Shown here piece after piece: positions 1 through 64,000 of a stretch of DNA of 64,000 nucleotides. Below the pieces are notes generated by a model, which was given only the letters and a program-made list of their open reading frames with translations, was not told the DNA's origin and ran no database searches. The stretch is from Cryptosporangium phraense (GTDB lineage Bacteria; Actinomycetota; Actinomycetes; Mycobacteriales; Cryptosporangiaceae). Numbering within the stretch: position 1 is the first letter of the stretch; each line of letters starts with the position of its first letter. The DNA lies in the NCBI RefSeq assembly GCF_006912135.1, contig NZ_VIRS01000034.1:1-64000 (forward strand), read 5' to 3'. A program made the position numbers and the translations under genes.

Positions 1-44
1 AGCCGCGCCGCCCGGCGGCCCGGGCCGGCCCGGGCCGAAACGAC

Positions 45-79
45 GAAGGCGCCGCTCCCCGACAGGGGCGGCGCCTTTC
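45..79 (-). terminator. Terminator hairpin downstream of rpsT
   Basis: Inverted repeat with arms 45-60 and 65-79 around a 4-base loop; the arms pair over about 15 bp with one bulged T. It lies 15 bp beyond the rpsT stop codon on the minus strand. The T-run is poor, as is usual for actinobacterial intrinsic terminators. Confidence 0.7.
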
Positions 80-93
80 GTGTGAGCGACGGC

Positions 94-354
94 TCAGAGA
101 GCGGCAGCGCGCTTCGCCATGGCCGACTTCTTGTTCGCGGCCTGGTTCTTGTGGATGACGCCCTTGCTCTGCGCCTTGTCGAGCGCGCGAGAAGCGTTGC
201 GCAGCTCGGTGAGAGCCACGTCGCGGTCGCCGGCGTCGGCCGCCGTGCGGAACTTCCGGATCGCCGTCTTGAGCGACGACTTGACGGCCTTGTTGCGCAG
301 GCGCGCCTTCTCGTTCGTCTTGATGCGCTTGATCTGGGACTTGATGTTCGCCAC
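94..354 (-). CDS. rpsT: 30S ribosomal protein S20
   Basis: Encodes 86 residues, the normal length of S20, a primary binder of the 5' domain of 16S rRNA. The product begins [10 protein letters not shown] and is rich in Lys/Arg with the typical Ala-rich helical tail ending AMAKRAAAL. The GTG start at 354 was chosen because homologues begin (M)ANIKSQ; the open frame extends upstream to 432 but the added residues look non-coding. A weak GAGG ribosome site lies 8 bp upstream. It is monocistronic, divergent from lepA, and followed by a hairpin at 45-79. The rpsT/lepA neighbourhood is conserved in actinobacteria. Confidence 0.97.
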
Positions 355-410
355 GCGTAAGCCTCGGGTCTGGTCGTGTGTGTGCTGGCAAGTTACCGGC
401 GATGGCGGGG

Positions 411-426
411 TGCTCTCTGCAGAGCA
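411..426. promoter_or_regulatory. Inverted repeat between rpsT and lepA
   Basis: TGCTCT-CTGC-AGAGCA, a 6-bp palindromic arm pair, lies in the 298-bp divergent gap (355-652). Nothing else recognisable was seen in that gap. It could be an operator or a small RNA hairpin; no known regulator is assigned. Confidence 0.25.
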
Positions 427-652
427 GCGCACATCGCACCCACCGCGCGAAGAACCAGGCTACCAGGGTCCGCGTCCCGCCGACAAAACGCTGCCGCCCG
501 CGCCCGGCGCTCTCCGGTCGTCGGCGCGCGTGGGAGAATGGAAGGGCCGCAATCTCTGCGGTGCCGCCGGAAGACGCGCGCGGCGCGATGGCGGGGCCGC
601 CGGAGCGCGCCCGTCACCAGCCAACTTCGCCAGGAGAGAGAGGGACACCCGC

Positions 653-2497
653 GTGCCCCCGACGCCGAGGCCGGGCTCCACCGACCCGAGCCTGATCCGC
701 AACTTCTGCATCATCGCGCACATCGACCACGGCAAGTCGACGTTGGCCGACCGCATGCTGCAGAAGACCGGCGTGGTCAACGAGCGGCAGATGCGCGCCC
801 AGTACCTCGACCGGATGGACATCGAGCGCGAGCGCGGCATCACGATCAAGTCCCAGGCCGTGCGCCTGCCGTGGGAAGTGGACAACACCACCCACATCCT
901 CAACATGATCGACACCCCCGGGCACGTCGACTTCACCTACGAGGTGTCGCGGAGCCTGGCGGCCTGCGAGGGTGCCGTCCTCCTCGTCGACGCCGCCCAG
1001 GGCATCGAGGCGCAGACGCTCGCCAACCTCTACCTGGCGCTCGAGAACGACCTGCACATCATCCCGGTGCTCAACAAGATCGACCTGCCGGCCGCGCAGC
1101 CGGAGAAGTACGCCGAGGAGCTGGCGAAGCTCATCGGCTGCGAGCCCGAAGACTGCCTGAAGGTCTCCGGCAAGACCGGCGAGGGCGTCGAACACCTGCT
1201 CGACGAGATCGTCCGCCAGTTCCCGGCCCCCCAGGGTGACGCGAACGCGCCGGCCCGGGCGATGATCTTCGACTCGGTCTACGACACCTACCGCGGCGTC
1301 GTCACCTACGTCCGGGTCGTCGACGGGCAGCTCAGCAGCCGTGAGCGCATCAAGATGATGTCGACCGCGGCCACCCACGAGCTGCTCGAGCTCGGCGTCA
1401 TCTCGCCCGAGCCGGTGCCGTCGGACGCGCTCGGCGTCGGCGAGGTCGGCTACCTGATCACCGGCGTGAAGGACGTCCGCCAGTCGAAGGTCGGTGACAC
1501 GGTCACCAACAACGCGAAGCCGGCGAGCGAGGCCCTGACCGGCTACGCGGAAGCCAAGCCGATGGTGTTCTCCGGCCTCTACCCGATCGACGGCTCGGAC
1601 TACCCGCTCCTCCGCGAAGCCCTCGACAAGCTGCAGCTCAACGACGCCGCGCTGGCCTACGAGCCGGAGACCTCGGCCGCGCTGGGCTTCGGCTTCCGGG
1701 TCGGGTTCCTCGGCCTGCTGCACCTGGAGATCGTCCGCGAGCGGCTCGAGCGGGAGTTCGGCCTCGACCTGATCGCGACCGCCCCGAACGTCGTCTACCG
1801 CGTGATCATGGACGACAAGTCCGAGCACATCGTCACGAACCCGTCGGAGTTCCCGCACGGCAAGATCGACGAGGTGTACGAGCCGGTCGTCCGGGCCACC
1901 GTCCTCGCTCCCAGCGACTACATCGGCGCGATCATGGAGCTCTGCCAGTCCCGCCGCGGCACGCTCCAGGGCATGGACTACCTGTCCGAGGACCGCGTCG
2001 AGCTGCGCTACTCGCTGCCGCTGGCCGAGATCATCTTCGACTTCTTCGACCAGCTGAAGTCGCGCACCAAGGGCTACGCCAGCCTCGACTACGAGCCCAC
2101 CGGCGAGCAGGCGGCCGACCTGGTCAAGGTCGACATCCTGCTCCAGGGCGAACAGGTCGACGCGTTCAGCGCGATCGTGCACAAGGACAAGGCCTACAAC
2201 TACGGCACGACGATGGCCCAGAAGCTGCGCGAGCTGATCCCGCGGCAGCAGTTCGAGGTGCCGATCCAGGCCGCGATCGGGGCCCGGATCATCGCCCGCG
2301 AGAACATCCGGGCGATCCGCAAGGACGTGCTCGCGAAGTGCTACGGCGGTGACATCAGCCGGAAGCGCAAGCTGCTGGAGAAGCAGAAGGAGGGCAAGAA
2401 GCGGATGAAGATGGTCGGCCGCGTCGAGGTCCCCCAGGAGGCGTTCATCGCCGCCCTCTCCACCGGCGACGCCAAGGAATCCGCCAAGAAGAGCTGA
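653..2497 (+). CDS. lepA: Elongation factor 4 (LepA), ribosome back-translocase GTPase
   Basis: Encodes 614 residues, close to the usual ~600. The G domain carries [10 protein letters not shown] (G1), the ERGITI switch region, DTPGH (G3) and NKIDLP (G4); domain II, the EF-G-like domains and the LepA-specific C-terminal basic tail ([21 protein letters not shown]) follow. It binds stalled or mistranslocated 70S ribosomes in a GTP-dependent manner. The GTG start at 653 was chosen over upstream in-frame codons because CAGGAGAGAGAGGGA lies directly upstream and because homology begins a few residues later. It is convergent with the ABC permease gene, with a shared strong hairpin at 2501-2556. Confidence 0.97.
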
Positions 2498-2500
2498 CCC

Positions 2501-2556
2501 CCGAGGCGCTGTGCGTTTCGGCGACCCAGAGGCCGCCGAAACGCACAACGCCTCGG
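2501..2556. terminator. Bidirectional terminator between lepA and the ABC permease gene
   Basis: Arms 2501-2523 and 2534-2556 are complementary over 23 bp with a single mismatch, around a 10-base loop. It lies between two convergent stop codons (2497 and 2558), so it probably serves both. Confidence 0.85.
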
Positions 2557-2557
2557 T

Positions 2558-4924
2558 TCACTCGGCGCCCACGGCCGGGCGGGCCAGCAGGGCCCGGGCC
2601 GGCAGCGCGGTCGCCACCACGGCCAGCACCAGACACACCGCCGCCGCCACCCCGATCGGCAGCCACGGGATCGACGGCCCCGCCGACGCGACCATCCGCC
2701 CCAGCGCCTGGGCCAGCCCGATCAGGCTCAGCACGGTCGCCGCGACCGCCAGACCGGTCCCGACCAGCACCACCAGCGCCGCCTCGCCGACCACCACCCG
2801 CAGCCCCTGCCGGGGCGTCGCGCCGGAGAGCCGCAGCAGCGCCAGCTCCCTCCGCCGGTCGAACGTCGCCATCAGCAGCGTGTTGACGATCGCCAGCCCG
2901 GTGTAGAGCAGCGCGACCCCGAGCAGCGCCACCAGCGCGAGCTGGTTCCCCTCGTCGGTCTGCGCGCGGACCGAGTCCGCATACGTCCGCCGGTCGACCG
3001 CCCGCGCGCCCAGTGGCGCCACCGCCGCCCGCACGGCCACGGCCGGAGCACCGTGCACGTACACCGAGGGTGCGGTGGCCGTCGGATCGTGGGCGCGGAC
3101 CGTCGCGATCGGCAGCAGCACGCTCGTGGACTGCAGCGAGGCCACGACCGCCACCACCCGCAACCGCTGGGTCGTCCCGTCCGCGAACAGCACCGGGGTG
3201 GTGTCTCCGACGTGCAGGTCGGAGATGTCGGAGACCGTCATCGTGCCCGGCCGCAGGTCGTCGAGCGACCCGGAGACCACCGCCACGTCGAGCGTCCGGC
3301 GCAGCGTCGCCGGGTCGACGCCCAGGGCGTCCCCGGTGATCTCGTGCGTCGAGTCCTCGGACGGCGAGGCCTCCCAGATCGTCGTCGCCAGCGGCGCCGA
3401 CACGACCGCCCCGGGGACGGCGGCCGCGATCGCCTCCGGCGCCCCGTCGGTGGTGCCGCTGCCGGGCAGTACGATCACGTCCGCGATCAGGCGGTCCCGC
3501 AGGTCCGCGTCGGTCGTGTCCGCGACCGTCGCTATCGCTCCGATCATCGATCCCGCGACGCCGACGGTCACCAGCACCGGAGCCGCGGTGGACGCTACGC
3601 GGCGAACCGCGGTCAGCGCCCCTTGACGCACGAGCATCGGCTCGGCCCCGCGCAGCCGGGCCAGCGGCCACGACACGAGCCGGATCACCGGCGGGATCAA
3701 CGCCGGCGCCAGCAGCGCGAACGCGACCACGAACAACTCACCGACGAACACGGTCATCGCGACCGCGCCCTCGGAGCCGACCTGCGACGACGCCACGATC
3801 AGCGCCACCGCGCCGGCCAGGAACAGCAGCCCGAAGAACCAGCGCCCGACCGTCATCGGACGCCGTTCCACGGCCGCGTCACGCAGGGCCTCCACCGCGG
3901 GCACCCGGCCGGCCCGGCGGGCCGCCGTCCACGACCCCAGCAGCGCGACCACCAGCCCGACGCCGAACCCGATCGTCAGCGGCCAGAACCGCGCCACCGG
4001 CGAGAACGACGACGGCACCAGCCCGGCCCGATCCAGCAGCACGGCGTACAGCCAGGACAGCGGGATCCCCAGCACCGACCCCAGCGCGGCCGAGAACCCG
4101 CCGACGACGAACGCCTCCGCGTACACCATCCGGCGCACCTGCCGGGGCTGCGCCCCGACCAGCCGCATCAGCGCAAACTCCCGACGGCGCTGGGACACCG
4201 CGAACGCGAACGTCGACGCGACGACGAAGATCGCGACGAACCCGGCCAGCCCGGCCGAGATCCCGAGCAGTGCGGTGGCGTCCTCCAACTGCTGGCCCTC
4301 GGGGCTCGGCTCGGCCAGCCGGCGGGACTCCCCGGTACGGACCACCACGCCCGGTAGCGCGCGCGAAATCGCGGCGGACACCGCGTCCACCGAAGTGTTC
4401 GGCGCGACGAGGACCCCGACGGCGCGAACCGTCCCCCAGGAGGCCGCGTCGCGGTCGGAGACGTAGAGCCCGGGCCGGTCGAGCAGGCCGGACACGCGGA
4501 GGGGCCGCCCACGGACCGGCACGGTCCCGTCGACCGCGACCCCACGCTCGCGCCCGACGACGACCTCACCGGAGGCCGGGGTCCGCCCGGACACCAGCCG
4601 GGCCCCGGCCAGCCGCGCGCTGGCCCAGCCCCGCCCGTCGGGGAACACCACGTCCGGGATCGCGGCCGCCACCCCGGGCACCCGGGCCAGCCGGGCCGCT
4701 GCCCCGGCGGGCGGCGGCGCCGAGACCGACGAGTCCGGCGACCGCGCGCCCTGGACCACGATCGGCGCGGCCGGGTAGTGGATCAGCGGCTGGGCGATGC
4801 CGTCGCGCGCGCCCACTCCGGCCAGCAGTTCGGCCGCGCCGCTGATCAGCGCCGCGCCCAGCGCGACCGCCACGACGGTCCCGAGCAGCGACGTCCAGCG
4901 CGTCCGCAGGGTGCTGAGGATCAT
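2558..4924 (-). CDS. FtsX/MacB-type ABC transporter permease
   Basis: Encodes 788 residues starting MILSTLRTRWTSLLG. An N-terminal transmembrane helix (about residues 10-32) and a large extracytoplasmic domain are followed by two FtsX blocks of three or more helices, each preceded by the cytoplasmic signature for this family (RRREFALMRLVGA and RRRELALLRLSGA). This two-FtsX-core layout is typical of actinobacterial lipoprotein- or drug-export permeases that partner a LolD/MacB-like ATPase. The ATG at 4924 overlaps the ATPase stop codon by one base (TGATG), so the genes are translationally coupled. The substrate cannot be deduced. Confidence 0.93.
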   Translation of the reverse strand: MILSTLRTRWTSLLGTVVAVALGAALISGAAELLAGVGARDGIAQPLIHYPAAPIVVQGARSPDSSVSAPPPAGAAARLARVPGVAAAIPDVVFPDGRGWASARLAGARLVSGRTPASGEVVVGRERGVAVDGTVPVRGRPLRVSGLLDRPGLYVSDRDAASWGTVRAVGVLVAPNTSVDAVSAAISRALPGVVVRTGESRRLAEPSPEGQQLEDATALLGISAGLAGFVAIFVVASTFAFAVSQRRREFALMRLVGAQPRQVRRMVYAEAFVVGGFSAALGSVLGIPLSWLYAVLLDRAGLVPSSFSPVARFWPLTIGFGVGLVVALLGSWTAARRAGRVPAVEALRDAAVERRPMTVGRWFFGLLFLAGAVALIVASSQVGSEGAVAMTVFVGELFVVAFALLAPALIPPVIRLVSWPLARLRGAEPMLVRQGALTAVRRVASTAAPVLVTVGVAGSMIGAIATVADTTDADLRDRLIADVIVLPGSGTTDGAPEAIAAAVPGAVVSAPLATTIWEASPSEDSTHEITGDALGVDPATLRRTLDVAVVSGSLDDLRPGTMTVSDISDLHVGDTTPVLFADGTTQRLRVVAVVASLQSTSVLLPIATVRAHDPTATAPSVYVHGAPAVAVRAAVAPLGARAVDRRTYADSVRAQTDEGNQLALVALLGVALLYTGLAIVNTLLMATFDRRRELALLRLSGATPRQGLRVVVGEAALVVLVGTGLAVAATVLSLIGLAQALGRMVASAGPSIPWLPIGVAAAVCLVLAVVATALPARALLARPAVGAE

Positions 4925-5643
4925 CACGCCTCCAGGTGCGCGAGGCGGGCGGCCACGGTGTCGACGTCGGGGGAGTGGAGTTCGCCCACGACCCGTCCGT
5001 CGGCCAGGAACACGACGCGGTCCGCGGACGCGGCCGCGACCGGATCGTGGGTCACCATGATGATCGTCTGGCGGATCCCGCGGAGGAGGGCCAGCACCTC
5101 CCGGGAGGTCGTGCTGTCGAGCGCGCCGGTCGGTTCGTCGGCGAACAGCACCGCGGGCCGGGTGATGAGCGCCCGGGCGATCGCGACCCGCTGCTGCTGA
5201 CCGCCGGACAGCTCGGTCGGCCGGTGCCGGGCCCGGTCGGCCAGGCCGACCGCGGCCAGGGCTTCCTTCACCTGGCCGGACGACGGCCGACGTCCGGCCA
5301 GCCGCAGCGGCAGCTCGACGTTCTGCGCCGCGGTGAGCGACGGCAGCAGGTTGAACGACTGGAAGACGAACCCGATCCGGTCGCGCCGGAGTAGCGTCCG
5401 CTGGGTCTCGTTCAGCCGGTCGACGCGGACGCCGGCGACCTCGATGGAGCCCGAGTCGATCCGGTCGAGCCCGGCCGCGCACTGCAGCAGCGTCGACTTC
5501 CCGGACCCGGACGGACCCATCACCGCGGTGAAGGTTCCGGCCGCGAACGTCAGCGTGACGCCGTCGAGCGCGCGTACCTGTTTGCGATAGACCTTGTGGA
5601 CGTCGTGGAGAGCCGCGGCGACGGCGGTATCGGTGGCGAGCAT
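4924..5643 (-). CDS. LolD/MacB-like ABC transporter ATP-binding protein
   Basis: Encodes 239 residues. Walker A GPSGSGKST, Q-loop FVFQSFNLLP, signature LSGGQQQRVAIARAL, Walker B VLFADEPTGALD and H-loop MVTHD are all present, and the FNLLP/EPTGALD wording is typical of the MacB/LolD subfamily. It energises the FtsX-type permease encoded immediately downstream. Start choice: ATG at 5643; an in-frame TTG at 5655 would add four residues, and neither has an obvious ribosome site. It is divergent from ung with a ~110-bp gap. Confidence 0.93.
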   Translation of the reverse strand: MLATDTAVAAALHDVHKVYRKQVRALDGVTLTFAAGTFTAVMGPSGSGKSTLLQCAAGLDRIDSGSIEVAGVRVDRLNETQRTLLRRDRIGFVFQSFNLLPSLTAAQNVELPLRLAGRRPSSGQVKEALAAVGLADRARHRPTELSGGQQQRVAIARALITRPAVLFADEPTGALDSTTSREVLALLRGIRQTIIMVTHDPVAAASADRVVFLADGRVVGELHSPDVDTVAARLAHLEA

Positions 5644-5740
5644 GGATCCAGCCAACCGTCCGAAGAGGCCGGTGACACCAGAGCAGCCCGGAGCATCGCT
5701 GGTAGAGGTAGGTAGACCGGGAATTGTCGGGGTGACGCCC

Positions 5741-5746
5741 TAGGGT
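5741..5746 (+). promoter_or_regulatory. Leaderless -10 box of ung
   Basis: TAGGGT lies exactly 7 bp before the ung ATG and no ribosome site is present. It is centred in an inverted repeat GGGGTGA (5729-5735) / TCACCCC (5747-5753), so the promoter may also be an operator. Confidence 0.5.
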
Positions 5747-5753
5747 TCACCCC

Positions 5754-6425
5754 ATGCCACTCGACCTGATCGCGCTGTTGCCCGAGCCGTGGCGCGAGGT
5801 CCTCGACCTCGGCGATCTCACGGAACTCGAGACGTTCGTCGAGCGCGAGTACGCCGAGCAGACCGTGTATCCGCCGCTCGAAGACCTGTTCGCGGCCTTT
5901 CGGCTGTGCCCGCCCGAGCAGGTCCGGGTGCTGCTGCTCGGGCAGGATCCGTACCACGGCCCCGGCCAGGCCCACGGCCTCTGTTTCAGCGTCCGGGCCG
6001 GCACGCGGGTGCCGCCGTCGCTGCGCAACGTGTTCAAGGAGATGGCGGCCGACGTCGGCTCCCCGATGCCGGGCAGCGGCGCGCTCACGGCCTGGGCCGA
6101 GCAGGGCGTGCTGCTGCTCAACTCGGTGCTCACCGTGCGGAAGGGCCAGGCCGGCTCGCACGCCAACCGGGGCTGGGAAGAGTTCACCGACGCGACGATC
6201 CGGGCCGTCAACAGGCTCGATCACCGGGTCGTGTACCTGCTCTGGGGCAGCTACGCCCGGAAGAAGGCGGCGCTGGTCACCAACCCGGCGCACGTGGTGC
6301 TGGAGGCCGGTCACCCGAGCCCGATGAACCCGCGTGGCTTCCTCGGCAGCCGTCCGTTCAGCGCGACGAACAAGGCCCTGGCCGACGCCGGCCTGCCCGA
6401 GATCACCTGGGACCTCAAGGAGTAG
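5754..6425 (+). CDS. ung: Family 1 uracil-DNA glycosylase
   Basis: Encodes 223 residues, the usual length. The water-activating loop GQDPYHGP contains Asp65; LLLNSVLTVRKG and the Leu-loop HPSPMNP follow in family order. The enzyme excises uracil from DNA in base-excision repair. The ATG at 5754 is preceded by TAGGGT at 7 bp rather than by a Shine-Dalgarno sequence, so the transcript is probably leaderless. It is followed 47 bp later by a separately promoted sensor kinase gene. Confidence 0.97.
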   Translation: MPLDLIALLPEPWREVLDLGDLTELETFVEREYAEQTVYPPLEDLFAAFRLCPPEQVRVLLLGQDPYHGPGQAHGLCFSVRAGTRVPPSLRNVFKEMAADVGSPMPGSGALTAWAEQGVLLLNSVLTVRKGQAGSHANRGWEEFTDATIRAVNRLDHRVVYLLWGSYARKKAALVTNPAHVVLEAGHPSPMNPRGFLGSRPFSATNKALADAGLPEITWDLKE

Positions 6426-6459
6426 ACCCAGCCGTACCGACAACGCCTCCCGATCTCCC

Positions 6460-6465
6460 TAGCGT
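6460..6465 (+). promoter_or_regulatory. Leaderless -10 box of the sensor kinase gene
   Basis: TAGCGT is 7 bp upstream of the GTG at 6473. CCGACA (6437-6442), 17 bp further upstream, is a plausible -35. No ribosome site is present. Confidence 0.5.
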
Positions 6466-6472
6466 CGACACC

Positions 6473-7729
6473 GTGACGATCTGGCAAGCCCTGCGACGGC
6501 CGCGGTTCCTGCTGTCCTCCTGGCCCTGGCGGGCGTTCGCCTACCTGGCCAGCGGCAGCGTGCTGGGGATGGCGGTCGGCATCGTGCTGGTGGTCGTCGC
6601 GATGACCGGTGCGGTGCTGACGATCGCGCTGGTCGGGTTCGTCGTGCTGGCCCTGCTGCCGCTGTGCGGGCTGATCGTGGGGCCGATCGAACGCTGGCGG
6701 CTCCGCCTGGTCGATCCGGAGAAGATCCCGACCCCGCACCGGCCACCGACGAAGCCCGGCGCCTGGGCCTGGTTCGTCCACCGCTACCGGGAGTCGGCGA
6801 CCTGGCGCGAGCTCGCGGCCACGCTGCTGCTCGCGGTGCTCGGCCTGGCCGACCTGATCGGGTTGTCGGTCGCCTGCACGTCGGTCGGGCTGTTGCTCTC
6901 GGCGCCGCTGATCATCGCGTTCAGCGACCGGTCCGAAGAGGTGATCAGCATCGGGCCGGGCTGGCAGATCAACACGGTCGGCGAGGCGCTCACGCTGGTG
7001 CCGATCGGCGTCCTGCTCGCGGTCGTGCTCGCGTACCTGATCACGGCCTGGGCCGGTGGCCGGGCGAACCTCACCCGGACGCTGCTCGCGCCCCGCGACA
7101 CCCAGCAGGTCGTGGCCCTGACCCGGTCGCGGGCCCGGCTGGTCGACGCGTTCCAGGCCGAGCGCCGCCGGATCGAGCGTGACCTGCACGACGGCGCCCA
7201 GCAGCGGCTCGTCGCCCTGACCGTCGAGCTCGGCCTGGCCCGGCTGGACGCACCACCCGGGTCCGACGTGGCCCGCCGGGTGGCGTCGGCCCACGAGCAG
7301 GCCAAGCTCGCGCTGGCCGAGCTGCGTGAGCTGATCCGGGGCGTCCACCCGCAGGTGCTCACCGACCGCGGGCTGGCCCCGGCGGTCACCGAGGTCGCGG
7401 GCCGGGCCGTCGTCCCGACCACGATCGAGGTCGACGTGGGCCGGCGCCTGGCCCCGGAGATCGAGGCCGCGGCCTACTTCGTCGTCACCGAGGCGCTCAC
7501 CAACGTCGACCGGCACAGCAAGGCCACCAGCGCCACGGTTCGCGGCCGCATCGACGACCGGCTGCTCGTCGTCGAGGTGATCGACGACGGCGTCGGGGGA
7601 GCGGACCCGGCGCTGGGCAGCGGGCTGGTCGGCCTGGCCGACCGCGTCGCGGTCGTCGACGGCGCCCTCACTGTCGTCAGCCCCGTCGGGGGCCCTACTC
7701 TGCTGCGTGTGGAGATCCCCGTCCGGTGA
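6473..7729 (+). CDS. NarL-type sensor histidine kinase
   Basis: Encodes 418 residues. The N-terminal half has several hydrophobic segments (about residues 25-65, 120-150 and 175-200), fitting the actinobacterial membrane 'putative sensor' domain. The HisKA_3 dimerisation motif [11 protein letters not shown] contains the predicted phospho-acceptor His239, and a HATPase_c domain follows with ALTNVDRHS (N box), DDGVGG and GSGLVGL. It should autophosphorylate and pass phosphate to the response regulator encoded next, overlapping by four bases (GTGA). The GTG start fits the leaderless promoter at 6460. The stimulus is unknown. Confidence 0.93.
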
Positions 7730-8376
7730 GGATCGTGCTCGCCGAAGACAGCGTGTTGCTTCGTGAGGGCCTGGTCGCGTTGCTCACCCGGTACGGCCAC
7801 GAGGTCGTCGCCGCGGTCGGTGACGCGCCGTCGTTGATCGACGCGGTCGAGCGCGCCGGCCCGGACCTGGTGATCACCGACGTCCGCATGCCTCCGACGC
7901 ACAGCGACGACGGGCTGCGCGCCGCGGTGAGCCTGCGCACCAAGAATTCCGCGCTCCCGGTGCTCGTGCTCAGCCAGTACGTCGAGCAGACGTACGCGGC
8001 CGAGCTGCTCGACACGGGCGACACCGGCGGCGTCGGTTACCTGCTGAAGGACCGGGTCGGCGACGTCGACGACTTCGCCGACGCGGTGGGGCGGGTGGCC
8101 GGCGGCGGCACGGTCGTCGACCCGGAGGTCGTGCGCCAGCTGCTGCGTCGCCGCTCGGACCCGCTCGACCGGCTGACCGCGCGCGAGGTCGAGGTGCTGG
8201 CGCTGATGGCTGAGGGCCGCTCCAACGCGGCGATCGCCCGGACGCTCGTCGTCACCGAGGCCGCGGTCACCAAGCACATCGGCAACATCCTGGCCAAGCT
8301 CGACCTGCCCATCGACGCCGACGATCATCGCCGGGTCCTGGCCGTTCTCGCGTACCTCCGTAGGCTCGGGGGATGA
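7726..8376 (+). CDS. NarL/LuxR-family response regulator
   Basis: Encodes 216 residues. The receiver domain (1-120) has acidic Glu7/Asp8, phospho-acceptor Asp52 in [10 protein letters not shown], and Lys in YLLKDRVGD. The C-terminal LuxR helix-turn-helix reads [20 protein letters not shown]. It is the cognate partner of the upstream kinase (GTGA overlap) and overlaps the MOSC gene by four bases (ATGA). Its target genes are not visible in the window. Confidence 0.95.
8361..8366 (+). promoter_or_regulatory. Possible leaderless -10 box of the MOSC gene
   Basis: TAGGCT lies 6 bp before the ATG at 8373, inside the end of the response regulator gene. The MOSC gene could therefore be transcribed independently as well as by read-through. 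Confidence 0.35.
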
Positions 8377-9014
8377 GCAGCGTTCTTTCCGTGAACATCG
8401 GCGTGCTGCGGGTCGTGCCCTGGACGCAGAGCATGGGCAGCACCGGTATCGACAAGCGTCCGGTGGCGGGCCGGGTGCGGGCGGTCGGTGACGGGCTGGA
8501 GAGCGACGTCATCGTCGACACGAAGAACCACGGCGGCTACGACCAGGCCGTGTACGCGTACGCGCGCGAGGACGCGGAGTGGTGGGAAGCCGAGATCGGG
8601 CGCGAGCTGAGCAACGGTGCGTTCGGTGAGAACCTGACCGTCCAGGGCGTGAGCTGCACCGACGCGGTGATCGGCGAACGCTGGCGGGTCGGGTCGACGT
8701 TGCTGGAGGTGAGCCGGCCGCGGATCCCGTGCCGGACGTTCGCCGGGTTCTGGGACGTGCCGAACCTGGTCAAGCGGTTCACTCAGCACGGGGCGCCGGG
8801 GGCGTATCTGCGGATCATCGAGGAGGGCGACGTCGGGGCCGGCGATGCGATCGAGGTGGTCGGGAAGCCTGCTCATGGCGTCACGATCGGCGAGGTGTTC
8901 CGAGCCCTGACCGGCGACCGCTCCCTCGCGCCCAGGCTCCTCGAGGCCCCGGAACTACCGGCCGCCCTTCATGAACGAGCCCACAAGATGCTGACCCCCG
9001 CCTCACGCCGCTAG
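8373..9014 (+). CDS. MOSC domain protein (YiiM-like)
   Basis: Encodes 213 residues. The MOSC fold is recognised by [23 protein letters not shown] (the conserved cysteine) and the [15 protein letters not shown] stretch. MOSC proteins handle sulfur or N-hydroxylated substrates with molybdenum cofactor; the substrate here is unknown. It overlaps the response regulator stop by four bases. Its last four codons (9003-9014) overlap the end of the transposase remnant, so the C-terminus TPASRR may be partly supplied by the mobile element. Confidence 0.9.
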
Positions 9015-9630
9015 GGCGCGTTCGGCGTACCGGTTGGCGATCGCGCGGAACTGTTCGAGCCGGTTGAAGCAGCGTTCGACGAGGTTGCGCTGCCGGTTGA
9101 TGACCGGGTCGAAGACGGGGGGCCGGCTTCCGGCCGAGCCTTTCGCGGCGCGCCGGGCGACCTGGTCCGAGCGCTCGGGGGATCGTCGCGGCGATCTTGC
9201 GGCGCCGCAGCGCGGGTCGAGGGATGGGCGATCAGCCACCACTCGGTCCGGTCGCTTGCGCGGCCGGCCGGGGCACCGACACCTCATCCAGCAACGGCAG
9301 GAGCTGCGGATTGTCACCGGCCTGACCAGCGGTCGGCCGGACGGCCATCGGCCGTCCCCGCCGATCGACCGCGAGCCGGATCGTGCTGCTCAGCCCGCCC
9401 CGGGACCGCCCGATCGCCTCCCCCCTCGACCGCAGCAACCACGATGCCCATACGCGCAGCGCCGCGCTGATAGGCGGAGCCCCTTTTTCGCCGCCCGAGG
9501 CCGGGCCCCGGCGGGGATCGCGGCGCAGCCGCTCACGGGTGGTCTTAGCGGAGTCGTATCGCTCCGGGACATCGCGCTATGGCGCGCCCGTGCGCAGCTT
9601 CCACGCGATCGCGTTCAGCGCGTGGGAGCA
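9003..9630 (-). pseudogene. Decayed IS5-family transposase
   Basis: Minus-strand translation gives transposase blocks in order but not in one frame: NAIAWKLRTGAP near 9610, RDVPERYDSAKT, then GEAIGRSRGGL, LAVDRRGRPMA and GQAGDNPQLLPLLDEV (9232-9438), then RQRNLVERCFNRLEQFRAIA and ERALAA at the end. A TAG at 9577-9579 replaces the Trp expected in GAPW-RD. The stretch between the N-terminal block and GEAIGRSRGG is shortened, and a frameshift occurs near 9240. The element cannot encode an active enzyme, and its terminal repeats were not identified. Confidence 0.85.
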
Positions 9631-9820
9631 GGGTGCAACGGCCACAGCTTGGGTCGGTCACGTGGCGGTAGTAGCGCCGGAGGTTCCTGACGGCACAGGG
9701 AAGGCAGCGCCAACTCGCGTTCGGCTCTCCGCCGGCGCCGGGCCGGCGCCGAGCTCAGGACGCCGACCGGGCGCTCGTCGGCGACGGCGCGGGGGGCCGG
9801 CAGGGCGGCGGTCGGCGCGC

Positions 9821-10681
9821 CTACGACGCGGCGGCCATTCGGACTTCTACGTAATCCTTGCCGGGCGCCGAAGAATCCCGCACCCACTTGCCGCTGTCAG
9901 CCGTCCACACATCACCCGCGAACGCCACCCTCCGCACGCCGTATTCGTGCGCCTTGGCCACGAACCAGTGCGCGGACTGCCAGCCGAGCCGCGACTTGCC
10001 CCCGCCCCCGACCGCGACCTTCAGGATCGGCACATCGCCCTCGACGCTCGGGTTGACCGTGAGCTTCCCCAGGTCGGCGGCGAGCTCGGCCACCAGCGCG
10101 GTGCTGGCCTGCGACCCGACCCGGTCGGGCGGACGGCGCAACTGACACGTCACCGCGCCGGCCTCGTCACCCAGCAGCGCGGCGGCCAGCGTCTCGGCGT
10201 CGCTCTCCCACTTCTGGTACAGCTCCGGGTGGGCGCTGCGCTGCACGGCCTGGGCGGCGTCGGTCAGGCGCATCTTCTGCCAGCCCGGCACCCGCACCAG
10301 GTGCTCGTAGAACTCTCCGGCGGCGAAGCGCGGGTCACGCAGCTCGTCGGGCGTCCCCCAGCCCTGGGACGGCCGCTGCTGGAACAGGCCGATCGAGTCG
10401 CGGTCGCCGGTGTCGAGGTTGCGCAGTTTCGACTCCTGCAGCGCGGTGGCCAGCGCGATCGCCGCGGCCCGCTCGGGCAGGTCCCGACGCACCGCCGCGG
10501 CCACGATCGTCGCCGCGTGGGTCAGCTGGTCGGGAGCCAGCCGGACGACCTTGTCGGCGGCGTAGCTGCGGCAGGTGTCGGAGAGAAACGGCACATGCAG
10601 CTTGGTGAGCCTGGACACGCCGATCACGGTCACGACCGCCAGGGTCACGACAACGACCGCCAGAACGGCCGCTTTGCGCAT
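9821..10681 (-). CDS. Membrane-anchored lysozyme-like protein
   Basis: Encodes 286 residues. An N-terminal hydrophobic segment (about residues 5-24) gives a signal anchor. The central region has ALATALQESKLRNL followed by DSIGLFQQRPSQGWGT, the pattern of a transglycosylase/lysozyme-like fold with a candidate catalytic Glu in QESK. Actinobacterial homologues are common and are often mislabelled as heavy-metal transporters; there is no transporter feature here. The ATG at 10681 has an excellent AGGAGG site. It is divergent from hemW. The exact enzymatic activity is inferred only. Confidence 0.8.
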   Translation of the reverse strand: MRKAAVLAVVVVTLAVVTVIGVSRLTKLHVPFLSDTCRSYAADKVVRLAPDQLTHAATIVAAAVRRDLPERAAAIALATALQESKLRNLDTGDRDSIGLFQQRPSQGWGTPDELRDPRFAAGEFYEHLVRVPGWQKMRLTDAAQAVQRSAHPELYQKWESDAETLAAALLGDEAGAVTCQLRRPPDRVGSQASTALVAELAADLGKLTVNPSVEGDVPILKVAVGGGGKSRLGWQSAHWFVAKAHEYGVRRVAFAGDVWTADSGKWVRDSSAPGKDYVEVRMAAAS

Positions 10682-10823
10682 GTTCGTGCCCCTCCTAACC
10701 CGTGAACGCCGTTTGTTTCGGGGCACCACTGGTGGGGTACCGGAGACGCCCGCTGATCGAGCCTACGACCTTCGCGTAAGCGCGGGGTGAGGGGAACCGC
10801 GAACGAGCTGACACACTGGAGGA

Positions 10824-12050
10824 ATGGCTGGACTACCGCCCGAAGGGCAGCCCGCCCCGGACGACGGTCGGCTCCCCGACGGCGCGCTCGACCGGCTCGG
10901 CGAGCGCGGTTTCGGAATCTACGTGCACGTGCCGTTCTGTGCGTCCCGGTGCGGCTACTGCGACTTCAACACCTACGCGCCGGGCGAGCTCGGCAGCGCC
11001 GGCCGCACCGACGCCGCCAGCTGGCTCGAGGCCGCGCTCGCCGAGATCGACCTGGCCGGCACCGTGCTCGGCGCCGCGCCCGGCGGGCTGCCCCGCGTCG
11101 ATACGGTCTTCGTCGGTGGCGGCACCCCGACGCTGGTGCCGATCGACTACCTGTCCCAGGTCAAGAGCCGGATCGAGGAGACGTTCGGCTTCACCAACGA
11201 CGTCGAGATCACGACCGAGGCCAACCCCGACTCGGTCGACCCGGCGTCGCTGGAGGCCCTGCGGACGGCCGGTTTCACCCGGATCTCGCTGGGCATGCAG
11301 TCGGCCCGCTCGCACGTGCTCGCGGTCCTCGACCGCAGGCACACGCCGGGCCGGGCCGTCCAGGCCGCCCAGGAGGCGCGCAAGGCCGGCTTCGAGCACG
11401 TCAATCTCGACCTGATCTACGGCACGCCCGGCGAGACCGACGCAGACTGGTCCGCGTCGCTGAGCGCGGCCGTCGCCGCCGGGGTCGACCACGTCAGCGC
11501 CTACGCGCTGATCGTCGAGGACGGCACCCGGCTGGCCCGCCAGATCAGCAAGGGCGTCCTCCCGATGCCCGACGACGACGTGCTGGCCGACCGGTACGTC
11601 ATGGCCGACGACGCGCTCGGCCGGGCCGGCCTGACCTGGTACGAGGTCTCGAACTGGGCCGCCGACGAGAGCGCCCGCTGCCGCCACAACGAGCTCTACT
11701 GGCGCAGCGGCGACTGGTGGGGCGTCGGCCCGGGCGCGCACAGCCACGTCGGTGGCGTCCGCTGGTGGAACCTGCGCCACCCGGGGCGGTACGCCGACCG
11801 CCTGGCGGCGAAGGCCTCCCCGGCTCAGGCCCGCGAGATCCTGGCGGTCGAAGACCGCCGGGTCGAGGACGTGATGCTCCGCCTCCGCCTGGCCGAGGGC
11901 CTGCCGTTGACGGTTCTGGACGCCGACGGGCGCGCCGCCGCGGCCCGGGCTCACGCCGACGGGCTGCTCGACGTCCGCGACGATCGCGCGGTGCTGACCC
12001 GGCGGGGCCGGTTGCTGGCCGACGCCGTGGTCAGGGACCTGCTCACTTGA
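10824..12050 (+). CDS. hemW: Heme chaperone HemW (radical SAM)
   Basis: Encodes 408 residues. The radical-SAM cluster motif is CASRCGYC within YVHVPFCASRCGYCDFN; the family motifs VGGGTP, SLGMQS and HNELYW (the heme-delivery region) follow. HemW lacks the extra HemN cysteine, so it is assigned as heme chaperone rather than coproporphyrinogen dehydrogenase. GGAGG lies a few bases before the ATG. Its 3' end overlaps the convergent DUF4870 gene by 8 bp. The lepA-hemW-hrcA-dnaJ neighbourhood is conserved in actinobacteria. Confidence 0.95.
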   Translation: MAGLPPEGQPAPDDGRLPDGALDRLGERGFGIYVHVPFCASRCGYCDFNTYAPGELGSAGRTDAASWLEAALAEIDLAGTVLGAAPGGLPRVDTVFVGGGTPTLVPIDYLSQVKSRIEETFGFTNDVEITTEANPDSVDPASLEALRTAGFTRISLGMQSARSHVLAVLDRRHTPGRAVQAAQEARKAGFEHVNLDLIYGTPGETDADWSASLSAAVAAGVDHVSAYALIVEDGTRLARQISKGVLPMPDDDVLADRYVMADDALGRAGLTWYEVSNWAADESARCRHNELYWRSGDWWGVGPGAHSHVGGVRWWNLRHPGRYADRLAAKASPAQAREILAVEDRRVEDVMLRLRLAEGLPLTVLDADGRAAAARAHADGLLDVRDDRAVLTRRGRLLADAVVRDLLT

Positions 12051-12558
12051 TCAGCTTCACCGACATCGGGTACCGGTAGAACTCGTCGCCGGCGGCCCGG
12101 ACACCGGCGATGATGCCGAAGATCAGCGGCACGAGGAACGTCACCAGTGGCAGCACCCAGAGGAAGAGCGCGCCGAAGCCCAGCGTGATCGCGCTGCCGC
12201 AGGCGAAGACCGTCCAGGCGACGACGTTCGCGATCGCCCACGTAATGTGGAAGTTCAGCGCCTCGACCGCGTGCGCGCGCACGTTCGCGTTCGTGGTGCC
12301 CCGGACCAGGAACGCGATCAGGGGCGCCACCCAGCCGAAGACCGTGCCGCCGAAGACGACGCCCGCGACGCCGCCGAAGTGCGACACCATGTTCCAGGTC
12401 TTCGTGTCGTCCACCGGCCTGGGCGGCGGGTAGCCGCCGTAGCCGGGCGGTTGATGTCCGTACCCCGGCGGGCCGTAGGCGCCACCGGACGACGGAGGGG
12501 TACTGAACGGGTCAGGTCTGGACGAGTCGGGCGGCCACGGCGAGGCAGGATCGGTCAC
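12043..12558 (-). CDS. DUF4870 membrane protein
   Basis: Encodes 171 residues. The first ~60 are Pro/Gly/Tyr/Ser rich (YGPPGYGHQPPGYGG) and probably cytoplasmic. They are followed by KTWNMVSHFGG and about four hydrophobic segments, with NVRAHAVEALNFHITW typical of DUF4870. The function is unknown. The GTG start at 12558 is supported by homology and by TACCCT 6 bp upstream. It is convergent with hemW with an 8-bp overlap. Confidence 0.88.
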   Translation of the reverse strand: MTDPASPWPPDSSRPDPFSTPPSSGGAYGPPGYGHQPPGYGGYPPPRPVDDTKTWNMVSHFGGVAGVVFGGTVFGWVAPLIAFLVRGTTNANVRAHAVEALNFHITWAIANVVAWTVFACGSAITLGFGALFLWVLPLVTFLVPLIFGIIAGVRAAGDEFYRYPMSVKLIK

Positions 12559-12564
12559 GCTCGC

Positions 12565-12570
12565 AGGGTA
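12565..12570 (-). promoter_or_regulatory. Leaderless -10 box of the DUF4870 gene
   Basis: On the minus strand TACCCT lies 6 bp before the GTG at 12558, with no ribosome site between. Confidence 0.45.
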
Positions 12571-12672
12571 CGACCGCCGTGACCTGGTAGGGATGGCATT
12601 CCGTGTCGGACCCACGACAGGAGCGGGATACGCTTCGGACTTGAAATCGCGGGGGCGAGCAGAGGGGGTGCA

Positions 12673-13182
12673 GTGACCGATACCCAGGAGACCGCAGCGA
12701 CCCGGGAGGCCGCAGCGACCCGGGAGACGCACTGGCTCAGCCCGGACGAGCAGCGCACCTGGCGCGCGTACATCGAAGCCAACCGGCTGTTGAACGAGGC
12801 GCTCGACCGGCAGTTGCAGCGCGACGCGGGAATGCCGCACACGTACTACGAGATCCTCGTCCGCCTGGCCGACGTACCCGGCCACAGCCTGCGGATGAGC
12901 GAACTGGCCCATTCGTCCCTCTCGTCCCGAAGCCGCCTGTCGCACGCCGTATCGCGGCTCGAGGAGCGCGGCTGGGTCCGGCGGGAGAGTTGCCCGACCG
13001 ACGGCCGCGGTGCGCTGGCCGTCCTGACCGACGAGGGCTACCGCGTACTCCGCGAAGCCGCACCCGCGCACGTCGCCGAGGTGCGTAAACGCCTGATGGA
13101 CCGGCTCACCCCGGAACAGGTCGCCCAGCTCGGGGAGATCGCCAGGGCGATCTGCGGCGAGTCGGCCGAGGCTGCGCGTTAG
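12673..13182 (+). CDS. MarR-family transcriptional regulator
   Basis: Encodes 169 residues. The winged helix-turn-helix spans about residues 60-130, with [22 protein letters not shown] as recognition region and wing [20 protein letters not shown]. Its ligand and targets are unknown. The N-terminus contains a perfect six-residue duplication ([12 protein letters not shown]) made by an 18-bp tandem repeat, one of several in-frame repeat expansions in this window. The GTG start follows AGAGGGGG. It lies just upstream of the CIRCE-controlled hrcA. Confidence 0.92.
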
Positions 13183-13231
13183 TAACAAGACCCACACAGA
13201 GGAAGCGGACCGCCACGTCCGCCCCGTATGC

Positions 13232-13258
13232 TTGGCACTCTCGGCAGCGGAGTGCCAA
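13232..13258 (+). promoter_or_regulatory. CIRCE operator of hrcA-dnaJ
   Basis: TTGGCACTC-N9-GAGTGCCAA is a perfect inverted repeat matching the CIRCE consensus. A -10 TATGCT (13227-13232) abuts it, so bound HrcA would block transcription start. Repression is relieved on heat shock in known systems. Confidence 0.93.
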
Positions 13259-13282
13259 GATCGTGCTCGGGGAGGTGACAGC

Positions 13283-14305
13283 GTGACGCTTGACGAGCGG
13301 AAGCTGGCGGTCCTCCGGGCCATCGTGCAGGACTACGTCAACACCGAAGAGCCGGTCGGCAGCAAGGCGCTGGCCGAGCGTCACCAGCTCGGCGTCTCTC
13401 CGGCGACGATCCGCAACGACATGGCCGTGTTGGAAGAAGAGGGCTACATCGCCCAGCCGCACACCAGCGCCGGGCGCATCCCCACCGACAAGGGCTACCG
13501 CCTGTTCGTCGACCGGCTGGCCGGCGTCAAGCCGCTCTCGGTCGCCGAGCGGCGGGCCATCCAGACGCTGCTCAACGGAGCGATCGACCTCGACGACGTG
13601 GTGACGCGCACGGTCCGGCTGCTGGCTCAGCTGACCCGGCAGGTCGCGGTCGTCCAGTACCCGAGCCTCACCCGCAGCTCGGTCCGGCACGTCGAGCTCG
13701 TCCAGCTGAGCGCCAACCGCCTGCTGCTGGTGCTGATCACCGACACCGGCCGGGTCGACCAGCGCACGGTCGAGTTCCCGGCCGGCATCAGCGACGACGA
13801 CGTCAACGTGCTGCGGGCGACGGTCAACAGCGCGCTCGCCGGCCAGCGGCTGTCGGACGCGCCGACCCGGGTCGAGGAGCTGCTCGACTCGATCTCGCCC
13901 GCGCTGCGTCCGGCGCTGACCACCGTGGCCAGCGTGCTGCTCGAGACGCTCGTCGAACGGCGGGAAGAACGGGTCGTCCTGGCGGGCGCCGCGAACCTGA
14001 CTCGCAGTACGGTTGACTTCCGGGGTTCGGTCTTCCCGATCCTGGAAGCACTGGAGGAGCAGGTGGTGCTCCTGAAGCTCGTCGGTGAGGTCGATTCGCC
14101 GACGGTGCTGCGGGTCCGGATCGGCGACGAGAACCAGGTTGAGGAGTTGCGGGGCATTTCAGTGGTGACTACGGCCTACGGTGCAGGTGACACCGCATTG
14201 GCCGGCCTCGGGGTGGTGGGTCCGACTCGGATGGACTACCCCGGCACGATCAGCGCGGTCCGTGCCGTAGCGCGGTACGTCGGCGAAATTCTCGCAGGGA
14301 ACTGA
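13283..14305 (+). CDS. hrcA: Heat-inducible transcription repressor HrcA
   Basis: Encodes 340 residues. The N-terminal winged helix carries [34 protein letters not shown] and [15 protein letters not shown]; the C-terminal GAF-like dimerisation domain follows. HrcA binds CIRCE and represses chaperone genes. The GTG at 13283 was chosen because GGAGGTGA lies 4 bp upstream and homology begins there; an in-frame ATG at 13232 lies inside the CIRCE element. It is co-transcribed with dnaJ, and autoregulation is evident from the operator. Confidence 0.97.
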
Positions 14306-14350
14306 GCGGGGCTGGGCAGGGACATGCCTTCCGGAGTTGGGGACACACAC

Positions 14351-15487
14351 GTGGCGAAGGACTACTACGGCATCCTCGGCGTGGCGCGGGACGCGACGCC
14401 CGAGGAGATCAAACGGGCCTACCGCCGGCTCGCGCGCGAGCTGCACCCGGACGTGAACCCTGATGCCGAGGCACAGGAGAAGTTCAAGGACGTCTCGGTC
14501 GCGTACGAGGTGCTGTCCGATCCGGCCAAGCGCGAGCTGGTCGACCTCGGCGGCGACCCGATGGCGCCCGGCGGTGGCGGCGGCCCGGCCGGCGGCCCCG
14601 GCGGTCCGTTCACGATGGGCTTCCAGGACATCATGGACGCGTTCTTCGGCGGCGCCACCACGCGCGGCCCGCGTCCGCGGACCCGGCCCGGTTCCGACGC
14701 GCTGATCCGGCTCGACCTCGACCTGGTCGACATGGCGTTCGGCGTCAACCAGGAACTCACCGTCGACACCGCGGTGCGCTGCACCACGTGTTCCGGCGCC
14801 GGCACCGCTCCCGGCACCCACCCGGCCACCTGCGAGGTCTGCGGTGGACGCGGTGAGGTCCAGACGGTCCAGCGCTCGTTCCTCGGCCAGGTCATGACGT
14901 CCCGGCCCTGTGCGGCCTGTCAGGGCTTCGGCACGGTCATCCCGCACCCCTGCCCCGGCTGCGCCGGCGACGGCCGGGTGCGCAGCCGCCGGACGCTGAC
15001 CGTCAAGGTCCCGGCCGGGGTGGAAGACGGCATGCGGATCCGGCTGGCCGGCGAGGGCGAGGTCGGCCCGGGCGGTGGTCCTCCCGGCGACCTCTACGTC
15101 GAGGTGCACGAGCGCCCGCACGACGTCTTCACCCGTCAGGGCGACGACCTGCACTGCCGGGTCTCGCTGCCGATGACCGCGGCGTCGCTGGGCACGAACA
15201 TCAACCTCAAGACGCTCGACGGCGAGGAGCAGATCGAGGTCAAGGCGGGCACCCAGCCCGGCACCGTGGTCCGGGTCCGCGCGCGGGGTGTGCCGCACCT
15301 GCGGGGCAGCGGCCGGGGCGACCTGCACGTCCACCTCGAGGTCCGGACGCCGACGCGTCTCGACGCGGAGCAGGAGCGGCTGATGCGCGAGCTGGCGAAG
15401 CTGCGGGGTGAGGAGCGCCCCGAGCCGATGCGCGCGCAGGGCGGTTTTTTCTCCAAGGTCCGTGACGCGTTCAACGGACACGCCTAG
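14351..15487 (+). CDS. dnaJ: Chaperone DnaJ (actinobacterial DnaJ2 type)
   Basis: Encodes 378 residues. The J domain has the HPD motif in [13 protein letters not shown] Gly-rich linker follows, then the zinc-finger domain with four CxxCxGxG-like repeats ([32 protein letters not shown]), then the C-terminal substrate-binding domains. It delivers unfolded clients to DnaK. The GTG at 14351 was chosen because homologues begin (M)[10 protein letters not shown]; an ATG at 14324 is an alternative. It lies in the hrcA operon, 45 bp downstream. Confidence 0.95.
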
Positions 15488-15566
15488 ACCGAGCGCTTGC
15501 GCGAGGTCCGGCTAGCAGAGTGGATCTATCGGTCATGACGGCTCCGACCGCTAGGGAGGAGTCGTC

Positions 15567-16301
15567 ATGACGGATCCGGTCTTCCTGATTGACGAGCTGC
15601 CGCCGGTCGGCCCGGCGGTGCTCGACGGGCCCGAGGGCCGGCACGCCGCACTGGTGCGCCGGCTCGGGCCGGGGGAGACGTTGCTGCTCGCCGACGGCGC
15701 CGGCGGCCAGGCGTCCTGCGTCGTCGTGGCGGCCGAGCGCGATTCGCTGCGGCTCGACGTCCGGAGCGTGGAGCAGGTGCTCCGGCCGACGCCGACGGTC
15801 ACCGTCGTGCAGGCGCTGCCGAAGGGTGATCGCGGCGAAGCCGCGGTCGAGATGATGACCGAGGCCGGGGTCGACGTCGTCGTTCCCTGGCAGGCCTCGC
15901 GGTCGGTCACCCGCTGGAAGGAAGCCCGCGGCGACAAGGCGCTGGCCCGGTGGCGCAGCACCGGCCGCGAAGCGGCCAAGCAGTCCCGGCGGCTCTGGCT
16001 GCCCGAGATCTCCGATCTCGCCTCCACTGCGGACGTGCTTCGGGTGCTCGGCGACGTCGATCTGGCGTTGATCCTGCACGAGGACGCCGACGAGCCGCTG
16101 GCCGTGACCCCGCTCGACCGGGCGACCGGATCGGTGGCGCTGGTCGTGGGGCCGGAAGGCGGGATAGCGCCGGACGAGCTGAACGGGTTCGTCGCGGCCG
16201 GGGCCCGGCCGGTGCGGCTCGGGCCGACCGTGCTGAGGACGTCCACGGCCGGTGTCGCCGCGCTTGCGATTCTCAACGCGCGAACCGCACGTTGGACTTG
16301 A
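15567..16301 (+). CDS. rsmE: 16S rRNA (uracil1498-N3)-methyltransferase
   Basis: Encodes 244 residues. An N-terminal PUA-like domain precedes a SPOUT/trefoil-knot methyltransferase domain with VVGPEGGIAPDEL and RLGPTVLRTSTAG, the AdoMet-binding knot signatures of RsmE. GGGAGGA lies 8 bp before the ATG. Its position after dnaJ and before phoH is the usual actinobacterial order. Two copies of the palindrome GTCATGAC lie upstream (near 15533 and 15565), of unknown meaning. Confidence 0.95.
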   Translation: MTDPVFLIDELPPVGPAVLDGPEGRHAALVRRLGPGETLLLADGAGGQASCVVVAAERDSLRLDVRSVEQVLRPTPTVTVVQALPKGDRGEAAVEMMTEAGVDVVVPWQASRSVTRWKEARGDKALARWRSTGREAAKQSRRLWLPEISDLASTADVLRVLGDVDLALILHEDADEPLAVTPLDRATGSVALVVGPEGGIAPDELNGFVAAGARPVRLGPTVLRTSTAGVAALAILNARTARWT

Positions 16302-16362
16302 GCGGCATAACAGTACGGACGGCTGGATAGGCTCTTCTTGCGGCGGTGAGAGGAGATCCGGG

Positions 16363-17697
16363 ATGACACCGGCCGACGAGGCAGCTACTGCCTGCGAGCG
16401 AATCATCCGAACGCTGCAGGCCGACGAGCGGGTTCCCGCCATTTCGGCGGCGGTCACCCGCGCTGATCGTCCTGCGTGGACGTTCCACATCGGAGACGCG
16501 GGAGCGGGCAGACCGGTTCGGCCGGCCACTCAGTTCCGCATCGGATCGGTCACCAAGACGTTCACCGCGGTGCTCGTGCTCCAGCTGCGTGACGCCGGGA
16601 TGCTCGACCTCGACGACCAGCTCGACGCCCACCTGGCGCTGCCCGCCCACGGCCAGCTGACGATCCGGAGCGTGCTCAACCACACGTCCGGGCTGCAGCG
16701 CGAGCCGTGGGGCAACCTGTGGGACACGATCGACGTCCCGGACGGGCCTCGGCTGCTGGAGGAGGTCGCGAAGGCGGAAGCGGTGCTGTCGCCGCGACGG
16801 CGCTGGCACTACTCGAACCTGGGATTCGCGCTGCTGGGGCATCTGGTGGCGGCGAAGACCGGGTCGTCGTGGCCGGACGTGCTGCAGGACCGGCTGCTGA
16901 CGCCGCTGGGGCTGACCGACACCACCGTGCAGCCCCGGGACGACGCCGCGCAGGGATACCTGGTCGAGGCGTACAGCGATTTCGCCCGTCCGGAGCCGCA
17001 CTTCGACCTGGCCGGAGCCGCGGCCGCGGCCCAGCTCTGGAGCACGGCCGACGACATGGCCCGCTGGGCGCTGTTCCTGGCCCAGCCCGACCCGGCGGTG
17101 ATCGCCCGGTCGACGCTCGAGGAGATGTACGAGCCGGTCGTCGTCACCGACCCGGTGCACTGGCACACCGGGTGGGGGCTGGGGTTGCAGGTCGCGCCCC
17201 AGGGGATCGGGAGCGACCGGGCCATCGACATCGGGCACAACGGCGCGATGCCCGGGTTCCTGGCCGGGGTCTGGTGCCGCCGGGGCGTGACGATCGGGGC
17301 CGCGGTGCTCGGGTCGTCGGGCACTGCCGGGGGCATCGTGGCGGCGCCGCACCAGCTGATCGCGGCCTCGCTGCGGGAAGACCCGATGGACGTCGAGCCG
17401 TTCGTCATCGGAGACGCGGCCCCGCGGGAGTACGCCGGGATCCTCGGGCGGTGGTGGTCGGAGGGGTCCGAGTTCGTGTTCCGGTGGACGAAGGGGCATC
17501 TCGAGGCGCGGTCGGCGTCGGCGGTGGCGGCGGCCCCGCCCGCGGTGTTCGCGTTCGAGGCGCCCGACCTGCTGCGCACGGTCTCCGGCCGGGAGGCGGG
17601 GGAGCGGCTGGAGCTGTTCCGGGATCCCGACGGGACGGTTTCGTACATGCGGTGGGCGACGTACCGTTTCACCCGCGATCAGGAAACTTACGCATAA
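16363..17697 (+). CDS. Serine beta-lactamase-fold hydrolase (class C/esterase type)
   Basis: Encodes 444 residues. The nucleophile motif SVTK (in FRIGSVTKTF), the YSN motif (HYSNLGFALLG) and HNGAMPGF (the third motif region) place it in the beta-lactamase/transpeptidase-like family; a C-terminal lipocalin-like extension follows. No signal peptide is seen, so an intracellular esterase or peptidase is more likely than a true beta-lactamase. GAGAGGAGAT precedes the ATG. It ends before a strong hairpin. Confidence 0.88.
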   Translation: MTPADEAATACERIIRTLQADERVPAISAAVTRADRPAWTFHIGDAGAGRPVRPATQFRIGSVTKTFTAVLVLQLRDAGMLDLDDQLDAHLALPAHGQLTIRSVLNHTSGLQREPWGNLWDTIDVPDGPRLLEEVAKAEAVLSPRRRWHYSNLGFALLGHLVAAKTGSSWPDVLQDRLLTPLGLTDTTVQPRDDAAQGYLVEAYSDFARPEPHFDLAGAAAAAQLWSTADDMARWALFLAQPDPAVIARSTLEEMYEPVVVTDPVHWHTGWGLGLQVAPQGIGSDRAIDIGHNGAMPGFLAGVWCRRGVTIGAAVLGSSGTAGGIVAAPHQLIAASLREDPMDVEPFVIGDAAPREYAGILGRWWSEGSEFVFRWTKGHLEARSASAVAAAPPAVFAFEAPDLLRTVSGREAGERLELFRDPDGTVSYMRWATYRFTRDQETYA

Positions 17698-17725
17698 CGG
17701 ACGGGCCGCATTCCGGACGGCGACC

Positions 17726-17780
17726 GTCCAGCAAGAAATTGCTGTTTCGAGTGCCTTCGAACAGCAATTTCTTGCTGGAC
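17726..17780. terminator. Strong AT-rich terminator hairpin
   Basis: Arms 17726-17750 and 17757-17780 pair over 24 bp with one bulged T around a 6-base loop. The arms are strikingly AT-rich for this genome (AAGAAATTGCTGTT). It lies 28 bp past the hydrolase stop codon. Confidence 0.85.
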
Positions 17781-17919
17781 GCTCCGTGTCCGTAACGAGA
17801 CGCGGGTACCTGGCTCGCCTCGATTCTCACGAGCCACACGGGGATCTCGGCCGGTAAGCTTGGGGTACTGGTAGATCCCGAGAACGAGAGCAGGCGGAAG
17901 CGGCCTCCCCGGCCGGCCC

Positions 17920-18945
<1,026 letters not shown>

Positions 18946-18965
18946 CGCGGGTGTTGGATAGAGCA

Positions 18966-19475
18966 ATGTCGATCGAGATCTCGAACGAATCGGGGCACGA
19001 GGTAGACGAGGCCGCGCTGCTGGCCGTCGCCCGCAACACCCTGGACGAAATGGGTGTCAACCCGATGGCCGAGCTGTCGATCCTGCTGATCGACGTCGGG
19101 TACATGGCCGAGCTGAACCATCGCTGGATGGAGAAGACCGGCCCCACCGACGTCCTCGCGTTCCCGATGGACGAGCTGGACGCCGACCGCGGCCCCGGCG
19201 CCGACGAAGACGGCCCCGAGCCCACGCTGCTCGGGGACGTCGTCCTCTGCCCGGCGGTGGCCGAGCGGCAGGCCAAGGCGGCCGGGCACTCGACGCCGGA
19301 CGAGCTGATGCTGCTCACCGTGCACGGCATCCTGCACCTGCTCGGCTACGACCACGCCGAGCCGGAGGAGGAGCGCGAGATGTTCGGTCTGCAGAACCGG
19401 CTGGTCAGCGCGTACCGGCGGAGCATCGGCATGCCGGCGACCGCCGACCTCAAGCCGACGATCTCCGACCACTGA
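18966..19475 (+). CDS. ybeY: Endoribonuclease YbeY, rRNA maturation
   Basis: Encodes 169 residues. The zinc-binding motif [11 protein letters not shown] (H-x3-H-x5-H) is intact, and [10 protein letters not shown] is the family substrate-channel stretch. It processes the 3' end of 16S rRNA and assists ribosome quality control. The ATG at 18966 was preferred to the GTG at 18951 because homologues start MSIEI/V-NESG. Its stop overlaps the next start by one base (TGATG). Confidence 0.95.
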
Positions 19476-20791
19476 TGAGTACCCCGGGTCTGTTGCTGGC
19501 CGCGGCCGGGCTGGTCGTGGTGGCCGGGGCGGTCGCGGCCGCCGACACCGCGTTCAACCAGCTCTCCCGGGCCCGCGCCGAGGAGATGCAGCGCGCGGGC
19601 ACCCGGGGGGCCGGGAACCTGGTCGCGCTGCTGGGCAACCTGCCGGTGCACGTCAGCCTGTTGCTGCTGATCCGGCTGGCCTGCGAGACGACGTCGATCG
19701 TCCTGGTGGCGCTGGTCGCGATCGACCGCTGGGGCCCCGGGTGGCTGGCCGCGCTGGTCACGGCGGCGAGCATGACCGTGATCAGCTTCGTGCTGATCGG
19801 CGTCGGGCCGCGGACGATCGGCCGGCTGCACCCGTACCCGGTCGCGCTGGCGAGCGCCGGGATCACCCGGTGGCTGGGCCGCGTGCTCAACCCGCTGGCC
19901 CGCCTGCTGATCCTCGTCGGCAACATGGTGACGCCCGGCCGCGGGTTCCGGGAGGGCCCGTTCGCGACCGAGACCGAGCTGCGCGAGCTGGTCGACCTGG
20001 CCGAGCAGCGCGGGGTCGTGGAGAGCGACGAGCGCGAGATGATTCACTCGGTGTTCGAGCTCGGCGACACGATCGTCCGCGAGGTGATGGTGCCCCGGCC
20101 GGAGATCGTCTGGATCGAGCGCACGAAGACCGTCCGCCAGGCGACGTCGCTGGCGTTGCGCAGCGGGTTCTCGCGGATCCCGGTACTGGGCGAGAGCATC
20201 GACGACATCGTCGGCGTCGCCTATCTGAAGGACATGGTCCGGCGGGTGCAGGGTCAGCCGGAGGCCGACCGCCAGTTGCGGGTCGAGCAGGTCATGCGCG
20301 ACGCGGAGTTCGTGCCGGAGTCCAAGCCGGTGGCCGACCTGCTGCGCGAGATGCAGCAGCGGCGGATCCACATGGCGATCGTGATCGACGAGTACGGCGG
20401 CACCGCCGGGCTGGTGACGATCGAAGACATTCTCGAGGAGATCGTCGGCGAGATCGCCGACGAGTACGACAACGAGCGGCCGCCGGTCGAGAACCTCGAC
20501 GACGGCTCGGTGCGGGTCACCGCCCGGCTGCCGGTCGAGGACCTCGGCGAGCTGCTCGACGTCGAGCTGCCGGACTATTCGGACGACATCGAGACGGTCG
20601 GTGGGCTGCTCGCGCACGAGCTCGGGAAGGTGCCGATCCCCGGGGCGTCGGTGCGCATCCAGGGCCTGGAGCTGACCGCGGAGAGCGCGGGCGGCCGGCG
20701 GAACCGGATCGACACGGTTCTGGTCCGGCGGCTCGAACCTTCGTCCGACGACGACGTACCGGCTGAGGAGACGCACACCGCCGATGTCTGA
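19475..20791 (+). CDS. CNNM/CorC-type membrane protein with CBS domains
   Basis: Encodes 438 residues. The N-terminal CNNM region has about three or four membrane helices (1-160), followed by GVVESDEREMIHSVFELGD, two CBS domains with REVMVPRPEIVWI and IVIDEYGGTAGLVTIEDILEE, and a CorC_HlyC transporter-associated domain. The family takes part in Mg2+/Co2+ homeostasis; the name hemolysin is historical. It is coupled to ybeY and overlaps the next gene by 8 bp. Confidence 0.94.
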   Translation: MSTPGLLLAAAGLVVVAGAVAAADTAFNQLSRARAEEMQRAGTRGAGNLVALLGNLPVHVSLLLLIRLACETTSIVLVALVAIDRWGPGWLAALVTAASMTVISFVLIGVGPRTIGRLHPYPVALASAGITRWLGRVLNPLARLLILVGNMVTPGRGFREGPFATETELRELVDLAEQRGVVESDEREMIHSVFELGDTIVREVMVPRPEIVWIERTKTVRQATSLALRSGFSRIPVLGESIDDIVGVAYLKDMVRRVQGQPEADRQLRVEQVMRDAEFVPESKPVADLLREMQQRRIHMAIVIDEYGGTAGLVTIEDILEEIVGEIADEYDNERPPVENLDDGSVRVTARLPVEDLGELLDVELPDYSDDIETVGGLLAHELGKVPIPGASVRIQGLELTAESAGGRRNRIDTVLVRRLEPSSDDDVPAEETHTADV

Positions 20792-21119
20792 CGCTCTCGA
20801 TCCCGAAGACGCCAAGATCGTCACGCTGGCCCGCTCGACCCGGGCGCGCAACGGCGCTCCCGAGGGGGCGGCCGTGCGAGACACGGATGGCCGGACGTAT
20901 GCGGCCTCCACGGTGGCGCTGCCGTCGCTGTCGTTGTCGGCTCTGCAGGTGGCGGTGGCGATGGCGGTGTCCAGCGGTGCGCCGGGCCTGGAGGCGGCCG
21001 CGGTGGTGACGGCATCCGGTGTGGCGGAGGCGGCGGGGACGGCCGCGGTCCGAGACCTGACGCCCGGTGCGCCGATTTTGATCGCCGACCCGTCCGGCGC
21101 GGTGGTGGCGCGCGCCTGA
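20784..21119 (+). CDS. Cytidine-deaminase-like protein lacking zinc ligands
   Basis: Encodes 111 residues. Its length, genome position (between corC and era) and stretches such as GAAVRDTDGRTYAASTV match the actinobacterial proteins annotated as cytidine deaminase. However, the protein contains no Cys and no His, so neither the H/C-A-E nor the PCxxC zinc motif exists; where LSVCAERTA is expected it reads LSALQVAVA. It cannot be a zinc deaminase and is more likely a structural or regulatory protein. It overlaps corC by 8 bp. Confidence 0.85.
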   Translation: MSDALDPEDAKIVTLARSTRARNGAPEGAAVRDTDGRTYAASTVALPSLSLSALQVAVAMAVSSGAPGLEAAAVVTASGVAEAAGTAAVRDLTPGAPILIADPSGAVVARA

Positions 21120-21127
21120 CGGCGCGG

Positions 21128-21892
21128 TCAGCTCTGGGACGTCGGCAGGACGATCACCTGGCGCAGGTTGACGTGCCGGGGGCGGGACGTGACGTACGCG
21201 ATGAGGTCCGCGATGTCGCCGCTGGTGAGCGCTTGCATCGTCGCGAACATGCCGTCCAGCTGGGCGGAGAGCCGCGGGTTGTCGATGTGCTCGCCGAGCT
21301 CGCTGTCGGTGAGGCCGGGTTCGATGTTGGTCACCCGGATGGCGTCCGGACCCAGTTCGGTCCGGAGGGACGCGGAGAGCTGGGTCAGGGCCGCCTTCGT
21401 CGCCGAGTAGACGGCGTACTCCGGAAACACGACGTGCGCGCCGATCGACGAGATGTTCACCAGGTCGGCTGGTCGCCCGTCCGCCGCGGCCGCGCGCAGG
21501 CCGGGCAGGAAGGCCTGGATGACGTGCATCGCGCCGGTGAGGTTGGTGTCGATCATCCGGGACCATTCGTCGATCCGCCCGGCGCCGATCGGGTTCGGCA
21601 ACATCACCCCGGCGGCGTTGACGACCAGGTCCGGAGCGCCGAACTCGGCGGTGACCCGCTCGGCGGCGGCCTGTACCGAAGCCGGGTCGGTGACGTCGGC
21701 GGGCACCGGAAGGGCGACTCCACCCGCTGTGGTGATCTCGGCGGCCAGGTCGTCGACGCGGGTCTGACGGCGGGACAGCAGGGCGACTCGCGCTCCGCCG
21801 GCGGCCAGCGCCGTGGCGGTCCGGGCACCCATGCCGCTGGCGGCCCCGGTGACGAGGGCGCTGCGGCCGGTCAGTTCATAGTGGTTGGACAC
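21128..21892 (-). CDS. Short-chain dehydrogenase/reductase
   Basis: Encodes 254 residues. The NAD(P)-binding motif is TGAASGMG, NAAG is present, and the catalytic triad is Ser-Tyr-Lys (NISSIGA, YSATK). The substrate is unknown; the context suggests regulation by the divergent XRE-type gene. The GTG at 21892 (VSNHYELTG) was chosen because the Rossmann domain begins immediately after it. The stop codon lies 8 bp after that of the convergent deaminase-like gene. Confidence 0.9.
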   Translation of the reverse strand: MSNHYELTGRSALVTGAASGMGARTATALAAGGARVALLSRRQTRVDDLAAEITTAGGVALPVPADVTDPASVQAAAERVTAEFGAPDLVVNAAGVMLPNPIGAGRIDEWSRMIDTNLTGAMHVIQAFLPGLRAAAADGRPADLVNISSIGAHVVFPEYAVYSATKAALTQLSASLRTELGPDAIRVTNIEPGLTDSELGEHIDNPRLSAQLDGMFATMQALTSGDIADLIAYVTSRPRHVNLRQVIVLPTSQS

Positions 21893-21941
21893 GGGCACCA
21901 GCGTGGGCGGGGCGGCCGGTCCTAGGCAGGGGCGCGTTCTC

Positions 21942-21964
21942 ACCTGGTTCCAGCAGAACCAGGT
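21942..21964. promoter_or_regulatory. Perfect inverted repeat in the SDR/XRE divergent promoter
   Basis: ACCTGGTTC-N5-GAACCAGGT is a perfect 9-bp palindrome, centred 43 bp before the XRE start and 61 bp before the SDR start. It is the obvious operator candidate for the adjacent XRE regulator. Confidence 0.75.
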
Positions 21965-21995
21965 TCGATCGGACGCCGGTCGGCACACTGGGCGT

Positions 21996-22868
21996 ATGAG
22001 TTCTTCGGCCGGCAGGGCGTCAGAGATCGGGGCATTTCTCCGAGCACGGCGGGATGCGGTTCGGCCGGAGGAATTCGGATTGCCGGTGCTGGGGCGGCGA
22101 CGGGTGCCGGGCCTGCGGCGGGAGGAGCTGGCCCAGCTGGCCGGGGTCAGCCCGGACTACTACGTGCGTCTCGAGCAGGGCCGGGGCCGCAACGTCTCCG
22201 ACTCCGTACTGGACGCGGTGGCGCAGGTGCTGCGCCTGAGCGAAGTCGAGCGGGAGCACCTGCGCAACCTGGCCCGGCCCGGAGAAGCCGTTCCCAGCCG
22301 CCCGCTCCGGCCGGTGCGGTCCGGCCTCCAGGTGCTGCTGGACATGATGGCGACCGTCCCGGCGTTCGTGATGGGCCGGCGGATGGACGTCGTCGCGTGG
22401 AACGGGCTGGGCGACGCGGTCAACGGATTCACCGGCTGGTCGGCCGGGCCGCCGAACGTCGCCCGGTGGACGTTCCTGGATCCGCGGGCGCGCTCGTTCT
22501 ACCTGGACTGGGAGACGGTGGCCGGGGAGACCGTGGCCTATCTGCGCCTGTACGCCGGACGGCATCCCTCCGATCCGGCGCTGGCCGCGCTGCTCGGCGA
22601 CCTCTCGCTGCGCAGTCCCGAGTTCGTGCGGCTGTGGGCCGGTCAGCGGGTCAAGGAGAAGACGTTCGGGGCCAAGCTCCTTCGTCACCCGATCGCCGGG
22701 GAGTTGGAGCTGGCCTTCGAGACCTTGGCGCTGCCCGGTGAGCCCGATCTGCTGCTCGTCACGTACACGGCCGTCCCGGGGAGCGCGGACGCCGAGAAGC
22801 TGCAGCTGCTGGCCAGTTGGGTTCAGACGACGGGCGGACGCGGGGTGCTCGGGCTAGTGGGAGAATGA
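21996..22868 (+). CDS. XRE-family regulator with MmyB-like ligand-binding domain
   Basis: Encodes 290 residues. The helix-turn-helix spans residues ~10-75 (FLRARRDAV, VPGLRREELAQLAGVSPDYYVRLEQGRG), the wording typical of this actinobacterial group; the MmyB ligand-binding domain follows (MDVVAWNGLGDAV, FLDPRARSFYLDWE). In known pairs such regulators control a divergently encoded SDR, which fits here. The ATG at 21996 was chosen because the domain starts there. It ends 4 bp before era. Confidence 0.9.
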   Translation: MSSSAGRASEIGAFLRARRDAVRPEEFGLPVLGRRRVPGLRREELAQLAGVSPDYYVRLEQGRGRNVSDSVLDAVAQVLRLSEVEREHLRNLARPGEAVPSRPLRPVRSGLQVLLDMMATVPAFVMGRRMDVVAWNGLGDAVNGFTGWSAGPPNVARWTFLDPRARSFYLDWETVAGETVAYLRLYAGRHPSDPALAALLGDLSLRSPEFVRLWAGQRVKEKTFGAKLLRHPIAGELELAFETLALPGEPDLLLVTYTAVPGSADAEKLQLLASWVQTTGGRGVLGLVGE

Positions 22869-22872
22869 ATAC

Positions 22873-23766
22873 GTGAGCGACTTTCGTGCTGGCTTCGCGT
22901 GCTTCGTCGGCCGGCCCAACGCCGGCAAATCCACGCTGACGAACGCCCTGGTCGGTACCAAGATCGCGATCACCAGCAGCAAACCGCAGACGACGCGGCA
23001 CACGGTGCGGGGCATCGTCCACCGGGCCGACGCCCAGCTGGTGCTCGTCGATACGCCGGGGCTGCACAAGCCGCGGACGCTGCTCGGGGAGCGTCTCAAC
23101 GACCTCGTGCGCACGACCTGGGCCGAGGTCGACGTCGTCGCGCTGTGCGTGCCGGCGGACGAGCCGGTCGGGCGGGGCGACAGGTTCATCGCCGACGAGA
23201 TCGTCGGGCTCAAGAAGAAGAACCTGGTCGCGGTCGTCACCAAGACCGACCTCGTCGACAAGAAGCGTCTGGCTCAACAGTTGCTGGCCGTGTCGGAGCT
23301 GGCCGACTTCGCCGAGGTCGTGCCGGTCTCGGCGCAGGCCGGCGACCAGGTCGACCTGCTCGCCGACCTGCTGATCAAGTATCTGCCGGAGTCGCCGCCG
23401 CTCTACCCCGACGGCGAGCTGACCGACGAGCCCGAGCAGGTCATGGTCGCCGAGCTGATCCGCGAGGCCGCGCTGGAGGGCGTCCGGGACGAGCTGCCGC
23501 ACTCGCTGGCCGTCGTCGTCGAGGAGATGGAGCAGCGGGAGGGCCGCGACGACCTGCTCGACGTCCACGCGACCGTGTTCGTCGAGCGTCCGAGCCAGAA
23601 GGCGATCGTGGTCGGGGCGGGCGGCGAGCGGATCAAGTACGTCGGCAGCACCTCGCGACGGCAGATCGAGGCGCTGCTCGGCACGAAGGTCTTCCTCGAC
23701 CTGCGGGTGAAGGTCGCCAAGGACTGGCAGCGTGATCCGCGACAGCTCCGACGGTTGGGTTTCTGA
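22873..23766 (+). CDS. era: GTPase Era, 30S ribosome assembly
   Basis: Encodes 297 residues. G1 GRPNAGKST, G3 DTPGLHKP and G4 TKTD are in order, and the C-terminal KH domain has the GAGGERIKYVG signature. Era binds the 3' end of 16S rRNA and couples ribosome maturation to the cell cycle. The GTG at 22873 begins VSDFRAGFACFVG. It is followed closely by recO and uppS. Confidence 0.97.
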   Translation: MSDFRAGFACFVGRPNAGKSTLTNALVGTKIAITSSKPQTTRHTVRGIVHRADAQLVLVDTPGLHKPRTLLGERLNDLVRTTWAEVDVVALCVPADEPVGRGDRFIADEIVGLKKKNLVAVVTKTDLVDKKRLAQQLLAVSELADFAEVVPVSAQAGDQVDLLADLLIKYLPESPPLYPDGELTDEPEQVMVAELIREAALEGVRDELPHSLAVVVEEMEQREGRDDLLDVHATVFVERPSQKAIVVGAGGERIKYVGSTSRRQIEALLGTKVFLDLRVKVAKDWQRDPRQLRRLGF

Positions 23767-23769
23767 GAC

Positions 23770-24513
23770 TTGCCGCTCTACCGGGACATCGGCGTCGTCC
23801 TCCGAGTGCAGCAACTCGGTGAGGCCGACCGCATCATCACGCTGCTCACCCGTCGGCACGGGCGGGTCCGCGCGGTGGCCAAGGGCGTCCGCAAGACCAA
23901 GAGCCGGATCGGTGGCCGGTTGGAGCCGTTCAGCCACGTCGATCTGCAGCTGTACGAGGGCCGGTCGCTGGACGTCGTCAGCCAGGTGGAGATGCTCGAC
24001 CCGTTCGGGAAGCACATCATGGACGACTACGCGCGGTACACGGCGGCCAGCGCGATCGCGGAGACCGCAGAGCGGTTGACCGCGGAGGAGCGCGAGCCCG
24101 CGCTCCGCCTGCACCTGCTGACGGTCGGCGCGCTCCGCGCGCTCGCGGCCGGCGAGCACGAGTCGCCTCTGGTGTTGGACGCCTACCTGCTGCGGGCGAT
24201 GAGCTACGCCGGGTGGGCGCCCGCGCTGATGGAGTGCGCGGTCTGCGGGCTGCGCGGCGCGCACCGGGCGTTCTCGGTCCAGGCCGGTGGCTGTGTGTGC
24301 GCGAACTGTCGTCCGCCGGGGTCGGCGTCGCCGTCGGTGGAGGCGTTGGAGCTGATGGTGGCGCTGCTCGACGGCGACTGGAACCACGCCGGGCAGAGCG
24401 AGTCGCCGACCCGGCGCGAGGCCAGCGGGCTGGTCGCGGCCCACCTGCAGTGGCACCTGGAACGGGGCCTACGCTCGTTGCCGCTGGTCGATCGAACGGA
24501 GTCTTCCCGATGA
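23770..24513 (+). CDS. recO: DNA repair protein RecO
   Basis: Encodes 247 residues from a TTG start. The OB fold at the N-terminus starts [24 protein letters not shown]; the C-terminal part has a CAVC...CANC zinc knuckle. RecO loads RecA in the RecFOR pathway. It is 3 bp from the era stop, and its stop overlaps the uppS start (ATGA), so era-recO-uppS is one operon. Confidence 0.95.
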
Positions 24514-25304
24514 GCAAGGTACGGCCACCGACCCCTCATGTCAGTGGGGCGCGGCCGCCGGCGATCCCGGCCGACCTCGTGCCGAGGCACGTCGCGCTGA
24601 TCATGGACGGCAACGGACGCTGGGCCAAGCAGCGCGGGCTGCCGCGCACGGAGGGTCACAAGCGAGGCGAGGACTCGCTCTTCGACGTGATCGAGGGCTG
24701 CGTCGAGATCGGCATCAAGTACCTCTCCGCCTACGCGTTCTCGACCGAGAACTGGAAGCGGTCGCCGGATGAGGTCCGTTTTCTCATGGGGTTCAACCGG
24801 GACGTGATCCGGCGGCGGCGGGACCAGCTCAACGCGATGGGCGTGCGGGTCCGGTGGGCCGGTCGGCGGCCGAAGTTGTGGCGCAGCGTGATCGCCGAGC
24901 TCGAGGCGGCCGAGGAGATGACCGTCGACAACGACGTCCTCACGTTGCAGTTCTGCGTGAACTACGGCGGGCGGGCCGAGATCGTCGACGCGGCCGCCGC
25001 GCTGGCCCGCGAGGTCGCGGCCGGGAAGCTCTCGCCCGACAAGATCACCGAGAAGGTGTTCGCGCGCTACCTGGACGAGCCGTCGATCCCGGACGTGGAC
25101 CTGTTCGTGCGGTCGTCGGGGGAGCAGCGGATCTCGAACTTCCTGCTCTGGCAGTCGGCGTACGCGGAACTGGTCTTCGACGACACGCTGTTCCCGGACT
25201 TCGACCGGCGGAACATCTGGCGGGCGTGCGAGATCTACGCGTCGCGTGATCGGCGGTACGGCGGAGCGATTCCGAACCCGGTAGCCTCTGCTGACGCTAT
25301 GTGA
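24510..25304 (+). CDS. uppS: Isoprenyl transferase (polyprenyl diphosphate synthase)
   Basis: Encodes 264 residues. The cis-prenyltransferase signature [13 protein letters not shown] (catalytic Asp in IMDGN), [10 protein letters not shown] and the C-terminal [19 protein letters not shown] are present. It makes undecaprenyl- or decaprenyl-type carriers for cell wall synthesis. The ATG at 24510 overlaps the recO stop. About 720 bp without a gene follow. Confidence 0.95.
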
Positions 25305-25556
25305 AAGTGAATGAACGCTGCGTCACTCTACCGTTCGGTGATGGCATAGGGCCCAATGGATCTCGGGCGGTCTCGCCCGACGGTCGCGGGGTTCGCCTCG
25401 CCGGGGAGCGTCGGGTGGAGAGCGGTCGGGTGCCAGTTCCCGGTCTGGTGCCCGGCCGCGCGTACAGCGGTCCGGCGGCGGTTACTCCGGACGCCGCTGG
25501 TCGCGGTCCGCTCTCCCCGGTGTTCGTTGCGGGCCCTTCGGACGCCGGGTGAAGAT

Positions 25557-25602
25557 CCGGGTACGACAGCTACGGAAACCCCACCTGTGCTGTCGTGCCC
25601 GG
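25557..25602 (+). terminator. Probable terminator of the era-recO-uppS operon
   Basis: Arms 25557-25569 and 25590-25602 pair over 13 bp with one mismatch around a 20-base loop. It lies 250 bp past the uppS stop, which is distant, so the role is tentative. Confidence 0.45.
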
Positions 25603-25643
25603 GCGGACCCGCCGACCGCCATGAGCTGAGGGCGATGCAGCTC

Positions 25644-25821
25644 ATGGCGGATCGGCGGTCCTATACAGATCGCGCTGAGGGCGATTCTGGAGGGTTATGG
25701 CGGATCGGCGGTCTTATTCAGATCGCGCTGAGGGCGATTCTGGAGGGTTATGGCGGATCGGCGGTCTTATTCAGATCGCGCTGAGGGCGATTCTGGAGGG
25801 TTATGGCGGATCGGCGGTCCT
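25644..25821 (+). repeat. 53-bp tandem repeat, 3.4 copies
   Basis: Units begin at 25644, 25697 and 25750 with a partial fourth at 25803; each starts ATGGCGGATCGGCGGTC and ends GGAGGGTT. Copies 2 and 3 are identical, while copy 1 differs by two bases near its position 20. The repeat carries a GGAGGGTT-ATG ribosome-site-plus-start arrangement at every junction. Confidence 0.9.
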
Positions 25822-26027
25822 CAGTTCTGGGCACCGCCCCGGGAGGTGGCGACCCCTTACCGGGGCGGTACCGCTGACCGAAGTGTGCACCGGTTTCCGG
25901 CGTGCCGCAGGATGTTGCCGAGACCAAATGAATGTCTTATTCACGTTTGCGTCCCGAGCGACGGGCGGGCGGTCGGGAAGCGGTGTTGGCTTGGCCGCAT
26001 CGAGCCGGCGGGCCCACCCCTCGAGTG

Positions 26028-26681
26028 CTAGATGCCCGCCAGGATGGCGTCTACTTCGGCTTCGTAGAGCAGGGAAACGTCGAATTCCATCGGGCCGAAG
26101 GCCTGCTGTAGCTCCAGGCTCAGCACGCCGTGCAGGCGGGACCAGGCGACGACGGTCGCGCGCACCAGGTGCGGAGGCGCCGCCGGGTCGGCGTACCAGG
26201 ACCCGAGCTGCGCATCGAGCGGGGTCGGCGGCGGCGCGGGCGTCCCGCGTTCGGCCGCGACCGCGGCGATCGCGCCCAGCACGGCGGTGAACATGCGCGC
26301 GGCCGCGGCGATCGTGCCGGCCGGGGCGCGGTAGCCGGGAACCGGCGTGCCGAACAGCAGCTGGTACCAGTGGGGTTCGGCCAGCGCCCAGGTCCGGAAC
26401 GCGTGCAGCACGGCCCGCAACCGCTGGTCCGGCCGGTCACCGCGGTCGGCCGCGCTCTCCAGGGCTTCCGCGATCGCCGTGAAACCGTCGCTGACCAGCG
26501 CCGTCAGCAGCTCGTCCCGGTTGGCGAAGTAGCGGTAGAGCGCCGGGCCGGACATCCCGATCTCGCGCGCGATCGCGTTGAGCGACAGGCCGCCGGTGCC
26601 CGACTCGGCCAGCTGACGCAGCGCGACCTGCTTGGCCTCGTCGCGGGTCTGCTCGCGGTACCGCTGGCGCCGGTCGGTCAC
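26028..26681 (-). CDS. TetR-family regulator (WHG-domain type)
   Basis: Encodes 217 residues. The N-terminal helix-turn-helix reads LSLNAIAREIGMSGPALYRYFANRDELL; the C-terminal domain carries EPHWYQLLFGTPVPGYRAP, typical of the TetR WHG-domain group. The GTG at 26681 follows AAGGGGGTGG. It is divergent from an oxidoreductase gene with a perfect palindrome between them, so it probably represses that gene and itself. Its inducer is unknown. Confidence 0.92.
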   Translation of the reverse strand: MTDRRQRYREQTRDEAKQVALRQLAESGTGGLSLNAIAREIGMSGPALYRYFANRDELLTALVSDGFTAIAEALESAADRGDRPDQRLRAVLHAFRTWALAEPHWYQLLFGTPVPGYRAPAGTIAAAARMFTAVLGAIAAVAAERGTPAPPPTPLDAQLGSWYADPAAPPHLVRATVVAWSRLHGVLSLELQQAFGPMEFDVSLLYEAEVDAILAGI

Positions 26682-26726
26682 CGAACCACCCCCTTGACAG
26701 CGCCACCGTAACAGCTTCACGCTTGA

Positions 26727-26741
26727 GTTAGAACTTCTAAC
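26727..26741. promoter_or_regulatory. TetR operator candidate
   Basis: GTTAGAA-C-TTCTAAC is a perfect 15-bp palindrome in the 79-bp divergent gap, 19 bp before the oxidoreductase start. It is AT-rich in a GC-rich setting. Confidence 0.8.
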
Positions 26742-26760
26742 AAGACGGAGGGGGTCTAGC

Positions 26761-27795
26761 GTGAAGACACGTGCGGCGGTACTCGACGGGCCGGGTCGAT
26801 TGGTGGTTCGCGACCAGACGCTCCGGGCTCCTCGGCGCTCCGAGCTGCTGATCGCGGTCGAGGCCGCCGGCGTGATGTTCGCCGAGGTCCAGATGGCACT
26901 CGGGCGCTACCCGGGCCAGCCCCGGTTCCCGTTCGTGCCCGGCTACGACCTCGTCGGCACCGTCGTCGACGGACCGCGTGCCGGGCAGCGGGTCGCGGCC
27001 ATGACCCGCCACGGCGCCTGGGCCGAGCTCGTCGTGCGGCCCGCGAGGCAGGTGGTCGAGGTCCCGGCCGGGCTCGCCCCGGCCGACGCGGTCGCGCTGG
27101 TCACGAACGGCGTCACCGCCTACCAACTGCTCCACCGGTCCGCGCGGGTGCGGCCCGGCGAGACCGTGCTCGTCCTCGGCGCCTCCGGCGGGGTGGGGAC
27201 GCTACTGACGCAGCTGGCCGTGGCCGCGGGCGCCACCGTCATCGGCACCGCGTCCCCGGCCAAGCACCACGCGGTGCGCGGGTTCGGGGCGACGCCGGTC
27301 GACTACCACGGCCCCGGGCTGCCCGATCGCGTCCGCGCGCTGGCGCCGGACGGCGTCGACGTGGTGCTCGATCCGATCGGCGGTCCCGGCTTCGACGACT
27401 CCTGGCGGCTGCTGGCGCCCGGCGGGCGGTTGGTCTGGTACGGCAGTCAGTCGACGCTGCACGCCACCGGCGTCCGGTTCGCTCCGGCGATCGTCGCGCT
27501 GCGCAAGATCGCCGCCTGGAACGCCCGCAGCCGGTTGCGGCGCGACGGCCGCCGGGCGTCGCTCTACTACGTCCGCAATGGGACGCGCGCGTTCCGGACC
27601 GACCTGGCCACCGTGCTGGACGAGGCGGCGGCGGGCCGGCTCTCGTCGGCCGTATCGGCGCGGTACGCGCTCGACCAGGCGCGGGAGGCGCTGACCGCAC
27701 TGAGCGACGGGCGGATCACCGGGAAGGCCGTGCTGGAGATCTCAGGCCGCGGCCGCGCACTCGGCGCAGGTGCCGAAGATCTCCAGGGTGTGTGA
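26761..27795 (+). CDS. MDR-family zinc-independent alcohol dehydrogenase / quinone reductase
   Basis: Encodes 344 residues. A GroES-like N-terminal domain (PFVPGYDLVGTVV) precedes a Rossmann domain with VLVLGASGGVGTLLTQLA, as in NADPH:quinone oxidoreductases. The Cys/His zinc ligands of true alcohol dehydrogenases are absent. The GTG start is preceded by GGAGGGGG. The last 54 bp overlap the end of the convergent zur gene. Regulation by the divergent TetR protein is likely. Confidence 0.9.
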   Translation: MKTRAAVLDGPGRLVVRDQTLRAPRRSELLIAVEAAGVMFAEVQMALGRYPGQPRFPFVPGYDLVGTVVDGPRAGQRVAAMTRHGAWAELVVRPARQVVEVPAGLAPADAVALVTNGVTAYQLLHRSARVRPGETVLVLGASGGVGTLLTQLAVAAGATVIGTASPAKHHAVRGFGATPVDYHGPGLPDRVRALAPDGVDVVLDPIGGPGFDDSWRLLAPGGRLVWYGSQSTLHATGVRFAPAIVALRKIAAWNARSRLRRDGRRASLYYVRNGTRAFRTDLATVLDEAAAGRLSSAVSARYALDQAREALTALSDGRITGKAVLEISGRGRALGAGAEDLQGV

Positions 27796-28146
27796 GACGT
27801 CGGCGAACCCGTGCTCGGCGGCGATCTTGTTCGCCCAGCTCTCGACGGTGGGCCCGGCGACCTCGACGGTGCGCCCGCAGACCCGGCAGACCAGGTGGTG
27901 GTGGTGGCCGCTGGAGCAGCGTCGGTAGAGGTGCTCGCCGCCGGGCGGGCGCATGACGTCGATCTCCTCGGCGTCCGCGAGCGCCTGCAGCGTGCGGTAG
28001 ACGGTCGTCAGCCCGACGGACTCGCCGCGGTGGCGGAGCAGCTCGTGCAGCTCCTGCGCGCTACGGAACTCTTCGACCTCGGAGAGCAGCGCCATGACCG
28101 CCGTCCGCTGACGCGTGGTCCGGCCGACACTCGCCTGCATGTTCAT
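27742..28146 (-). CDS. zur: Zinc uptake regulator (Fur family)
   Basis: Encodes 134 residues. The winged helix has SAQELHELLRHRGESVGLTTVYRTLQAL; the metal region has SSGHHHHLVCRVCG and a C-terminal CAEC, giving the two CxxC pairs of the structural zinc site. Being the last gene of a znu-like operon with an ArsR sensor identifies it as Zur rather than Fur. GGGAGGAATGAAC precedes the ATG. It should repress the znuA promoter when zinc is plentiful. Confidence 0.92.
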   Translation of the reverse strand: MNMQASVGRTTRQRTAVMALLSEVEEFRSAQELHELLRHRGESVGLTTVYRTLQALADAEEIDVMRPPGGEHLYRRCSSGHHHHLVCRVCGRTVEVAGPTVESWANKIAAEHGFADVSHTLEIFGTCAECAAAA

Positions 28147-28171
28147 TCCTCCCGGTGGCGCTCACCAGTGA

Positions 28172-28507
28172 TCATCTCAGGTTTCCGGGAGCATGGGCGG
28201 CGTGCGCGACCGCGTCCCGCACGACGTGGGCGACGTGCGCGTCGGTGAGCGAGTACGCGACCTCGCGGCCGCGGCGGTGGGACTCGACGACGCCCGCTCC
28301 GCGGAGGACCCGCAGGTGCTGGGACACCAGCGGCTGCGGGACGCCGAGGGCGTCGACCAGCTCGTGGACGCAGAGCGCGCCGGTGTCGAGCCGCATGACG
28401 ATCGCGATCCGGAGCGGCGAGGCCAGGGCCCGCAGCAGCTCGGCGGCCGGCGCGTAGTCGCCGACGGGCTCCAGCCGCCCGACCGCCTCGACCGGCGATT
28501 CGGTCAT
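28172..28507 (-). CDS. ArsR/SmtB-family zinc-sensing repressor
   Basis: Encodes 111 residues. The winged helix reads ELVDALGVPQPLVSQHLRVLRGAGVVESHRRGREVAYSL. The C-terminal helix has D-x-H-x10-H-x2-H (DAHVAHVVRDAVAHAAH), the alpha-5 zinc site of SmtB/CzrA. It overlaps znuB by four bases and precedes zur by 25 bp. This resembles the mycobacterial smtB-zur pair, in which the ArsR protein represses when zinc is scarce. Confidence 0.93.
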   Translation of the reverse strand: MTESPVEAVGRLEPVGDYAPAAELLRALASPLRIAIVMRLDTGALCVHELVDALGVPQPLVSQHLRVLRGAGVVESHRRGREVAYSLTDAHVAHVVRDAVAHAAHAPGNLR

Positions 28508-29364
28508 ACCGGCGCCGGTTCGCGGTCGGGTTCACGGCTGACCGCGGACCGCCGGGCCAGCCGGCGCCCCAGCGCGGCCATCACCGTCACCACGACGAAC
28601 ACCAGCACGGCCAGCACGACGATCGACGCGCCGGACGGAACGTCCAGATAGAACGAACCGACCGCGCCGGTCAGCGCGATCGTCACGCTCAGCGCCATCG
28701 CGCCGGCCATCGTCGCGACGAACCCCCGCGCGACCTGCTGAGCGGTCGCGACCGGCACCACCATCAGCGCGCTGACCAGCAGTACGCCGACGACCCGCAT
28801 CGCGACGGTCACGGTCACCGCGGCCGACACGGCCAGCGCGATGTTCAGCACGCGCACCGGCACCCCGGACACCCGGGCGAACTCCTCGTCGTGGCAGATC
28901 GCGAACAGCCACGGACGCAGCCCGATCGTGAACGCCAGCACGACCGCGCCCAGGATGCCCATCACCAGCAGGTCCGACGGTGCGGTCGTCAGCAGCGACC
29001 CGAACAGGTACCCGAGCAGGTTCACGTTGCTGCTGCCCGCGGCCAGGCTGATCAGCAGGACGCCACCGGCGATCCCGCCGTAGAACAGCATCGCCAGCGC
29101 GACGTCACCCGACGCGCCGCCGCGCGACCGGATCAGCTCGACCGCGACCGCACCGACGGCCGCGACCACCACCGCGGTGAGGACCGGCGACGTGCCGGTG
29201 AGGAACCCGAGCGCGACGCCGGTCAGCGCGATGTGCCCGATGCCGTCGCCGACCAGCGACATCCGCCGCTGCACGAGGTAGATGCCGACGGCCGGCGCGG
29301 TGAGCCCGACCAGCACCGCGGCGATCAGCGCGCGGACCATGAAGCCGTAGTGGAGGATGCTCAT
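28504..29364 (-). CDS. znuB: Zinc ABC transporter permease
   Basis: Encodes 286 residues with about eight hydrophobic helices. Family motifs include VGIYLVQRRMSLVGDGIGHIALTG and the loop ICHDEEFARVSGVPVRVLN. It forms the membrane channel for the ABC-3 type Zn/Mn importer encoded by this operon. The ATG at 29364 overlaps the znuC stop (ATGA). Confidence 0.94.
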   Translation of the reverse strand: MSILHYGFMVRALIAAVLVGLTAPAVGIYLVQRRMSLVGDGIGHIALTGVALGFLTGTSPVLTAVVVAAVGAVAVELIRSRGGASGDVALAMLFYGGIAGGVLLISLAAGSSNVNLLGYLFGSLLTTAPSDLLVMGILGAVVLAFTIGLRPWLFAICHDEEFARVSGVPVRVLNIALAVSAAVTVTVAMRVVGVLLVSALMVVPVATAQQVARGFVATMAGAMALSVTIALTGAVGSFYLDVPSGASIVVLAVLVFVVVTVMAALGRRLARRSAVSREPDREPAPV

Positions 29365-30146
29365 CGGATCGGCCCGGGCGCGTGCGTCAGGTCCGGCGTC
29401 GGCGGGTTGCCGTGGACGTGGTGCCGGTCGGTGTCGACGTAGCCGGGGGCCCACGGGGCGCCGTCGTGGACGATGTGGCCGTGGTCGAGCACCACCGTGC
29501 GGGTGAGCAGTTCGGCGAGCGGGCCGACCTCGTGCAGGACGATCAGCAGCGTCGTGCCCCGCGCCACCAGTCGGGCCACCGTGTCGGCGAACGCGCGCTG
29601 GTTGGCCGCGTCGACGCCGGCGTTCGGCTCGTCCAGGACGAGCAGGTCGGGCTCACCGGCCAGCGCGCGGGCGATCAGCACCCGCTGCTGCTGGCCGCCG
29701 GAGAGCGTCGAGACCCGCTCGCGGGCCCGGTCGGCCAGACCGACCGTCTCCAGGGCGTCGGTCACCGCGGCCTTGTCGGCCGCCGACGGCCGGCGGAGGA
29801 AGCCCCGCCGGGCCAGGCGCCCGCTGGTGACCACTTCGCGGACGGTTGCCGGCACGCCGGTCGCGGCCCCCGACCGTTGCGGTACGTATCCGACGCGACG
29901 CCAGTCGGCGAACCGGGCCAGCGGCGTGCCGAACAGCGTCACCTCACCGGCCGAAACCGGGACCAGGCCGAGCAGCGTGCGCACGAGCGTCGACTTGCCG
30001 GAGCCGTTCGAGCCGAGCAGGGCCACGACCTCGCCGGGGTTCACCGACAGTGACACGTCCCGCAGCACGGGGCGCTCCCCGAGCACGACGGTCACCGCGT
30101 CGACGCCCGCGACCGGCGCGGTCGTCACGACGTCCTGGGTCTTCAC
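29361..30146 (-). CDS. znuC: Zinc ABC transporter ATP-binding protein
   Basis: Encodes 261 residues. Walker A GSNGSGKST, Q-loop YVPQRSGA, signature LSGGQQQRVLIARAL, Walker B LLVLDEPNAGVD and H-loop IVLHE are present. The C-terminus is His-rich (DTDRHHVHGN), which could bind zinc. The GTG at 30146 overlaps the znuA stop (GTGA). Confidence 0.94.
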   Translation of the reverse strand: MKTQDVVTTAPVAGVDAVTVVLGERPVLRDVSLSVNPGEVVALLGSNGSGKSTLVRTLLGLVPVSAGEVTLFGTPLARFADWRRVGYVPQRSGAATGVPATVREVVTSGRLARRGFLRRPSAADKAAVTDALETVGLADRARERVSTLSGGQQQRVLIARALAGEPDLLVLDEPNAGVDAANQRAFADTVARLVARGTTLLIVLHEVGPLAELLTRTVVLDHGHIVHDGAPWAPGYVDTDRHHVHGNPPTPDLTHAPGPIR

Positions 30147-31060
30147 CGACACGACAACGCGCCTCGCAACGTCGTCAGGTTCGAGCGCATCACCGAGAAG
30201 TAGTCGTCCTTGCTGTCCTTGGCGATGCCCTCGATCGGGTCGAGGACCTCGGCTTTCGCACCTACCTCGCGCGCCAGCGCCTCGGCGATCTTCGGACTGA
30301 CCAACGTCTCGAAGAAGATCACTGTGACCCCGTTCTTTTTCGCGTACGCCGCGGTCTCGGCCAGGCGGGCTGCGGACGGTTCCTCTTCCGGGGTGAGCCC
30401 GGTGATCGGCACCTGGGTGAGACCGTACCTCGCAGAGAGGTAACCGAACGCGTTGTGGCTCACGACTATCGTTTTCTGTTGGCAGTTCGCCAGGCCGGAT
30501 TTGTACTCGCCGTCGAGCGTCGCCAGCTTGGAGTCCAAAGCCTTGGCGTTGGCCGTGTATTCCGCTGCGTTCGCGGGGTCGCGCCGGCCGAATTCTTTCG
30601 CCACCGCGTCGGCGATGCCGGCCAGCCGGGTCGGGTCGAGCCAGACGTGCGGGTCCTTGCCCTTCTCGTCGTGGTGCAGCTCGCCCTCTTCGAGCGGGAC
30701 GTAGCCGTCCTTCAGGGGGGCGACGGTGGCTACGTCCAGGGACTTGTTCTTCGCGCCCTCGTCGACGGCGTCGTCCACCGCGGGCTGGAAGTTCCGGAGG
30801 TAGACGACCGCGTCGGCGTCGGTGACCTCGGCGACCTGCTTCGGGCTCAGCTCGAGGTCGTGCGGTTCGACGCCGGGCTGGACGAGGTTCGTTACCGAGA
30901 CGTGGTCGCCGCCCACCTGCTCGGAGACGAACTGCAGGGGGTAGAAGGCCGCGACGACGTCGAGTTTGCCGTCGGGCTGGGCGTCGGTGAGGGCGGAGCA
31001 TCCGGCGACGGCGGTGACGAGGAGCGCGACGACGGTCGTTCGGAGGGGGCGGTGGAACAT
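30143..31060 (-). CDS. znuA: Zinc-binding lipoprotein ZnuA
   Basis: Encodes 305 residues. The signal peptide ends in a lipobox (TAVAGC, Cys21). The metal-binding His loop is LHHDEKGKDPHVWLDP; a second His (VVSHNAFGYL) and an Asp/Glu-rich C-terminal lobe follow, as in cluster A-I metal-binding proteins. The ATG at 31060 was chosen over the ATG at 31075 because it places the start one helix turn after the -10 GAGAAT and gives a standard signal peptide. Zur boxes cover this promoter. Confidence 0.93.
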   Translation of the reverse strand: MFHRPLRTTVVALLVTAVAGCSALTDAQPDGKLDVVAAFYPLQFVSEQVGGDHVSVTNLVQPGVEPHDLELSPKQVAEVTDADAVVYLRNFQPAVDDAVDEGAKNKSLDVATVAPLKDGYVPLEEGELHHDEKGKDPHVWLDPTRLAGIADAVAKEFGRRDPANAAEYTANAKALDSKLATLDGEYKSGLANCQQKTIVVSHNAFGYLSARYGLTQVPITGLTPEEEPSAARLAETAAYAKKNGVTVIFFETLVSPKIAEALAREVGAKAEVLDPIEGIAKDSKDDYFSVMRSNLTTLRGALSCR

Positions 31061-31096
31061 GACAACGATTCTCATTAGCGGTGAGATTGATTGTCA
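31060..31096 (-). promoter_or_regulatory. Two Zur boxes over a leaderless znuA promoter
   Basis: Two 15-bp boxes of form TGAnnnT-G-ATTnTCA lie at 31060-31074 and 31082-31096, starts 22 bp apart, about two helix turns. On the minus strand TTGACA (31097-31092), an 18-bp spacer and GAGAAT (31073-31068) form a good promoter whose start would fall at or next to the ATG at 31060. Binding would block both promoter elements. Confidence 0.82.
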
Positions 31097-31589
31097 ACTT
31101 CGCATAAGCGCAGAGTGACGCTACTCGCAGTGACGGAGGTGTCCGCCGGGGCTGCTCCGGCTGGTTGCCGGCTGTGGCGCGTGCGCTCCCGCTTGACTTG
31201 AGGGCTCGGTGGCGCGCTGAGTGAGCGGTACTGCTAGCTGGGCGACGGAGTCTTCGTGCCTCTCTCGCGCGGGTAGGGCGCTGCGGACGGGTCGACAGAT
31301 CCCGCCGTCGCCGCGGTGCGGTGGGGCGGAGTCCGGCATCGCGGTCCCGGCGACGCCACGGATCGCGGCCGGGCGATCGAGGCGCTGACCTCTGCGGCGG
31401 CGGCCAGGCCGAACGCTCCCGCGCCGCTGCGTGCCGCGCCCGCCCCGCCCGCCCCACCGGGGCCGGGACCCAGTGATCCGCACGTCGTGGCCACCGGCCG
31501 GCCGCCCCGGGCGCGATCTGCGCTCGGGCGGCGTGACAACGCTGACGCGCAGCCGGGCCCCTGCCGGGACGACGACATCCTCGCGGACA

Positions 31590-31629
31590 CCGGCTAGCGG
31601 GCCTTTGCCGTCAAAAGCCCGCTATCCGG
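31590..31629. terminator. Terminator-like hairpin
   Basis: Arms 31590-31602 and 31617-31629 pair over 13 bp with one mismatch around a 14-base loop ending AAAA. No gene obviously ends here. Confidence 0.4.
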
Positions 31630-32126
31630 CCTACTTTGACGTTGACAAGCTCGCAATCTGAAGGACGGGGTCAGGCGCGCGCCGGCCCGGGACCTCGGTG
31701 GGCATCCGGCGATCCCGATCGCGCGGCGGGGGTCGCGGTCGGATGAGCGGAGTCCGTGGTCGGGCGCCCGAAGCGTGGCCTCCGTGGCCTTGCGCCGCCG
31801 CGGACGCAAACATCCCGGCTCCGCCGACCCGCGCGCTCGCTCCTGCGGCGGGAGATACGCCCAGCACCGCCGGCCCGGGCGCCGAGTTCTCGCGGCCAGA
31901 GGCGCACCCCAGCTACGCCGATCCGTGCGCGGTGCTTCCCCGTTGCCCCTCGCCGTGGAGGGGCGCCGCGCAGGCCTCCCGAACGCCGGGCGATGTGGGG
32001 CCGGGCGGCTACCCCGGCACGTTGGGCGATCCGGTTGCCCGAGAGCCGCACTGAGCAACCCGGCCGCGGGAGGACCACGCTCGGCGACCTGGCCGTACTC
32101 GGCGACCCGCCGTACTCGGCGACCCG

Positions 32127-32324
32127 GCGGTGCTGGGCGGCTCGGCGGTGCTGGGCGGCTCGGCGGTGCTGGGCGGCTCGGCGGTGCTGGGCGGCTCGGC
32201 GGTGCTGGGCGGCTCGGCGGTGCTGGGCGACGCTGCTGCGCTGGGCGGCGCTGCTGCGCTGGGCGGCGCTGCTGCGCTGGGCGGCGCTGCCGTACTCGGC
32301 GACCCTGCCGCACTCGGCGACTCG
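32127..32324. repeat. 18-bp tandem repeat, 11 units
   Basis: Six units of GCGGTGCTGGGCGGCTCG type (the sixth ends GACGCT), three of GCTGCGCTGGGCGGCGCT and two of GCCGTACTCGGCGACCCT type, all exactly 18 bp. Because 18 is a multiple of three, every frame stays open; one plus-strand frame reads AVLGGS/AALGGA/AVLGDP hexapeptides continuous with the downstream ABM gene. Confidence 0.92.
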
Positions 32325-32519
32325 GCCGCGCGAGGGCCTCGTGCGGCAACTGGCCCCCGTGCGGCGGCCCGGGCGCGTTCGGCGGCCCGGCCGGCTAACG
32401 CCACCCCGCGCCACCCCGCGCCACCCCCCGCCGCCCCCGCGCGACCCCGCCCACCACCGCCCCCGCCGCGACCCCCCGATTCACCCCGCCCCTCGGCCGG
32501 CCCCGTCCACGTCCCCGAC

Positions 32520-32798
32520 CTACCAGACCTTCGACACCGCGAAGGCCAGCAGAAGCACCACGACCACCACCCGCCCAGCCCTGGCCCCAGGGCTCGCAGA
32601 GCCCCACACGATCCACGCCAACCACCCCACCAACGCGGCAATCACCAGAACCAGAGCCGCCCCCACCACCCCCGGCAAGAACGCCCCAGCCCCGAAAACC
32701 ACCACAACCGCCAACACCAACGCAAACCTCGGCGCCCGGAGCAAACGGGCCAGCAAGGCGGCCGACCTAGGTCCAACCGGACGCTGCGCTTCGGACAC
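32520..32798 (-). CDS. Small membrane protein (DUF6703-like)
   Basis: Encodes 92 residues, starting VSEAQRPVGPRS. Three hydrophobic segments are seen (FALVLAVVVVFGAGAF, GAALVLVIAALVGWLAWIV, VVVVLLLAFAV). AGGAGG sits 7 bp before the GTG at 32798. The function is unknown. It is divergent from the ABM-domain gene, an arrangement seen near glyS in other actinobacteria as far as I recall. Confidence 0.75.
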   Translation of the reverse strand: MSEAQRPVGPRSAALLARLLRAPRFALVLAVVVVFGAGAFLPGVVGAALVLVIAALVGWLAWIVWGSASPGARAGRVVVVVLLLAFAVSKVW

Positions 32799-32849
32799 GG
32801 AGAAGCCTCCTGGGTAGCGTGGGGAACCCATCGTTCCAGAGGAGGCGCC

Positions 32850-33212
32850 GTGCTCGTCATCAGTCGGTTCGACGTGGCGGAGGGTGACGGAGACGGCTTC
32901 CTCGAACGGGCCAGGGCGGCGCTCGGAGCGTTCGCGGTCCGGCCGGGCTTCATCCGGGGCCGGGTCGGCCGCTCGGCCGACGCCCCGACCGCCTGGGCGC
33001 TCACCACCGAGTGGGACTCGGTCGGCAGCTTCCGCCGCGCACTCTCGGACTTCGACGTCAAGGTGCACGCGAGCACGCTGCTGGCCGAGTCCAGCGACGA
33101 GCCGAGCGCGTTCGAGGTGCTGGGCGCCTGGGACGGCGCGGTCGAGACGCAGGGCCGCACGGACCGTGCCCCGGATGCGGACACGACCCGCGTCGGTGAC
33201 ACTCCGCGATAG
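32850..33212 (+). CDS. ABM-domain protein (antibiotic biosynthesis monooxygenase-like)
   Basis: Encodes 120 residues of dimeric alpha/beta-barrel type: LVISRFDVAEGDGDGFLERA, RPGFIRGRVGRSAD, WALTTEWDSVGSFRRALSDF. The length and pattern fit the ABM superfamily; the substrate is unknown. AGAGGAGG precedes the GTG. Although the frame is open far upstream through the 18-bp repeats, homology begins at this start. Confidence 0.85.
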   Translation: MLVISRFDVAEGDGDGFLERARAALGAFAVRPGFIRGRVGRSADAPTAWALTTEWDSVGSFRRALSDFDVKVHASTLLAESSDEPSAFEVLGAWDGAVETQGRTDRAPDADTTRVGDTPR

Positions 33213-33261
33213 CCCTTCTGGCGCTGGTGAGGCAGGCTGAGAGCGTGCGGAGTAACCGGTC

Positions 33262-33870
33262 ATGACCTGGGTGCCACCCTCTAGTGGCGGCTACAGCCAG
33301 CAGCCGTACGTACCGCCCGCGTATCAGCCACCGCCGCCGGTGCGCAGCGAGCGTGAGCAGAAGCGGGAGCGTGCGTTGCGGGCGCTCCCGCCGCCGCCGA
33401 CCCCTCCGCCGGGGATGGGCGCGCGTCCGGCGTTCGCGCCGCCGGTTCCGCGGCCGACGCGGACGGTGCTGATCGTGTCGCTGGGGCTCGGCGCGACGCT
33501 GCTGATCTGCTGCGGCGGCAGCGTGTTCGGGGTCGGCGGCCTCTTCTACTACGGCTACAACACGCTCCAGAAGGACGCCGTGGCGACGGTCGACGGCTAC
33601 CTCGGCGACCTGCGCGACGGGCGCTACCAGCAGGCGTACGCCCGGCTCTGCCTGTCCGAGCGGCAGCAACGCTCGCTCGACGACTTCACCCGGGACGAGC
33701 GGGCCACCGGGCAGGTCACCACCTACACGGTCGGTGACGACATCGAGGTCGACCAGAACAGCAACTGGGTCATCACCGCTCAGGTCGCCCGGGAGGGCAG
33801 CTCAGCCGGCCCGGAGAGGTTCCCGGTCAACTTCGACGACGCCAACGCGGCCCGCATCTGCCCGACCTGA
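33262..33870 (+). CDS. Membrane-anchored protein with DUF4878-like domain
   Basis: Encodes 202 residues. The first ~65 are Pro/Gln/Tyr rich and cytoplasmic; a transmembrane segment follows (TVLIVSLGLGATLLICCGGSV, about 68-90). The extracytoplasmic domain begins TVDGYLGDLRDGRYQQAYARLC, resembling the cystatin-like DUF4878/NTF2 fold of actinobacterial surface proteins. GGAG is 9 bp before the ATG. The function is unknown. Confidence 0.78.
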   Translation: MTWVPPSSGGYSQQPYVPPAYQPPPPVRSEREQKRERALRALPPPPTPPPGMGARPAFAPPVPRPTRTVLIVSLGLGATLLICCGGSVFGVGGLFYYGYNTLQKDAVATVDGYLGDLRDGRYQQAYARLCLSERQQRSLDDFTRDERATGQVTTYTVGDDIEVDQNSNWVITAQVAREGSSAGPERFPVNFDDANAARICPT

Positions 33871-33960
33871 CGGGTTACGGGGTGGCGGGCGTCCGGACGC
33901 GCCGGGGTAGCCTAGCTCGGCATAACCCGCCGAACCGCCAGTCCGGATGGAGAGATCCCG

Positions 33961-35343
33961 GTGCCCGCCGACCGCATGGACGTCATCGTCAACCTGAGCA
34001 AGCGACGGGGCTTCGTGTTCCCGTCGAGCGAGATCTACGGAGGGCTCCGCGCCTCGTGGGACTACGGTCCGCTCGGCGTCGAACTGAAGACCAACGTCAA
34101 GCGCCAGTGGTGGAAGACGATGGTCACCGGCCGTGACGACATCGTCGGCCTGGATAGCAGCGTGATCCTCGCGCCCGAGGTCTGGAAGGCCTCCGGCCAC
34201 GTCGAGACGTTCACCGACCCGCTGACCGAGTGTCAGAGCTGCCACAAGCGCTTCCGGGCCGACCACCTCGAAGAGGGCTACGAGGCCAAGCACGGCAAGC
34301 CGCCGATGAACGGCCTGGCCGATGTCAACTGCCCGAACTGCGGGACCAAGGGCGCGTTCACCGCGCCGCGTCAGTTCTCCGGCCTGCTGAAGACGTACCT
34401 GGGCCCGGTCGAGGACGAGACCGGCCTGGCCTACCTGCGTCCGGAGACCGCGCAGGGCATCTTCATCAACTTCCTGAACGTCCAGCAGACGTCCCGGAAG
34501 AAGCCGCCGTTCGGTATCGCCCAGCAGGGCAAGAGCTTCCGGAACGAGATCACGCCGGGGAACTTCATCTTCCGCACGCGTGAGTTCGAGCAGATGGAGA
34601 TGGAGTTCTTCGTCGAGCCCGGCACCGACGAAGAGTGGCACCAGTACTGGATCGACGCCCGCATGCAGTGGTACCTCGACCTGGGGATCTCCAAGGAGCG
34701 GCTGCGCTTCTTCGAGCACCCCAAGGAGAAGCTCGCCCACTACGCCAAGCGGACCGTCGACATCGAGTACAAGTTCGACTTCGCCGGCACCGAGTGGGGC
34801 GAGCTCGAGGGCATCGCGAACCGCACCGACTTCGACCTCGGCGCGCATGCGAAGGCCTCCGGCGCCGACCTCTCCTACTTCGACCAGGAGAAGGGCGAGC
34901 GCTGGACGCCGTACGTCATCGAGCCGGCCGCCGGTGTCGACCGCGCGCTGCTGACGTTCATGCTCGACGCGTACACCGAAGACGAGGCGCCGAACGCCAA
35001 GGGCGTGATGGAGAAGCGCACCGTCCTGCGGTTCGACCCGCGCCTCGCGCCGGTGAAGGCCGCGGTGCTTCCGCTGTCGCGGAACACCGACCTGTCCCCG
35101 AAGGCCCGTGACCTGGCCGCCCTGCTCCGCCTCAACTGGAACGTCGATTTCGACGACGCCGGGGCGATCGGACGTCGGTACCGGCGTCAGGACGAGATCG
35201 GAACGCCGTACTGCATCACGGTCGACTTCGAGACGCTCGACGACCAGGCCGTCACGATCCGGGAGCGGGACTCGCGCTCGCAGGAGCGCGTCGGTCTCGA
35301 CCAGGTCGAGAGCTACCTGGGTCAGCGCCTGCTCGGCTGCTGA
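33961..35343 (+). CDS. glyS: Glycyl-tRNA synthetase (alpha2 dimeric type)
   Basis: Encodes 460 residues, the bacterial single-chain alpha2 type. Class II motifs are visible: [33 protein letters not shown] (motif 2 region) and the anticodon-binding C-terminus; zinc-binding Cys pairs occur in CQSC and CPNC. It charges tRNA-Gly. The GTG start at 33961 follows GGAGAGATCCC. Its last 22 bp overlap the convergent lipoprotein gene. Confidence 0.96.
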
Positions 35344-36371
35344 CGCACGCGGCGCACGCGGCGCACGACGAGTGCTGCCGTCGCGGCGAGAGCCGCGGCG
35401 GCAGCCAGTAGCGGCCACCGGAAACGCAGTTGCCACGGGCCGCGGTCGGGGCTCGCGGTCTCGGTGAACCGCAGCCCGGCGACCAGCGCACCGGCCGCGT
35501 CCTCGACCCCGGTGGATTGCGGCATGGTCATCACGACCGTCCGGGTTCCCCCGCTCACCGTGCTCACGGTGCCGCCGTAGTCGAACACCAGGATCGTGCG
35601 CGGGTCGCGCCAGCCGACGAACTGACCGGCGTCGGTGAGCGTCACGGGCTCCGTGCTGTCGTCGACCGGGGCCAGCGTGACCGTGAGCTCGCCGTTCTCC
35701 TGGTACGCGAGCGTCCGGCCGTCGGGCGACCAGGCGTCGTCGCCGGCCAGGCGGCGGCCGAGCGGGCCGGGCGTGCGTCCGCCGGTCGCCGGGTCGAGGA
35801 TCACCGACTCGCCGTCGTTGCCGATCGCGACCTTCGTGCCGTCGGGCGAGAACGCGGCCGTCATCGCCTTGGTGTGCAGGTCGCGGGTCGCGCCGCTGCG
35901 CAGGTCGAGCAGGTGGAGGTGCTCGACCTGCGGATTGCCGGGGTCGGACGAGGCGCCGTAGAGCACCCGGGTGCCGTCCGGCGAGATCGCGACCGGGATC
36001 GTGTGCCCGGGTTCGCTCGGAGCGCGATACCGACGCTCGGTCCGGTCGGCGAGATTCAGCCGGGTGAGCGTGCCGTGGGCACCCGGCAGGACGACGTACC
36101 GCCCCCGCGGGTCGATCAGCGTGCCGATCGGCACCGTGCGGTAGCTGTTGCCCGGGCCGACCAGAACCTCCTGGGTGCCGAAGATGTCGCCGGCGACCGG
36201 CCGATCGGGGTAGGAGACGATCAGCGCGCCGCGTCCGGGGGAGTCCATCGTCGCCGCGACCGTCGTGAGCGCCGGGCCGGCCAGGGTGCGGGGGAGGACG
36301 GTCGGATCGTCCGCCGAGCCGCCGCAGCCGGAGACGAACGCGAGCGCCAACAGGGCGAATGCTCTGCGCAT
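35322..36371 (-). CDS. Lipoprotein with beta-propeller (PD40/WD40-like) repeats
   Basis: Encodes 349 residues. The signal peptide ends with FVSGC lipobox. Repeats such as [26 protein letters not shown] and [13 protein letters not shown] are TolB-like propeller blades. A C-terminal hydrophobic segment ([16 protein letters not shown]) followed by Arg residues forms a second membrane anchor, unusual for a lipoprotein. GAGAGG precedes the ATG. The function is unknown; it is divergent from the XdhC gene. Confidence 0.85.
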
Positions 36372-36426
36372 CGAGGTCCTCTCCGTAGCGCTGCAGCTCG
36401 GACCGTACACGGGGAAAGATGGGCCC

Positions 36427-37350
36427 ATGCGCGAGATCGGGCGGACGGTAGCGGAATGGCTGGGCGCGGGACACCGCGTCGCGGTGGCGCGGGTGGTCGA
36501 CGTGCACGGGTTCGGCGCGGTGCCCGGTGGTGAGGTGCTCGCGTTCCGCGACGACGGCTCGCGCGAGGGTTCGCTGCTCCGCGGGGTCGCCGACGCGGTG
36601 ATCGCGTCCGCGGTCCCGGATGCGCTGTCCGGCTCGGCCGCCGTCGTGGAGGCGCCGGTGGGGGAGTCGGACGCCGTCGCGGCGGGCCTCGCGTGCGCCG
36701 GCTCGGCCCGGATCCTGGTCCACGCCGCCTCCGACCCGTCGGTCTGGGAGACGCTCGCGTCCGGCCGACCGGCCGCGTTGGCGACGTCGCTGACGTCGGG
36801 CGAGCCGGTGGCCGTCTCCGGACCGGTCGCCGACACGGCGTCGCGGTTGCTCGCCGCCGGGGTCTCCGGTCGCGAACTGGTCGACGACGTCCTGGTGGAC
36901 GTCTGGGCGCCGGTGCCCACCGTGGTGACGATCGGGGGCGGGGTGCTGGCCGCCGCGCTGGCGGCGCAGGCCACGCTGCTGGGCTGGAGTGCCAAGGACG
37001 TGTCGTCGGTGCCGGACGGCGTGGCCGCGGTGGCGGAGTTCGGGCCGGCCGACGTGCTCGTGCTGCTGGACCACGATCCGGCCATGGACGATGTGCTGCG
37101 GGTGGGGCTCGCCGGCCCCGGGTTCATCGGGGCGCTCGGGTCGCGGCGGACCCAGGCGGCGCGGCGGGAGCGGCTGCTGGCGTCCGGGGTGTCGGCGGAG
37201 GACGTGACCCGGATCCACGGGCCGGTGGGGCTCGACATCGGGGCGCGGTCGCCGGCCGAGACCGCGGTGAGCGTCGTCGCCGAGGTGCTGGCCACCCGGA
37301 CCGGCCGGGCGGGCGCCGCCCTCCGCTCCTCGGACGTCGCGATTCACTGA
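36427..37350 (+). CDS. XdhC/CoxI-family protein
   Basis: Encodes 307 residues. The N-terminal XdhC/CoxI domain (VAVARVVDVHGFGAVPGGEV) and the C-terminal Rossmann domain (GGGVLAAALAAQATLLGW, GFIGALGSRRTQAARRERL) are complete. Homologues insert or protect molybdenum cofactor for xanthine or CO dehydrogenases. No xanthine dehydrogenase subunits are encoded nearby, so its client is elsewhere. It starts at ATG 36427, divergent from the lipoprotein gene with a 55-bp gap. Confidence 0.9.
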   Translation: MREIGRTVAEWLGAGHRVAVARVVDVHGFGAVPGGEVLAFRDDGSREGSLLRGVADAVIASAVPDALSGSAAVVEAPVGESDAVAAGLACAGSARILVHAASDPSVWETLASGRPAALATSLTSGEPVAVSGPVADTASRLLAAGVSGRELVDDVLVDVWAPVPTVVTIGGGVLAAALAAQATLLGWSAKDVSSVPDGVAAVAEFGPADVLVLLDHDPAMDDVLRVGLAGPGFIGALGSRRTQAARRERLLASGVSAEDVTRIHGPVGLDIGARSPAETAVSVVAEVLATRTGRAGAALRSSDVAIH

Positions 37351-37354
37351 GGCT

Positions 37355-37360
37355 TACGCT
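37355..37360 (+). promoter_or_regulatory. Leaderless -10 box of dusB
   Basis: TACGCT lies 7 bp before the GTG at 37368. A GGAGG is present but only 2 bp from the start codon, too close to act as a normal ribosome site. Confidence 0.45.
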
Positions 37361-37367
37361 GGAGGAC

Positions 37368-38510
37368 GTGACTTCTGCCCTGACCACTGCTCGGCCGCTC
37401 ACCGTCGGACCGCACACGGTCGATCCGCCGGTCGTGCTGGCGCCGATGGCGGGCATCACGAACGTGGCGTTCCGGCGGCTGTGCCGCGAGCACGGGGCCG
37501 GGCTGTTCGTGAGCGAGATGATCACGACGCGGGCGCTGGTCGAGCGCAACCAGAAGACGATGCAGCTGGTCACGTTCGCGCCGGACGAGCAGCCGCGGTC
37601 GATCCAGCTCTACGGCGTCGACCCGGAGATCGTCGGGCGGGCCGTCGAGATGGTCGTGCAGGAGGACCTGGCCGATCACATCGACCTGAACTTCGGGTGC
37701 CCGGTGCCGAAGGTGACCCGGCGCGGTGGCGGGTCGGCGCTGCCGTTCCGGCGGCGGCTGTTCGCCGCGATCGTCCAGCGGGCCGTGCGGGCGACCGCGG
37801 GCACGTCCGTCCCGATCACCGTCAAGATGCGCATCGGGATCGACGACGATCACGTCACGTTCCGCGACGCGGGCCGGGCGGCCGAGGACGCGGGCGTCGC
37901 CGCGGTGGCGCTGCACGGCCGGACGGCGGTGCAGTTCTACGGCGGGCGGGCGAACTGGGAGCCGATCGCCGAGCTCGCGGCCGCGCTGGAGATCCCGGTG
38001 CTGGGGAACGGCGACATCTGGGAGGCCGACGACGCGGTCCGGATGGTGCGCGAGACCGGGTGCGCCGGGGTCGTCGTGGGGCGCGGGTGCCTCGGGCGGC
38101 CGTGGCTCTTCGCCGACCTGGCCGCGGCGTTCGCCGGGCGCCCGGAGCGGGTGCGGCCGTCGCTGGGCGAGGTCGCGGTGACGATGCGGCGGCACGCCGA
38201 GCTGCTGGCGTCGTGGAAGGGCGAGGCCTGGGGGTTGCCGGACTTCCGGAAGCACGTGGCCTGGTATCTGAAGGGGTATCCGGTGGGATCGGCGCTGCGG
38301 CGCGAGCTCGGCATGGTGAGCACGCTGGCCGAGCTGGACGATCTACTGGCGCGCCTGGACGCGGACGCCCCGTACCCGGTCACCGAGATCGGCGAGCCCC
38401 GCGGCCGGACGACCGGCGCCCGCCGAGTGGTGCTGCCCGAGGGTTGGCTCGACGACCCCGACGCGCTCACCACCCCGGAAGATGCCGAACTGGACGTCTC
38501 CGGCGGCTGA
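37368..38510 (+). CDS. dusB: tRNA-dihydrouridine synthase
   Basis: Encodes 380 residues. The FMN-binding TIM barrel shows VLAPMAGITNVAFRRLC, the catalytic-cysteine loop LNFGCPVPKVTRRGGGSAL, HGRTAVQFYGG and GNGDIWEADDA. It reduces specific uridines in tRNA with NADPH. GTG at 37368 was chosen since the barrel begins soon after; the open frame upstream belongs to the overlapping xdhC region. It is convergent with the DUF952 gene. Confidence 0.95.
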   Translation: MTSALTTARPLTVGPHTVDPPVVLAPMAGITNVAFRRLCREHGAGLFVSEMITTRALVERNQKTMQLVTFAPDEQPRSIQLYGVDPEIVGRAVEMVVQEDLADHIDLNFGCPVPKVTRRGGGSALPFRRRLFAAIVQRAVRATAGTSVPITVKMRIGIDDDHVTFRDAGRAAEDAGVAAVALHGRTAVQFYGGRANWEPIAELAAALEIPVLGNGDIWEADDAVRMVRETGCAGVVVGRGCLGRPWLFADLAAAFAGRPERVRPSLGEVAVTMRRHAELLASWKGEAWGLPDFRKHVAWYLKGYPVGSALRRELGMVSTLAELDDLLARLDADAPYPVTEIGEPRGRTTGARRVVLPEGWLDDPDALTTPEDAELDVSGG

Positions 38511-38522
38511 CCCGACGAGCAC

Positions 38523-38825
38523 TCAGCGGACCGGGGTGACCTCGGTGATCGCGTTCATCGGGAGCGGGCCGTAGTAGTGCGGGAACGACTCGCCGTCCGC
38601 GTTCACTTCCCAGCGCAACTGCTCGCCGAGCGTCTCGGCGTCTACCGCCAGTAGCCACAGCCCCGTCTCGCCGCCGAAGAACCGGTCCAGCGTCCCGGGC
38701 AGCTGCGTCGCCGTCGACAGGTGGACGAAGCCGTCCCGGAGGTCGTCGGGCGAACCCTCGTACCGCTCGGTGGCCTGCGCAGCCGCCCACTCGTCGGCGC
38801 GGAGAACTTTGTACACGGTCGTCAC
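38523..38825 (-). CDS. DUF952 protein
   Basis: Encodes 100 residues: VYKVLRADEWAAA at the start and DGFVHLSTATQLPGTLDRFF, the defining DUF952 stretch. The function is unknown. It follows the kinase gene by 12 bp on the same strand but has its own TACGGT box 6 bp before its GTG start. Confidence 0.9.
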   Translation of the reverse strand: MTTVYKVLRADEWAAAQATERYEGSPDDLRDGFVHLSTATQLPGTLDRFFGGETGLWLLAVDAETLGEQLRWEVNADGESFPHYYGPLPMNAITEVTPVR

Positions 38826-38831
38826 CGACCA

Positions 38832-38837
38832 ACCGTA
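38832..38837 (-). promoter_or_regulatory. Leaderless -10 box of the DUF952 gene
   Basis: On the minus strand TACGGT lies 6 bp before the GTG at 38825, in the 12-bp gap after the kinase stop codon. Confidence 0.4.
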
Positions 38838-41555
38838 TTACGTCACCCAGACCTGCGCGAGGTCCGGCACCGCCCACAACGAGCTCACGAACAGCCCCTG
38901 CACCTTCGACCCGCGCAGCGCCAGCCGGCGCTGGTCGAAGAACGGGATGGCCGGCGCCAGCCGCCGGATCCGGAGCGCCAGCGCCGCGTACTCGGCCGCC
39001 GCCCGTTTCCGGTCGGGCATCAGCGCGATCCGCTTCAGCTCCGAGTTCGTGACCGGTTCGCGCAGATAACTGAAGTTCGTACTCCCGACCGCCCGGGCCC
39101 CGGTACTCGAGTACAGCAGCGGCAGCATCGCGTTGCCGTCCAGGTAATCCGGCGCCCATTCGCACAGGTACAGGTCGTACGGGTTGCTCCAGGCCCCGAT
39201 CGCGGCCAGGTACTGGTCGGACGGCACCGCCACCGGCCGCACGGTCACGCCCGCCCGCAAGAAAGCGGAGCCCACAGCGTCCGCGAGCCGTTTGCCCTCA
39301 CTATTAGCCCGATACGCGAACACGAGCGTCACCGCCTCGCCGTGCAGCGCGGCCCGGGCCGCCGCCGGGTCGCCCGACCGCCGGGCCCGCGACTGGTCTT
39401 CCGGATACCCCGGTAACCGCGGCGAGAGCAGGCTGGTCGTGAGCTCCCCGACGTACGGACCGCCCATCGCGTCCAGCGCCGACTCCGGGTTGAACGCCAG
39501 GCTCAGCGCCCGCCGCCGCTCGGCCGACGGCACCCGCTGCGTGTTGAAGCACAGGTCGCGGTGCCCGGCACCGGGTCCGTCGACGATCCGGTCGGTGCCG
39601 ACGACCTGCCCCGCCAGCGCCGAGTCGACCGTGCTCAGCTGGATCCCGCGCGGATCCTCGTCGGCCATCATCAGCCGGGTCACGTCGGGCCGGGACCGGC
39701 CGAAGTGGACCACGTACCGGTCCGGATAGTCGGTGCGCACCGGATCCGACTTCGCCCTCCAGGCCGGATTCCGGACCAGCGTGAGGTCACCCCCGGCCCG
39801 GTACGACCCCGACACCCGGTACGGCCCGGTCACCGGCAGAGGGTTCCGCACGGTCGGCTTCCACCCGAGCGGGACCGCCGCGGTGACCGGCAACGCGGCC
39901 ACCGACGGCAGGTCCGGGTGCGCCGCCGGGAAGCGCAGCCGCAGGGTCCGGGCGTCGAGCGGTTCGACTCCCGGCGGGTACGGCCGGTCCGCCGTCGGAC
40001 CGGCGTAGAACGTGCGGAAGTCCGGCGTGCCGGCCAGCCACTGCTGCAGGTACGAGGGCCCGGTCATACCCGGTCCGAACGACCGCGCGATGCCCCGCGC
40101 CACGTCGACCGCGGTCACCAGCGTGCCGTCGGCGAACGTCGCGTCTCCCCGGATCGTGAACTCCCAGGTCTGCCCGCCGTCGGTGCTGCGTCCGGTGTCG
40201 GTGGCCAGGTCGCCGACGAGCGTCGGCGAGGTCGTGGGGCTCTGCCGGTAGGCGGTGAGCGTCCGGGCTAGCAGCCGCGAGCTGGCCATCATCCCGTCGC
40301 CGAAATGGTTGAGCGCCGGGTCGAGCTCCCAGTAGCGCGCGGCCGCGTAGACCACCGCGGTCCCGCCCCGCCGGGCTCCCTCGACCGCGCGGGCCGGCCC
40401 GACCGCGGAGTCGTCGGCCGCGAACTGCCGGACGGCGGTCTCCACCGGCCCGGTCGGCGAGGCCCGGATCGCGTCCGGCGCGTCCGTCGACCGGCCGGCC
40501 CAGAGCACGACGGCCGCGGCCAGGACCGCGGCCACGACCGCCGCCGCGGCCGTCCCGAGCACGACCCGCCGTCGCGGTCTGCCGCTCTCCTCGACCCTCG
40601 TCGCCTTTTCTGACGCTATGCGGCGAACCACCGCCGGACGCTCGCCACCGCCCGGGGCCGGTGGCGGCAACTCCGGAACGGCGACCTCCACGGTGGGGTC
40701 GGTGGCCGCGACTGCGCCGGGCAGCGACGACAGCGGCGGCGAGTCGGGACGGCGGAGCGTCAGACCGCTGAGGATCTCGGCGGTGCGGGGCCGGCGGGCC
40801 GGGTCTTTCCGCAGCGCGGCCGCGACCAGATTGCGCAGCGCCGGGTCGAGGCCCTCCAGGTTCGGCTCGGACTCCAACGTCTTGAACAGCATCACCTCCG
40901 GCGGCCCGACGCCGAACGGCGGCCGTCCGGTGCCGGCGAAACACACGGCCGCGCCCCAGGCGTACACGTCGGTGGCCGCGGTCACCGGCTCGCCCCGGAA
41001 CTGCTCCGGCGCCATGTACGGCGGCGACCCGATCGCACCGGTGGTCAGCCCGCTCACCACGTCGGCGGCCCGGGCGATGCCGAAGTCGATCACCCGCGGC
41101 CCGAACCGCGACAGGATCACGTTGCTGGGCTTGAGGTCGCGGTGGATGATGCCGGCCTCGTGGATGGCGGTCAGCGCGGTGACGATCCCGATCGCCAGCT
41201 GGTCGAGTGCCCCGCCGTCCAGCGGACCCTGCTCGTCGACGACTTCCTGCAGCGTCGGTCCGTCGACGAATTCCGTGACCAGGAACGGCTGCTCTCCGTC
41301 CACGTCGACATGAAGGACCGCGGCCGTGCTGAAGCGGGCCACCCGGGCCGCGAGGGTCGCTTCCGACCGGAAGCGGGTCCGGAACTCGGCCGCCTCGGCC
41401 AGATGCGGGTGGATCACCTTGACCGCGACCGGACGCCCGTCGCCGGAGACGCCGGCGTAGACGATTCCCATCCCACCGGAGCCGAGCCGGCCGGTGAGGC
41501 GGTACTGACCGAGTTGTCGCGGGTCGTTCGAGCGGAGGGGTTGCTCTTTACCCAC
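38838..41555 (-). CDS. Ser/Thr receptor kinase fused to a family 5 solute-binding domain
   Basis: Encodes 905 residues. Kinase domain (about 18-265): GSGGMG P-loop, Lys46, catalytic HRDLKPSN (Asp140), IDFG (Asp157) and APEQF. A Pro-rich linker is followed by one transmembrane helix (about 331-354). Residues ~396-905 form an oligopeptide-binding (SBP_bac_5) ectodomain with WELDPALNHFGDG, TWEFTIRGDATFADG and FNPESAL. The layout suggests a peptide or nickel sensor signalling through phosphorylation, with no transporter genes alongside. GGAGAAGGGGC precedes the GTG at 41555. Confidence 0.92.
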   Translation of the reverse strand: MGKEQPLRSNDPRQLGQYRLTGRLGSGGMGIVYAGVSGDGRPVAVKVIHPHLAEAAEFRTRFRSEATLAARVARFSTAAVLHVDVDGEQPFLVTEFVDGPTLQEVVDEQGPLDGGALDQLAIGIVTALTAIHEAGIIHRDLKPSNVILSRFGPRVIDFGIARAADVVSGLTTGAIGSPPYMAPEQFRGEPVTAATDVYAWGAAVCFAGTGRPPFGVGPPEVMLFKTLESEPNLEGLDPALRNLVAAALRKDPARRPRTAEILSGLTLRRPDSPPLSSLPGAVAATDPTVEVAVPELPPPAPGGGERPAVVRRIASEKATRVEESGRPRRRVVLGTAAAAVVAAVLAAAVVLWAGRSTDAPDAIRASPTGPVETAVRQFAADDSAVGPARAVEGARRGGTAVVYAAARYWELDPALNHFGDGMMASSRLLARTLTAYRQSPTTSPTLVGDLATDTGRSTDGGQTWEFTIRGDATFADGTLVTAVDVARGIARSFGPGMTGPSYLQQWLAGTPDFRTFYAGPTADRPYPPGVEPLDARTLRLRFPAAHPDLPSVAALPVTAAVPLGWKPTVRNPLPVTGPYRVSGSYRAGGDLTLVRNPAWRAKSDPVRTDYPDRYVVHFGRSRPDVTRLMMADEDPRGIQLSTVDSALAGQVVGTDRIVDGPGAGHRDLCFNTQRVPSAERRRALSLAFNPESALDAMGGPYVGELTTSLLSPRLPGYPEDQSRARRSGDPAAARAALHGEAVTLVFAYRANSEGKRLADAVGSAFLRAGVTVRPVAVPSDQYLAAIGAWSNPYDLYLCEWAPDYLDGNAMLPLLYSSTGARAVGSTNFSYLREPVTNSELKRIALMPDRKRAAAEYAALALRIRRLAPAIPFFDQRRLALRGSKVQGLFVSSLWAVPDLAQVWVT

Positions 41556-41738
41556 CCGTGCCCCTTCTCCCGGATTCAGGCCGCAGCGTAGCGGCGGTGC
41601 GCCAGATCACCGCACCGGGTCGGGCTGAATCGGAACAGTCTTCCTGAATCGAGTGCGTTCACTCACAGGCGGGCACGGGAAACGGTATGGCCTCATAGCC
41701 TCTCCGCATTCGACCGCCGGTGAAGAGGGGGACGACTC

Positions 41739-44432
41739 GTGCCTGATACCAAGTACGTCTACGACTTCGCCGAGGGGAACAAGGACCTCAAGGATCTCCT
41801 CGGCGGCAAGGGCGCCAACCTCGCCGAGATGACCAACCTCGGCCTGCCGGTTCCGCCCGGTTTCACGATCACGACCGAGGCCTGCACGGTCTTCCTGGAG
41901 ACCGGCTCCACCCCGGACGGCCTCGACGACGAGGTCTCGACCCACCTGGCCGCGCTGGAGGAGGCCCGCGGCAAGCGGCTCGGCGACCCGGACGACCCGC
42001 TGCTGGTCAGCGTCCGCTCGGGCGCGAAGTTCTCGATGCCCGGGATGATGGAGACCGTCCTCAACGTCGGCTTGAACGACCGGTCGGTCGAGGGCCTGGC
42101 CCGCCAGGCCGACAACCCCCGCTTCGCGTGGGACTCCTACCGGCGGCTGATCCAGATGTTCGGCAAGACCGTCCAGCACATCGAGGGCGAGGCGTTCGAG
42201 GACGCTCTGGACGAGGTGAAGCGGGCCAAGGGCACCGAGAACGACCTCGATCTGGACTCCGACGACCTCAGGCAGCTCGTCGACGTCTACAAGGGCATCG
42301 TGCGGGAGCACACCGGCGAGGACTTCCCGCAGGACCCGCGGGAGCAGATGTCGCAGGCGGTCAACGCGGTGTTCGCATCCTGGAACTCCGACCGGGCCGT
42401 GCTCTACCGGCGGCAGGAGCGGATCCCCGGCGACCTCGGCACCGCGGTGAGCGTCGTCGCGATGGTCTTCGGGAACCTGGGCCTGGACTCGGGTACCGGG
42501 GTCGCGTTCACCCGCGACCCGGGGACCGGCGAGCAGGGCGTCTACGGCGACTACCTGCAGAATGCCCAGGGCGAGGACGTCGTGGCCGGCATCCGGAACA
42601 CGGTGCCGCTGCAGGACCTCGAGAAAATCGACAAGACCTCGTACGACCGCCTGATGGAGATCATGGCGACGCTCGAGGGTCACTACCAGGATCTCTGCGA
42701 CATCGAGTTCACGATCGAGTCCGGCCAGCTCTGGATGCTCCAGACCCGGGTCGGCAAGCGCACCGCGGCGGCGGCCTTCCGGATCGCGTCGCAGCTGGTC
42801 GACGAAGGCGTCATCGATCTGGATGAAGCGGTTCAGCGGGTCACCGGGGAGCAGCTCGTCCAGCTGATGTTCCCGCAGTTCGACACGTCGGCGAAGGTGC
42901 ACCAGCTGGGCCGAGGCATGTCGGCGTCGCCGGGCGCGGCGGTCGGCAAGGCCGTGTTCGACTCGTACACCGCGGTGAAGTGGTCGCGGTCGGGCGAGGA
43001 CGTGATCCTGGTCCGGCGGGAGACGAACCCGGACGACCTGAACGGGATGATCGCGGCTCGCGGGATCCTGACCAGCCGCGGCGGGAAGACGTCGCACGCG
43101 GCCGTGGTCGCGCGGGGCATGGGCAAGACGTGCGTCTGCGGCGCGGAGGAGCTGCAGGTCAACACCAAGCGGCGGTTCCTCACCGCGCCCGACGGCACCG
43201 AGGTGCACGAGGGCGACGTGATCTCGGTCGACGGTTCGACCGGGCGGGTCTACCTGGGCGAGGTACCGGTCGTGGACTCGCCGGTCGTCTCGTACTTCGA
43301 AGGGAACGCCGATTCCTCCGACGACCTGGTCGAGGCCGTGGACCGGATCATGACGCACGCCGACAGCACCCGCCGGATGGGCGTGCGGGCCAACGCCGAC
43401 ACGGCCGAGGACGCCGAGCGGGCCCGCCGGTTCGGCGCCGAGGGCATCGGGCTGTGCCGCACCGAGCACATGTTCCTGGGCGAGCGGCGTCAGCACGTCG
43501 AGCGGCTGATCCTGGCCTCGGACGAGGAGGAGCGGGACGCGGCGCTGGAGGCGTTGCTCCCGCTGCAGCGCTGGGACTTCCTGCAGCTGCTGACCGCGAT
43601 GGACGGGCTGCCGACGACGATCCGGCTGCTCGACCCGCCGCTGCACGAGTTCCTGCCGAACATCACCGAGCTGTCGGTCCGGGTCGCGCTGGCCGAGTCG
43701 CGCGGCGAGAAGAACGAGAACGACCTGCGGCTGATGCAGGCCGTGCACCGGCTGCACGAGGCCAACCCGATGCTGGGGCTGCGCGGTGTGCGGCTCGGGC
43801 TGGTCGTGCCGGGGCTGTTCAACCTGCAGACCAGGGCGATCGCCGAGGCCGCGGCCCAGCTGGTGAAGCTGGGCAAGGACCCCAAGCCGGAGATCATGAT
43901 CCCGCTGGTCGGTTCGGTGCAGGAGCTGGAGATCATCCGGGCCGAGACCTCGCAGGTGCTGCGTGAGGTCGCCGAAGAGACCGGCATCGACCTCGACATT
44001 CTGATCGGGACGATGATCGAGCTGCCCCGGGCCGCGCTCACCGCCGACCAGATCGCCGAGGCGGCCCAGTTCTTCTCGTTCGGCACCAACGACCTGACCC
44101 AGACGACCTGGGGCTTCTCTCGCGACGACGTCGAGGCGGCGTTCTTCTCGACGTACCTCGAGGTCGGCATCTTCGGCGTCTCGCCGTTCGAGACGATCGA
44201 CACCGAGGGCGTCGGCGAACTCGTCCGGATCGGCACCGACAAGGGCCGGGCGACCCGTCCGGACCTGAAGGTCGGGGTGTGCGGCGAGCACGGGGGAGAC
44301 CCCGACTCGGTGCACTTCTTCAATGAGGTCGGCCTCGACTACGTGTCGTGCTCCCCGTTCCGCGTCCCGGTGGCCCGCCTGGAGGCCGCCCGCGCCACCG
44401 TGGCCCAGGGAGGCGGTTCGGACTCGCGCTGA
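41739..44432 (+). CDS. ppdK: Pyruvate, phosphate dikinase
   Basis: Encodes 897 residues, full length. The N-terminal ATP-grasp begins VYDFAEGNKDLKDLLGGKGANLAEM; the swivelling domain has the phospho-His453 in GGKTSHAAVVARG; the C-terminal PEP-binding barrel has GTNDLTQTTWGFSRDD and the catalytic Cys848 in GVCGEHGG. It interconverts pyruvate + ATP + Pi with PEP + AMP + PPi. GTG start after a GAAGAGGGGGA ribosome site. It stands alone, convergent with the E2-like gene 10 bp away. Confidence 0.97.
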   Translation: MPDTKYVYDFAEGNKDLKDLLGGKGANLAEMTNLGLPVPPGFTITTEACTVFLETGSTPDGLDDEVSTHLAALEEARGKRLGDPDDPLLVSVRSGAKFSMPGMMETVLNVGLNDRSVEGLARQADNPRFAWDSYRRLIQMFGKTVQHIEGEAFEDALDEVKRAKGTENDLDLDSDDLRQLVDVYKGIVREHTGEDFPQDPREQMSQAVNAVFASWNSDRAVLYRRQERIPGDLGTAVSVVAMVFGNLGLDSGTGVAFTRDPGTGEQGVYGDYLQNAQGEDVVAGIRNTVPLQDLEKIDKTSYDRLMEIMATLEGHYQDLCDIEFTIESGQLWMLQTRVGKRTAAAAFRIASQLVDEGVIDLDEAVQRVTGEQLVQLMFPQFDTSAKVHQLGRGMSASPGAAVGKAVFDSYTAVKWSRSGEDVILVRRETNPDDLNGMIAARGILTSRGGKTSHAAVVARGMGKTCVCGAEELQVNTKRRFLTAPDGTEVHEGDVISVDGSTGRVYLGEVPVVDSPVVSYFEGNADSSDDLVEAVDRIMTHADSTRRMGVRANADTAEDAERARRFGAEGIGLCRTEHMFLGERRQHVERLILASDEEERDAALEALLPLQRWDFLQLLTAMDGLPTTIRLLDPPLHEFLPNITELSVRVALAESRGEKNENDLRLMQAVHRLHEANPMLGLRGVRLGLVVPGLFNLQTRAIAEAAAQLVKLGKDPKPEIMIPLVGSVQELEIIRAETSQVLREVAEETGIDLDILIGTMIELPRAALTADQIAEAAQFFSFGTNDLTQTTWGFSRDDVEAAFFSTYLEVGIFGVSPFETIDTEGVGELVRIGTDKGRATRPDLKVGVCGEHGGDPDSVHFFNEVGLDYVSCSPFRVPVARLEAARATVAQGGGSDSR

Positions 44433-44442
44433 TCGACGAGCC

Positions 44443-45153
44443 CTACGTCAGGCCCCGCGCGACCGCGGCGAGGAACCCGGTGGCGGTGCGGTCGTCCACG
44501 GTCAGCGGGTCGGCGGAGAGGGTGAGGTGGGCGATCGTGCGGATGGCCAGGACCTCGCCGTCCGGGGTGGGCACCGCCGTCGGGCGGCGGGCCGGGGCGG
44601 CCAGGGTGAGGATCGGGCCGGTCCAGCCCGGGATCGCCGGGGCGGCCAGCACGGCGTGCGGCTCCTCGATCACGAGCAGCGTGCGGGCCGGGTCGAGCTT
44701 GGCCTTGGCCGGGTCGGCCAGCAGCTTCCCGATGCCGTCGACGTTCAGGTCACGGACGCCCGGCAGGTAGGCCAGGTGCCCGTCGATCCGGGTCGCGATC
44801 GGGTATTCGCCCAGCTCACCGGCGTCCACAACCGACTTGAGCAGGACCGCGAGACCGGCACCGGAGTCGGTGACGTCGGCCTCGACGGCGAAGAACGAGC
44901 GCGCCGCGCTCGCCACCGCGGGTTCCTCGACCACGGCGGGCTCCTCGACCACGGCCGGGTCCTCCGCGGCCGCGGAGGACGACCGCGACGCGGCCGCTTC
45001 GACGTCGGAGACGCGGATGCGCCCACCGATCCCGGTGCCGACGACGGTCGTCAGGTCGACGCCGGCCTCGGCGGCGAACGCGCGGACGCCGGGGGTCACC
45101 CACGACAGCGGCGGCGCATCGAACTCGGTGCTGAACAGGACGCCGTGCGGCAT
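44443..45153 (-). CDS. E2-like protein: E3-binding domain plus inactive acyltransferase domain
   Basis: Encodes 236 residues. Residues ~18-57 are a peripheral-subunit/E3-binding domain (TPGVRAFAAEAGVDLTTVVGTG, GRIRVSDVEAA). An Ala/Val/Glu-Pro linker with an 18-bp tandem repeat (VVEEPAVVEEPAV) follows, then a shortened 2-oxoacid-dehydrogenase catalytic fold. Where active E2 has DHRxxDG this protein has ADPLTVDD, so the catalytic His is gone. There is no lipoyl domain. It is coupled to lacI (TGATG) and probably partners the E1 alpha/beta pair at 57.5-59.4 kb. Confidence 0.8.
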   Translation of the reverse strand: MPHGVLFSTEFDAPPLSWVTPGVRAFAAEAGVDLTTVVGTGIGGRIRVSDVEAAASRSSSAAAEDPAVVEEPAVVEEPAVASAARSFFAVEADVTDSGAGLAVLLKSVVDAGELGEYPIATRIDGHLAYLPGVRDLNVDGIGKLLADPAKAKLDPARTLLVIEEPHAVLAAPAIPGWTGPILTLAAPARRPTAVPTPDGEVLAIRTIAHLTLSADPLTVDDRTATGFLAAVARGLT

Positions 45154-46181
45154 CAGAGAACTCCAGGGGGTGCGGTGGACTCGCGGAGCACCAGCTCCAT
45201 CGGGCCGTCGACGGTCTCGGCGACCGCGTCGTCGGGGTCGGTACTGGCCAGCCGCTCGACGCCTCGGCGGCCGAGCTCCTCCAGCGGCATCCGCACGGTC
45301 GTCAGCGCGGGTACCAGGTACTCGGCCAGCGGCAGGTCGTGCACCGCGACGATCGAGAGCTCGTCCGGGACGCGCACGCCGGCGCGGTAAGCGGCCCGCA
45401 ACGCACCGATCGCCGACGCCACGTTGGCGACGAACACCGCGGTGGGCCGGGGCGTGCGCCCGAGCAGCTCGGTCATCGCCTGGAAGCCGCCCTCGGCGGT
45501 GTAGTCGGCCCGGACCTCCAGCGCCGGGTCGGGCGCGCGGCCGTGCAGGCGCATCGCGGCCCGGTAGCCGCCGGCCCGCCGGGACGCGGTGTCGGAGCCG
45601 TCCGGGCCGGCCAGGTGCGCGATCCGCGTGTGACCGAGGCTGACGAGGTGCTCGACTGCCATCGTCGCCGCGCCCTCGTCGTCCAGAATGATGTGCCGGG
45701 TCGCGTCGGTCATGCTCCAGTTGAGCAGCAGCCAGGGCATCCGCGACGCCCGTAGGGCGTCGAGGGTGGCGGACGCGCGAACCCCGCCGGCCAGCAGCAG
45801 ACCGTCGACGCGGCCGTCGGCCAGCAGGTCCAGATAGGGCTTGGCCGAGCCGGCGACCCGGCCCGAGCCGGTGACCAGCACGCACTCCCGATCGGCGGCA
45901 GCGGCCTCGGCACCCTTGATGATCTCGGCGTACACCGGGTTCGCGTAGTCGGGGATGAACAGGCCGAACGTCCGGCTCAACCGGGTCCGCAGCGTGCGCG
46001 CGGCCGCGTTCGGCCGGTAGCCGAGCGTCTTCACCGAGGCCAGCACGCGCTCGCGGGTCTCCGGGCGGATGTTCAGGCCCGGGTCGTCGTTCATCACCCG
46101 CGAGATCACCGAGCGGTCGACGCCCGCGTGCGCGGCGACGTCGGCGAGGGTCACGCGTTTGGAAGGTAGCCGGTCGATCAC
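45153..46181 (-). CDS. LacI-family transcriptional regulator of the catabolic regulon
   Basis: Encodes 342 residues. The helix-turn-helix reads VTLADVAAHAGVDRSVISRVMN with hinge GYRPNAAARTLRT; the periplasmic-binding-protein-like effector domain follows (FGLFIPDYANPVYAEII). It is coupled to the Gfo/Idh gene (GTGA overlap) and to the E2-like gene. Four GTCAAmCGATTGmY sites in front of the catabolic blocks are its likely operators, including its own operon via 48206-48219. The effector sugar is unknown. Confidence 0.93.
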   Translation of the reverse strand: MIDRLPSKRVTLADVAAHAGVDRSVISRVMNDDPGLNIRPETRERVLASVKTLGYRPNAAARTLRTRLSRTFGLFIPDYANPVYAEIIKGAEAAAADRECVLVTGSGRVAGSAKPYLDLLADGRVDGLLLAGGVRASATLDALRASRMPWLLLNWSMTDATRHIILDDEGAATMAVEHLVSLGHTRIAHLAGPDGSDTASRRAGGYRAAMRLHGRAPDPALEVRADYTAEGGFQAMTELLGRTPRPTAVFVANVASAIGALRAAYRAGVRVPDELSIVAVHDLPLAEYLVPALTTVRMPLEELGRRGVERLASTDPDDAVAETVDGPMELVLRESTAPPGVL

Positions 46182-47263
46182 CGTGGGGATTCTTCCGGAG
46201 TCTGGGCCTCGCCCGTGGCCATCGAGCGATACAGAGCCTCGACGAGCGCGAGCGTGCCCAGATTGTCGCGCCCGGACGTCTCGGGCTCGGTGTCGGTGGC
46301 GATCGCCCGGAGCAGGGAGCCCATCGGGCCGGCGAACGCGTCGGGGATCCAGCGGCGGGTGACCGGGTAGTCGAGCCAGCCGTCGGTGTGTTTCTCCGAG
46401 TTGACCCTCAGGGTGTCCGGACGCCCGTGCGGGTAGTCGTAGAGCAGCCCGATCGTGCCCTTGATCGACCCCTCCGACCCGTCGATGCGGTATTCGGCCC
46501 GCGCGTCCCCGGTGCGGTTCTCGTGGTTGACGTGCAGGATCGCATGTTCACCGCCGGGAAAGCTCAGCGTGGTGGCCGTGCGCGTCTCGCCGACGACCTT
46601 CTGACCCGGCGTCCGAGAGCCGATCGCGTAGGCGCGGTTCGGATTGCCGAGCAGGGCCCGCACCGAGTCCAGGTAGTGGATCGAGTGGTACCAGATCTCG
46701 AGGTTCTCGAGTTCGGCCAGCCAGGCCCAGGTCGAGAAGTCCGTGACGATGGTGACGTTGAACTCGAACGCGGTGACCTCGCCGACCCAGCCGGCCCTGG
46801 CCATCGCGATCGCCGCGGCGATGCCTTCCTCGAAGCGCATCTGCTGGTTGACCGCGATCTTCCGGTTCGCCTGCTCGGCCGCGGCCACCATTCGGCGGGC
46901 GGTGGCGAGGTCCTCCGCGAAGGGCTTCTGGCACAGCAGATGCTTCCCGGCGTCCACGGCCCGGTGGACGATCGCCGGCTGGGCGCGGGCGGGCACCGCG
47001 ATGTCGACGACGTCGACCGGGCTGCTCAGCAATTCGTCGAGGCTCTGGTACACCGCCGGGATGCCATGGCGGGCGGCGACCTCGTGGGCGCGGTCCTGGT
47101 CGAGGTCGAAGATGCCGGCGACGTCGAGGCCGGCCCGCCGGTACGCGGGCAGGTGGGCGACGTCGACGATCGCACCGGCTCCGACGATCGCGATCGGCCG
47201 CTTGTGCTCCTCGGCGACGCGCAGATCCGTGGCCGCCGCGATGGCGGTGACTTCGTCGAGCAT
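46178..47263 (-). CDS. Gfo/Idh/MocA-family oxidoreductase
   Basis: Encodes 361 residues. The Rossmann motif is IAIVGAGAIVDVAHLPAY; the family EKP-type motif appears as CQKPFAED, and a C-terminal alpha/beta domain contains FEFNVTIV and HSIHYLDSVRALLG, with the His/Asp residues expected for catalysis. Family members oxidise sugars, inositols or cyclitols with NAD(P). It is transcribed with the amidohydrolase and lacI. Confidence 0.92.
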   Translation of the reverse strand: MLDEVTAIAAATDLRVAEEHKRPIAIVGAGAIVDVAHLPAYRRAGLDVAGIFDLDQDRAHEVAARHGIPAVYQSLDELLSSPVDVVDIAVPARAQPAIVHRAVDAGKHLLCQKPFAEDLATARRMVAAAEQANRKIAVNQQMRFEEGIAAAIAMARAGWVGEVTAFEFNVTIVTDFSTWAWLAELENLEIWYHSIHYLDSVRALLGNPNRAYAIGSRTPGQKVVGETRTATTLSFPGGEHAILHVNHENRTGDARAEYRIDGSEGSIKGTIGLLYDYPHGRPDTLRVNSEKHTDGWLDYPVTRRWIPDAFAGPMGSLLRAIATDTEPETSGRDNLGTLALVEALYRSMATGEAQTPEESPR

Positions 47264-47267
47264 GCGG

Positions 47268-47357
47268 GCTCCTTACGGGAAGCGGTAGAAGGTGCTCGCT
47301 CCTTACGGGAAGCGGTAGAAGGCGCTCGCTCCTTACGGGAAGCGGTAGAAGGCGCTC
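47268..47357. repeat. 30-bp tandem triplication of a gene end plus ribosome site
   Basis: Three 30-bp units (47268-47297, 47298-47327, 47328-47357) differ at one base. On the minus strand each unit encodes the amidohydrolase tail AFYRFP-stop followed by GGAGC. Only the distal unit is the true gene end; the proximal unit supplies the ribosome site of the Gfo/Idh gene. Confidence 0.92.
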
Positions 47358-48163
47358 GCGGTGCCGCCGAGGATCGCGGCGCGGTCTTCCGGGGCGATCA
47401 GCTGCCGGATCGCGTCCCACGTCCGTCGGTAGCCGCCGCCGAGCACCGAGACCGGCCAGTCGCTGCCCCACATCAGCCGGCCGGGCCCGAAGACCGCCAG
47501 CCCGTGGTCGACGTAACGGCGCAGATCGTCGGCGGTCCAGTCCGGCGCGGCGGCCGTGTCGAGGCCGGAGAGCTTCGCGTACACGTTCGGGTACTCGCCG
47601 GCCCGCGCGAGCAGGGTGGCCCAGGGCTGCCAGCCGTTCCCGGCGATCGGCGGCTTGGCCAGGTGGTCGATCACGATGCGCAGCTCCGGGAACGCCTCGG
47701 CCAGCGTGGGCACGTGCTCGAGGTGGCGGGGGATCGTCGCGATCTGGTCCCAGGTGAGGCCGTCCGCGGCGACGAGGCCGAGTGACTCCTGCACGGCCGG
47801 CCGGAGGATCCAGTCCGGGTCGGGCTCGTCGTGCACCTGGTGCCGCACGCCGACGTAGCGGGGGTCCTTGCCGTAGCTCGCGAGGGCCCGGGCGGTGGCT
47901 TCCGGGTCCAGCAGCGGCACCCAGCCCACGACCGCGGCGATCCGCGGGTGCGCGTCGGCCTGCGCGAGCATCGAGTCGGTGTCGGCCAGGCTCGGCTCGG
48001 CCTGGACCAGGACGGTGCGGTCGACGCCGCACTCGTCGAGCTGCGGCTCGAGCTCATCGAAGCCGAACGTGCGGTGGATCGGGCCGGCGTCCGGCGTCAG
48101 CCAGGCGTACTCGAGCGCGTCGATGTCCCAGAGATGTTGATGGGCGTCGACGATGAGGGGCAT
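47333..48163 (-). CDS. Amidohydrolase-2 family lactonase
   Basis: Encodes 276 residues. The metal-binding H-x-H (DAHQHLWD), later HQVHDEPD, IDHLAKP and the terminal MWGSDWPVS motif identify the amidohydrolase_2 family that includes L-fuconolactone and L-rhamnonolactone hydrolases. In this context lactone ring opening after sugar oxidation is likely. GGGAGTCACGC precedes the ATG at 48163. The gene end is triplicated downstream. Confidence 0.9.
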   Translation of the reverse strand: MPLIVDAHQHLWDIDALEYAWLTPDAGPIHRTFGFDELEPQLDECGVDRTVLVQAEPSLADTDSMLAQADAHPRIAAVVGWVPLLDPEATARALASYGKDPRYVGVRHQVHDEPDPDWILRPAVQESLGLVAADGLTWDQIATIPRHLEHVPTLAEAFPELRIVIDHLAKPPIAGNGWQPWATLLARAGEYPNVYAKLSGLDTAAAPDWTADDLRRYVDHGLAVFGPGRLMWGSDWPVSVLGGGYRRTWDAIRQLIAPEDRAAILGGTASAFYRFP

Positions 48164-48205
48164 GCGTGACTCCCTGGTCGTGGGGCATGATGGGCTGAAC
48201 TGTAA

Positions 48206-48219
48206 GTCAAACGATTGAC
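48206..48219. promoter_or_regulatory. LacI operator site A
   Basis: GTCAAACGATTGAC, nearly palindromic with a central CG, lies between the divergent amidohydrolase operon and the solute-binding gene. It matches sites at 54868, 54916 and 59416. Confidence 0.82.
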
Positions 48220-48238
48220 CCGTCGCAAGGAGGCAGTG

Positions 48239-49375
48239 GTGCTCAGACTTCTCGGCCGTACCTTCGACGGCTTCGAGCGAGCGGTGGAGGCACAGGCGTC
48301 GGTGCCGGTGGCGGCGTCCTGGGTGGAGTTGCCGTCGCTGGAGCACGCGGTGCTGTCGTCGGACGCTCTGCTGGACGGCTCGGTGGACCTCGCGCTGGTC
48401 GTCAGCGACTGGCTGCCCGCGCTGATCGAGCAGGGCAAGGTCCTCGACCTCGCGCCCCGCCTGGCGGCGGCGCCGCCGCCGGACTGGCCGGACGGCTGGA
48501 GCCCGTCGATGCGTCTGCTCCAGACCCGTGGCGACCGGGTGTACGGCGTGCCGTACCACGACGGCCCGATGATGCTCCTGTACCGGCCAGACCTTTTTGC
48601 GGACGCCCGGGAGCAGGCCGGTTTCGCCGAGCGCGTCGGCTACCCGCTGGCGCCGCCGGCCTCGTGGGAGCAGTTCCTGGACGTGGCCCGGTGGTTCACC
48701 CGTCCGGGGCTGTACGGCACGGTGCTGGCCGGCCAGCCGGACGGGCACAACGACGTGTACGACTTCCTGCTGCAGCTGTGGAGCCGGGGCGGTGAGCTGT
48801 CGTCGCTGGCCGGCCCGGCCGCCGTGTCCGGCCTGGAGTTCCTGCGTCGGCTGCGCCGGGAGAGGCTCGTCGACCCGGCGTCGATGGAGTGGGACAGCGT
48901 CGCGTCCGGGGAGCACTTCGCGGCCGGCGAGGCGGCGCTGATGGTGAACTGGGCCGGGTACGCGGCGATGTGCGCGCCGGGCGCGGTCGCGTGCGCGCCG
49001 GTGCCGAACGGGGTGTCGCTGAACATCTACTGGGTGTGGGTGGTGGCCGCGGGGTCGGCCGCTCCGGGCCCGGCCTACGAGTTCCTGAAGCACCTCGCCT
49101 CGCCGGAGATGGACGTGATCACGTCGCTGTCCGGCGCGACCGGGGTACGGCTGTCCACCTGGCGGGACCCCCGGGTGCGGGCCCTCTCGCCGTACTACGA
49201 GGTGATCGAAGAGGTGCACCGCGGGGTGCTCAGCCCGCCGCCGGTCACCGACTGGCCGTCGGTGGCCGGTGTGCTGTCGTCGGCGATCCACGACGTCATG
49301 CGCGAGAGGGTGGACCCGGCGGCGGCCCTGGCGGCCGCGTCGGCCGAGATCGACGCGGTCGGGTGGCTCCGCTGA
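48239..49375 (+). CDS. Family 1 solute-binding protein without a signal peptide
   Basis: Encodes 378 residues. The fold is recognised by VYGVPYHDGPMMLLYRPDLF, ASWEQFLDVARWFTRPGLYG and FAAGEAALMVNWAGYAAM, as in carbohydrate-binding SBP_bac_1 proteins. The chain begins directly with mature-type sequence (VLRLLGRTFDG), with no signal peptide, lipobox or permease gene nearby. It may be a cytosolic ligand-binding protein or have lost export. AAGGAGG is 5 bp before GTG 48239; GTG 48236 is an alternative. Confidence 0.85.
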   Translation: MLRLLGRTFDGFERAVEAQASVPVAASWVELPSLEHAVLSSDALLDGSVDLALVVSDWLPALIEQGKVLDLAPRLAAAPPPDWPDGWSPSMRLLQTRGDRVYGVPYHDGPMMLLYRPDLFADAREQAGFAERVGYPLAPPASWEQFLDVARWFTRPGLYGTVLAGQPDGHNDVYDFLLQLWSRGGELSSLAGPAAVSGLEFLRRLRRERLVDPASMEWDSVASGEHFAAGEAALMVNWAGYAAMCAPGAVACAPVPNGVSLNIYWVWVVAAGSAAPGPAYEFLKHLASPEMDVITSLSGATGVRLSTWRDPRVRALSPYYEVIEEVHRGVLSPPPVTDWPSVAGVLSSAIHDVMRERVDPAAALAAASAEIDAVGWLR

Positions 49376-50347
49376 TCAGAAGCCGGCGACCGCGTGCGGG
49401 GCGTAGGGCTCCTCTAGCGCGCTCAGTTCGTCGGCGCTGAGTTCGACGTCGACGGCGGCCACGGCGTCGTCCAGATGCGACAGCTTGCTGGCCCCGATGA
49501 TCGGCGCGGACACCCCGGGCTTGGCCAACATCCAGGCCAGCGCGGCCTGCGCGCGGGGCACCCCGCGGGCGTCGGCGATCCGGGCCACCGCCTCGATCAC
49601 CGCGCGGTCGGCGTCGAGATCGTAGAGCCGGTTGCCGAACGCGTCGTTCTCGCTGCGGTTGGTGGTGGTCTCCGGATCGCGGGTCAGCCGGCCGCGGGCC
49701 AGCGGCGACCACGGGATGAGGCCGACGCCCTCGTCGACGCAGAGCGGGATCATCTCCCGCTCCTCCTCGCGGTTGAGCAGGTTGTAGTGGTTCTGCATGC
49801 TGACGAACGGCGTCCAGCCGTTCCGCTCCTGCACCCGCAGGTACTTCCCGAACTGCCAGGCCCACATCGAGCTGGCCCCGATGTACCGCGCCTTCCCGGC
49901 CTTGACGACGTCGTGCAGCGCCTCGGCCGTCTCCTCGATCGGCGTCACCGGGTCGAACCGGTGGATCTGGTAGAGGTCGACGTAGTCGGTGCCGAGGCGT
50001 CGCAGGCTGTGGTCGATCTCGCTGAGGATCGCCTTGCGCGACAGCCCGCCGCCGTTCGGGCCCTCGTGCATCCGGCCGTGGACCTTGGTGGCGAGCACGA
50101 TCTCGTCGCGGTTCGCGAAGTCGCCGAGCGCCTTGCCGACGATCTCCTCGCTGCTGCCGTCCGAGTACACGTTCGCGGTGTCGAAGAAGTTGATGCCGGA
50201 CTCGATCGCCTGCTTGATGAACGGGCGGCTCTCGTCCTCGGGCAGCGTCCACTCGTGGTTGCCGCGCTTCGGGTCGCCGTACGTCATGCACCCCAGGCAG
50301 ATCCGGGAGACCTCCAGGCCGGTGCGTCCCAGGCGGGTGTATTTCAT
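49376..50347 (-). CDS. Aldo/keto reductase (YajO-like)
   Basis: Encodes 323 residues. Catalytic residues occur in FFDTANVYSDG (Asp, Tyr), ATKVHG (Lys) and LYQIHRFD (His). The pattern matches YajO-type aldo/keto reductases, NADPH-dependent, acting on sugars or aldehydes. The ATG at 50347 overlaps the dgt stop (ATGA), so it is expressed with dgt rather than directly with the LacI regulon, and its stop codon abuts that of the convergent solute-binding gene. Confidence 0.93.
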   Translation of the reverse strand: MKYTRLGRTGLEVSRICLGCMTYGDPKRGNHEWTLPEDESRPFIKQAIESGINFFDTANVYSDGSSEEIVGKALGDFANRDEIVLATKVHGRMHEGPNGGGLSRKAILSEIDHSLRRLGTDYVDLYQIHRFDPVTPIEETAEALHDVVKAGKARYIGASSMWAWQFGKYLRVQERNGWTPFVSMQNHYNLLNREEEREMIPLCVDEGVGLIPWSPLARGRLTRDPETTTNRSENDAFGNRLYDLDADRAVIEAVARIADARGVPRAQAALAWMLAKPGVSAPIIGASKLSHLDDAVAAVDVELSADELSALEEPYAPHAVAGF

Positions 50348-51552
50348 CGGAGCTCCTTCACGAGGCGGGCGTGCCAGGCCACGGCGGCGGGGTCGGTCAG
50401 GCTGGCGACCTGGTCGACGACGACCCGCAGCCGGGCCGCGTCGTCGGACGCGGCCTTCCACAGGGGTGCGAACACCGGGTCGAGGGCGTCGGGGGCGCGG
50501 CGCAGCAGCGCGTCGACCAGCGTGGTCAGGACTTCCCGCTGCCACTCGTAGCGTTCCCGGGCCCCGGGGCGGTTCATCACGTACCGGAGCGCAAGCCCCT
50601 TGAGCAGCGCGCATTCGGCGCGGGCCCGGCGCGGTACGACGAGGTCGGCGGCGTAGCCCGCCAGCGGCTCGGGGCCGGCGACCTCGCGGGTGGCCCGCAC
50701 CGCCACCGCCGACAAGCGGCCGACCAGCGCGCTCGTCACCTGTTTCAGCCGGGCCTGGGCCGGGTGGCTGCCGTCGTAGCCGATCAGCCCGTCGACGACC
50801 GGCTCGGCGAGCAGCTCGGTGAGCACCTCGAGCAGGTCGTCGGGCGATTCCGGCGAGTACCACCGGGCCACGTCGGCGCAGAGCGCCCGTCGCTCGTCGG
50901 GGTCTCGCAGTGCCTCCACCTTCACGTGGCCGGCGTGTACACCGTCTTCGAGGTCGTGCACCGAGTACGCGACGTCGTCGGCCCAGTCCATGACCTGGGC
51001 CTCCAGGCATTTCCGGCTGGCCGGGGCGCCCCGCCGGTACCACTGGAACACCGGGAGGTCATCGGTGTACACGCCGAACTTGCGCGTGCCGGGTGTGCGC
51101 TCCCACGGGTACTTCGTCACCGCGTCGAGCGTCGCCCGGGTGAGGTTCAGACCCGCGCCGGGGACCTTGGCCTCCAGCCGGCTGACGACCCGCAGGGTCT
51201 GGGCGTTGCCCTCGAAGCCGCCGGCGGCGTCGGCGACCTCGTTGAGCGCGTCCTCGCCGTTGTGTCCGAACGGCGGGTGCCCCAGGTCGTGGGCCAGACC
51301 CGCGGTGTCGACGACGTCCGGGTCGGCGCCGAGGGCGACGCCCATCTCGCGGGCGATCTGCGCGACCTCGAGCGAGTGGGTCAGCCGGGTGCGCAGGAAG
51401 TCGTCCTCGCCCGCGGTGATCACCTGGGTCTTCGCGGCCAGCCGGCGGAACCCGGCCGAGTGCAGCACCCGGGCCCGATCGCGCTGGAACGGCGTCCGTC
51501 CGGTGCCCGGGTCCTTGGTGGGTTCAGCGACGAACCTCTCGTCGCCCGTCAC
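50344..51552 (-). CDS. dgt: Deoxyguanosinetriphosphate triphosphohydrolase-like protein
   Basis: Encodes 402 residues. The HD-domain metal ligands appear as RLTHSLEVAQ and HDLGHPPFGHNGE, with a later MDWADDVAYSVHDLEDG. It hydrolyses dNTPs to nucleosides and triphosphate. The GTG at 51552 overlaps the upstream kinase stop (GTGA). In many actinobacteria it lies near dnaG; here it sits between a lipid-kinase gene and an aldo/keto reductase. Confidence 0.94.
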   Translation of the reverse strand: MTGDERFVAEPTKDPGTGRTPFQRDRARVLHSAGFRRLAAKTQVITAGEDDFLRTRLTHSLEVAQIAREMGVALGADPDVVDTAGLAHDLGHPPFGHNGEDALNEVADAAGGFEGNAQTLRVVSRLEAKVPGAGLNLTRATLDAVTKYPWERTPGTRKFGVYTDDLPVFQWYRRGAPASRKCLEAQVMDWADDVAYSVHDLEDGVHAGHVKVEALRDPDERRALCADVARWYSPESPDDLLEVLTELLAEPVVDGLIGYDGSHPAQARLKQVTSALVGRLSAVAVRATREVAGPEPLAGYAADLVVPRRARAECALLKGLALRYVMNRPGARERYEWQREVLTTLVDALLRRAPDALDPVFAPLWKAASDDAARLRVVVDQVASLTDPAAVAWHARLVKELR

Positions 51553-52460
51553 CAGACCGCGCGGGCCGAGCCCGCGGTCAGGACCGACCAGACGCCGGGC
51601 TTGACCTCCCACTCGCGGCGGTTGACCGGATCGCTGACCTCGCCGTCGGTGTTGACCCGGAACGGATCGTCCGCGGTGACGACCACCTTCCGACCGCGGT
51701 ACACGGTGACGTCGTCCCGCCGGATGTGGACGCCGTCGCGCAGGGCCATCCCGTACGCGTACCGGTTGCGCGCGCCCTGCACCGCGGCCACGACGACGTC
51801 GAGCAGACCGTCGTCCGGCTCGGCGTTGGGGGCCAGCGGGGTGCCGCCGCCGATCGAGCGTCCGATGCCGATGCCGAGCATGAGGACCGGCGTGGTTTTG
51901 TCGTGCACTGTTTCGCCGTCGACCTCGATGCGCATTTCCCAGCCCTCGCTGGTGAAGCCGGCGACCATCGCGCCGAGAGGGTAGGCGGCGACGCCGAACG
52001 TCGGTTTCCAGTCCGAGGCGAGCCGCCCGGCCTCCGCGCCGACACCCGCATGCCCGGCGTTGACCATCACCTCGCCGCTGTCGTCGACCGCGATGTCGAG
52101 CGCGCGCGGGCGCCCGTCGAGCACGGTCTCGGCCGCGCCGACCGGGTCGAGCGGGATACCGAGCGTCCGGGCCAGGTCGTTGCCGGTGCCGAGCGGGATC
52201 AACCCGAACGGACGCCCGGCGTCGAGCAGGTGCGCGTCGTACAGCAGCTGGACGGCCGCGTGCAGCGACCCGTCGCCGCCGGCCAGCACCGTCGTCCGTT
52301 CCCGGTGGACGCGGAGGGCCGCGCCGAGCGCGTCGAGGTCGGCGGTGCGCGCGACGACCACGTCGGCGACCCGGCGCAGCACCTCGACCGCCTTGTCGAC
52401 GGCAGCGAGCTCGGTGCTACCTGCACCCTCGTTGACGATCACCAGCAGCTCGCGCGGCAT
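51549..52460 (-). CDS. Diacylglycerol kinase-family lipid kinase
   Basis: Encodes 303 residues. The nucleotide motif GGDGS (VLAGGDGSLHAA) and PLGTGNDLARTLG are diagnostic of the DagK/YegS catalytic domain. It probably phosphorylates diacylglycerol or a related lipid at the membrane. The ATG at 52460 has TAGGCT 6 bp upstream instead of a ribosome site. It heads a dagK-dgt-AKR operon. Confidence 0.93.
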   Translation of the reverse strand: MPRELLVIVNEGAGSTELAAVDKAVEVLRRVADVVVARTADLDALGAALRVHRERTTVLAGGDGSLHAAVQLLYDAHLLDAGRPFGLIPLGTGNDLARTLGIPLDPVGAAETVLDGRPRALDIAVDDSGEVMVNAGHAGVGAEAGRLASDWKPTFGVAAYPLGAMVAGFTSEGWEMRIEVDGETVHDKTTPVLMLGIGIGRSIGGGTPLAPNAEPDDGLLDVVVAAVQGARNRYAYGMALRDGVHIRRDDVTVYRGRKVVVTADDPFRVNTDGEVSDPVNRREWEVKPGVWSVLTAGSARAVW

Positions 52461-52466
52461 GGGATG

Positions 52467-52472
52467 AGCCTA
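52467..52472 (-). promoter_or_regulatory. Leaderless -10 box of the lipid kinase gene
   Basis: On the minus strand TAGGCT lies 6 bp before the ATG at 52460. Confidence 0.45.
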
Positions 52473-52543
52473 TGGTGCGGAGTTGTCCACAGCGACTCCG
52501 GTGGGTGTCGACGGGGGTGGAGGGGGTCTGTTTCAGTGCGGGT

Positions 52544-53275
52544 ATGAGTTCTTCCGATGCCAAGCTGGCGACGATCCGCAAGCTGCTGGCCCAGGCCGAG
52601 GACATCGCGGCCAGCCCGGAGGAGGCCGAGACCTTCACCGCGAAGGCGGCCGAGCTGATGGCCCGCTACGGCGTCGACCGCGCGATGCTCGCCGACGGCG
52701 ACTCGTCCGCCGACCAGATCGCCGACCGCGTCGTGCGGCTCGACCCGCCCTACGCGCTCGACAAGCTGGGGCTGCTGGTGAGCGTCGCGCTGACGCTGGG
52801 CCTACGGGTGGTGCAGCGGACGGGGTTCGGTCCCCGGGGCAAGGAGGTCTCGGCGCTGCTGTTCGGCTACGGCTCGGACATCGAACGCGTCGAGATCCTG
52901 TTCACGTCGCTGTTGCTGCAGGCCGTGCGGGGCTTGGCGGTGGCCAGGGTGCCGTCGGGCGAGCACAAGGCCGCGTACCGCCGGGCCTGGTTGGCCGGCT
53001 TCAGTGCGACCGTGTGTCGTCGCCTGGAGGAGGCGGAGTCCCGTGCGCGGGAGTCGGCGACGGAGCCCAGCGCGGCGGGACGGTCGGCCGAGTTGGTGCT
53101 GGCGGACCGGCGGACGGTGGTGGACGCGAGGTTCGCGGAGGCGTTCCCGAGTTTGGGGTCGGCGCCTCGGAGGATGTTGTCGGGGAGTGGAGCGGGGGAC
53201 GGGGCGGCGGCCGGCGCGCGAGCTGACCTGGGCGGGCCGACGTTGGGCCGGCGAAGTCGCTCCCTGAACCGATAG
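52544..53275 (+). CDS. DUF2786 protein
   Basis: Encodes 243 residues. The N-terminal DUF2786 motif is DAKLATIRKLLAQAEDIAASPEEAETFTAKAAELMARYGVD in segments LLAQAED and EAETFTAKAAELM. The remainder contains a conserved region on to ADRRTVVDARF. The function is unknown; phage and actinobacterial relatives exist. The gene's end borders the repeat-rich region starting at 53276, and its last ~30 residues are of low complexity. Confidence 0.88.
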   Translation: MSSSDAKLATIRKLLAQAEDIAASPEEAETFTAKAAELMARYGVDRAMLADGDSSADQIADRVVRLDPPYALDKLGLLVSVALTLGLRVVQRTGFGPRGKEVSALLFGYGSDIERVEILFTSLLLQAVRGLAVARVPSGEHKAAYRRAWLAGFSATVCRRLEEAESRARESATEPSAAGRSAELVLADRRTVVDARFAEAFPSLGSAPRRMLSGSGAGDGAAAGARADLGGPTLGRRSRSLNR

Positions 53276-53322
53276 CCGCGCCGCCCGCGCCCGCGACCCC
53301 AGGACCCCCCGCATCGTTGCGT

Positions 53323-53426
53323 CGCTGGGCCGCTGGGCCGCTGGGCCGCCGGGCCGCCGGACCGCCGGGCCGCCGGACCGCCGGGCCGCCGGACCGTCGG
53401 GCCGTCGGGCCGTCGGGCCGTCGGGC
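53323..53426. repeat. 8-bp tandem repeat, 13 copies
   Basis: Units of CGCTGGGC, CGCCGGGC/CGCCGGAC (alternating) and CGTCGGGC in blocks, showing successive rounds of expansion. The 8-bp unit shifts reading frame each copy. Confidence 0.93.
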
Positions 53427-53570
53427 CGTCGCGGCGGCTGCCCGCAGCCTGCGCTCGCCGTCGGCCGCATTTGCCGCGTCGGCCGTACTCGCATACTCGC
53501 CGCCCTGCTGCGCCTGCCGCGCCCGCCGCAACTGCCGGATCCGCCGCCCTACCCCGCCTAGCGCCCTGTC

Positions 53571-53655
53571 GTCCTCTCGCGCGTGCCGTCCTCTCGCGCG
53601 TGCCGTCCTCTCGCGCGTGCCGTCCTCTCGCGCGTGCCGTTCTCTCGCGCGTGCT
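53571..53655. repeat. 17-bp tandem repeat, 5 copies
   Basis: Unit GTCCTCTCGCGCGTGCC repeated at exact 17-bp spacing; the last copy has two base changes. A second three-copy block of the same unit lies at 53741-53791. Confidence 0.93.
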
Positions 53656-53740
53656 GCCCTGCCGGGCCTGCCGCGCGTGCCGCCCTGCCGGGCCTGCCGC
53701 AACTGCCGAATCCGCCGCCCTACCGCGCCTACCGCCGGTC

Positions 53741-53791
53741 GTCCTCTCGCGCGTGTCGTCCTGTCGCGCGTGTCGTCCTGTCGCGCGTGCC
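53741..53791. repeat. 17-bp tandem repeat, second block of 3
   Basis: GTCCTCTCGCGCGTGTC then GTCCTGTCGCGCGTGTC/GCC. The ~45 bp before each 17-bp block (from about 53527 and 53697) are near-identical, so a ~170-bp segment was duplicated as a higher-order unit. Confidence 0.88.
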
Positions 53792-54305
53792 GGGCCTGCC
53801 GGGCGGCACGGCCTGCCGGGCCTGCCGGGCCTGCCGGGGCTGCCGGGGCTGCCGCACAGCTTTGCTCGCTGCGCTGTCGCACGGTTTACCCGCTGAGCTG
53901 CCGTACGCGCCGCGCGGCCGTACCCGTCGAACCTGCGGCGCTGCTGCCACATGTGCGGCGCTGATGCACCTGGGGGCCGATGTACCTGCCGCACTGCTTC
54001 GTCCTCCGCACGTGCGGCATGTCCCGCACCGGCGGCACCGCGGCACCGCCCGCGCTGCGCACGTGCCTCACCCGCCGCATGTCCGGCACCGGCCGCGCTG
54101 CGCACGTGCCTCACCTGCCGCGCTGCGCACGTGCCTCACCTGCCGCTCTGCTGCATCGGCCGCGCTGTTGCATCCTCCGCATGTGCCGCGCCGCCGTGAG
54201 TGCCGCACCGGCTGCGCTTCCTCGCATGAGGCACCGGCCGCACCTGCCGCTCTGCTGCATCGGCCGCGCCGCCGCACCCGGGCGCGTAACGGACCGACAA
54301 CACTT

Positions 54306-54395
54306 GCCGCACCGGCCGCACCGGCCGCACCGGCCGCACCGGCCGCACCGGCCGCACCGGCCGCACCGGCCGCACCGGCCGCACCGGCCGCACCG
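54306..54395. repeat. 9-bp tandem repeat GCCGCACCG, 10 copies
   Basis: Ten perfect or near-perfect units of GCCGCACCG. Confidence 0.95.
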
Positions 54396-54399
54396 CTAC

Positions 54400-54489
54400 G
54401 GGCTGCACGGGCTGCACGGGCTGCACGGGCTGCACGGGCTGCACGGGCTGCACGGGCTGCACGGGCTGCATGGGCTGCATGGGCTGCAC
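54400..54489. repeat. 9-bp tandem repeat GGGCTGCAC, 10 copies
   Basis: Ten units; copies 8 and 9 share a C-to-T change at the last base, evidence of unit-by-unit spread. Confidence 0.95.
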
Positions 54490-54507
54490 GGCTGCACCGC
54501 CTGCGCC

Positions 54508-54579
54508 GGCTGCACGGCTGCACGGCTGCACGGCTGCACGGCTGCACGGCTGCACGGCTGCACGGCTGCACGGCTGCAC
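54508..54579. repeat. 8-bp tandem repeat GGCTGCAC, 9 copies
   Basis: Nine perfect units, one base shorter than the preceding 9-bp unit, suggesting loss of one G created a new unit that then expanded. Confidence 0.95.
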
Positions 54580-54624
54580 CGCCTGCGCCGCCTGCGCCGC
54601 CTGCGCCGCCTGCGCCGCCTGCGC
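54580..54624. repeat. 9-bp tandem repeat CGCCTGCGC, 5 copies
   Basis: Five perfect units directly abutting the 8-bp array, followed by a further short run of GGCTGCAC units. Confidence 0.93.
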
Positions 54625-54867
54625 CGGCTGCACGGCTGCACGGCTGCACCGGCTGCAGCGGCCGCACGGGCCGTATCGGCCGCGCTGCCGCACCCGCCGC
54701 GCTCCCGTGCGTTCCGTGCCTGCCGCATCGAGCGCGCTGCCGCACTTGCCGCCCCTGGCGCGCTGCAACTGTCGCGCTCCCGCGTTCGTCGAATGTCGCA
54801 GGTCGGGGGTTGGTCGGGCGGGGTTGGGCGGGGTTGGGCGGTCGGTTGGGAGTGACAGGCCGTGTCA

Positions 54868-54881
54868 GTCAAACGATTGCT
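54868..54881. promoter_or_regulatory. LacI operator site B
   Basis: GTCAAACGATTGCT, 48 bp from site C, in the promoter of the SDR operon. Confidence 0.75.
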
Positions 54882-54915
54882 CTTGTGGGGCGCGAAACGC
54901 GCTGCTAACGTCCCG

Positions 54916-54929
54916 GTCAACCGATTGAC
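54916..54929. promoter_or_regulatory. LacI operator site C
   Basis: GTCAACCGATTGAC, ending 1 bp before the TGGAGG ribosome site of the SDR gene; the pair B/C could support looping or cooperative repression. Confidence 0.78.
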
Positions 54930-54940
54930 CTGGAGGTTAC

Positions 54941-55975
54941 GTGGCCGTCGCCATCGATCTCAGCGGTCGTCGTGCGCTCGTCACCGGCGGCGCAGGCGGC
55001 CTCGGACTGGCGTGCGCCGAGGTGCTGCTCCAGGCCGGTGCGCGGGTCGTGCTCAGCGACCTTCCCGGGTCGAGGCTGACCGCCGCGGTCGAGGCCCTGT
55101 CAGCCAAACACGGCGCCACACCCGACTCCTCGCCCGGCGCAACGCCCCCCGCTTCGCCCCCCGCTTCGCCCCCCGCTTCGCCCCCCGCTTCGCCCCCCGC
55201 TTCGCCCGCCGGGCCCAGCACCCCTCCGAAGCCCAGCACCCCTCCGCTGCACAGCACCCCTTCGGGGCCCAGCACCCCTTCGGGGCCCGGCACCCCCTCG
55301 GGGGCCGGCACCCCCTCGGGGGCCAGCATCCCTTCGGGGCATGGCACCCCTTCGGGGACCGGCACTCCTCCGGTGTACGCCGCGCCCGCTGACCTGACTG
55401 CGGACGGCGCCCCGGCCGCGCTCGTCGAGACGGCCACCGACTACCTCGGCGGCCTCGACACGCTCGTCAACTGCGCCGGGATCATGGAGACGGTGCCGCT
55501 CCCGGACGTCACCGAGGACGCCTGGCGCCGGATCATCGACGTCAACCTCACCTCGACGTTCCTCCTGACACAAGCCGCCGCACGGGCCATGTCCCACGGC
55601 GCGATCGTCACCCTGGCCTCCGTGGCCGGGCGGTCCGGACGCCCGAACGCCGTGCACTACGCGGCCAGCAAGGCCGCCCTCCTGAGCCTGACCAAGTCGG
55701 CCGCGCTCGCGTACGGGCCGGCCATCCGCGTCAACGCGGTCTGCCCCGGCGTCTTCCTGACCCCGATGTGGGAGGAGATCATCGCCGACCGGGCCCGTCA
55801 GTTCGGCGACGGCGCCGGGGAGGAGTACCTGGCCCAGGTCAAGGCGGCGTGCGCGCTCGGGCGCGACGGCGACCCCGCCGAGCTGGCCTCCGTCGTGCTC
55901 TTCCTGGTGAGTGACCTTGCCTCGTTCGTTACCGGTCAAGCGGTCAACGTCGACGGCGGACTGGAGATGGACTGA
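54941..55975 (+). CDS. SDR oxidoreductase with in-frame repeat insertion
   Basis: Encodes 344 residues, about 90 more than the ~250 usual for the family. TGGAGGLG binds cofactor, NCAG is present, and the catalytic residues are Ser227, Tyr240 and Lys244. Residues ~65-145 are a Pro/Ser/Thr/Gly-rich insertion made by a 12-bp array and an 18-bp array (55151-55375), located between helix C and the next strand, a surface loop. NAD(P)-dependent oxidation of a sugar or polyol is likely. TGGAGG precedes the GTG; the stop overlaps the lyase ATG. Confidence 0.9.
55151..55375 (+). repeat. 12-bp x5 and 18-bp x9 arrays inside the SDR gene
   Basis: GCTTCGCCCCCC-type units at 55151-55210 encode PASP/SPPA repeats; CCCAGCACCCCTTCGGGG-type units at 55214-55375 encode STPSGP-like hexapeptides. 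Both unit lengths are multiples of three, so the frame is kept. Confidence 0.95.
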
Positions 55976-57510
55976 TGGTTGCTCCCACGCACGGACCGGC
56001 CTCCGTCACGGCGACGACGCCTACCGGCGCCGACCCCGCCGCGACGACGCCCACCGGCGCCGACCCCGCCGCGACGCCCGGCGCCCCCGCGGCAACGCCT
56101 ACCGGCGCCGCCCCCGCGACGACGCCCGCCCCCGCGACGACGACGCCTACCGGCGCCCGGCCCGGGCCGTTCCGGCTGCTGACCGCGCTCTACGCCGACA
56201 CCGCAATGGCCGAGATCTTCGGCGAAGCGGCCACCATCGACGGCTGGCTCCGGGCCGAACTCGCGCTCACCAGGGCCGAAGCACAGGTAGGCGTCGTGAC
56301 CACCGAGGACGCCGAGGCGATCGGCGCGATCACCGACCCCGAGCGCATCGACCGGGCCGAGCTCTGGGAGCAGGCCCGCAACGTCGGCTATCCGGTCCTG
56401 CCGCTGGTCCGGCAGCTCTCCGGCCAGCTCCCGGCCGGCCCGGACGGCCACGTCCACTGGGGAGCCACCACCCAGGACATCATGGACACCGGCCTGGTGC
56501 TCCAGCTCGTCGCGGCCGGCGACCGGATGATCGCGCTGCTCACCGATTTCGGCGACGCCCTCGCGGTCCAGACCGAGAAGCATCAGAACACGGTCACCGC
56601 GGCCCGCACCCACGCCCAGCAGGCCGTCCCGACGACGTTCGGCACCAAGCTCGCCGTCTACCTGGCCCAGGTCACCCGCGACCTGGAACGCGTCCGACGG
56701 GCCAGCTGGGAGGTCCGCACGCTCTCCCTCTACGGCGCCGGCGGCACCTCCGCGGCACTGGGAGACGACGCCGCCGAGGTCCGTCGCCGGATGGCCGCCG
56801 AGCTCCAGCTGTCCGTCGACGACATCCCGTGGCACGTCGCCCGCGACCGTCTGGTCGAGTTCGGCGGAGCGCTGGCCCTCGCCGCCGGCACCGCGGCGCG
56901 CATCGCCCGGGAGGTCGTCGACCTCTCGCGCACCGAGATCGCCGAGGTCCGCGAGGCCGACGGGCACCACCGGGGTGCGTCGTCGACGATGCCGCAGAAG
57001 GCCAACCCGATCTCGTCCGAGGCGATCCTCGGGTTCAGCACGTTCGCGGCGACGCTGCTCCCGGCCCTGCACCGGGCGCTCGAAGCCGGTCACGAGCGGG
57101 CCGCGGGCGAGTGGCAGGTCGAGTGGCTGGTACTGCCCGAGCTCGCCTGCTCCGCCGCGTCCGCCGTCGCCCTGGCCGCCGAGACCATCCGCGACCTGCG
57201 CGTCTTCGCGGACGTCATGCGCGCGAACCTGGACGCCGACGGCGGGCTGGTGCTGGCCGAGGCGTACATGTTCAAGCTGGCGCCGAAACTCGGACGTGAG
57301 CACGCCCACGACGTCGTCTACGACGCCGCCCGCGCGGCTCGGCAAAACGGCGAGAAGCTCACCGAGGCGATCGGGAACGCCGCCGCCGCCGATCCGAAGC
57401 TCGCCGCCGCGACGAGAACCCCGATCGGCCCCGAGCAGTACCTCGGCGAGACCGACCGGATCTGCGAGGCCGCCCTCACCCGATGGGCGACCGCGAAGGA
57501 GAACGCATGA
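55975..57510 (+). CDS. Fumarase/adenylosuccinate lyase-superfamily lyase (PcaB-like)
   Basis: Encodes 511 residues. The superfamily signature SSTMPQKANPI (around residues 335-346) and THAQQAVPTTFG and TTQDIMDTG segments are conserved, closest in style to 3-carboxymuconate cycloisomerase and adenylosuccinate lyase relatives. The first ~62 residues are Ala/Thr/Pro repeats (TPTGADPAAT units of 30 bp) absent from the family. In this cluster it may perform beta-elimination on a sugar-acid intermediate. It is coupled to SDR (TGATG) and E1 alpha (ATGA). Confidence 0.9.
   Translation: MVAPTHGPASVTATTPTGADPAATTPTGADPAATPGAPAATPTGAAPATTPAPATTTPTGARPGPFRLLTALYADTAMAEIFGEAATIDGWLRAELALTRAEAQVGVVTTEDAEAIGAITDPERIDRAELWEQARNVGYPVLPLVRQLSGQLPAGPDGHVHWGATTQDIMDTGLVLQLVAAGDRMIALLTDFGDALAVQTEKHQNTVTAARTHAQQAVPTTFGTKLAVYLAQVTRDLERVRRASWEVRTLSLYGAGGTSAALGDDAAEVRRRMAAELQLSVDDIPWHVARDRLVEFGGALALAAGTAARIAREVVDLSRTEIAEVREADGHHRGASSTMPQKANPISSEAILGFSTFAATLLPALHRALEAGHERAAGEWQVEWLVLPELACSAASAVALAAETIRDLRVFADVMRANLDADGGLVLAEAYMFKLAPKLGREHAHDVVYDAARAARQNGEKLTEAIGNAAAADPKLAAATRTPIGPEQYLGETDRICEAALTRWATAKENA
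56011..56165 (+). repeat. 30-bp repeats at the lyase N-terminus
   Basis: Two near-identical 30-bp units (56011-56040, 56041-56070) encode ATTPTGADPA, followed by decayed copies up to about 56165. Confidence 0.85.
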
Positions 57511-58451
57511 GCACGCTCCTCGACGACCTCCACCAGATGTGGCGGAGCCGCCTGCTGGAGGAGAAGATCCGCGACCTCCGGCTGGCCGGCGAGATCCAGG
57601 GCTCGGTCCACCTCTCGATCGGCCAGGAAGCCGGCCCGGTCGGCGCCTGCTCAGTCCTCGGTCCCGACGACGCCCTGTTCGCGACCTACCGCGGTCACAA
57701 CTGGGCCGTCGCCCGCGGCGTCCCCGTCGAAGGGATCCTGGCCGAGCTCCTCGGTCGGGAAACCGGAGTGAACGGCGGACGCGGCGGATCGGCCTACTTC
57801 TCCGACGTGGCGCACGGGTTCCACGGCGAGAACTCGATCGTCGGCGCGGGAGCGCCGCTCGCGGTCGGCGCGGCTCTGGCCGGGAAGTACGACGGGAGCA
57901 ACCGGGTCGCGCTCACGGTCTTCGGCGACGGCGCGATGAACCAGGGCGCGGTGCACGAGTCGATGAACTTCGCCGCCGCGCTCGACCTGCCGGTGATCTT
58001 CGTCTGCGAGAACAACGGCTGGTCGGAGCTCACCCCGATCGACGACATGGTCCGCAACCCCATCCTGGCCGAGCGCGCTCGCGCCTACGGCATGCTCGGC
58101 GAACGCATCGACGGCAACGACCCGGCCGTGGTCCGGGACCGGGTCGGCGACGCGATCGAGGCGGCCCGCGAAGGCGGCGGCCCGGCGCTGCTCGAGCTGA
58201 TGACCCAGCGGCTGGTCGGCCACTACATCGGCGACGCCGAGCAGTACCGGCGCCCGGGCGAACTCGAAGCCGCGAAGGAAAAGGAGCCGATCGCCGTGGC
58301 CAAGCGCAAGCTCGCGGCAGCCGGCGTCCCGCAGAACCAGATCGACGACGCCGAAGCCAGAGCGCGCGAAGAGATCGACGCCGCCGCCGCCACAGCACAA
58401 GCGGCCCCGCTCGCCGACCCCAGCACGGTCAAGGAGCACCTCTATGCCTAA
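57507..58451 (+). CDS. TPP-dependent 2-oxoacid/acetoin dehydrogenase E1 alpha subunit
   Basis: Encodes 314 residues. The thiamine diphosphate motif GDGAMNQG (140-147) ending ENN (168-170) is intact, as is YRGHNWAVARGV near the phosphorylation-loop region of E1 alpha. The size (~320) matches acetoin-dehydrogenase-type E1 subunits. It should decarboxylate or cleave a 2-oxo or diketone substrate with E1 beta. AAGGAGAACGC precedes the ATG. No lipoyl-bearing E2 or E3 gene is in the window. Confidence 0.94.
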   Translation: MSTLLDDLHQMWRSRLLEEKIRDLRLAGEIQGSVHLSIGQEAGPVGACSVLGPDDALFATYRGHNWAVARGVPVEGILAELLGRETGVNGGRGGSAYFSDVAHGFHGENSIVGAGAPLAVGAALAGKYDGSNRVALTVFGDGAMNQGAVHESMNFAAALDLPVIFVCENNGWSELTPIDDMVRNPILAERARAYGMLGERIDGNDPAVVRDRVGDAIEAAREGGGPALLELMTQRLVGHYIGDAEQYRRPGELEAAKEKEPIAVAKRKLAAAGVPQNQIDDAEARAREEIDAAAATAQAAPLADPSTVKEHLYA

Positions 58452-59406
58452 GTACTCCTTCGCCGAGGCCGCGAACGCCGCACTCCGCCGCGTCCTCGAC
58501 GAGATCCCCGAGACTCTCCTCTACGGCGAGGACGTCGGCGTGCCCGGCGGTGTCCACGGCGTCTCCAAAGGCCTGCACAAGACGTTCGGCGACCGGGTGT
58601 TCGACACCCCGATCAGCGAGTCGGCGATCCTCGGCTCCGCGGTCGGTGCGGCGATGTTCGGCCGCCGGCCGATCGTCGAGATCATGTGGTCGGACTTCTT
58701 CCTGGTCGCGCTGGACCAGGTCGTCAACCAGGCGGCGAACGTCCGCTACGTCTCGAACGGGACGATGACCGCGCCGCTGACGATCCGCACCCAGCAGGGC
58801 AACTCGCCCGGCGCGGTGGCCCAGCACTCGCAGAACCTCGAGGCGTTCTTCCTGCACACGCCCGGTCTGCGGGTGTGCATGCCGAGCACTCAGCAGGACG
58901 CCTACGACCTGCTGCTCGCCGCGGTGCACTGCGACGACCCGACGATCGTCATCGAGAACCGCACGCTGTACCACGGGGCCAAGGCCGAAGTCGAGATCAA
59001 CGAAGGAGTCCAGCCCATCGGCGGGCTCCGCCGACGCCGGACCGGCGACAAGGCCACCGTCGTCAGCTGGGGCGCGATCACCCACAAGGTGCTCGAGGCC
59101 GCAAAAGACGAAGACGTCGATGTCCTCGAGACCGTCTGGCTCAACCCGTTCCCGTGGGACGAGGTGCTCGACTCGGTGCGTCGGACCCGCCGGCTGGCGG
59201 TCGTCCACGAGGCGAACCGGACCGGCGGCTTCGGTGCCGAGGTCATCACCCGGGTCGCCGAGGCCGGCATCGAGCTGACCGCCCCGCCGGTCCGGCTGGC
59301 CGCTCCCGATCTGCGGCTACCCGCCGCCCCGGTGCTGGCCGCGGCGGTCATCCCGGACACCGCCACGATCGCGGCCGCGATCGCCGACCTGGCGACCCGC
59401 GGCTGA
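58444..59406 (+). CDS. TPP-dependent 2-oxoacid/acetoin dehydrogenase E1 beta subunit
   Basis: Encodes 320 residues. Characteristic stretches include LLYGEDVGVPGGVHGVSKGL, FDTPISESAILGSAVGAAM, RTQQGNSPGAVAQHSQ and a transketolase C-terminal domain. It forms the alpha2beta2 E1 with the preceding gene, overlapping it by 8 bp. It closes the SDR-lyase-E1 operon; the next block begins after operator D. Confidence 0.94.
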   Translation: MPKYSFAEAANAALRRVLDEIPETLLYGEDVGVPGGVHGVSKGLHKTFGDRVFDTPISESAILGSAVGAAMFGRRPIVEIMWSDFFLVALDQVVNQAANVRYVSNGTMTAPLTIRTQQGNSPGAVAQHSQNLEAFFLHTPGLRVCMPSTQQDAYDLLLAAVHCDDPTIVIENRTLYHGAKAEVEINEGVQPIGGLRRRRTGDKATVVSWGAITHKVLEAAKDEDVDVLETVWLNPFPWDEVLDSVRRTRRLAVVHEANRTGGFGAEVITRVAEAGIELTAPPVRLAAPDLRLPAAPVLAAAVIPDTATIAAAIADLATRG

Positions 59407-59415
59407 GGCCGTTCA

Positions 59416-59429
59416 AGCAATCGTTTGAC
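59416..59429. promoter_or_regulatory. LacI operator site D
   Basis: AGCAATCGTTTGAC, the reverse complement of GTCAAACGATTGCT, 61 bp before the sugar-binding protein start. Confidence 0.78.
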
Positions 59430-59489
59430 CTCCTGTTCAACCCCCTTTGATGGGACCTAGCCGGTCCCGCAGACAGGAAAGGACCCCAG

Positions 59490-60494
59490 ATGCGACGAGG
59501 CCTGGGCCTGAAGAGACCAACCACGTTCCTGGCCCTCGCGGCGGCCATCACGCTCGCCGCCGCCGGCTGTGCCAGCAAGCCCGACGACTCCACCAGCAGC
59601 GCCTCCGGCAGCGACAAAGGCTCCTGCAAGATCGCGATCGACAACGGTTCCGGCACCGGCTTCCCGTTCCCGAACGCCGGCGCGCAGGGCATCGAGGAGG
59701 CCGCCAAGTCCCTCGGCTGCACGATCATCGCGAACCTGGACGGCAAGAACGACGTCCAGACCGAAGCGGCGAACGTGCAGAACATCATCGCGCAGAAGCC
59801 CGACGGCGTCGTGATGATCCCGGCGAACGCGGCCGAGGCCGCGAAGTTCGTCGACCAGTTCTCGGCGGCCGGCATCAAGGTCGTCAGCTACCACAGCATC
59901 ATCGGCGCCGACCGCAAGATCGACGACGTCTACCCGAAGCTGTCCGCGCTGGTCATCGAGAACGAGACCGGGGCCGGTGAGCAGACCGGGCAGGCCATGC
60001 TCAAGGCGCTGCCCAACGGCGGGAACGTCGCGGTGATCATCGGCGCGCCCGGCTACGCCGAGAACACGCTGCGGGTCGAGAAGTTCAAGACCGCGACGGC
60101 GGGCAAGTTCACGATCGTCGCCGAGCAGCCCGGCGGATGGGTCGCCGACCAGGGCCAGTCGGCCTGCGCCAGCATCCTGAACGCCCACCCCGACCTGGTC
60201 GGGATCTACGCGATCTCCGACGACATGGGCGTCGGCTGCCAGAAGGCCGTCGCGGCGGCGAAGTCCAAGGCGCTGGTGTTCGGCGTCGGTGGCTCGAAGC
60301 TCGGCGTCGAGGCGATCAAGACCGGCGGCCTGACCGGCACGATCTGCTACAAGCCGGTCGACGGGGGCAAGAAGGCCGCCGAGGAGCTCAAGAAGGCGAT
60401 CGACGACGAGAACTACGGCACCGCCAAGCTGGTCTTCTACGACACGCCGTCGATCGACAAGTCCAACGTCGCCGACTGCGACCCGCAATGGTGA
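59490..60494 (+). CDS. Sugar ABC transporter substrate-binding lipoprotein (CUT2)
   Basis: Encodes 334 residues. The signal peptide ends in a lipobox LAAAGC (about Cys27). The mature part is a RbsB-like periplasmic binding fold: IIAQKPDGVVMIPANAAEAAKFVDQF and later GIYAISDDMGVGCQKAV. It delivers the substrate to the RbsA/RbsC-type transporter encoded next. AGGAAAGG precedes the ATG. Operator D lies in its promoter region. Confidence 0.94.
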   Translation: MRRGLGLKRPTTFLALAAAITLAAAGCASKPDDSTSSASGSDKGSCKIAIDNGSGTGFPFPNAGAQGIEEAAKSLGCTIIANLDGKNDVQTEAANVQNIIAQKPDGVVMIPANAAEAAKFVDQFSAAGIKVVSYHSIIGADRKIDDVYPKLSALVIENETGAGEQTGQAMLKALPNGGNVAVIIGAPGYAENTLRVEKFKTATAGKFTIVAEQPGGWVADQGQSACASILNAHPDLVGIYAISDDMGVGCQKAVAAAKSKALVFGVGGSKLGVEAIKTGGLTGTICYKPVDGGKKAAEELKKAIDDENYGTAKLVFYDTPSIDKSNVADCDPQW

Positions 60495-60505
60495 GCTGAG
60501 AACTC

Positions 60506-62020
60506 ATGGGTGAACTATTGGCGGTACACGGAGTCTCCAAGCGGTTCCCGAACGGGACGGTCGCGCTGCGGGACGTCGACCTCACGATTGCTCGTGGCTC
60601 GATCCACGGGCTCGTGGGCGCCAACGGCGCGGGCAAGTCCACCCTGTTCAAGATCATCGCCGGCGCTCACGAGCCGAGCGCGGGCGAGTTGATCTGGCAA
60701 GGCAGCGCGGTCGACTGGTCGAATCCGGCGGCTCCCCGGGCCGCCGGAGTGGCCACGATGTACCAGCACATCCCGCTGGTACCGACGCTGTCCGTGCTCG
60801 AGAACGTGTTCCTCGGCGAGATGTCGGGGCTGTTCCGGCGCGGCCGGCTGATGGCCCGGTACGAGGCGCTCTGCGAGCGCTTCGGCTACCGGCCCGACCC
60901 GAACGCGCTCGTCGGCGATCTGCCGATCGGCGAGCGTCAGATGGTGGCGGTCGCGCAGGCGCTGGCCGCCGGCGCGACGCTCATCTGCATGGACGAGCCG
61001 ACCGCCTCGATGGCCCGGGCCGAGGTCGACCTCCTGTTCCGGGCGGTCCACCGGCTGCGCGAGTCCGAGGGCACCTCGTTCGTCTTCTGCTCCCACTTCC
61101 TCGACCAGGTGTTGGAGCTCACCGACGAGGTGTCGGTGCTCCGCGACGGCCGGATGGTGTTCACCGGCCCGACGTCGGAGTTGGACGAGGAGCGGCTGGT
61201 CGACCTGATGGTCGGCCGGAAGCTGTCGGCGATGGAGAACGTCCGGATGGCTCCGGTTGCACCGGAGGCGGCGCCGGTCCTCGAGGCGATCAACCTCCGG
61301 TCCCCTTCGGGCGTGGACGACGTGAGCCTCACCGTTCGGGCCGGGGAAGTGATCGGGCTGGCGGGCATGCTCGGCTCGGGCCGCTCGGAGATCCTCGAGG
61401 CGATCTTCGGCGCCGACAAGCGCTGCGAGGGAACCGTCCGCATCAAGGGCGAGGACGTCGGAAAACGCGTCGACCAGCGGGTGAAGGCCGGTCTCGCCCT
61501 GGTGCCGGAAGACCGCAACCGGCAGGGGCTGATCGGCGCCTGGGAGATCTGGCGGAACACGACGCTGCCGGACGTGGCCCAGCTCAGCCTGCGCCGGATC
61601 ATCCCGGACGCGAACGCCGAGCACGAGCGGGCGGAGAAGGGCGTCGCGGACCTCAAGGTCCGCACGCCGTCGGTCTCGACGCCGGTGAGCGCGCTGTCCG
61701 GCGGCAACGCGCAGAAGGTCGTGTTCGCGAAGTGGATGTACGGCGACGCGTGCGCCTACCTGCTCGACGAGCCGACGGTCGGCGTCGACGTCGGGGCGAA
61801 GGCCGACATCCTCGAGCTGGTCCGGGGCTTCGCCCGGGCCGGCAACGCGGTGGTGATCGTCAGCTCCGAGTTCGAGGAGCTGCTCGCCGTCGCCCAGCGC
61901 ATCCTGGTCGTCCGCGGCGGACGCATCGTCGCCGAGCGGAACTCCCAGGACACCGATGAAGCCGAGCTGCTCGCGCTGTCGAGCGGGCTGGGCACCACTG
62001 ATCTCGGACGGACCGCATGA
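60506..62020 (+). CDS. Sugar ABC transporter ATP-binding protein (RbsA type, two NBDs)
   Basis: Encodes 504 residues in two fused nucleotide-binding domains. NBD1 has GANGAGKST, an atypical signature LPIGERQMVAVAQAL, CMDEPTASM and CSHFLDQV. NBD2 has the degenerate P-loop GMLGSGRSEI, LSGGNAQKVVFAKW and LLDEPTVGVDVG, as in RbsA/XylG/MglA. It energises the CUT2 sugar importer and overlaps the permease start by four bases. Confidence 0.95.
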   Translation: MGELLAVHGVSKRFPNGTVALRDVDLTIARGSIHGLVGANGAGKSTLFKIIAGAHEPSAGELIWQGSAVDWSNPAAPRAAGVATMYQHIPLVPTLSVLENVFLGEMSGLFRRGRLMARYEALCERFGYRPDPNALVGDLPIGERQMVAVAQALAAGATLICMDEPTASMARAEVDLLFRAVHRLRESEGTSFVFCSHFLDQVLELTDEVSVLRDGRMVFTGPTSELDEERLVDLMVGRKLSAMENVRMAPVAPEAAPVLEAINLRSPSGVDDVSLTVRAGEVIGLAGMLGSGRSEILEAIFGADKRCEGTVRIKGEDVGKRVDQRVKAGLALVPEDRNRQGLIGAWEIWRNTTLPDVAQLSLRRIIPDANAEHERAEKGVADLKVRTPSVSTPVSALSGGNAQKVVFAKWMYGDACAYLLDEPTVGVDVGAKADILELVRGFARAGNAVVIVSSEFEELLAVAQRILVVRGGRIVAERNSQDTDEAELLALSSGLGTTDLGRTA

Positions 62021-63279
62021 TCACTCTCAAAGACCGGCTCGCGCCGTTCCGCCTCCAGCGCGCCGGCGTCGTCTACGCGTTCGCGCTGATCCTGGTGGTG
62101 TTCACCTCGGCCGCGGCCGGCACCGACCGGCCGTTCTACCTGTCGGCGCTGAATAGCGCGAACATCCTGGACCAGACCGCCCAGGTCGGCATCCTCGCCG
62201 TGTTCATGACGATCTGCCTGATCAGCGGCAACTTCGACCTGTCGATCGGGGCCACCGGGGCGCTGGCCGCGGGCGTGACGCTGACCGTGATCAACCACGG
62301 CTGGGGCCTGGGTACGGCGCTGCTGCTGGGGCTGCTGACCGGCATCGCGATGGGGCTCTTCAACGGCGTGTTCGTGCAGTACGTCGGCGTGAACGCGTTC
62401 ATCGTCACGCTCGGGACGATGACCGGCATCCGCGGGTTGCTGTTCATCCTCACCGACGGCCGGTCGATCCAGACCACCGACACCGGGCTCGCGAACCTGT
62501 TCACCGGTGACTGGCCGGTGAACCTCAAGATCTGGGCCGCGGTCGTCGGGCTGGTCTTCGTCGGGGTCGGCGTGTGGTCGCTCCGCCGGGAGCGCGCCGG
62601 TCGGGTCACCGACGGACAGGCGTACTGGTACGTCGGGGCCGGTGCGGTGCTGGCCGTGGTCTCGCTGCTCTTCTTCCCGACGTACTGGGCGCTGTCCAAG
62701 CAGGTCTGGATCTTCCTGCTCATCGTGCTGATCGCCTGGGCGGTTCTGAAGTTCACGGTGGTGGGGCGGCGGCTGTACGCGGTGGGCGGCAACGTCGAGG
62801 CGGCGCGGCTGTCGGGTATCCGGGTCGCGCGCTACAAGGTCATGCCGTTCGTCCTGAACGGGCTGTTCGCCGCGCTGGTCGGCATCCTCTACGCGTCGCG
62901 GTTCTCGGCGATCAACCCGCAGGCGCTGACCGGCATCGAGCTCACCGTGCTCGCGGCCGCGATCCTCGGCGGGACGTCGCTGTTCGGCGGGGCCGGCAAC
63001 GTGCTCAAGTCGGTGATCGGGGCGCTCATCCTGTTCGTGCTGGCCAACGGCTTCGGCGTGCTGAACCTCGGGGCCAACTACCAGGACCTGATCAAGGGCG
63101 TCGTCATCATCGGCGCGGCCACGATCTACGTGCTGGCCGAGAAGCGCGGCGGTCGCAAGAAGCTCACCGCCGCCGATGTCCCGGCCGTCACCGCGCCCGC
63201 TGAGGCCTCCGGTGGTCCGGTCGTCACGGCCGATTCGGACGCCGCGGCGCGCGCCGGTTCCGGGTCGGCGCGCTCATGA
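62017..63279 (+). CDS. Sugar ABC transporter permease (RbsC/XylH type)
   Basis: Encodes 420 residues with roughly ten hydrophobic segments. FDLSIGATGALAAGV and the conserved late stretch ALTGIELTVLAAAILGGTSLFGG are typical. The extra ~60 residues in the middle (WSLRRERAGRVTDGQAYWYVG) resemble xylose-type XylH permeases. A hydrophilic Ala-rich tail follows KKLTAADVPA. It overlaps both neighbours by four bases (ATGA). Confidence 0.94.
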   Translation: MITLKDRLAPFRLQRAGVVYAFALILVVFTSAAAGTDRPFYLSALNSANILDQTAQVGILAVFMTICLISGNFDLSIGATGALAAGVTLTVINHGWGLGTALLLGLLTGIAMGLFNGVFVQYVGVNAFIVTLGTMTGIRGLLFILTDGRSIQTTDTGLANLFTGDWPVNLKIWAAVVGLVFVGVGVWSLRRERAGRVTDGQAYWYVGAGAVLAVVSLLFFPTYWALSKQVWIFLLIVLIAWAVLKFTVVGRRLYAVGGNVEAARLSGIRVARYKVMPFVLNGLFAALVGILYASRFSAINPQALTGIELTVLAAAILGGTSLFGGAGNVLKSVIGALILFVLANGFGVLNLGANYQDLIKGVVIIGAATIYVLAEKRGGRKKLTAADVPAVTAPAEASGGPVVTADSDAAARAGSGSARS

Positions 63280-63743
63280 GCGGCCTGACCGGGCTGTGGC
63301 ATTTCAGCTTCACGGTGTCGGACCTGGACGCGTCGATCCGGTTCTACCGTGACCTGCTCGGCATGGTGCTGGTGCACGAGCAGCGCCAGGACAACGACTA
63401 CACGCGCCGGCTGGTCGGCTACCCCGACGCCGACCTCCGGGTCGCGCAGCTGGCCGTGCCGCCGGCGTCGTCGACGAACTCGTCGCACGACCTGGAGCTG
63501 GTGCAGTACCTGTCGCCGGCGGCGGCCCCGACCGACCCGGAGCGCAAGCGCGCCGGAGCCGCCCACCTGGCGTTCACGACCGACGACGCAGTGGGTACGT
63601 ACGAGCGCCTCCGGGCCGCGGGCGTCGAGTTCGTGTCGCCGCCGAACGAGATCACGGCCGGGGTGAATCGGGGTGGGTACACCTGCTATTTCTTCGACCC
63701 CGACCGGGTGACGCTGGAACTGGTCCAGCCCCCGAGGCGCTGA
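63276..63743 (+). CDS. VOC/glyoxalase-family protein
   Basis: Encodes 155 residues. Two beta-alpha-beta-beta-beta units are recognisable: WHFSFTVSDLDASIRFYRDLLGM and AHLAFTTDDAVGTYERLRAAGVEF, ending YFFDPDRVTLELVQPP. The metal ligand positions His9, Glu (LELVQ) and His/Glu in the second half are plausible. It may be an epimerase, lyase or dioxygenase acting in the sugar pathway. It is the last gene of the importer operon. Confidence 0.9.
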   Translation: MSGLTGLWHFSFTVSDLDASIRFYRDLLGMVLVHEQRQDNDYTRRLVGYPDADLRVAQLAVPPASSTNSSHDLELVQYLSPAAAPTDPERKRAGAAHLAFTTDDAVGTYERLRAAGVEFVSPPNEITAGVNRGGYTCYFFDPDRVTLELVQPPRR

Positions 63744-63747
63744 CGCC

Positions 63748-63787
63748 CCCGCCCGGCCCGGTTTCGTCCATGCTGGAGCCGGGCGGG
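63748..63787 (+). terminator. Terminator-like hairpin after the importer operon
   Basis: Perfect 10-bp arms 63748-63757 and 63778-63787 around a 20-base loop, 5 bp after the VOC stop codon. Confidence 0.55.
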
Positions 63788-64000
63788 GTGGGGGTGCCCC
63801 TGTTCAAGCGGTTCGGACGCCGCCGTGCGCCGGAAGATCTCGACGCGCGGATGGTGGCGCGGCGGTGTGCGGTCAGGCCGCGATCCACCTGGTCGTCTGC
63901 TAGCGGGTGCGGTTCCGGCTCGCCCGGATGGGGCCCGCGCCCGCGCGCGGCGCTCCGAGCTGGAGAATGACTACGACGTCGACGCTCGCGCGACGGACGT
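63788..64000. other. Window end without an assignable gene
   Basis: No family is recognisable. A plus-strand frame ending SELENDYDVDARATD runs off the window edge and could be the beginning of a gene, but its start and identity cannot be settled. Confidence 0.3.

Follow-up and report, generated by a model that had tools for sequence, protein, structure and literature searches.

The described systems closest to the locus analyzed here resemble it in part. The non-phosphorylative L-fucose pathway of Xanthomonas campestris and Burkholderia multivorans has the same types of aldose dehydrogenase, COG3618 lactonase and SDR, as well as a RhaM-family mutarotase that is found in two relatives of our locus. 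Route III of Herbaspirillum huttiense likewise proceeds by way of the aldonate and then an SDR-type dehydrogenase, with cleavage by an FAH-family hydrolase, according to the accessible text of its description (PMC6336799). In the portion available, the RhaR regulon of Actinomycetales also joins a LacI regulator to palindromic sites over deoxyhexose uptake and catabolic genes; it serves L-rhamnose, and the comparison with it covers the type of regulator and of site (PMC3870299). Finally, the E1 alpha and beta subunits of acetoin and pyruvate dehydrogenases belong to the same families as those seen here and carry the same TPP motif.

The locus in the window, by which we mean the entire 64-kb stretch of DNA analyzed, departs from these systems at several points. 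Unlike the X. campestris and B. multivorans pathway, it has a Gfo/Idh protein as the proposed first enzyme and LacI operators, and the loci that carry its LacI have no FucD or FAH match but instead a PcaB-like lyase, E1 alpha/beta and a VOC protein. Where Route III uses an FAH-family enzyme for cleavage, a TPP-dependent E1 is proposed here (accessible text of PMC6336799), and in contrast to acetoin and pyruvate dehydrogenases the set lacks a lipoyl E2 and its E1 subunits score below the curated NCBIfam cut-offs. The first-pass annotation had not recognized this enzyme combination as a described pathway, in agreement with the literature searched, which left subscription papers mostly outside, and with the accessible part of a 2026 review. 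From sequence comparison, we consider it very likely that the locus forms a single LacI regulon that serves to import an aldose and oxidize it non-phosphorylatively, the sugar being most likely of the L-fucose/L-galactose type.

Genes and operator-like sites of the window

The catabolic blocks contain the amidohydrolase, Gfo/Idh, LacI, SDR, PcaB-like lyase, E1 alpha/beta, CUT2 importer and VOC genes that had been read from them (Table 1). The importer consists of a Peripla_BP_4 binding protein, a two-domain ATPase and a BPD_transp_2 permease, and both E1 subunits are present with the TPP motif retained. Two details required revision. The protein called E2-like does match an E3-binding domain in Pfam, but neither a lipoyl nor a catalytic domain; and the site at 48206, although correctly placed upstream of the amidohydrolase, also faces the divergent SBP1 gene, which had been missed and is a member of the system in relatives. 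This leaderless solute-binding protein (signal peptides were judged by eye) and the rump E2 were unexpected regulon members. An aldo/keto reductase gene at 49376-50347 was considered as a further member and rejected, its query having matched only locus L033 (1e-12) and, in a looser search, a gene of L048. Between the blocks lie HD-domain (dGTPase-like), lipid-kinase-like and DUF2786 genes.

Table 1. Coordinates of genes and operator-like sites in the window
Feature	Position	Strand	Remarks
Rump E2	44443..45153	-	E3-binding domain and degenerate E2-like core; lipoyl domain absent
LacI-family regulator	45153..46181	-	
Gfo/Idh/MocA oxidoreductase	46178..47263	-	proposed aldose 1-dehydrogenase (predicted function)
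COG3618-type amidohydrolase	47333..48163	-	proposed aldonolactonase
Operator GTCAAACGATTGAC	48206..48219	+	between amidohydrolase (-) and SBP1 (+)
SBP1	48236..49375	+	leaderless family-1 solute-binding-fold protein
Operator GTCAAACGATTGCT	54868..54881	+	upper site ahead of SDR
Operator GTCAACCGATTGAC	54916..54929	+	12 nt 5' of SDR start
SDR-family dehydrogenase	54941..55975	+	repeat-coded insertion of ~85 residues
PcaB-like lyase	55975..57510	+	fumarase/aspartase superfamily; repeat-coded N-terminal extension
TPP-dependent E1 alpha	57507..58451	+	
TPP-dependent E1 beta	58444..59406	+	
Operator GTCAAACGATTGCT	59416..59429	-	ahead of importer
SBP2	59490..60494	+	CUT2 sugar-binding protein
CUT2 ATPase	60506..62020	+	
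CUT2 permease	62017..63279	+	
VOC-superfamily protein	63276..63743	+	

All four operator-like sites are present where they had been reported and, as claimed, nowhere else in the window: no further exact match occurs in the 64 kb, and 100 dinucleotide shuffles yielded none. The whole 8.46-Mb genome was scanned for random occurrence. The exact palindrome GTCAAnCGnTTGAC occurs twice, at 48206 and 54916, and is thus confined to the window, but with up to one mismatch it is found at 18 places (7 for the control), the majority of them away from the window. The looser form GTCAANCGNTTGMY was matched at five places, namely the four window sites and C5:74820, which is probably a chance match and has a FAD-oxidoreductase-like frame and another frame as neighbors; counted by strand there are 7 hits against 5 for the reversed-pattern control, so that the loose form is not in itself rare. 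The predicted operator specificity rests on the closeness of the four places, all inside 11.2 kb, and on conservation among relatives.

Conservation of the operator, LacI and gene order

For the comparison, we retained the 80 best E1 relatives out of 430 and cut their loci at about 20 kb; genes were called by crude frame composition and tblastn, so short or divergent ones may be missed. Among 85 related loci, 34 contain a LacI protein of >45% identity, and 33 of these have the site, as opposed to 3 of the 51 that have no LacI orthologue (one mismatch allowed across 12 fixed positions). The sole LacI locus without it, L036, has TTCAAACGTTTGAA ahead of its importer; the three LacI-less loci with a site are a short contig of the same cluster (L023), a related set (L080) and one that is neither (L061). 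LacI and operator are common to 34 loci from 19 actinobacterial genera, as labelled in the records, although these loci are not independent, seven being from Nonomuraea.

A search of other genomes for the same gene set, as had been suggested, found all eleven genes in one run in 11 loci (L015, L016, L017, L019, L020, L021, L025, L027, L032, L039 and L067), in the order SDR, PcaB-like lyase, E1 alpha, E1 beta, the three CUT2 genes, VOC, amidohydrolase, Gfo/Idh and LacI. In the window, the set falls into two groups that lie apart, and within the second an operator precedes the importer. When a site was assigned to any gene starting from 90 nt upstream to 330 nt downstream of it, with one site permitted to serve two divergent genes, of the 71 sites counted across the window and 36 loci, 64 adjoined starts of cluster genes; the remaining seven are 54868 in the window, 16524 in L037, 13233 and 13267 in L049, and 2682, 5705 and 5749 in L056. 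At the level of whole genomes, GTCAAWCGWTTGAM is present at 1-4 places in 11 of 12, and its reversed control at none in all 12. One of four unlinked sites inspected adjoins TetR- and P450-like genes. The motif was not found in any of the four family relatives searched; in three of these the best PcaB-like match reaches only 38-40%, and in the fourth no match passed the threshold applied. Five plasmid loci have the E1 in common and no site with up to one mismatch.

The proposal that one LacI regulon spans the blocks is strongly supported by this footprinting across related loci: central-CG palindromes stand before genes co-located with LacI and are conserved in orthologous loci, and the co-occurrence of site and LacI together with the shared eleven-gene run establishes the regulon by comparison. 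The LacI protein presumably binds these operators. That the motif is fortuitous and the neighboring genes unrelated would fit the finding of the loose form elsewhere and of the one-mismatch form at 18 places in the genome, but gene order, sites and LacI are conserved across loci of 19 genera, which makes this reading hardly credible; it was dropped, being contradicted by the locus comparison, the whole-genome controls and the position of sites by gene starts.

Substrate, lyase and E1 subunits

Several observations suggest a substrate of the L-fucose/L-galactose type. The amidohydrolase is fuconolactonase-like; its score of 172 bits is well below the curated NCBIfam cut-off of 400, and lactonases beside FucD or FAH score similarly (176.5 and 175.9 bits). 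In a tree of 26 rows, operator-linked and FucD-linked forms do not fall into separate groups, and the window protein has no firm placing. RhaM-family mutarotases lie within the gene set in L036 and L037, and GH95-like genes have a site just upstream in L016, L020, L037, L056 and L147, with low domain matches of 39-53 bits (cut-off 27), the L016 piece matching DUF5703_N only; a GH95-like query of the window genome had no match. In Kineosporia (L150), the same operator precedes an L-fuconate dehydratase and a lactonase, and this operon's own LacI adjoins the site. 

This Kineosporia operator and the GH95-like genes downstream of operators argue against the same regulon serving some other sugar, such as D-arabinose, L-rhamnose or D-apiose, an alternative that we nevertheless take seriously while leaning against it. 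The window genome keeps a separate FucD-importer-AKR-lactonase cluster without the operator, a FucD match of 61% lies away from the gene set, and a close FucD was found in 16 of the 20 genomes searched; the separate cluster and these 16 genomes mean that the sugar may not be L-fucose. Moreover, the mutarotase family takes its name from L-rhamnose, and L-fucose dehydrogenases in the accessible part of one paper are also active on D-arabinose. The Gfo/Idh protein is most similar to 5uhw. We take 5uhw to be a D-apionate enzyme, and a D-apiose pathway was dropped because this likeness was its sole support.

The SSxMPxK catalytic loop of the PcaB-like lyase, typical of the fumarase/aspartase superfamily, is kept in all 31 sequences aligned (one of 32 was removed by an identity and length filter), and the lyase's scores fall under the curated cut-offs (292 of 355.75 bits for TIGR02426 and 368 of 595 for PRK09053), for which reason we rejected it as a true beta-ketoadipate enzyme. 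We know of no fumarase-superfamily sugar-acid dehydratase, and a literature search for one found no paper. An enolase-family gene accompanies the set in Kineosporia and on one Acidimicrobiaceae contig, which weakens the simple reading of the lyase as a sugar-acid dehydratase. It is slightly more likely than not that the 2-keto-3-deoxy acid is the product of a separate dehydratase and that the PcaB-like protein acts later or on another acid: in L080, PcaB occurs together with an SMP-30 lactonase and the beginning of an enolase-family gene, the same operator precedes FucD in Kineosporia, and close FucD genes lie elsewhere in the 16 genomes. However, a FucD query matched only two of the 85 loci (L082 and L086, 27%), neither with LacI, and four of the 20 genomes, all with the full set, have no close FucD (L032, L036, L037 and L039). 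An FAH query matched three of the 85 (L054, L074 and L086), again none LacI-bearing.

For the E1 subunits, it is quite conceivable, if somewhat improbable, that they work in an ordinary 2-oxo acid dehydrogenase complex whose E2 and E3 come from elsewhere, the rump E2 serving as an adaptor. The rump E2 does retain the E3-binding domain, seven E2 catalytic domains are encoded elsewhere in the genome, and in Rhodococcus (L014) a complete E2 adjoins a TPP gene that matches both E1 subunits. Yet no lipoyl or catalytic E2 domain was matched in the LacI-bearing loci or in the window cluster, and counterparts of the rump E2 follow LacI in only two LacI-bearing loci (L016 and L027). As a query of its own genome it found itself and three places coinciding with true E2 genes.

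Proposed pathway and its significance

In our preferred reading, of one regulon for sugar import and aldose oxidation, LacI would repress from GTCAAnCGnTTGAC palindromes ahead of the amidohydrolase and SBP1, the SDR and the importer until relieved by the sugar or a derivative. The CUT2 system would import the sugar; the Gfo/Idh protein would oxidize C1 to give a lactone and the amidohydrolase would open it to the aldonate, as families and neighbors suggest. The PcaB-like lyase may then eliminate water and the SDR oxidize a hydroxyl, in either order, and E1 alpha/beta may cleave the resulting 2-oxo acid or hydroxyketone, replacing the FAH hydrolase or aldolase that described routes employ. There is good support for a sugar pathway that is oxidative and non-phosphorylative. 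The sequence of steps put forward in the first-pass annotation fits the protein families for import, aldose oxidation and lactone opening, but elimination by PcaB and TPP-dependent cleavage are only plausible, with putative place and substrate; the reactions of the PcaB-like lyase, the pyruvate/acetoin-type E1 and the VOC protein in the pathway are putative. A third terminal route of non-phosphorylative sugar oxidation, in which a PcaB-like sugar-acid lyase and a stand-alone E1 alpha/beta cleaving the oxidized acid receive help from a solute-binding-fold protein in the cytosol and a rump E2 that is not catalytic, seems unlikely.

One repressor and one operator make an entire uncharacterized sugar pathway directly testable. 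Enzymes of aromatic and acetoin/pyruvate type would be brought into sugar-acid breakdown, and a metabolic setting would be found for two unusual proteins, the leaderless SBP1 and the rump E2, whose catalytic motif is gone. Once solved, the pathway would provide a further sugar-acid route, one that annotation at present scatters over unrelated functions.

Operator sites and gene layout

A single LacI regulon with four operator-like sites had been proposed in the first-pass annotation, and a pattern scan with GTCAAMCGATTGMY returned exactly those four matches across the window, at the positions it gave, and none in 100 shuffles of the window. When the organism's whole genome was scanned (8.46 Mb, 87 contigs), the exact palindrome occurred at only two places, both within the window, and with one mismatch allowed at 18 places versus 7 for the control. 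The looser form GTCAANCGNTTGMY has one extra place, on a different contig, and gave 7 strand hits versus 5 for its reversed-pattern control; because that control is not much lower, the case for a regulon rests on clustering and conservation.

Operators and other features with coordinates
Feature	Source	Position	Strand	Remark
Operator	Window	48206		Between amidohydrolase and SBP1
Operator pair	Window	54868, 54916		Ahead of SDR; spacing 48 nt
Operator	Window	59416		Between E1 beta and importer
Leftward group	Window	from 48163	-	Amidohydrolase, Gfo/Idh, LacI, rump E2
Rump E2	Window	44443-45153	-	
SBP1	Window	48236-49375	+	Solute-binding fold
Rightward group	Window	from 54941	+	SDR through VOC
SBP2	Window	59490-60494	+	CUT2 binding protein
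Tandem repeats	Window	53323-54700		Dense, GC-rich; upstream of SDR promoter
Repeats in SDR	Window	55143-55373		In frame; ~85 residues missing from 9 relatives shown aligned
Repeats in PcaB	Window	56011-56158		In frame, N-terminal; ~57 residues longer than L015, L016, L027
Kinase-like fusion	Window	38838-41555	-	Single protein resembling a serine/threonine kinase, then an extracellular peptide-binding domain (read by eye)
E2 fusion	L014, Rhodococcus WB1 plasmid	12009-13703		Muconolactone-isomerase domain fused to complete lipoyl E2
Dehydrogenase	L072, Paracoccaceae contig	7327-8259		3-Hydroxyacyl-CoA-dehydrogenase type, after PcaB-E1 alpha-E1 beta; SDR of the set not found beside these
Oxidoreductase	L017	6004-7791		Aldehyde:ferredoxin type

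The leftward group has the order that follows VOC in loci L016 and L027. SBP1 runs rightward from the operator it has in common with the amidohydrolase group, much as it is set opposite Gfo/Idh in the second architecture described below.

Conservation of genes and sites

We retained the best 80 of 430 relatives from an E1 alpha search and added five plasmid loci. In 11 of these 85 loci all eleven genes stand in a single order (SDR, PcaB-like lyase, E1 alpha, E1 beta, binding protein, ATPase, permease, VOC, amidohydrolase, Gfo/Idh, LacI), and Nocardioides L036 and Aeromicrobium L037 have the complete set in a different order. A second architecture, SDR-E1 alpha-E1 beta-VOC-LacI or a divergent PcaB/E1 alpha pair, occurs in Actinoplanes, Paractinoplanes, Amycolatopsis, Asanoa, Kineosporia and others, and in several of these loci SBP1 faces Gfo/Idh. 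An aldehyde:ferredoxin oxidoreductase gene adjoins the cluster in 8 of the 85 loci, mostly Nonomuraea (L017, L021, L023, L024, L025, L028, L031, L044), in most of them immediately ahead of the SDR operator.

When no more than one mismatch was allowed, 33 of 34 loci whose LacI exceeds 45% identity had a site, versus 3 of 51 without such a LacI; of these three, L023 is this cluster on a short contig, L080 is a related set and L061 is neither. L036 is the one LacI locus in which no site was found; there the recognition segment is altered (VDISLVSR), and so is the palindrome before the importer, TTCAAACGTTTGAA. The 34 LacI loci, L023 and L080 (36 loci) together with the window have 71 sites, of which 64 adjoin a cluster gene start (SDR 25, SBP1 12, SBP2 11, PcaB 11, E1 alpha 10, Gfo 9, few others; one site may count for two divergent genes), and the internal operator ahead of the importer is common to ten loci, the window included. 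GTCAAWCGWTTGAM occurs at 1-4 places in 11 of 12 whole genomes; its reversed control occurs in none of the 12. By this comparison, the LacI regulon is very probably real.

Four unlinked sites, all in other genomes, were inspected: one in Microbispora (L147), with a second site adjacent, lies upstream of a GH95-like gene, one adjoins a pectinesterase/GDSL gene (L146), one is at the start of, or within, a beta-helix protein frame (L148), and one, near TetR- and P450-like genes (L145), may be a chance match.

The candidate pathway and its substrate

Of the proposed sequence of oxidation, lactone opening, elimination and TPP-dependent cleavage, the first two steps are likely from the families of the Gfo/Idh protein and the COG3618-type amidohydrolase, and an oxidative sugar pathway has good probability overall. 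The amidohydrolase scored 172 bits against an L-fucono-lactonase model, below the 400 cut-off. A 'putative cyclase' adjoins VOC in L040, L044, L045 and L049 (PF04199, scanned in L040), where the amidohydrolase was not found in the fetched stretch, and may be a substitute lactonase.

An L-fucose/L-galactose-type sugar is moderately likely because of the neighbours: a RhaM-family mutarotase gene in L036 and L037, GH95-like proteins in 7 of the 85 loci (directly preceded by sites in L016, L020, L037 and L056), and a Kineosporia operon with an exact operator upstream of L-fuconate dehydratase (FucD; 587 bits to 2hne) and lactonase. Against this stand a separate LacI adjoining the Kineosporia site, a close FucD in 16 of 20 genomes searched, the low score of the amidohydrolase against the L-fucono-lactonase model, and two results from the organism's own genome: a second cluster (FucD-CUT2 importer-AKR-lactonase, contig C10), at which no operator was found, and no match to a GH95-like query.

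Elimination and TPP cleavage are chemically sensible candidates for the late steps. The lyase catalytic loop is retained in 31 of 31 kept PcaB-like sequences (one of 32 was dropped by a filter) and the TPP motif in 86 of 86 E1 alpha sequences. E1 alpha matches pyruvate and branched-chain E1. For the L016 SDR, the best solved-structure match was a putative acetoin(diacetyl) reductase (154 bits), with glucose dehydrogenase close (149 bits). FucD and FAH queries found no match in the fetched stretch of any LacI-bearing locus. That PcaB would act as first dehydratase agrees with the genomes of L032, L036, L037 and L039, which carry the full set and lack a close FucD; it is nevertheless one of two readings, because PcaB is accompanied by an enolase-family gene in Kineosporia and in L080, there as the start of a gene and with an SMP-30 lactonase. 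Close E1 alpha/beta relatives in Burkholderiales (L051, L052, L054, L057-L060, L063-L066, L070) lie in a different setting, read by eye as Rieske oxygenase-, HpcH/HpaI aldolase- and IclR regulator-like genes.

Two bacterial L-fucose routes are characterised according to a 2026 review (PMC13406643), from whose text the terms thiamine and Gfo are absent. Other papers give FAH for Route III cleavage (PMC6336799), the ordinary FucD route for an acidimicrobial isolate (PMC12263773) and a LacI-family RhaR in Actinomycetales (PMC3870299). No title on this gene set was found in the literature searched; subscription papers fell mostly outside its scope, and a description elsewhere is possible.

Atypical members and distribution in the family

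SBP1 resembles family-1 solute-binding proteins, its profile nearest to the maltose/trehalose type. On visual inspection all 11 of its 11 orthologues open directly with the first conserved strand, so that, judged from its sequence, SBP1 should remain in the cytosol. In the rump E2 an E3-binding domain is present and a lipoyl domain absent; the core is detectable by profile only (95%), and the DHRxxDG motif is gone (three sequences compared). The L014 fusion has as its neighbour a TPP gene with similarity to both E1 subunits, and its muconolactone-isomerase domain occurs on its own in several of the clusters related to that of the window.

Among the four family relatives searched, GTCAAWCGWTTGAC was missing from all, the best PcaB-like match was just 38-40% in three, and the fourth had none at 1e-60; the cluster therefore looks accessory in the genus Cryptosporangium.
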